Assembly (NCBI GenBank): GCA_024741835.1
Contig: JAENRP010000427.1
Location: 1-33,196, forward strand
DNA length: 33,196 nucleotides
Reading direction: 5' to 3'
Origin: Diplocarpon mali
Taxonomy: Eukaryota; Ascomycota; Leotiomycetes; Helotiales; Drepanopezizaceae
Under the pieces are notes generated by a model. The model ran no database searches, had not been told where the DNA came from, and saw only the letters and a program-made list of their open reading frames with translations. The position numbers were made by a program, and so were the translations under genes. How positions within the stretch are numbered: position 1 is the first letter of the stretch; the number at the start of each line of letters is the position of its first letter. Below are positions 1-33,196 of the stretch, one piece after another.

Positions 1-18
1 TAGGCCAGGCCTAGGAGT
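1..18. repeat. 23-bp palindrome, copy cut by window edge
   Basis: The right arm GGCCTAGGAGT (8-18), centre base A (7) and the last six bases of the left arm are present; the rest lies outside the window. It belongs to the dispersed 11-1-11 palindrome family described in the findings. Bases 19-95 beyond it are AT-rich and I see nothing else in them. Confidence 0.7.
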
Positions 19-420
19 TAGAAAACGAAATTAGCAAAATAAACAAATAAGCTATAGAGTTATAAAAATAATTAAAAATAGTACTAATTTAGATATTAAT
101 TTTCCTTAGTTCTTTTTAAGAGATAGGGAGAACTATTATTAGATAATACTCTTTTTATAAAGCGCCTACTTCTTTTTAATAGTTTACTATTAGTATTAGA
201 AGAGTCCGGTCTTAGTGTTATAAGAGCTTTAGTATTTCGTAAAGATGCTAGTATAGTTTGATGGCTTCTGCTAATAGGAAGAGAGACTTATATTATAACA
301 TTATTATTATTATCCTCTTTATTATTATTATTATCCTTTAAAGAGTCTTCTACTATAAAGGAGGATGAGGCAGGCAATTTAATAGATAATACTTCCTTTT
401 CTTTACCTTTAATTAATATA

Positions 421-443
421 AGTTGCGGGCTAGGCCTAGGAGT
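421..443. repeat. 23-bp palindrome copy in ORF B
   Basis: Arms AGTTGCGGGCT and GGCCTAGGAGT flank centre A. On the minus strand it is read in the ORF B frame as ITPRPSPQL, the same phase as the Copia-1 copies. It occupies the same place near the C-terminus as the copy at 19352-19374 in ORF A. Confidence 0.8.
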
Positions 444-1242
444 TATATTAGAGGGTTTAGTATAAGGTTTCTTAATGCTATACTTTTCGAAAAGGATCGT
501 CTTATTAATCATATTATTAGCCTTGATATTATTATTAGTACCTTTTGTCTTAGTCTAGGACTTATCCTTATATAGTTATAGCTTTAACTATTAAATCAGC
601 TTTTAAGTATAAGTAAAATTATTAAAAAGTTCCTACTTATACTTCTTTAAATATATTATCAACTGAGTTATATTTTTAGAAAATAACTCCTTTACTATTA
701 TTACTACTAATAGATCGTTCTATAGCTATTTCCTTATAAGTGCTTCTGATAATAGGCCTCCTTTTATTATACTAAGTATTATATGAAATTTGGCTAACGA
801 TTCTCTAGCAATACTCTATCTTATAGTGCTAGGTCTCTTTATACTAATAGAATCGATAAGAAAATCTTCTAGGTCTATGCCATTCTTTAATAAGTTATTA
901 CTAATAACTTCTATATAGTTATTACTAATAGTAAGAAAGCCACCTTTTCTTAATTCTTTAGCAGATTTTATATTAACGAATATGCCTTATTTAGTAAATA
1001 TAGAGAATAGAGTTATCTTATTAGAGATATACTCCTTTAGAAGTATCTTCTCTCTAGTGTTCAATTCTTTCTATTATACTACATTTTAAGCCAGATTTAG
1101 TAAGATCTATTAAGCATTCTTAAGGCGTTAGGGTATAAGATTTAATAATTCATAGGATTTTTCCTAAATAGCGAATTCTCCGGTCGATTATTTAGCTACT
1201 AAAATCATATAGTAGTTAATAGTTCTATTATTAGGTGGATTG

Positions 1243-1265
1243 ACCCGTAAGCTAGGCCTAATAGT
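1243..1265. repeat. 23-bp palindrome copy in ORF B
   Basis: Arms ACCCGTAAGCT and GGCCTAATAGT flank centre A, with outer TTG and CAA still visible. It is read in frame as LTIRPSLRV and sits at the position equivalent to the copy at 20237-20259 in ORF A. Confidence 0.75.
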
Positions 1266-2472
1266 CAATCTTATAAATCTTATATTAGTATTAATCTTAG
1301 TAGTAATAACTCTTAAGTAGTAGTTAATTTTAATAAACTATATAAGCTTAGGATATATCACTAGTTTATATAAAGACTTATATTAAGTTAGCAAAGCACT
1401 TAAGTATAATTTATAATATATCCTTAGTATCTATTATATTAAGCTATAAGTTATATTATAAAGGTAGGCAAAGGGGAGGTTTGACTTCTTATCTAAGGTC
1501 TAGAAGTAGTATCGGTACATTTCTAGTTCTTCTTATACTAATATTAAAAATGAATTCTTTCTATAATTACTATAATTATATATACGTATAGCACTTAAAA
1601 AGGCGCAGCTAAACAACTTAGGTATATTTAAAAAGCCTTTGCTATAGAATAATATAAAGTTATCAATAGTTAGTATAGCGTTATACTAGGCAGGGGTCTA
1701 TATAATATTATAAAACAATTTAAGGGCTTTAGGTGCCACTCTGAACTTAGAGAAGCCTAATAATACATTCTTCTTAACTTAGTTTACTATTCTATTGCTA
1801 ATAGCTATAATTCCATAATTTCCTAAATGCAATAAAAATAAGGTTAGGTCAAGAGCGGTGCAAAATTTATAAATATTAAACAATACATCTTTATTAGTAA
1901 GGCCTATTGTTGCCAATCTATAGTACTACGTATATTAGCATTTATAAAGGGCGTAGAACTTTTCAAAATTAAAGTCCTTAAATATTCCTATTATAAACTT
2001 TGCAAGTCTTGTCTTTATTTCTAGTATTACTACTATTTTAAAACTATTGCTATACTATAGTATTATCTTTATATTAAAGGGGACTTGATAATATTTTATA
2101 AAGATAATATTTGTATTAACTTTGGATTTCTCCTTAAGAATATAGAAGTCACCCTTTAATTTCTTATGCTTAATAAAGAATTATATAATATTATCTATAG
2201 AAAATTCGTCTTATAGCAGTTTTATAATCTGCTTAATAGCTCTTATCGTCCCTTCCTATACTAATAAGACTTCTCCTTAACCTTCTTTTCTTAAATGCTT
2301 TATTATTAACTTATAGAATTTAAGAACAAATTTTTATAGGTTATTAGGGAAAGATTGTATAATATTGGCGGTATCCTTCTTAGTATTATTAAAAATTTCT
2401 AGCATATTAGTAATAGTGCCTATTTCTTTATTAGATAATTCATCTTTTAAATCTATGATATTACGTATATTG

Positions 2473-2495
2473 ATCTATAAGCCGGGCCCGCAAGT
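2473..2495. repeat. 23-bp palindrome copy in ORF B, decayed left arm
   Basis: The right half GGCCCGCAAGT is clear; the left arm ATCTATAAGCC is degenerate. On the minus strand it reads MTCGPGL in the ORF B frame. Confidence 0.65.
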
Positions 2496-2658
2496 CATTT
2501 TCTTTACTATTAGTATTTAGGGTATTTAAGGCATTTCTAAGGATAGTGACTTAAATTCGTCTAAGTTAGAGGATTAGTAGTCAGGCAGGTTAGCTGCTTA
2601 AGTTCCTAGTATTATAGGCACCTCTGGCTTAGGGATATCCTCCTTATATGCTGATTCC

Positions 2659-2681
2659 ACTCGTAGGCCAGGCCTACGAGT
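2659..2681. repeat. 23-bp palindrome, perfect copy
   Basis: ACTCGTAGGCC, centre A, GGCCTACGAGT: all 11 base pairs match. It is read in the ORF B frame on the minus strand as LTRRPGLRV. It is the cleanest example of the family and fixes the 11-1-11 geometry. Confidence 0.9.
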
Positions 2682-3600
2682 CAAATTCTCCTTATTAGTT
2701 ATTCCTACTAAGGGTAGTAGCATTTTTAAGGTAATAGGGATAATAAACTCCTATCTTTTTAACTTATTATTAAAGTAATTTATAGTATACTTAGTAAGAT
2801 AAGTCATCTTTTCTTTTATAATAAGTAGACTATATTATAATTATTAGAGGCTAAGTATATTTAGAATAGTTTAGTTAGGAAGTGTAAAATTATTATACTA
2901 TAAGGATTCATCTTTTATAATCTGAATAGTAGAGTGTATAATAGTGCTTAAGAACCTAATAAATTTTCTACTTCTAATGCTATTTCCCTATAGCTTTTTT
3001 ATACCTTCTTAAATAGTGAAATGATTTAATACCTATATAGCCTTTGCTATAGGTTAGTATATCTTAAAGATTTTGCCAAGCCCCTGTAGGGCGTTATTAG
3101 TAGTAATATCAGTTATAAAGTAGGTTTGGAAAAGTGTACTATAAGTACTACTTATAAATTGCAATAATCTTTTTATATACTTATTCTTCTTATTTCAATT
3201 TTTCTAAAATAAATCCACTAAATTAGCATACTTTTAATATTCCTATAGAAATTTTTCACAATCGATCCCTTTTATCTTAAGCTTATTCTTAAGAAAATCA
3301 TCAAAGCTTAAAAATCCTTCTTCTATAATAGAAATTCTATAGTTTAACACTTTTATAAATGAGTTTAAGAATACTTACTATTTTATTTCACCTAATGTTC
3401 TATAAGTGCTTACTATATCTTCTAATGATCTTAGAGCTTTTCTATCTTATGAAAAGTTACCCTTTAATATTAGTTTATTATTAGCAGTGTTTAGGGGTTT
3501 GCTACCTAAAGCTACAACTGATATATTCTTCTTAAGTATAGCTCTCTTACTTAAGCTTAATAGTACTATAATGAATTATTTAATAGGAGGGGGGTAGTTC

Positions 3601-3853
3601 TAAATAAAGAGATGATTATTTAGAAAAGATTAACGATATAAGAGGCTTATATTAGAAAAGATTAATAACAAAAGACAATAGTGGTGGTACTGGTATTATA
3701 GGTCTGGTAGGGTTATAGAAAAAGTAAAAAAAGTAAAATCGTAGTGCAGGGAGAGGCTTATTTATAGAGTTTGAAATCGCGCTAGTATATAAAGGAAAAG
3801 TGGGTATAATAAGCTTAGAAGTAGGAATAAAAGTAGGGTATAACGCATATAAG
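3601..3853. other. spacer between Copia-2 and ORF B
   Basis: This is AT-rich sequence of the oldest layer. After removal of Copia-2 it joins 18901-19218 to form a spacer of about 570 bp between ORF A and ORF B. The ORF B frame can be read weakly upstream to about 3660, but without paralogue support. I see no promoter or other element. Confidence 0.5.
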
Positions 3854-3858
3854 GACCT
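3854..3858. repeat. target-site duplication of Copia-2 (left)
   Basis: GACCT precedes the left LTR and the same five bases follow the right LTR at 18896-18900. It proves one insertion event spanning 3859-18895. Confidence 0.92.
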
Positions 3859-4030
3859 TGTTGCGCCATGAGGAGCCTCAGGCACTGAGGCATCTAAGGA
3901 CTGGCTTATGTAATGTACCCCTGAAGTGGCCACGGAGCACTTCTATAAAGGGAGCTCAGATATACAGTTAGAGTAGAATTTTACAAGCTTCTGCTACTAC
4001 TGAGAATCCACTTCTAAATATAGCACGATA
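3859..4030 (+). repeat. Copia-2 5' LTR
   Basis: It begins TGTTGCGCC and ends CACGATA (CGACA in the partner copy, so CA has become TA). It is 172 bp, the same length as the 3' copy, and differs from it only by transitions in the parts compared. The sequence GTTATCAGCAC directly after it is the likely primer-binding site; I cannot assign the tRNA. Confidence 0.9.
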
Positions 4031-4192
4031 GTTATCAGCACTATTCGCAACTCTTAGAAGCAAACGATTAAAAATCTACTATGTTTAGAGACTTCTTAAA
4101 GAGGTTTTACTACTATTTTCATCTATTCTCCTTCGCCTATACGCATTATACAACCTGACTTAACGTTCTAACGCTCCTAGCCAATTAATACC

Positions 4193-7100
4193 ATACTCCC
4201 TACTATCCTAGTCAATATAAGCGAATACTAGTAAAAAGAAGCTTAAGAGCTTAGCTCTAGTAGAGTTATGCTCTAGGATAAGAAGTCATAGCGCATTTGG
4301 TACGCTAAGTTAGAGTTTTAAGCTGAATTTCTACGCCTTTAGAAGTATATAGAGAAGCTAAGATAGGTTAATAACCTTAAACTATATGCTATAGAGATAG
4401 GAAACCAAGCTCTGCTTTATAAGAATGAAGCTCTATATCTGCTAGATCTAGAAATAGAACTGCCGCAGCTTGAAAAAATTATAAAAGGACAGGACTAGAG
4501 AGTATTGCAAAGCTACTACAAGTTATACTAATAATAGGAAGCTACTAATCAATAAACGCCAGCTCTACTACTACTTGCAAAGATAATAGCTAAAGATATA
4601 GAGCTAGAGTATAAAATAGCAGTAACGCAATATAATCTTATAATAGAAATATAGAAAAGGAATAGAAGCTCCTATACTTAATTATACTATTAGATTACTA
4701 AGATAGTACACCTTATATTACTTTAAGTAGTATAATATAACTGTAAGGAAGCGGGGAAACTGTCAATTTAATAGATCGTAGAGCACCTGCGCAGGGAACT
4801 AGCCCCCTTTGAGGTTAGTATAATAGAGTCAATTCGGGAAGACTATAATACTAAGCTCTTTAAAATAAGGAGTAGTAAAGTGGACCTGAAGACCTGGCTT
4901 ACTAGCTTTAAGAAGATCTATTAGGAAGCTCGAACTTATAGAATCCCAAAGGTTTAAGGCTCCTTTGCGATTATAAAGTTTCTATAGTCGGTTTACCGCT
5001 AGGCTCCTACTTAGTCTTAGCAGACCTAAGCAGAGCTTATTAAAGATAATAAGCTAAGTCTAGAGTATAGAAAAGATATAGTCTACTATATTAATTAGTT
5101 CTTAAGCTTAATAGAGCGAAGCCTCGCAAGCTCTTTATTAAAGGCAACCCTTAGAGTATATGCCTCGCTTAAAGGAGTAGGCAATCATACTAATCTAAGA
5201 GCATTAAGTAAAGGCAAGGTAAAGAAGACTCTCAAGGGGAGCATTAAAAAGTACCCTTATCCTTAGGTTAAAAATTACTTTTAGAACCTAAAGGAGTGTA
5301 ATAGGCTGAAATACGCCTTAACTAGCACTAAGGAAGGTACGCTTTAAAACCTCCTTAGCTATAATAAGGTTAAAAGAATATATAAAAACCTTGCTTCCTT
5401 AGAATAGAGAGAGCTCTATACTAAGCTCTCTTATATTAAATAAGCTCTTATAAATCAATTTAAGGAAAGAACATCTGCTAAAGCTTTAAGGAGCGGCAAA
5501 TCCAAGATTATCGCCGCCCTCTTAAATCTAGCTCTCTTCGAAGACTTTACCTTAGGAATATACTCTACCCTTAAAGCTTCCTACGCTCTCTCGAATATAA
5601 CCCTACTTAACAACTGCGCTGCAACGCACCTTATTAATTAAGAGGAGCTTCTAATTCCTAGATTATTGAAAATCGCATATCCTTAGGACTATATAGAGGC
5701 AAGGAGCTTAAGTCTACTAATAAGGAAGAGGGGTATACGTCTGATAAAAGGGGTTCTTACCGATAGAGGAGACTTAGAGCTTAAGAATATAGCGCTTATA
5801 GATAGGTTTAATATTAATATTATTTTAAAGCCTCTTTTAAAGAAGGCTAGGGTATAGTATATAGGCCTAGATGCAACGCTTTAAAAGGGTATAGCAGATA
5901 ATAATATAGTTATAAAGCAGCTAGAGCGTAGGTCGAATGTTATAGTATTTAAATATAAGCCTATTAACTTTTATAATACTCCTAACTTACTATACTATGC
6001 TTAACTAACTTGCCTAGCCTTTCCTACTTTACAATAGCGTCTACGAAGCTAATATAAACCCCTAAGGAGCAGCGTATTCCTAAGAGCTAGGAATAATTCG
6101 GCAGATATTTAGCACCTTCAATTAGGCTATCTAAGAGCTAAGGCGCTCGAAAAGCTTATATTAAACGTAAGAGGGGTAAAGATTAAAGGGAAGCTATAAA
6201 TCAATTATAAAGCTTGCGCTTAGGCAAAAGCTAAGCAAAAGCCTTTTAGGAGAGAGTCAGATTTTAAGGCTTTAAGACCATTCTTTAAGTGCTCCTAGGA
6301 CCTATTTGACTATAGTATATTAAGCTTCTCCTTAGAAAGCTAGCTTCTCCTAATTAAGGATGAATTTAATAAGAAGTTATTTAAATATACTCTACTTTAT
6401 AAGTCCCTAATGCTAGTTCTAAGAGCTCTTTAATCTTTTAAAGTATAGGTAAAGTGCTATTATAGCCTCCCCCTATATATTCTAAAGAGCAATAACAATA
6501 CCTTAGTATTCCCTTTATAAGGAGCATCGAAATATAGAGAGTGGTGCAAAGCTAAAGGCATAGAGGTAGAAGTCACTCTATCTTATACTTATAAATTAAA
6601 TGGAGCTTCTGAGAGAGCAGGAGTAGAGATTATTAAAAAGGCACTTACTATACTAATCTTTGCTAACCTCTTAAAGTACCTATAGCCTAAAGCCGTACTA
6701 GCTGCAATATACCTTTATAATATTAGCCTATTAAAGCGCAAGGGATAAAAGAGTCTAAATGAGGTACTTTAGTTCTAATTTAGATAATACTTTAAGTAGT
6801 ATAATCCGCAGATTATTATAAAGCTTACTACCGATTTAAGACTAGAATAAGGGGATATAAAAGCATATAAAGCGCGCGTATACCTATTAGCAAAGGAGAG
6901 GGAAGCTCTAAAGAATAAGAGAGCTTTTAAAACCATACTATAAAGGCATATTAAATACTTAATTAATTACTACGCTATTAATATATATAGGATTTAGGTG
7001 TTTAAGCTTTAAAAGGTTATAATCTCTTGAAATATCGAATTCGATAAGTCTAAATTCTATTCTAAGGAGTATAAAAAGGTGGCTAGCCACCTACTCCCAA

Positions 7101-7558
7101 TTATTAAGGAGATTATGCAAATGATTAAAGAGGAGGAGGAAGAAGCTTAAGACGCTAAGTTAATTATCAAAAATGTAAAGGGAGCTCTGGATAAGCAGCC
7201 TATAGATAACCTAGTAAGAGGTAAGCCTATTAATCTTTTACTAATAGAAGCTTTAAGCTCAGATTTATCAAGGGCTCTTATCCCTTATAAGGCTACTTAT
7301 AGCATTTCTACTCTAGCTACTTAAGAGCAGCTGCCTAATAGCAAAGGGTTAGACGCTTTAAGATAACTATCAATAGTTAGGAAGAGTATCGAAAGCAATA
7401 TTATAAATGCCAGTTCTGCTAGGGAGCGCAATACCAGGCCTTTAGTTGCTATACAGACTAAGCAATCGTAAGGGCAGGAGCAGGCCCTTCAATTACTAGA
7501 AGCTCTATTATAGGCAACTAGTAAAGAAGTATGCTAGCTCTTATTAAAAGCACCGATT
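4193..7558 (+). pseudogene. Copia-2 gag-pol, N-terminal part (gag, protease, integrase)
   Basis: A plus-strand frame starts at ATA 4193 (ATG lost) and reads gag-like protein with many TAA/TAG stops. Protease is recognised at LLNNCAATHLI (about 5602-5640), where the expected catalytic Asp reads Asn. The gag-pre-integrase domain follows near 6115 (HLQLGYLRAKALEKL). The integrase core contains LLLIKDEFNKKLF (about 6345-6385) and NGASERAGVEIIKKAL (about 6600-6650), with the catalytic Glu in ASERAG. A variable linker leads to the break at 7558, where Gypsy-1 inserted at CGATT. The second half resumes at 15128. Integrase before RT places it in copia rather than gypsy. Confidence 0.82.
7554..7558. 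repeat. target-site duplication of Gypsy-1 (left)
   Basis: CGATT here corresponds to CGATC at 15123-15127 on the other side; the one difference is a C/T transition. Confidence 0.8.
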
Positions 7559-7865
7559 TGTAACGATACAGAACCGCCAAAGTGCGAGATCAAGTATAGG
7601 AGTAAGAAGTGGTGCAAAAGGCGTATTCTATAGGTCTAATACGAAGGAAACGAAGAAGTTAGAGAACCCTCCTTAGGGGAGAGCCCTTCTTCCTTATATA
7701 CATAGTAGCTAGGAGCTTTATTACCTGCTTATATGATATTATGCAAGAATATCCTTTTGCACCTTTAGGGTCGATTTAAGAAAACCCTATATCAAATCGA
7801 GATTGCGAAACCTTAGAACGCCGTACTCCTAGGTAATTGCACTAAGTGGAGGTGCAGCTATTATA
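7559..7865 (-). repeat. Gypsy-1 3' LTR
   Basis: It is 307 bp, plus-strand start TGTAACGATACAG, end ATTATA (originally probably GTTACA). It matches 14816-15122 in length and in sequence apart from transitions. The partner start reads TATAATAATATAG, each change a RIP-type transition. Confidence 0.9.
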
Positions 7866-7881
7866 CTACCTTTCCCCTTTG
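7866..7881 (-). other. Gypsy-1 polypurine tract
   Basis: Read on the minus strand the bases are AAAGGGGAAAGGTAG, ending at the LTR. A purine run directly upstream of the 3' LTR is where plus-strand DNA synthesis is primed in LTR elements. It confirms the minus orientation. Confidence 0.75.
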
Positions 7882-7883
7882 AG

Positions 7884-7903
7884 AACGCTTGCCTATAAGC
7901 GTT
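7884..7903. repeat. short inverted repeat next to the polypurine tract
   Basis: AACGCTT, six bases, AAGCGTT: a perfect 7-bp stem in the Gypsy-1 3' region. The stretch from 7904 to 8190 shows nothing further apart from a trinucleotide run of TAC/ACT near 8125-8145. Confidence 0.6.
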
Positions 7904-8190
7904 AGTAGGTTATAATGATTTTTATATAGTAATGTACTTAGCGCGTTATTATGCAAATAGTACTATTCTGTATTTGGTTTAGCGCAAGTCGCGTTATATA
8001 CTTAAATTTGTTTTTCCTTCTATAGGATCTTCCTTCCTTAGTATAATAACCGCATATAATCGTATAGGTCTCTTACTCCTACTACTATAGCGCAAGGCTA
8101 ATGCATAGTAGTAAAAACAATTACTACTACTACTACCAACTACTATAAGTAAGTTTGCCCTAGTCTAGGGTTAAATCGCGTCTAATATGC

Positions 8191-9000
8191 ATAGTGCTAA
8201 TTCCCTTGCCATCAAGCGCCCTTGCAGTAGCCTACTGCGTTTGTTATTGCTAGTGCGTGCGGCGCCTTATGCGCGATATTACGCATAAGTGCGAGTTTGA
8301 ATCGGAGCGTAGCAAAAAGTGCTACTAGTGCTAGGAGCAGAAGGCAAAGTGTATCTCTATAAGTATCCCAAATCGAGTTTAAAGACTTAGTCGCGCTAAT
8401 ACTTATTTATAGCTTCCCTCTTATATTAGTAAGGAGTTCGCGGTGCTATCCGCGGCCCTTAAGGAGTGGCAGGGAGAGGCTCCTTAGTAGTAAGAGGGGG
8501 ACGACGACGACGATAATAAGGACGCGCGTGCGGTTTCGGCAGAGAACCGCGAGATGCTCTATTAGAAGGCGGTCCGGCGCGCCTGGATTCTTATTAACCT
8601 CCTACTAGTGGCTAGCGCAGAGGCTCCGATTAGCCGCTCCTAACTGAAGCGTACTAGCCTTATAGAGTTCTGCTCTATGGCTAAGGCTATAGCAAGCTAG
8701 CTAGAGGGGATCCGGGCGACGGTTACTATAAGTTAAACCCGAATTAGTATTAAATTAACTGCTGACTTTCTAATAAGAGCGCGGCGACTTTATTAAGTCC
8801 CAGCTAGCGAGGTTAAAGTAATCCAGCCGAACTATGCTAAGCCTCCTAAGGTCTATCGCTGCATTAGTAAAGCGGACTGCTATAGTAGCAGAGTCTCTTA
8901 TAAGGGGAAGGGGGCTTGCAATAGCGAGGGTAGCATTGGGCGCGGCGGCCAGTAGGGCGGCGCTAGCGGCAGCAAGAGGAGGAGGTTAGGGTCGTTCTAA
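8191..9000 (+). pseudogene. Gypsy-1 accessory ORF on the opposite strand, cysteine-rich
   Basis: A plus-strand frame of 270 codons runs from ATA 8191 (possible lost ATG) to TAA 8998-9000, antisense to Gypsy-1 pol and between pol and its 3' LTR. It is noticeably more GC-rich than its surroundings. The N-terminal part is cysteine-rich: CVCYC*CVRRLMRD, then KCEF, then SKKCY*C, then KC, which resembles a zinc-binding cluster. A middle segment has an acidic run (EGDDDDDNKDAR), then a longer region (KAVRRAWILINLLLVAS). The C-terminus is Gly/Ser-rich and ends SGSKRRRLGSF, a nuclear-localisation-like end. Stops are mostly TAG/TAA of the RIP type. I cannot assign a function. The absence of frame shifts over 800 bp argues that it was a gene. 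Confidence 0.6.
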
Positions 9001-9200
9001 GCGGGGGTGTGTTTAGGAGGCGAGCTTTAGCTCTAGAACGGAGTTAGAGCTTATCTCCTTAAGCGCAGAGGAGGAGGGGTTAGAGGAGTTATAAAAGGAG
9101 GGGGCAATTGGCCTAGCGTTATTGTTTTTCTATTTTTATTATTTTTCTCCTTTTTTTTTTTTTTTTTNTTATTTATATTTTTAAATTTATTTACTAACCT
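9001..9200. other. linker with poly-T tract and one ambiguous base
   Basis: A purine-rich piece follows the accessory ORF, then a T-rich tract with a 17-base T run (9151-9167) and a single N at 9168. No gene is seen. Confidence 0.6.
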
Positions 9201-12200
9201 ATTTTGCGTTTAGCCTATCATCTTCTAAGTAATTATAATTATCTATACCACTTTCCTAAGCCTTTAGCCAAGCTTATAGGTTCTAAGGTAGTCTTAGCTT
9301 CGTAGGATTAGTCTAATAAAAGTCGCGAATCTTATACAAGGATTTTATAAAATTTAAGGCGCGATACTAACTCGAATCAGGGTTATAACCAGTCCATTTG
9401 ACCTAGTACTTTAGCTTTCCTTAAGATAGGCGTATACTTAGTATCTTAGATACTTTATACTCTTCTTGCTTAATAATCTTTTCTATAATAGGCTAGGGTT
9501 ATTCCTAACCTAGCAAAGGGTTCTGCAGATCTTTGAATAGTAGCTCTGGCGCAAAGACATTGTATATTATAGAACCTATAGGCAGCTTGATCTAATATAA
9601 ATTGCCTACCTTCTTAAGAATCTCGAAAGGACCATCCTATTAATTGGCCAGTTTCCTATTAAGGCGGTAGTTCTTAAGATTTTTTATCAAGAGGTAGATT
9701 ATATCTTTAGGTTTCTAATCAATCTCCTTTTAGTATTGATTTATAGACTTACGCATTTTCTCTTAGGCGCATTTTATATTGCCTTTCGCTACTTCCTAAA
9801 CTGCGTGCATCCTTTTTGCTATTAGCTTAGCTTCTACCTAGTTCAATTTCTCTTATAGGCTAGACGTTTTTAAAGAGATCTAGTCCTAACTTGTCTAAGG
9901 TGCAATTTCATACCTAAGCTAATACGGGGTCATACCGATTGAAGCGTAAGGTAGAGTCGATTGCGCATAATCTATTAACGGAATCAGTTTATTCCAATTA
10001 TCTTAATAGTAATTAATAAAAGGCCTTAGCTTTAAATCAATATACTTATTTATAATCTCCGTTTGGCCGTCAGTCTCCTTATGGTATGCTATAGAGAGTT
10101 TAATCTTAATACTAATAATATAGTAGAACTCTTTCTAAAATGAGGAGACGAATTAGGGGCCTCGGTCTAAGGTAATTATCTCTAGAGTATAGCCGAATCG
10201 ATATATCTATTAAATGAATAATCGGGCAGTTCCTTAAGCGTCGATATCTTTTTGATAAGGAATTGTAATAGCGCTCTTACTAAGTTGGTCTATAAAAACC
10301 AGGATTCGATCAAAACCGTACTTATTAAGAGGGAAATCCTTAAAATCTATATATAAGTGCTATATAAGATAATTAGGAATAGGGAGAAGCTGTAAAAGGC
10401 CTTATTATTTAATAGTCTTCGAATGTGAGAATTGATAAGGTCTATAATTTGCAATGAATCTTTTATAGTCCGAACCTATCCCGACCTAATAGTACTTAGG
10501 AGCAAGTAGCTAGTAGGTCTTTAAGCTACTAGGGTGCGCGCTTAAAGGTTGGTTATAAGCTTCTTGAATTAGACGAGTGCATAAGGGAGTGTTATAGCGT
10601 ACGCAGAGACGCTCTTTAAAGTAAAGCAATCCGTCTTTTAAAGAGTAGTTCTTAAGGAGGTCGGCGCGAATCTTTTAAAAGGATTTGCAGTTATCTTAAT
10701 AAAGCTTTTCAATCAAATTAAAGGAATCCTTAGGTCGATTCGGGGTCGAATCGGGATCATTAGTTAATATTAGGGCGAGGGTGCCTTCGGCAGATTCGGC
10801 GAGAAATTTGTCGGCCAGTTCGGTATTGATTCGGAGGTCTAACTAGGCTAGGGAAATCAGAACCTAAGATCGGCTATTTAGTTTCGCTTGCTTATAAACC
10901 GGCATATCCTACTCTCGGCGGCTAAGAATATCAGCCTTCCGGTTGTCTTTACTAGAAGTATATATAATTCGAAAATTGAAGTCAAATAGGAATTCTATCT
11001 ATTAGCACTATTTTACAGTCAGAACCTTAATAGTTATAAAGTACTTAAGGGAGCGGTAATCTAAGTAAATATCAACTCGCTCCTTAAGTGATATAAGCTC
11101 AGGTCTCTATTTGTAGCAGGATTCAATAATAGCAAAGAGTTCCTTATTATATATTTCCTAATTAAGTTCGTAGCTAGAGAGTATATGCAAATAGAAGCCA
11201 ATTGGGTACTATTGCTTATTAGAGTATTACTAAGAAAGTACTCTAGCGACGATGCTGTTAGAAGTATCAGTTTCCAGCTTTATAGGCAAGTCGGGGTCAA
11301 AATAGTAAATTCGCTAAATCGAGAGTAGCTGCTTGCAAAGCTCTTTAAAAGCGATTCGGCACTCTTCTGTCCAATTCCAAGGTACCATCGGTCGGGTTAG
11401 AACTGAGAGAGGTTTGGCGATTAGCCTAAAGTTGCAAATGAATTATCGGTAGAACTTATAAAATCCTAAGTAGGACTTTACTTTAGTAATAGTTTTCAAG
11501 TACCTTTAGTTGCGCAGTAGTTCGACCTTTTTAAGGTCTAGTTTAATCCCAGTTATTATTAGAATGTATTTGAGATATCAAGTTTAAGTAATATAAAACT
11601 CGCACTTCTTAATATCTACTTAAAGGCCAGCCTTTAAGAGTCGTTTTAGCACCTTTTTAATATAACCCTAGTGCTCTTTAACATTCTTTAAGTAAATTAA
11701 AATATCATCTAAATATGCTATATAAAAATCATCTAAGTAATTTAAAAGAACGTCATTTATATACCGCTAGTAAGTACTAGGTCTATTATAGAGGCCGAAT
11801 GGGAGAACCTTGCATTTATAGGATCTGTACCTTATTCGAAAGGTGGTGTATTCCTTTAATTCAGGGTCCATTCGTATCTGATTAAAAGCGGCCCGAATAT
11901 CCAGTTTTATAAAAATCTTAGCTTTAGATACTTGCCCTAAAAGCTCGTCTATCCTTAGAATCGGGTAAGCGTCTTTCTGAGTTAGTGCGTTTAGCTTCTA
12001 GTAGTCTATGCAAAATCGGAGGCTACCGTCGGCCTTCTTTATAAATAGTACTAGCAAAGCAAAGGGGCTAGTACTTATCTTAATAAAGCCTTTGTTTAAA
12101 TTCTCGAGTAAGTACTCCTTTATAACCTTAAGCTCCTTAGTAGATTGACGGTAGAGGGGCGAATAGGCATTAGGCAAGGGCTCTTCTAGCTGTATCTTAT

Positions 12201-13202
12201 AATTGTAGTACCAATAGGAAGGGAGGGTATCTATATCCCTTTTTAAGAAAGCTAATCTTAGAGATTGGTACTATTTCAAGAGTCGATTGTTGATTAGCTT
12301 TTTAATATTAGGATTCTTAAGCTCGTATCTTTCCTTTAGAATCCTATTTACTTTATAAATACTAGTTTAAAAGAACTCCGTCTCCTTACGCTTTATATTA
12401 TAATAAAAGGCATTAGCACTAATTTCGCAAATAGGAACTGCAGCTTTAGGGCATTTGCAAATAGGGTTAGATCATAGTCGATTTATATTAGACTATTTTC
12501 TTAAATCTAGCTTAGTTATAGGTAAGGGCGCTGGCCTAGTAATAGCAATAAGGATCTTGCGCCTAGCTAGAGCTACTAAATTGACGTAGGACTATCTTCT
12601 ATTAATCTGTTAAGCTTCGTCTATAGCCATTTCTCATTCTCTGCGATTAACATTAGCTTAATAATCGGATCGGATCCGAAGTCCTTTAAAAGGGGGAAGA
12701 CGAATGACGATTTCCTTTGCGAATCAGAGAGATAGGAGGTAATACAAAGGCCATAAGAATCGGTTTTCCTTTAAGTTAAGTTTAAGTCGGAATCGGCGCA
12801 TCCATTTGACTCTAATAATAGTATCGCGCTGGCTAAGGTCGAGAATAACCCAAGGGCAGTTATAAATACGCCTTCTATCAATTGTCAAGTGAAAGCGCAT
12901 ATAGTGCGTAGCTTATGCGCAAATAGTATTTTAAAATCCATAGATAGGAATAGGGGCTGGAAGAGGAAGAATTTTAAAGCTAGTCGCTTTCGAAAGACGT
13001 ATAGAAAAGGAACGATTTAAAAACAGGTAACTAAGGGCTCTAGTATCTACTAAAGCTAATAATAATACTCTAAGTCCATTTATACTAATAGTATAAGAGG
13101 TTAGGAATTGCTTCCCTCCTATTAAAGAGTTAAGATCTAGCTTCGATAAGTCGCACTTTCGCAGGCTTAAGTAGGAGTCTTTTCCTAGGCCTCTTTATTT
13201 TC
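9200..13202 (-). pseudogene. Gypsy-1 pol: protease, RT, RNase H, integrase, chromodomain
   Basis: Read right to left on the minus strand. Protease: ALVDTRALSYLFL near 13040, the catalytic DTG now DTR. RT: IAYLDDILIYLKN with the YLDD active site at about 11704-11715. RNase H covers roughly 11350-10900. Integrase: RILVFIDQLSKSAITI (about 10250-10310), TLDRGP*FVSSF near 10165 (normally SDRGPQF), and AYHKETDGQTEIINKY near 10080, giving the core acidic residues. The C-terminal chromodomain reads YKVSKILSIRLS*GKLKY*V, then KWTGYNPDSS*Y, at about 9290-9460. Chromodomains in this position direct integration to methylated-histone chromatin in related elements. Stops are of the TAA/TAG type throughout, so no active enzyme can be made. 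Confidence 0.85.
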
Positions 13203-14450
13203 TTAATCTTCTTCTATTTCAACCCTATTCTTAATTGAGTCTAGAGTCGGATTAGCTTCCTTTATATCTTTTAAAGTATTAATCTTGCCTATAAAAGGGC
13301 ACTCGGTCTTATAGTGACCAGTTTTGCTATAGGTCCAGTAAGTGGCTTGCTTAAGGGGCAAAGTAGGAGAACTAGCCTTAGCTAGCATATCTTAGCGAAA
13401 AGGGGTAGTCGGCTTTAGGGCTAGTGTCCTAGAAGCTTAGGTAGTACTTCTAGCGCTTAGACCGCGAGCAGTCTTATTAAGGAGCGAACCGGATATCTTT
13501 TGGTATAATACTAGGGTCGCCTTGCTTCTAGTCAAAGGGTTGAGAAGTTGGTTACTTCGGCGTTCGGCATTAAAGGCGTTCAATTGGTTAATTATAATAG
13601 TATAGTCCTTCCCTTAAGAGGCCTTAGCTAGAGCGTAAGTAGATCTAAGCTAAAGGGTAATCTTATTCTATATAAAGAAGAACCACTTAGATCTTAAGAC
13701 CTCTCCTTAGATCGCAGCAGATTGGAATCAGGCTTAAAACTAAGGAAAAGTTTCTTTAGAATAACCGGCTTCCCTTATATAAAGGTAATAGAAAGTAGAT
13801 TAGAATAGGTCTACCTCTTAGCTAATTAAAAAGTAATTGCTTAGCAGTTCTACTATTTCTTAACAGTTTCGAAAGGGGTTAGTCTCTAAGAGGTACTAGG
13901 GTTTAAGGTACGTTCGGGCTTGTCCTATAGTAGATCCCTAAATAAGGGCTTAGCGAGCTCGCTCATTTAGGTATAGGCCGGCGTTGACTTATAATCGGTC
14001 TTAGACTAAAGCTAACTATTACTTATACGTTAAAGAGGTTCTATTATCAAGGGGGGTGATCTTTTCGATTAGCTGAATTTTTAGCCGTTTCATATCTATA
14101 TCAACTTTCGGAGGAGGCTAAGTCTCGCTTCGTTAAGGGTAGGTGGATTCTCGCTTAGTAGTCTGATATACGCGCTAAGCTGTTTCTTAGCTTTAACGAG
14201 CTAGGGTCTCTAGGCTAGAAATAGCCTAGGCAATCCTGCTAATCTCGCTTTACAGTTATCGATTAGATTGATCTTAGCGTTGCAAGGATTCCTTTAAACC
14301 TAAGACTGTTTCTTATAAGACATTCGGGTTCGAAAAGTCTCGTTTATCTTAATTGGCTTAGCTATAGCGTTATAGTCTCTTGCCCTTAGCAGCAGAGGAA
14401 GGTCCGGCCCTAGGGGCTGGGGTAGGGGTACTTCCTATAGAAGCTGGTTC
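13203..14450 (-). pseudogene. Gypsy-1 gag with CCHC zinc knuckle
   Basis: The minus-strand frame contains capsid-like text such as KVDIDMKRLKIQLIEKI (near 14080) and ends with a zinc knuckle near 13300-13345. The knuckle reads YWTYSKTGHYKTEC: a C-x2-C-x4-H-x4-C motif in which the first two Cys have become Tyr (TGC to TAC type changes). An open stretch of 61 residues at 13203-13388 carries it, followed by an acidic end VEIEED. Gag packages element RNA into virus-like particles. The start is not clear; 14451-14815 holds the leader, in which I could not recognise the primer-binding site. Confidence 0.75.
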
Positions 14451-14815
14451 CTTAAATGAACCAGGTATATTCCGTATCTGCTGACTTCCGGCTGGTAGGG
14501 AATTTATTTTACCGATTTTGGTTTCGGTGGTGATTCGGTTAAAAAGGGGTTCTATAGAAAAAGGGTTCTAGTAGCGTAGTGCTCTCCTAACTTCTACCTA
14601 TAGCGCTTCTATAAAAGGAGTAGTTAAGAAAATCCGGCTAATGAAAGCGTTCCTCGATTATACTAGTTAATAAGCTATACTCAAGCTCCTAATTTGTCCA
14701 GGAGATCTCTAGGATCCTGACTCTATCGAAAGTCGAAACAACCGCGAATCGATTTTCCAAAAGGGTAGGATATTATTAAAAGCCGTCCCTAGCGGAAAAG
14801 AACTTCTTCGTTTAA

Positions 14816-15122
14816 TATAATAATATAGAACCGCTAAAGTGCGAGATCAAGTATAAGAGCAAGAAGTGGTGTAAAAGGCGTATTCTATAGGTCTAATACA
14901 AAAGAAATAAAGAAGTTAGAGAACCCTCCTTAGGGGAGAGCCCTTCTTCCTTATATATATAGCAGCTAGGAGCTCTATTGCCCGCTTACGTAATATTATA
15001 TAAGAATATCCTTTTGCACCTTCGGGGTCGATTTAAGAAAACCCTATATCGAATCGAGATTGCGAAACCTTAGAACGCCGTACTCCCAGGTAATTGCACT
15101 AAGTGGAGGTGCAGCCGTTATA
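14816..15122 (-). repeat. Gypsy-1 5' LTR
   Basis: It is the 307-bp partner of 7559-7865. Differences between the two are transitions in both directions, as expected when each copy was hit by RIP separately. Confidence 0.9.
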
Positions 15123-15127
15123 CGATC
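15123..15127. repeat. target-site duplication of Gypsy-1 (right)
   Basis: CGATC, partner of CGATT at 7554-7558. Copia-2 coding sequence resumes directly after it. Confidence 0.8.
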
Positions 15128-17113
15128 GATCGAGAGCTACGCTAGAATATAGAAGCTCTTAAAGGTAATACCGAAAGAGAGAGCTCTTTGAAACTAATAG
15201 AAGCTTAGCCTAAAGTACTCGATATAAGGGCCTTCCGAAAACGCAAGAAGCCTAATAAGAAGTAGGAAATGGTACCTATACTACTCCGTAGGTCGAAAAG
15301 GAGAAGAGGGAGTAGGAATGCCATATATATAACGTGCGTTAAGGATCTCTTACTAGCCCTTAAAGAACTTAAAACACATTAGTTAAAGTAGGTAAATAGC
15401 TTTATATCGACTTTTTAGCTAAGTTAAGAGCTTATAAGAACTAATAAAGAAGAGTATAAAGCGGTATACTGCATTATTACTATAGTAACTTAATCTAAAA
15501 GCTTTAAAGGAAACTCTACCCTTCTAATTCCACCTTAAGACAAGCTTCCTAAAGTGCTAACTTACTAGAAAGAGCTTGCAAATCACCCTTTCGGAGAGCA
15601 ATTTAAAGAGGGAGTCAGAATTGAGATTAGGAACTTAAAAGCGCGCAATTGCTAAAGAGTGATTAATAGAAGCAAGGCTACTACAAAGCCTATACTACTA
15701 AAGTGGGTCTTTAACTATAAGCTAAACTCCTTTAAGGAGATTAGCCGCTTTAGGTTAAGAATAATAGTAAAAGGAGATCTTTAAAAGGAAGCTTCTATTT
15801 TCTCTACCTATACTATAATGCTTATATTAAGATCTTTTAAAGTTATAATAGCGATTGCCGCTAAATTCGATATAAAGCTTTAATAGTTCGATATTATTAA
15901 CGCTTTTATAAATGCTAAGAGAGACCCTTAAAGCGCGCCAGTTGTTTACTTCTTATTAGATAGTTAAAAGTAGAAAGATAAAGTAGTAGAGCTCGATTGC
16001 GCCTTATACAGCCTTCGAGACTCCCTAGCGCTTTAGTATAAGGATTTTACTAGTACTCTAAAGTCTTTAAAGCTTACCTCTCTTAATAAGGAGCCTTATA
16101 TATTTATTAATAAGGATAGGACTATATTTATAGCCTTCTATATTAATAATATATAAGTAATATACTACTCCTCTTATATAAAAGAAGCTTAGAAGACTAT
16201 AGAAGGACTGCGCAAAGCATACGAATTAATAGCTATAGGAGATATTAAGTAGTTCTTAAAGGTAAGAGTCTCTTAAGATAGGAAGTAGGGTACAATTACT
16301 CTACTTTATAATACTTATATTAAGAAGATAGCAAAGAGGTTTAGCCTTAATATAAGGCGTTTCCCTAATACGCCGCTCTCCTACTTCGAACTTAAAAAGA
16401 ACTATAAAACAGCTCCCTACTTGAGAATTAAGGAGTTTTAAGAAAAAGTAGGCTCTGCCTTATATATAGCTATTATACTGCGCTTAGATATAGCTTTTAT
16501 AATCGCCTAGCTATCTCATTTCTATATAAACCTAAGCTTTAAATACCTTAAAGCTATTAATTGGATAATTCGCTACCTTTTTAGTATACGCTTCTTAAGA
16601 ATCACTTATAGTCGATTTAGTAGATCAAATAACCTAATAGTATTATTAGATGCTTCTTTTGTAAATGATCTAAAGATAAGGCGCTCCTCTTATAGTTTTA
16701 TTATATTCCTATTTAAAAGAGCAATCATTTGGAAAGCCTTAAAGCAACCGATAGTTACTACTTCTATTATAAAGGCTAAGCTCTTAAGAGTAGCGCATAT
16801 AACAAAGGAGATAATGGCTTTAAAGAGGTTCTTTAAGGAAATAGAGCTTAAGGTAAAAGCTCTATAGTCTATATTTTATAATAATCAATAGATAATATAG
16901 CTTATTATAAGAGACTCTTAAAGGATTTCTATAAAGCTCTAATATATTGATATATATAATATATAGCTACGATAGGAGTACTAAAAAGGGAGCTTTTAAG
17001 TAGCCTATCTCCCTACTGAGGATATGCATGCTAATGGCCTTATTAAAAACCTTCCTCGATAAAAGTTCAAAAGCTTTATTAAGCTTTTAAACCTTTAAAA
17101 CGCAAGAGGTTAA
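15128..17113 (+). pseudogene. Copia-2 pol, C-terminal part (RT and RNase H)
   Basis: This is the continuation of the Copia-2 polyprotein after Gypsy-1. The RVT_2 type reverse transcriptase shows HPFGEQFKEGVRIEIRNLKA (about 15585-15640), LLKWVFNYKLNSFKEISRFR (about 15690-15755) and FDIINAFINAKRDP (about 15885-15930). The active site normally YVDDI is FYINNI near 16138-16155, both Asp changed to Asn. RNase H shows LLDASFVND (about 16640), IIKAKLLRVAHITKEIMALK (about 16770-16830) and a C-terminal PTEDMHANGLIKNLPR (about 17015-17060), which is typical of copia ends. The first TAA after this is at 17096-17098, another at 17111-17113. Many RIP stops are present. Confidence 0.85.
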
Positions 17114-17296
17114 GTTAAGAAGCTAGCATTTTAAATGCTTTATAATCCTTTTATATCTCCTTTGTAATAGTAAGTAGGAAGGAAGCGTAAGATAGGGTTC
17201 AATTTTCCTTATATTAATATATAGGAAGGCCTAAAACCAACTCCCTTAGATAATCAGAACCTTTAGCAGCTTTGTAAATAATATAAGGGCGCGTCC
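17114..17296. other. junction between Copia-2 pol and the antisense ORF
   Basis: AT-rich. The antisense frame of the next feature stays readable here on the minus strand past its first stop (for example ALILFTKLLKVLII), so that gene may extend into this stretch and converge on the pol end. Confidence 0.4.
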
Positions 17297-18088
17297 TTAT
17301 CGAGAAGCAATAGACTCCTCTAGTGGCATAACCCTAGGAGCAGCCTAGGGAGTAATAACAGGAGCAGCCGTAGGAGCCTCAAAAGCCTTTGCAAAGCGGG
17401 CGGTAAGGCCAAGAGGTGCTATAATCGGCGGCGGGAGCTCCTGAGCTACTGGTTCTAGGAAGCTATTAGCTATAGTACGAGAAAGCTTATAATAACTTAC
17501 CCTCTGACGACACTACCTCTTCTATCTCTCTCTAACGCGCCTTTTAAAGCTCCTCTCTTACCTTCCTCTTAGTAGCAGCAAGGCCTTAAACTACTTATTA
17601 GTGGCAAACCACTTAAAGGGAGCTTGAGAATATACTGCAGTATTACTATCGTTTTCCTTTAATAAGAATACGTAGTCTTCTTACGCCTCTAAGGCGCCGA
17701 TAGGAAGCTCTTAGCATGCGTGGCCTCCCTTTGTATAATAAAAGTAGCGTACTCCTACTATACTATTAAAGTATACGCCAGCCGACTTCTTAGCTAGGAA
17801 GCTCCAAACGCACCCCTTATATAGTATATTCCTCATTAGCCCTTGCTCTAGCTTATAGTAAGAGGAGGGAGCTATAGAAGGGACCGCCGGTATTCTAGGA
17901 ACTACGGCCTAAGGGGTGGTAGGGAGGAGAGAGGGCGCGCTCCCTCTTAAGGGTATTACTATATCAAACGTCTTAGGCGCATTATCATCTTACTATCTGT
18001 CGCACTAAGAAGCTCTAAGCTATATTCGGGTATAACGACTTTGCTATAAGGCTATTAGCAGGAGTAAGGGAGCATAATTAGGAAGCAT
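17297..18088 (-). pseudogene. Copia-2 antisense accessory ORF
   Basis: A minus-strand frame of 264 codons runs from an intact ATG at 18088-18086 to TAA at 17299-17297, without frame shift, broken only by TAA/TAG. It starts MLPNYAPLLLLIAL. A Pro-rich stretch follows (APSLLPTTP*AVVPRIPAVP), then a region SYYKLEQGLMRNILYKGCVW and a possible zinc-binding patch VRYFYYTKGGHAC*ELP. A basic segment RSFKRRVRER and a Pro/Ala-rich end AQELPPPIIAPLGL complete it. It lies between pol and the 3' LTR, opposite to the element. I do not recognise the family. Its length and placement resemble the 8191-9000 ORF of Gypsy-1, but I see no convincing alignment. The GC content is higher than in neighbouring pol. Confidence 0.68.
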
Positions 18089-18276
18089 ATAGTAGTAGCC
18101 CTAGTAGGGCGCTCCTTAGAGTTATTATTGCTATTCTCTATTTTAAAGTGATTATTTGAAGAAGTATAAGGAAGGAAAGCTTTATAAGGAAAAACGCGTA
18201 CTTTTATAGGCGCGCTGCCTTTATTAACTTTCCTTTATTACCTGATTTAGCTTCTATTCTATAGAGGAAGCACCTG
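18089..18276. other. Copia-2 3' region, no gene seen
   Basis: AT-rich sequence upstream of the antisense ORF start; it could hold that gene's promoter, but I see no clear motif. Its continuation after the solo LTR is 18579-18723, which ends in AAGGGGTA, a weak polypurine tract beside the 3' LTR. Confidence 0.4.
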
Positions 18277-18281
18277 GAACG
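18277..18281. repeat. target-site duplication of solo LTR (left)
   Basis: GAACG, repeated exactly at 18574-18578. Confidence 0.88.
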
Positions 18282-18573
18282 TGTGACGACTGGGAGTGTA
18301 ACCTCTGCTCGGCACCGATACGGATACGAATCACATAGCAATGCCAATAGAACGTCTCAGTAATGACTTAGAATCAACAACTACTAAGCCCTGAAGGAGT
18401 GGAAGGGCATAGAATATATACATGAAGAAAAGAGGGTCACCCGCTTAGGGGGAGCCGAACCGGATGCCAACCGGGGGTAACCCGGTTCGTAGCCTACACC
18501 GAGATTGCGCCAAGCCGTAGCCGAACCGGGTACGAACCGGGGTACAACCTACACATAGTGACAATCCGTCACA
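18282..18573. mobile_element. solo LTR without RIP
   Basis: A 292-bp block begins TGTGACG and ends CGTCACA, perfect inverted ends of the TG...CA type, flanked by GAACG on both sides. Unlike everything around it, it keeps many CA and TG dinucleotides and is clearly richer in G+C. It contains several CCGAACCGG-like motifs (about 18459-18545). No internal coding part is present, so it is best read as the remnant of LTR-LTR recombination of a full element. It matches none of the three LTR families in this window. Confidence 0.85.
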
Positions 18574-18578
18574 GAACG
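18574..18578. repeat. target-site duplication of solo LTR (right)
   Basis: GAACG, identical to 18277-18281. Confidence 0.88.
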
Positions 18579-18723
18579 CGCTTCCTCTTTTATTTATTAT
18601 AGCTTTATTAAGCAATTTTCATTATTCTAGAAGCTAGGGAGTATAATAAGGGAGTCTTATATACTAGATCTAGCGCTAGTTATAGCTAAGCTTAGCTAGG
18701 AGCTGCTTCTTACCTAAGGGGTA

Positions 18724-18895
18724 TATTGCGCTATAAGAAGCCTTAGGCACTAAGGCATCTGAGGACTAGCTTATATAATATACCCCTAAAGTGGCCACGG
18801 AGCACTTCTATAAAGGGAGCTCAGATATACAGTTAGAGTAGAATTTTATAAGCTTCTGCCACTACTGAGAATCCACCTCTAAATACAGTACGACA
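18724..18895 (+). repeat. Copia-2 3' LTR
   Basis: It is 172 bp, starting TATTGCGC (TG to TA) and ending TACGACA. Compared with 3859-4030 the differences are transitions such as GCCATGAGG to GCTATAAGA. Confidence 0.9.
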
Positions 18896-18900
18896 GACCT
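18896..18900. repeat. target-site duplication of Copia-2 (right)
   Basis: GACCT, identical to 3854-3858. Confidence 0.92.
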
Positions 18901-19218
18901 ACAATTGGTAAATGACAATTATCAAAGGTAAGGAAGACATTTCAAAGGTAAGCGTTAGAAAGTTGCATATAAAGGGAATAATTAAAGAATAAATCATATA
19001 AAGAGTAAAGTAAATAAAGAATATATATAAAATAGAATAATAGGTTGAGAATAAAGAGGTATAGGTATATAGAAAGTAGATAATCCTTAAAAAATTCAAC
19101 TTCTAATTTGCAATCTCTCCAAATGGTTTTTAAAGGAGAGGTAGTAGACTCGATTCTCTAGGCTTAAGTCGACTTAATTATTAGTTCTATTATCACTTTA
19201 GAGTCTTCTTCTCTTATA
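18901..19218. other. spacer between ORF A and Copia-2
   Basis: Very AT-rich sequence downstream of the ORF A stop. A 66-codon open stretch on the minus strand here is all Leu/Ile/Phe/Tyr/Ser and looks like a by-product of base composition. No gene is supported. Confidence 0.5.
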
Positions 19219-19351
19219 TTAGTTCTCACCTCTTAGCGATTTTTCTAATTCGGATATCTCTACTAAAGGAACCTCTATTTGTACCCCTAGGTTTGGTAGC
19301 TGAAGTTCATCCGAACTATCTCGTAGGCTAAAGCTAGCTAAGTCTAACCTT

Positions 19352-19374
19352 ACTCGCGGGCCAGGCTCGCGAGT
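19352..19374. repeat. 23-bp palindrome copy in ORF A
   Basis: ACTCGCGGGCC, centre A, GGCTCGCGAGT: 10 of 11 pairs match, the mismatch being a C-to-T type change. It is read as LTREPGPRV in the ORF A frame. Confidence 0.9.
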
Positions 19375-20236
19375 TAGTCTTGGCATTTCTAAGCTTAAGG
19401 GTAAAAATAGGGGATTGGTTCCCAAATTAGGGTCTAATACTATACTAGTATCTTAATTCGTTTCTTTTCCGAATTTTCTTGCAATAATGCCTTTATTAAT
19501 TAGTATATTAGGCTCTTAGATAGCATTTACTTTATCGCGCTATCCTTAAGACTTAAGTTTATAAAGAAGCGACTTAGTATTTATAACGTTCGTCTAGGCC
19601 TTAATAAGGGCATTAAAGAGTTTTTAATTATATTCTATAAGGTGGATTTTCAATTTATCCTTATTAAAAAGGAATAACTCTTATACTTTAATTATAATAG
19701 AAGGATCCATCTAAAAACGCTGACTAATAATAGCTTTAGAAAGGCTGCTGTAGTTTTTAAGATAAAAAGCTGCCTTAAAAGGTGCAAGGATTCTACTTAT
19801 ATTAATCTATTAAGGCACTAAAGGTTACTCTAAAGCAAAGATTGAAAAGATAAGATTGGAGATTCGAGTTTCATTTTCTAAGGTATTCTTATTGCAAATA
19901 GCTATATAATTATTGTAAAAGGCTATAAAGCTACTAATTTTATAAAGTTTATTTAAGCGTATTTTAAAAAGGTGCCCTTATTTCATTATCACTATAATAA
20001 GGTTACTATTATTAGTAATAGGTTGTAAGATCTCTTTTTACTTCATTTTTATAATTATATAAGCTAGCTGAGATTTTGAACCAAGTGCTTAAGAAGTCTA
20101 TCGACTTATCTTTTTCATAGATAGAGTAAGTTTTATATTCGATTAAGAGCCGACCTATTTATTAAGGCTTTTAAAAGCTGGCTCTTATCCGATTGGTAGG
20201 ATCTAATAATCTAAGACTTGCTTTTTAATAAAATTG

Positions 20237-20259
20237 ACTCGCGGGCCAGGACCGCAGGT
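20237..20259. repeat. 23-bp palindrome copy in ORF A
   Basis: ACTCGCGGGCC, centre A, GGACCGCAGGT, preceded by TTG. It is read as FTCGPGPRV on the minus strand in frame. Confidence 0.88.
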
Positions 20260-21021
20260 GAAAATCGGAATTTCTTTATTAATAGTACTTATATCCCTCT
20301 TTATTAAAACAACTTGATTATAAAGACTAAGGCCAATTAATTAAAGAGGTTTAAGATAGGCTATAAACTAATAGGCTCCTTTACTTTTCGCTATTATAAC
20401 TAAGAGGTAGAGTCTATAATATATCCGAAGGACTTATTAAGTAAGACTGAATATTATATTATAAAGAAAATAAGAAGGTATAGAAGTCGCGTTATCTATA
20501 GGGCAGAAGTAATAAAGGTATATTTCTACTTCTTATCTTATAATAGAGAGGAATATACCTATAAAAGCACTATTATTAATAGTAAAATTATCAGTTAAAA
20601 AGCGGCATTCAAAGGGTTTAAGTATTATAATTGACCCTTCTTCCTCTATTTCCTCTTGCTATTTATTACTTAATAATATTAAAAAGAAAGAATTATTCTA
20701 TTTAATCAGCTCTAACGCCTTTAAGGCTTTAGGATCAGCCCTAAATTTTATAGCACCTAAAGATGCCTTTATTATTAATAGGTTAGATTTGCATATCCTT
20801 AAAAAGATAAAGAACTAATTATTAAAGTAGATTAGAAAAAGATCAATATCTTCTACTATATAAAGAAGTTTAAGGTATTTAATAGTTTTATTAATATCAA
20901 ATCCTTTATAATTAAAACTATAGTAAACTAAAAGAGAGCGAATATAAAGGTTGCAAAGTCTTCTCCTTTTGATTTTTATATTAAAAAGATACTATTAAAA
21001 GCGAGTTTTTATTATAAAGGA

Positions 21022-21026
21022 CACTT
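21022..21026. repeat. target-site duplication of Copia-1 (left)
   Basis: CACTT, identical to 27212-27216 on the far side of the element. Confidence 0.92.
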
Positions 21027-21221
21027 TGTTGAGATAGGTGATACAGCCATCACTCCGATGTATTGTCATATGACCCTACTGCTTAGTCAGTAGGATATTG
21101 ATACGTATATAGCTGTAGGGAAGAAAGGGGTAACCTTCCTTCCCTAACTCTTACTAATATATCGACCATTGACCTCTAGAAGTTTCCTATACCTACTGCG
21201 CCGACTCACTTAAGCTCAATA
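21027..21221 (+). repeat. Copia-1 5' LTR
   Basis: 195 bp. It differs from the 3' LTR at about a dozen sites by my reading, all transitions (for example GTTGAGATAGG against GTTAAGATGGG). Confidence 0.95.
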
Positions 21222-21236
21222 GGTTATGAGCCCCAG
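21222..21236 (+). other. Copia-1 primer-binding site (candidate)
   Basis: GGTTATGAGCCCCAG starts directly after the LTR. Its complement resembles the anticodon arm of initiator tRNA-Met (GGGCTCATAACC), the internal 'half-tRNA' primer known for Drosophila copia. One extra C relative to my memory of that arm keeps this tentative. Confidence 0.6.
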
Positions 21237-21337
21237 ATAGACCGATAACAGATTATTGACTTCCCTTAGAAAGCACTTGCGCCGCAACTATTAGTAGGAA
21301 GTTGAATAAGACTTGTAGTAAGAGGCGAGCAATCGGC

Positions 21338-21472
21338 GAATAGGAGGTATGATTCCCTATTCAGCCAACCTGTATTGCAAGAGGTGTGATTCCTTGCTCT
21401 ATAACCCTTTGGTACTGCAAGAGGTGTGATTCCTTGCTTTACTATATTTCGTAGGAGGTGTGATTCCCTGCG
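21338..21472 (+). repeat. four small hairpins with a constant loop in the Copia-1 leader
   Basis: The hairpins are at 21338-21362, 21377-21397, 21417-21437 and 21450-21472. Each has an 11-base loop AGGTGTGATTC (AGGTATGATTC in the first). The stems differ but still pair: GAATAGG/CCTATTC, GCAAG/CTTGC twice, CGTAGG/CCTGCG (one G-U). They lie in the untranslated leader between the primer-binding site and gag. Two more distant look-alikes after TTTCGACA occur near 21492-21513 and 21557-21580. The rest of 21237-21626 shows no gene. Confidence 0.75.
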
Positions 21473-21626
21473 TTACAGCCCAAAAACCCTTTTCGACAAG
21501 AGGACTTCCTCCCTATTTAATACTTCTATAACACCTGCTATTTAATCATTTCAACTTTTCGACAGGAGGAGTGCCCTCAACCATTTAATTTATTTGATTT
21601 TAAACGCAATTCTATTCGAAACGGCA

Positions 21627-24600
21627 ATAGCATCCGATTCCGATCGAAACACCAAGCCTAGAGACCTCCAACTCTCTCGGAAGAACTGGCAACGATAGTT
21701 CGACGATTTAGAGCTTTACTTCAAGAGCAAAGGCATTGAAATGGCGATTCAAAAGACACTTATTGAATACGCGAGAACAGCCCCCTATACTCCCTCCACC
21801 GATTCGTCTACTTCCACTTCAACAGCTAATACAACTGCTAAGGATTTGCCAGACATACTAAACAAGCTTAGCCTAAGAGCTTCAGTAGACAATAACCGAG
21901 AATCCCAAAGGCAGATTTTAAATGTGGAAAAGGAGAAGGAGTATAGGCTAGCCTCAGCCAAATGCAAGCTCAAGATCAACAGAGGTTTAAGCGACAAAGA
22001 CCGAGATTTTATTCGAGTTCACAATAACGCAAAGATAAGATAAGATACTTTAAAGGCAAAATACTCTCAGACAACTGCCCTCGACACCCAGCATCTGCTA
22101 TAGCAGATCACTTCATTTCAGTATAGAAAAGACAAAGATAGCAAGGATATAGATATAAATATAGACTCTACCTAGTCCATACTGCGTAAAGCGAGGAGGA
22201 GAGTAAGAGCCGCAGATCCTAGGATGGCTATAACTTTTAGGGAAACTCAGCTTTTTAGTTTCCTACTCAATGGCCTCCCTCCCAAGTTCGCCATCGCAAA
22301 ACAATCTCTTCTCGTCCAACCCAACCTTGAGATCTACAAGAAGATCGACCTCCTTCGAACTGTCGAGCAAGACCTCGAAGGACACTCTGAATCGGCAAAT
22401 GCTGCGTTATAGGGCAACGACAAGCCCGAGAAGAGGAAGGAGCGCGGGACGAGCCCTTGAGCTCATCAGGGATGCTACTTCTATAACGGTGCTCACAATA
22501 TTACTAATTGTAAAGTTAGAAGGCAACTGATCGACATAGTCGCCAGCTTTAATATCAAGAAGCAATCGAAGCAGAAGTCAAGAAGCAAACTGCCCTTATC
22601 CCACCGAAGGCCGCAACTACCAAGGAAAGGCAAAGGAAAAGGCTATTTAGCCAGAACTTTAGCAGACACCTCTAATAATAACAGTAGGTCATCTGAACCT
22701 GAATCCACTTCTGATAATTCAAACGATAATTATAATAAAGATGCCCACGTCTCAAAAGCCGATCTTCATAAGATCCCTAAATCCGACTGGTATAGTGACA
22801 CTAGTTATATAGCATATATAACTGACAAACCCCACCTATTTAAAGGCCCGCTTACCAAAATAAAAAGGCGCTCTATTAAGGTTGGTAGTAGAAGGTTGTA
22901 TGCGGACTCGATAGATATAGTAGAGATGAATATCGCTAGCATTTCTTTCCTTTTGCAAAATGTTCTCCTTATGCCTAGCCTAGGCATCAATCTCTTATCT
23001 AGCCGTAAGATCTATGCGGAATTGAATTATATTAGAGTTTTCAATAATCAATTCATATGGTTTATAAATAACAACTATAAAGTAATCTTTAAGGCTAAAA
23101 TCAAAGATGGACTTTACGTTATCTCAAAGGTGATATTATAGAAATTGACTCCTGGGCCGGACCTACGAGTGAATTCCTTTAAGGAAAGTGCACTCTCCGC
23201 CTTAACACAATTGAGCAAGGATAGGGAGAATAGATGGACTCCTAAGCCAGGATCGCAAGTAAAATTCGCGAAAATGACTCCTGAGCCGGGACCACAGGTA
23301 GATTGCAAGGTGTCCTCGAAGATGACTCCTAAGCCAGGATCACAAGTGAATTTGGCAGAAATGACTCCTGGGCCGGGACCGCGAGTGGATTCTGCAAATT
23401 CGCCAATAACGACTCTTTGGCCGGGATCGCAAGTGAAATTCGCGGAAATAACTCCTAGGCCGGGACCGCGAGTGAAATTCGCGAATTCGTCAGAAACGAC
23501 TCCTAAGCCGGGACCGCAAGTGGATCTCGCCATTTCCAGGAAATCGACTCCCGAGCCAGGACCGCGAGTGGATCTCGCGGTTTTACCAAAAACGACTCCT
23601 GAGCCGGGCTCGCAACTGGAAAACGGCAAAACCTCGAACTGCTATCACCAGTCCTTTCCAGCCGCTGACGACGAAGTATCGACTGACGACGGGCTACTAA
23701 AGCTGTCAGAAGCCGAAAGCCTGTCAAGGTATCAGCTAATGCATAGAAGATTCGCGCATCTAAGGCCAGAGAAATTGAGGGGCCTGCACAAGGTCTCGAC
23801 CCTAAAACGGAAGATCTAAGTACCGAAGGATCGCCCGGTATGCCGAATTTGCAAGCTGACAAAACTTCAAAATCGGACGCGAACTGAGCTCAGTCTATAG
23901 AAAGATTCGATACTAGCGCTAATATCCATCGACACTGCTGGACCATTCACGACCTCGATCAAAGGAAATAATTGGTTTTCTCAAATAGTGGATAACTCCA
24001 CTCGGCAGACATAGACCATTTGCGCTAGGACCAAATCTGAGCTTATAGAAAAGCTGGAAACTTAGAAAGTGATAGAGGAACGCCGGACCTAGTTAAAGCT
24101 AATAGCTATTAGGTCTGATAACGCATTAGAGATTAGGGCAAAGCTTAACGAATAAGTAAAATAAGGAGTTCGTTACAAACCAACTGTGATATATAAAGGT
24201 TCCTACTAGAATAGCATCGCCGAGCGAAGCATCTAGCAAGCAGAGACTGACTATCGCGCTCTACTGCGAGATACTGACCTACTACTGGAATTCTAGGACC
24301 TTGCGGTTAAGGCAGACGCATACCTGCAAAATAGAACGGGTAGTGGACCAATAGTCAATAGCACCTGAATATCGCCATATAAGGCATATTTCAAATAGAA
24401 ACTAAGCCTGGACCACATCCGCGTCTTTAGAAGCGTCTGCTACTCCTATATTAGCCCGAAGTCCTAGCCCGCGGGTATAAAGAGCAAAAAGCTAATGGAC
24501 CGAGGTAGAGAGTGTGTATTTGTTAGGTATATTAAATAGATAATAAAGCAATAGATAGTATACGCGCTAGATCTAGGGCAAGTAATCACATCCTTAGTAG

Positions 24601-26696
24601 TTGAGTTCGACGAATCTCGAAATAGGGGAGAGCTGTCCTTAAAGCTCTGCATACCTGGAGATTCGCAAGGTATACCACTCGACGGTAATACTATCAAGCT
24701 GAACCAACAACCCCTTTCTCTTAGCTCAGGCACATCAAGCGCACCTGCTGATCGACGACCAGCTAGTCGTCCAAAGGCCGAACAGACCATTCCTGTCGTC
24801 CGCGAACTGCCTAAAGTATAGAACAACTTCGATATTGTCGTCCCTTCAGTTAAAGCGCCTACGGTAAAGGATATTCCCGAAATAGGTACGAGTAACGATA
24901 AGCCTCTACCACTGGAAAGCGGTTCCTTAAATGATAAGCCTACGGAACCCACAGCCGAACCTACGTCCTTAAAGAGGAATAGAGACCTAGAACCGGAAGA
25001 CACCTTGGACGAACGCGAGTCTAAGCGTATCCGGGCCATAATAGCGCATAGGATCTACGAGCTCAAACTTTAATAGAGCTTCGACGAAGATAATGCGTTC
25101 CTAGCCACTAGGGGGATAATGAAAATCTCTCTTCTAAAGACATACGACGAAGCTATCAATAACCCAGAGAATGGAGCAGCATAGAGTAAGGCAATCCACA
25201 AAGAGATAAGCTCTCTTACTGCAAATGGCATATAGATAGAGGAACCGACGCCAAAAGACGTGAACCTAGTATCAATAAAGTGGGTCTTTACAATCAAGAC
25301 ATATGCAGATGGAACCCTAGAGCGTTATAAGGCAAGGCTTATAGCTAAGGGCTTCTCCCAATAGTATGGAGAAGACTACTTCGACACGTTCGCGCCGACA
25401 GTTCGCATAGACACCCTTCGCATATTTATAGCGATAGTAGCCGCTAAGGACCTTGAATGCAGACAGTATAATATCAAAAATGCATTTACCGAAGCGACTA
25501 TAAAGGAATGGATTTTTCTCTCCCGACCTAATAGTATCCCTATACGCGCTGGCCACTCTCTTCGTATACTCCGCAGTATCTATAGGCTCAAATAATCAGC
25601 CTGTAATTAGAACCTCTTATATAGCTCTGCTCTAATGGAAATGGGATTCGTTTAGAGCCTAGCTGACCCTTATCTGTTTACCTATACTAAGCGTGGAATC
25701 AAGTTGCTACTATATGTCGACGATATTACTGCAGCTGCGAAAACAACTACTTAATTGGATTAGTTCTTTATAACGATTCGGAAACGTTTTAATACTAAGG
25801 ATCTAGAGGGAATTCATAAGATCCTCGGCATTTGCATCACAAGGAACCGCTCCACTCGAGAACTCTGGTTAGATCAAGAGCAGTATATCAAGAAGATCCT
25901 AGACCGAATAGGACTCTCCACTCATGCTCCCAACTTTAAGCCAAAGCGTACTCCAATCGAAGGAAAGTATAATAAGTTAGAGCCTGCTAATGAAAATAAG
26001 CAAAGAGGAGATCTAAAGAAGTACTAATAGGATATTAGAGCGATTATGTATGCTATGGTATATATAAGACTAGATATCGCCTTTGTCACTAGGCAACTTA
26101 GTCAGAACCTAAAGGATCTGACGATTCGATACGAGAATGCAGTCAAGCGACTTGGAAGGTACCTTCGATCGACAATCATATAGAAGGTAAGATACAGACT
26201 AACGAAATATATAAGCGCAAAGCTCAAGGTATATACCGATTCCGACTGGGCAAATATAAAAGGTCAGAAAAGTATATCTGGAAGCGTAGCAGTGCTATAT
26301 GGCGGACCTATGTCGTAGGGAAGTAGGAAGCAGAAATCAGTAGCTACCGCAAGCACTAAGGCCGAATATATATTAATATTATTAAATTGCAAGTAAGGAT
26401 TGTAGATCATCTAAGTTCTAAAAGACATAGGTTTCGCTAAGTATATTAGATAAGATAGGAACTGTATTGACCTCTGAGCAGATAATACAAGGGCGATTGC
26501 ACTTATAAAGAATCCACACTTGTATAAGCGATCGAAACATATTAATATTGCCTACTACTTTATCCGCAACCTTATTGCAAAGAACAAGTTGTCGATCACC
26601 TATATCCTAACCGATCGAATAGTGGCAGATGGATTTACAAAGCTACTAGAGATAGTTGCAAAGTTCGAAGCGTTTAAAGACATGCTAGGGTTATAG
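21627..26696 (+). pseudogene. Copia-1 gag-pol polyprotein, RIP-inactivated
   Basis: One frame of 1,690 codons runs from ATA 21627 (lost ATG) to TAG 26694-26696; the stop could itself be a mutated Trp/Gln, the next being 26712. Gag ends in a zinc knuckle at 22473-22511, CYFYNGAHNITNC, whose second Cys is now Tyr. Protease is at SDTSYIAYITDKPHLF, with the catalytic D-T-G (22797-22805) changed to D-T-S. The repeat array 23148-23617 follows. Gag-pre-integrase is MHRRFAHLRPEKLRGLHKV (23739 on), with its zinc pair CRIC at 23841. The integrase triad is Asp 23931 (SIDTAGPF), Asp 24117 (IRSDNALEI), Glu 24222 (SIAERSI). RT has KWVFTIKTYADGTLERYKAR (about 25279) and an intact YVDDI at 25713. RNase H shows TDSDWA (26235), ASTKAEY (about 26350) and KRSKHINIAYYFIR (about 26525). 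Stops are nearly all TAA/TAG. Confidence 0.93.
23148..23617 (+). repeat. ten in-frame copies of the 23-bp palindrome in Copia-1 pol
   Basis: Copies start at 23148, 23238, 23277, 23325, 23364, 23412, 23451, 23499, 23547 and 23595. All start in the same codon phase and all are exactly 23 bp (11-1-11). Each codes for T-P-[GEK]-P-[GD]-[PSL]-[RQ]-V or a close variant, for example MTPGPGPRVD and STPEPGPRVD; the sixth and tenth are the most altered. Spacers are variable and multiples of three after adding one base to the unit. The array lies between protease and gag-pre-integrase, where copia elements do not normally have such a domain. The region has no stop for 225 codons because it contains few Gln/Trp codons in RIP contexts. 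Confidence 0.9.
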
Positions 26697-27016
26697 AAGA
26701 CAGTAGGGGCTTAGCAGGCTTAAGGACGACTCCTGGGCCCGCCCCGCAAGTCAGGTCACATGGTCTTATAGAGGAAAGTTTTTAGATCGACTCCTAGGCC
26801 CGGACCGCGAGTCAAGTCATATGGTCTTATAAAGGAACATCTTTTAGGAAATTTGACTCCCGGTCCCGCCTTGCGAGTAGGAATGGTGATTTTAATAGAG
26901 GTTGCTATTGATTGATTGTTTTTGATTTGGAGAGATACCTAGGAGTTAGATTAGCGCAAAAGGATAATTGTTATTTTCCCGACTGTAGGTCAATCGAAGT
27001 AAGGTCTGAGTAAGGG
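26697..27016 (+). repeat. Copia-1 3' untranslated region with three palindromes in tandem units
   Basis: Palindrome cores lie at 26729-26751, 26790-26812 and 26856-26878. The first two head a longer unit of 61 and 66 bp that also shares GTCA.GTCA.ATGGTCTTATA.AGGAA, so part of the region was duplicated. The purine-rich stretch GAAGTAAGGTCTGAGTAAGGG ends at 27016, next to the LTR, and is the likely polypurine tract. Confidence 0.8.
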
Positions 27017-27211
27017 TGTTAAGATGGGTGATACAGCTATCACTCCGATGTATTATCATATGACCCTACTGCTTAGTCAGTAGGATGTTAACACGTATAT
27101 AGCTATAGGGAAGAAAGGGGTAACCTTCCTTCCTTAACTCTTACCAATATATCGACTATCGACCTCTAGAAGTTTCCTATACCTACTGCGCCGACTCACT
27201 TAAGCTCAATA
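27017..27211 (+). repeat. Copia-1 3' LTR
   Basis: 195 bp, partner of 21027-21221, ending CTCAATA followed by CACTT. Confidence 0.95.
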
Positions 27212-27216
27212 CACTT
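27212..27216. repeat. target-site duplication of Copia-1 (right)
   Basis: CACTT, identical to 21022-21026. Confidence 0.92.
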
Positions 27217-28770
27217 GAATATTATATTATTCTTTAAGCTTAAGGTTGAGAATAACTGATTAAGGCACATTACTATAATTATAAATATCCTAATTAATAG
27301 ATTCCTCTTTACATTCTCTTTCTTATAAGATAAAATAGTCTCGCTTAGCATCTAAGAGATTAGGTTCTTAACTTCTATAATTATTAAAGAATTAAATAAT
27401 ATCTATAAGGGTAAACTTATTTAAGATAAGCTATTAAATCTATCTAATAGCTCTTTTAATTATCTTTAAAGCAATAGGAATAAGGTCTTCCCTTATATTA
27501 TCATTTCTAAAACGGTTATATATAGATATAAAGAAGTTAAGAACTAGCTCCTTTAAGTTATTAAAGAAGGAGTTTAAATAAGTATGCAATCCTTTAATTT
27601 TAAATTGCAAATCAGCTAAAATAGCTATTAAACGATCTATCCTTCTTAAAGGTTAAGCTAAAATAGGTCGTTTAGCTAAAGGAGAGTCCCTTAAAGATTC
27701 CGAAAATTCTAAAGAGGCTGCATTAAGCGTTTAAGCAGTTTGTTTAATAGCAGTTTCTAAAATCATTTTAATAAAAGGCAAGTTAAGTCTAGTTTTAAAA
27801 TTCTCATTTCTAACTCTTAGTTTAAGACCGCAAGTCAAATTATATAGTTTAACATTTATTATATCTTTAGATTAAGAAGCGAATTTTAAGGTAGGCTTAA
27901 TTATAAATAACCAATTCCCTTCTTTATTATTAAAGAAATCTCATTTAAACCTTAGTATAAGAGTCTAGTTCTCTTTTAAAATAAGTAAACTATAAGCAAA
28001 AGCGCAAAGCCTTAGCATATTAATAATAGTACTATTAAGTAAGGTAATATCTATAGCCTAATTTGATCTTTTTATAGCCCTATTAGCTACTATAAGTATT
28101 ATATTAAATAAGCTTATAAATCTGCGATTGCGAATTCGATTGCCTTGGAATTTTACTACTCTTTCTTAAATAATAAAGAAATTAAGAATCTATATAACTT
28201 TAGCTATAGGAGTATTTTCCTTAAGAATTTTTAATAATACTCGCCTTTTATTATTAGAATCAATATTTATTAAAAAGCGCAAACGAAATAGGAGTCCTCT
28301 CTTATTAATAGCTAAATTATCCAATTATTAAATAGATTCTTCCCTTTTATCTTAATCTATTTTGAAAGTATTAGCTAAGGTTATATATTAATTTACATTA
28401 GCTAAGAATTCCTCTTTAAAGATTCCCTTTAATCTTAATTCTTTAATTAAGAAGTTGTTAAATTAGAGAATTCCAAGGGCTACTTAGGTTAAAAGGTTAT
28501 TAATAGCATTCGTATAAGTTAAAAGGAGTTTTTATTACTCTATATCTCTTAAGGCTATATAGGTCGATTTGAAGTTCTTTAATAATATAATAGCTCTGCT
28601 ATCTTAAGAGAAGTTTATAATTAGTACTTATTTATCTCTTATTACTATAGATAAAACTATTTATAAGTTCTTTAAAGGTATATTACTTATAAAAGATAGG
28701 GAGTATAAATAAGAAAGTTCAATAGGATATAAGAATTAAAAGGGTATATAAGCTATAATAGGTTTACTAT
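27217..28770 (-). pseudogene. ORF A, N-terminal part: large protein of unknown function
   Basis: This is the first half of the minus-strand ORF A, in one frame down to the Copia-1 insertion and continuing at 21026. Similarity to ORF B starts around YPIELS (near 28720) and includes NFS*DSRAI (about 28600), NNFLIKELRLKGI (about 28445) and IAKVI*ILNFFII*E (about 28190), all at equivalent positions. Stops are only TAA/TAG with rare exceptions. A palindrome copy at 27813-27835 is read as LTCGLKLRV. The protein is rich in Leu/Ile/Lys/Asn, partly an effect of RIP on base composition. No known domain is recognised. No intact ATG marks the start; 28770 is an estimate from where the paralogue match fades. 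Confidence 0.7.
27813..27835. repeat. 23-bp palindrome copy in ORF A
   Basis: ACTCTTAGTTT, centre A, AGACCGCAAGT, followed by CAA. It is more decayed by C/T changes, but the 11-1-11 frame is kept and it reads LTCGLKLRV. Confidence 0.75.
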
Positions 28771-29077
28771 ATATATATTAAGGAAATTGGACTTTTTATT
28801 TATTATTTAAGGAAAGTAATAGGAATACTATAATTAAAGGCTAATATTAAAAATATAAAATAAGTTAGAGTAGGTAAGAATTTAAAGTGATCTTAAAAGA
28901 TCTATATCTTAAATAATAAAGAAGGCGACCTTGCTAAAAATGTAAAAATAAGGATTAAAAGAAGGTAGGATAATTAATAAGTTAAGAAATCGTTTAGTAT
29001 TTCCATTTATATTCTTTAAATATTTTAAGAATAATGACTTAAGGTTACGATTAGTTAGGTATTTTAATATTCTTTAC
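28771..29077. other. spacer between gypsy-2 pol end and ORF A
   Basis: AT-rich. It is short for a full LTR plus leader, although a small LTR cannot be excluded because the partner LTR would lie outside the window. No motif is recognised. Confidence 0.45.
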
Positions 29078-30510
29078 TTATAAGACCAGCTTATAGGTTA
29101 AGTTAGAAAAATCTTAGTCTTTATCTAAGGGTTCAAAATTGCTTATATTGCCGTCGGTTCTTATAGAAAATTCGGAGGTTATATCAATTTCTAATTCGTT
29201 TTCTAAAGGGAATAAGGTCTAGTCGTATTAATAAAAGCGCTTCAGTCGATTAGCTACAAAGGTTCCTTTAATATCGATTCTATTAAGTTCTTAAAGAGAA
29301 TAGTATCCCTTTTCTTTCTACTTAGACTTAACCTTAAATAGACTAAGCTATTAATAGTCAAGTTTAGTATCTACTAATATATTAATACTTCTTATAATAT
29401 TATAAACTAGGATAAGATCATCTTTTTAAATAGGGTGCATTTTAAGTACTTTAGAAGTAGCCTATACTTCCTTAGCTTTTTCCTAATATCATTTCTTTTA
29501 TAAAATGATTTCCTTTATATCTATATCTTAAAGCTTAAGTTATTAGTATCTTATTATAAGTAAATTAGAATGGTTTTAAATTTGACTATAATCGAACAAT
29601 CTTTAAATAAGCTATTAGGATTTAAGAAAGAGCTATACCTCTTCATTATAAATAAGGAAAAATAGTATAACTCTAATCGGTTTATAGATTATCGTTTAAT
29701 AAGTAAAGAGTATTTTATAAAAGTATTTTATCTAATTCTTAAATCCTTTATAAGTAACTTTAGATAGCTTATTAAGAATGTCGCAATATCCTTGCTCTAC
29801 TACTCTATTAGCTTTTAAGTTATATATTAAGATTTAAACCTGTTTAATACTATATTTTAATAAAAAAGCTTTAACTACTCCTTTATTTTTAAGGCCTTTA
29901 TTAATAGTTAGTCTGCTAAAAAGTCTATAGCAATAGACTACATCTTTCTAAAGGAACTTTGCAATAGATTCAAAGTTAGTAGATCTTAATAGTTATCCTT
30001 TAAGCTATTCTAATAGGTCTTCTTTTATTAGAATAAAATATATAATCCTATTTTCAATTATTAGTACTTATATAATATTAAAACTGACTTTATAAAAAAG
30101 GCCTAATAGCTAGGTTAAGAATAAGGGATTCTTTTTATAATTAGGTTTTCATTTTTAATAAAGGACGCAACTTTTCATAAAGGCTTTATAATCTTTAAAA
30201 GAACCCTTTTAAAAAAATTTCTTTAAGAGTCAGTAGTAGGTAGACTTAGCTCCTTAGTAGCCGGTCTCTTTATAAATATCTTAAATAGCCTTAGCTTATA
30301 GTTTTTCATTATTTAAGTAAAGTTATATAAGGAATAAGTTATCGCTCCTTTTAAATAATCGTCTTCTTTATATTAGATAAATTAGAGCTTTAGCTTTAAA
30401 TTTCTGAAAATCCTTAAGAGTAACTGTCTTTAGTTATCTAAGCATAATTAAAAACTTTGCGATTTCTTTAAAGTCACTTAAGTAGTCAGGTAATAAAATT
30501 CTCTCATTTG

Positions 30511-30533
30511 ACTTATAGGCTAGGCTTATAAGT
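30511..30533. repeat. 23-bp palindrome copy in gypsy-2 pol, different phase
   Basis: ACTTATAGGCT, centre A, GGCTTATAAGT: 10 of 11 pairs. It lies just before the integrase zinc finger. In the pol frame it reads RLISLAYKSN, so the usual T-x-x-P phase is not used here. Confidence 0.8.
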
Positions 30534-32477
30534 CGAATCCCTTTAAAGTAATATATTAATAGATAACTAACTTTGTTTTCTACCTACTTATCAATATCTA
30601 TTTTATCTTCTTTAATTAAATTAAAGGGGTAAGGCCAAGTTCTTCTTAAAAGGCTATCGGTAGTAGTATTTTATATTTTTAAAATATATTTGATTTTAAA
30701 GTCTATTAATCTTATTTAAGCAATTTATTTTATTAGCAAAGCTCTTAATAGGTCGCTTATAGCTCTATTCAATTATTCTACTAGCACTTTAATATTAGTT
30801 TTAAAGATAAAGTAAGTGCTATAAAAGTCGCTTCTTATCTTTTTCATCGCCTTTAAGGCGCCTTTACATTCCTACTTAATAGTATTATACTTTATTTCTA
30901 CTAGATTCTAAAGACCACTTTCAAAGTAAGCTAGATATCTTTTCTATTAGCTATTAGCTTATTAAAAGACAGCACCCTATTTAATTAAGCTTATATTAAC
31001 TATTAGTATAATTGGCCTAGCATTAGCTCTATAGTCTATTTTAATCAGATATAGCACTTTAAGCAACGCTTACTTCAATTGTTTTATAGCCTCTATTTAA
31101 GGTTCCTCCTACTAAAACTCAGCCCTTTTTCGAAATAAGGTATAAATAAGTACTACCTTTTTAGCGAAATCCTTAATCCAAATGCAATAGTATACTATAA
31201 TGCTAATAAACGCGTAAGCTTCTGCTATATTATTATACCTCTTCTATTTATCGATTTTAAGTACTTTAGCCCTTTAAGGACTTCAGCTATTAGAATCAGT
31301 AATAAAACTAACAATTTCTATTAATAGAAGATAGTATTATAACTTCGGACCAACTATTGCTTTTGCCCTTTCGAATTGTATAAGCACCTAATCTAAGTTC
31401 TAAATATATTCTATTATAAATCGTTATATACTAGAAAGAACTTCTTTATAATTATAAAATGATCTTAATCCTTTTACTCTTATATCGTCTATATAAGGGA
31501 GCGCAATATTAGGTATATAATCTACTAGTATCTTATAGATTACTTAAACAAATTAAGCGATCGAATTTATAGCCTCTTAAGGTAATCTTATTATTTAAAG
31601 TAGCTTAAAAGGGGTTTAAATTGCTATTATATCTTTCAATTTAATATTAAGAATAAATTAGTTATATTTAAAGAAGAAGTTAATAAGAGAGCTGTAGATT
31701 AATCTTACAAATTCATTTGAGAACTTATCTATATTCAAAGGAACGTTAGCATCCTTAATAATTACTCGGTTTATCTCTACTACTGCTATTATTAGTCTAT
31801 AAGTTCCCTTCTCTTTCTTAGCAATTAAGAACTATTTATTCCTATAAAGGCTATTATAAAACTCGAGAATACCTTGCTTTAGCTTATCCTTTAATATTTC
31901 GATTACCTTTTTTTAAAGAGCTTTAAAGACCTTAAATGTTTTCTCTTACTAGGCTTTATAGGGTATTATCTTAATCTTAATATAAGGCGTAACCTCTTCT
32001 TAAATCTGGCTAAGTTCCATTTAATTAAAAGCTAAGGCATCCTTTCGATTTATTAAAGTTTTATAAAGTAATTTGCGTTCTTACTCTATTAAGTCATCTT
32101 TAATTTTTAGCATATCGAAACGTTCTTTTATTAGCCGATATCCGATAGGTTTATTAGAAAATCTGCCTATAATAAACTTATCGAATTTACTACTTAACTT
32201 TAAAGGTCAAAGCTTCTTATCTTATTTAAACCAATCATCCAGTCCTTTAGGCTTTAAGCTATTAGAGATTCCCTAATCTACCAGTCGTACTTTATTAGCC
32301 TTGCTTTTATATATAGTTTAAATATTAGCTAATACTATACTTTTCTACTTCTTTCCTTTTTTATTAAATCCTATAAAACAGTCCGAATTTTCCTTTTTAA
32401 AAACAAATAAAAGATTTTCTAAGTCGTTAATTTAAAGTATATAAATAGAAATATTATTAGTAATTTTATTATTTTTC

Positions 32478-32500
32478 ACTCGCGGGTCCGGCCTATAAGT
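32478..32500. repeat. 23-bp palindrome copy in gypsy-2 pol
   Basis: ACTCGCGGGTC, centre C, GGCCTATAAGT. It is read on the minus strand as TYRPDPRV in the RT frame, in the linker between protease and RT. Confidence 0.8.
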
Positions 32501-32639
32501 AGTTTTTAGGTTTTTTAAAATAATTAGTAAATTGTCGAAATTTATAAAACGAACTCTCTTCTCTACTTTATTTTTCTTTTTTTTTAATTATTATTCTAAT
32601 AAAACGCCAATTGTACTATTTTTTAAAATTCCAGATTTG

Positions 32640-32662
32640 ACTCTTAGTCTAAGATTGCAAGT
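32640..32662. repeat. 23-bp palindrome copy in gypsy-2 pol
   Basis: ACTCTTAGTCT, centre A, AGATTGCAAGT with outer TTG and CAA. It is read as LTCNLRLRV in the RT frame. Confidence 0.78.
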
Positions 32663-33196
32663 CAAATTGCTATTATTCAAAATCGGCAAACTTACCTTTC
32701 TTTTACTATAACTCCTTACTAAGTGCCTTCCTTTACTAGCATTAAGCCTAGCCCTTATATTAGCTAATTGTTTCCTAAAACCTCATTTTAAAATTCGGCT
32801 ATATCTCCTGCGATAACCATTTATCCTTTTAAAGATCGATCTATATTCTAAAGACTAGCTTTTATAAGACTATCTTTAGGATAGTTAAATATTAGCTAAG
32901 ATTCTAAAATAAAAGGCATTCCTAAAAGAATATCATTCGAAGAATTCTCTATTATTAAAAAGTTAATATAATTAATAATTCCTTTAACTTTAACCTTTAC
33001 GTTTTTCACTTATCTATCAAAATTATATTTTAATTTAAAGATAGTCGAATAAATAAGGAGTCGATCGCTAATAATTATCAATTGAGCTATTTCTGCCACT
33101 TTTCTAATTATTATATTAACTTTTAAACTATAATCGATTAAAGCCTTTGCTTTAACTGATTCTTCTATTAAATAAATAATAATAGGGCTTTTTATT

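Follow-up and report, generated by a model that had tools for sequence, protein, structure and literature searches.

A dyad-symmetric DNA word shared by copia, gypsy and other repeated elements of Diplocarpon mali, read as a candidate protein-recognition site

More than 900 copies of one palindromic word are carried by repeated, mostly transposing, elements of several unrelated kinds in Diplocarpon mali, which suggests a common DNA tag that has been passed around; the tag is probably a protein-binding site. The window, i.e., the whole stretch of 33,196 nt analyzed here (contig JAENRP010000427.1), had been reported in a preliminary description to contain a family of dispersed 23-bp palindromes, and this observation is confirmed. 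The genome-wide motif scan called for there returned 940 core sites, against 3 for the reversed control. The best explanation, which we favor tentatively, is a candidate symmetric protein-recognition site that would have spread between retrotransposons by templated recombination and been kept by constraint.

Copies in the window

The window was scanned with a RIP-tolerant pattern, in which C is read as Y and G as R. Exact matches numbered 14 (0 in 12 shuffles), copies with at most 1 mismatch 22 (mean of 0.42 per shuffle), and, at 2 mismatches, matches numbered 30 (6.25 per shuffle). With scoring against the previously described consensus, 22 segments scored at least 14/22, a few of them plainly unrelated, against 0 to 2 in each of 10 Markov shuffles. 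The 22 copies start at 421, 2473, and 2659; at 19352, 20237, and 27813; at 10 places between 23148 and 23595; at 26729, 26790, and 26856; and at 30511, 32478, and 32640. The approximately 24 palindromes first claimed thus become these 22 plus a weaker copy at 1243, which has 2 mismatches and is better matched at the corresponding place in locus L155 (5097). The earlier counts of 10 copies in the copia pol gene, 3 in its 3′ part, 3 in gypsy-2, and 3 in ORF A agree with the RIP-tolerant scan, but 4 rather than 5 were found in ORF B. As reported, Copia-2 and Gypsy-1 are devoid of copies, with no match of at most 1 mismatch from 2682 to 19351. The copies had all been described as 11-1-11 palindromes, which is true only of that at 2659 (11 of 11 arm pairs); the copy at 19352 pairs 10 positions and the other 21 of 23 pair 5 to 9, so that the window copies are mostly imperfect palindromes.

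ORF A and ORF B, previously considered separate, are a single element (element F) split by nested insertions: spacings of 822, 1230, 186, and 885 bp recur exactly in L155, and the two groups of units are 1650 bp apart in L155 and 1644 and 1640 bp apart at C1 and C7. The former ORF B holds a unit at 421–443 (1 mismatch to the RIP-tolerant pattern), its distance to the weak unit at 1243–1265 being as in L155; the latter occupies the place of L155:5097 and of the unit in L069. These are followed by a unit at 2473–2495 (1 mismatch), lying 186 bp from the next as in L155, and by the perfect palindrome at 2659–2681, present in 5 of 5 copies read, around which (2520–2820) net length change was absent in the best 40 copies. 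The former ORF A holds units at 19352–19374, present in 10 of 10 copies read, and at 20237–20259 (1 mismatch); past the copia-A insertion, element F continues with a unit at 27813–27835, the place of which corresponds to L011:115.

Structure of the unit

Y at −2 and R at +25 accompany the core in 934 of the 940 sites, and the unit is therefore 27 bp long, with the dyad-symmetric consensus YN-ACTC(G/C)CGG(G/T)CC-N-GG(A/C)CCG(C/G)GAGT-NR. This is the common outer feature; the TTG...CAA said to surround many copies is minor (27 sites of 940). Weak A/T-rich shoulders extend the unit to about 35 bp, and 26 hand-chosen flank contexts share the profile S-R-A-W-T-Y, fading by +30, with R at +25 in 52 of 52 cases. 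Shared sequence stops about 6 bases past the 23-bp core and the center spacing of the 2 arms is fixed; the fixed core length inferred previously is thus borne out, with sharp edges. The flanks examined belong to 159 distinct strict sites of the 940, and 156 of these 159 have Y/R. Selection followed contig order and pattern class, so that big families are over-represented among them.

With L031 and L050 left out, C/G differences between the arms occur at position 5 in 29 of 47 clusters, and G/T differences at position 9 in 28 of 47, indicating that the two halves are read separately and that arm pairing is not the property kept. The halves are not fully independent, C being found at position 5 of both arms in just 17 of 940 sites, which founder families may explain. 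Likewise, conservation of a perfect hairpin is not supported, given that the arms differ and that most window copies are imperfect. A longer transposon (MITE or DNA transposon) ending in these arms was rejected on the number of unmutated half-sites lacking a partner, 12 in the genome against 20 in the control. The core holds approximately 33 bits of information over background even after RIP, a sum in which copia-A units are over-represented.

RIP does not spare these copies, which had been described as GC-rich islands; the unit decays through it, with recurrent CTAG and GTAG variants. With L031 and L050 left out, CG is kept in 0.39 of CpG column pairs inside the motif (n = 24) and in 0.54 outside it (n = 115); single C is kept in 0.80 and 0.75, and single G in 0.72 and 0.74, respectively.

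Carriers, coding placement, and possible exchange

The carriers comprise 2 copia lineages, 2 gypsy lineages, and 1 unclassified repeat, in which the units lie mostly in coding linkers between domains and also at copia 3′ ends. The claimed dispersal across copia and gypsy holds: the unit is found at non-homologous places of unrelated contexts, copia and gypsy among them, and is not confined to homologous positions of a single lineage. Because copia and gypsy elements replicate apart, finding one long symmetric word at non-homologous places in both speaks for either sequence exchange or strong common selection between the superfamilies.

In copia-A, an array of 10 units occupies 23148–23617 of the pol gene (starts at 23148, 23238, 23277, 23325, 23364, 23412, 23451, 23499, 23547, and 23595), with all spacings being multiples of 3, and 29 of 30 copia-A loci read have units at matching places. 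Downstream of pol are units at 26729–26751 (1 mismatch; also in L046), 26790–26812 (found by the RIP-tolerant scan), and 26856–26878 (1 mismatch). Gypsy-2, named by eye from its translation, carries a phase 1 unit in the linker between RNase H and integrase (30511–30533, from the RIP-tolerant scan and translation), one in the upstream part of the reading frame (32478–32500, from the same scan), and a RIP-degraded one matching the RIP-tolerant pattern exactly (32640–32662). Frame-keeping placement is supported. Fourteen of 16 coding contexts, hand-chosen and counted by hand, are in phase 0 and two (L081 and L080) in phase 1; reading frames stay open through units in gag and linkers, and coding DNA holds the unit in both orientations. 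The conserved encoded peptide spans about 8 residues, T[PR]xPGPxV.

Similarity searches contributed little. Scans of the window for tRNAs and Rfam families found nothing, and Pfam gave no match for gypsy-2, element F, or L080. Neither the copia-A array piece nor the L102 frame retrieved a protein at E ≤0.01 among 940 and 680 candidates, respectively; with the L081 frame, 2 of 11 candidates passed, and solved structures offered nothing useful for L081. The copia-A RT region had no match among plasmid sequences, and a 33-base motif query against phages gave weak matches alone (best E 0.3). Among the titles and abstracts listed by literature searches, a description of the unit was not found, the motif letters and peptide matching unrelated subjects.

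The unit had been proposed to be either mobile or templated. Movement by itself was not seen: empty sites were absent among the best 40 copies of 4 stretches (the genome searches scored the best 40 of 231–1174 candidates) and among 20 copies read, placement was homologous in the copies seen of each family examined, and copy number changed by whole array units with their spacer. Furthermore, 22 of 26 contexts lie in many-copy elements and the remaining 4 are "G" contexts, one recurring in 3 loci, which is a poor fit to free insertion into any DNA. Neither target duplications nor flanking short direct repeats were apparent by eye in the flanks examined. TGATTTT flanks the copia-B 3′ unit on both sides, and not other units. 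The templated alternative is backed by copia-A and gypsy-X spacers, which agree in register (mean 4.73, maximum 9/10; shifted mean 2.40) and thus suggest exchange between superfamilies; this is 1 lineage pair of the 3 compared, agreement being absent for copia-A/copia-B and gypsy-X/copia-B.

Constancy of the core was assessed with L031 and L050 left out. Array units of copia-A disagree in R/Y at a rate of 0.034 within the core, 0.15–0.19 in the adjoining 6 bases, and 0.36–0.45, close to random, farther out; over 878 unit pairs, the values are 0.038 against 0.26–0.27. Transversions in copia-A affect 2 of 184 motif columns and 49 of 1717 outer-flank columns, which is no clear contrast.

Origin and significance of the unit

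Under the recognition-site reading that we tentatively prefer, the unit would be the site of a putative dimeric DNA-binding protein, encoded by the host or by an element, the footprint of which stays constant. New places may be reached by templated copying, either when reverse transcriptase switches templates between co-packaged RNAs or through patch repair; coding units would be tolerated where they fall, in a harmless frame, within variable linkers between domains, and each family would have multiplied from a source already bearing the unit. Consistent with this are the Y/R pair in 934 of 940 sites, the lack of half-site excess, the shared flanks, the core constancy, and the copia-A/gypsy-X spacers. 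Conversely, the other 2 spacer pairs disagree, regulatory sites are more common in LTRs than in the coding linkers and 3′ ends occupied by these units, and an inserting unit that prefers certain targets would yield a similar flank profile. The Su(Hw) site array of Drosophila gypsy is likewise an array of a long host-protein binding site borne by a retrotransposon, although it is non-palindromic, restricted to the 5′ region of one element, and has a known protein, whereas the unit here is a candidate site.

The main rival, a possible though less probable account, is a mobile palindrome: a short hairpin-forming unit inserting independently into a symmetric target that meets it at Y-N/N-R, and surviving where the frame is kept. 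Flanks that are unrelated and sharply bounded, the occurrence of both orientations in coding DNA, the symmetric shoulder profile, and the frame-keeping linkers all fit; the copies seen show neither empty sites nor, by eye, target duplication, the contexts lie mostly in repeated DNA, and numbers change by whole units with spacer. Its model is provided by Rickettsia palindromic elements and by the GC clusters of yeast mitochondria, for both of which such behavior has been proposed. The former (PMC3767692) are dispersed palindromic repeats that leave reading frames intact, as here, and occupy the same locus in orthologs; they are, however, 100–150 bp long and located in bacterial host genes, in contrast to a 27-bp nuclear core in transposable elements. 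The latter (GC42), proposed to be mobile, are GC-rich palindromic words in AT-rich DNA, like the present unit; yet they are mitochondrial and 42 bp long, lie between short direct repeats, and differ in presence between strains (PMC4478555); neither of these last two traits was seen here. Also possible, though less probable, is a parasite of parasites, a gene-less nuclear unit of 27–35 bp that would pass from one transposable element to another (copia, gypsy, and others), probably in the course of reverse transcription, keeping the frame and multiplying with its carriers.

It is improbable that selection on point mutations produced a candidate binding site anew in each element, with no copying involved. 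The core constancy, flank profile, and separately read arms would suit this as well as they suit the preferred reading, but a core of approximately 33 bits (with copia-A over-represented) is much to evolve in many separate places, and the copia-A/gypsy-X spacer similarity also argues against it. Selection of the peptide T[PR]xPGPxV for a role in polyproteins, as linker or protease site, is more improbable still: the prevalence of phase 0 and the location between domains favor it, whereas the two phase 1 contexts, the units downstream of copia-A pol, and the Y/R bases and dyad, which are DNA features, do not. An origin by chance, or through the action of RIP on GC-rich repeats, which the recurrent CTAG and GTAG variants would favor, is refuted by the genome (940 versus 3) and window (22 versus 0.42) controls.

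Two further systems resemble the unit in part. PARCEL repeats (PMC2996958) are dyad-symmetric coding repeats in arrays, associated with mobile elements in some taxa, as is the unit with its carriers, but encode a 25-residue amphipathic protein repeat, compared to about 8 residues here, also untranslated and in 2 frames. The Conserved Hairpin Site is, like our unit, a conserved palindrome in fungal copia elements; it is a 9-bp sequence with a partner right after the 5′ LTR and confined to GalEa (PMC5445492), whereas letters and place differ here, the copia-A units lying in pol and downstream of it rather than directly after the 5′ LTR. The location inside copia and gypsy elements is likewise not mitochondrial.

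The 27-bp pattern is specific enough for scanning any fungal genome. If the unit is a true protein site, it would lead to a factor that is recruited by, or recognizes, many elements; should it prove to move, it would represent a nuclear mobile palindrome carried by transposons.

Distribution of the palindromic unit

The window is a nest of RIP-mutated elements with a GC content of 35%, in an assembly of 676 contigs and 49.37 Mb. Three pairs of direct repeats (3850–4031/18715–18896, 7561–7860/14818–15117 and 21027–21221/27017–27211; 88, 91 and 94% alike, respectively) look like the LTR pairs of nested elements, which suggests that element F, an unclassified repeat, inserted before the outer pair enclosing the middle pair, with the retrotransposon copia-A inserting separately. 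Two Diplocarpon coronariae proteins match a piece of one element with 70 and 67% identity; judging from this one protein piece, the host is probably a leotiomycete close to that species or belonging to it. The motif of the preliminary description, about 24 palindromes with perfect 11-bp arms around a centre base, is present: a RIP-tolerant pattern, compared with 12 shuffles, recovered 22 units with at most 1 mismatch (shuffle mean 0.42) and 14 with 0 mismatches (0 in shuffles). The number and places given there were nearly correct. The arms are not perfect, with 11/11 pairs in one of 23 window units, 10 in another and 5–9 in the remaining 21.

Across the genome, ACTC-N5-CC-N-GG-N5-GAGT matched 940 sites, compared with 3 in the reversed control, and the strictest form, with the GCG arms and centre kept, gave 240 forward and 231 reverse matches (control, 0). 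Of the 940 core sites, 934 have both the Y (−2) and the R (+25), against roughly a quarter expected were these two bases unconstrained; C at position 5 of both arms was found at 17 sites. Lone half-sites lacking the second half numbered 12 in the genome scan versus 20 in the control. Outside the fungus, a stricter pattern matched one viral contig and, in the collection of bacteria and archaea, 13 stretches, with a single site in each.

Host elements and reading frame

Flank clustering of 202 sites, from the window and from loci other than the copia-A loci L030–L059, yielded 47 clusters, many of them corresponding to units of copia-A arrays. Domain borders lacking a Pfam match were set by eye. 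Copia-A (RVT_2; Pol_BBD weak, below cut-off) usually carries 7–10 units in a pol linker and three downstream of pol; three array units exceed the threshold at L031, and the region downstream of the array bears what we take to be a GAG-pre-integrase likeness. Copia-B (SH3_retrovirus, weaker in a second scan) carries two gag units, a further two to four past the integrase region, and one that is placed downstream of pol by its distance. Units of gypsy-X (RVT_1, Integrase_H2C2) lie in gag, in the protease-RT interval and in the RNase H-integrase interval. Gypsy-2 has three units in the window; a further context, L080, is present in at least 40 copies. Element F, which carries seven units, matched no Pfam family; judging from its sequence, it could be a large protein-coding transposon. 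In the window, it is split by nested insertions into pieces at 1–3200, 18900–20990 and 27212–28200, which include the previously separate ORF A and ORF B, and the genome search returned 252 first-look candidates. At L155 (1–6201), element F has long open pieces on one strand, its units share one frame and its GC content is 40%.

By hand count, 14 of 16 coding contexts (the copia-A array, two copia-B contexts in gag and one after integrase, three each of gypsy-X and gypsy-2, L080, and five of element F; two element F sites and the four contexts labelled G, all of ambiguous frame, are left out) encode T[PR]xPGPxV in phase 0, the gypsy-2 RNase H-integrase linker and L080 being in phase 1. This bias would have p near 4e-5 (hand calculation) if the contexts were independent, which they are not fully; phase 2 also tends to be closed by RIP. 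In clusters 9 and 24, among the contexts left out, phase 2 is a longest frame.

Conserved features of the unit

Two arm positions vary without a matching change in the opposite arm; thus, arm pairing is not the property that is kept. Comparison of copia-A units from 28 copies gives an R/Y disagreement of 0.034 in the core, 0.15–0.19 in the six adjoining bases and 0.36–0.45 farther away. The flanks of 26 contexts picked by hand read S-R-A-W-T-Y outward, fading by +30, with R at +25 in 52/52 flanks, A at +26 in 35 and Y at +29 in 43. This pattern fits the footprint of a putative dimer better than a hairpin. The CGG-N7-CCG of the unit resembles fungal Zn2Cys6 sites. A palindrome inserting independently with a target preference would be expected to leave a similar flank profile, and for this reason we still give such a unit roughly one chance in three. 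The description of the units as GC-rich islands holds insofar as they are GC-rich words in RIP-made AT-rich DNA; an island protected from RIP was rejected, CG being kept at 0.39 of CpG column pairs inside the motif (n = 24) versus 0.54 outside (n = 115). Retention of single C was 0.80 inside and 0.75 outside, and that of single G 0.72 and 0.74.

The gypsy element of Drosophila carries a Su(Hw) array. The unit resembles known kinds of element, yet lacks a defining feature of every named family with which it was compared. No description of it was found in the literature compared (PMC2996958, PMC5445492, PMC4478555, PMC11527701, PMC5628827, PMC3767692).

Stability within families and proposed exchange between lineages

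Within families, there is no sign of movement of the unit. Copia-A units occupy matching places in 29 of 30 loci, and the gypsy-X gag site is occupied in all 7 aligned copies (L074, L102, L156, L157, L158, L161, L163). Searches with window stretches 19250–20340, 30400–30640 and 2520–2820 and with L080 kept the query length in the 40 best matches each (query copy included), save for two matches, both in the search with 19250–20340, shorter by 9 and 2 bp. All 20 copies chosen by their flanks carry the unit, with no gaps at it, and have 6 transversions in the flanks and 0 in the units; the two D. coronariae proteins mentioned above also show the linker site of gypsy-2. The remaining copia-A copy, L050 (G000:C94), diverges about ten bases ahead of the array's first palindrome.

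Copies of copia-A, copia-B (2–4 units) and gypsy-X (1–3 between protease and RT, 1–2 between RNase H and integrase) differ by entire units, and the apparent gaps noted earlier lie in arrays with such differences. The only smaller difference is in the gypsy-X protease-RT array, where 4 of the 7 copies shown (L154, L013, L022, L162) have a unit shorter by 15 bp than in L160, L164 and L073. In these four (L154, 3416–3470), an 8-base remnant follows the last full unit where relatives have a full unit, an in-frame difference within the palindrome.

Between the arrays of copia-A and of gypsy-X (protease-RT), spacer bases 7–16 agree in register (mean 4.73, maximum 9/10; 2.40 when shifted), and some units of both arrays encode V-K-[SF]-A-N-S after the core. 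No in-register agreement was found between copia-A and copia-B spacers (2.19 versus 2.51 shifted) or between those of gypsy-X and copia-B (2.65 versus 2.55). Overall, the original observation is confirmed and enlarged, and its interpretation as a small mobile or templated unit is supported in part. In this one pair of lineages, the spacer agreement and the common V-K-[SF]-A-N-S favour the copying, between copia and gypsy, of a stretch larger than the palindrome itself.
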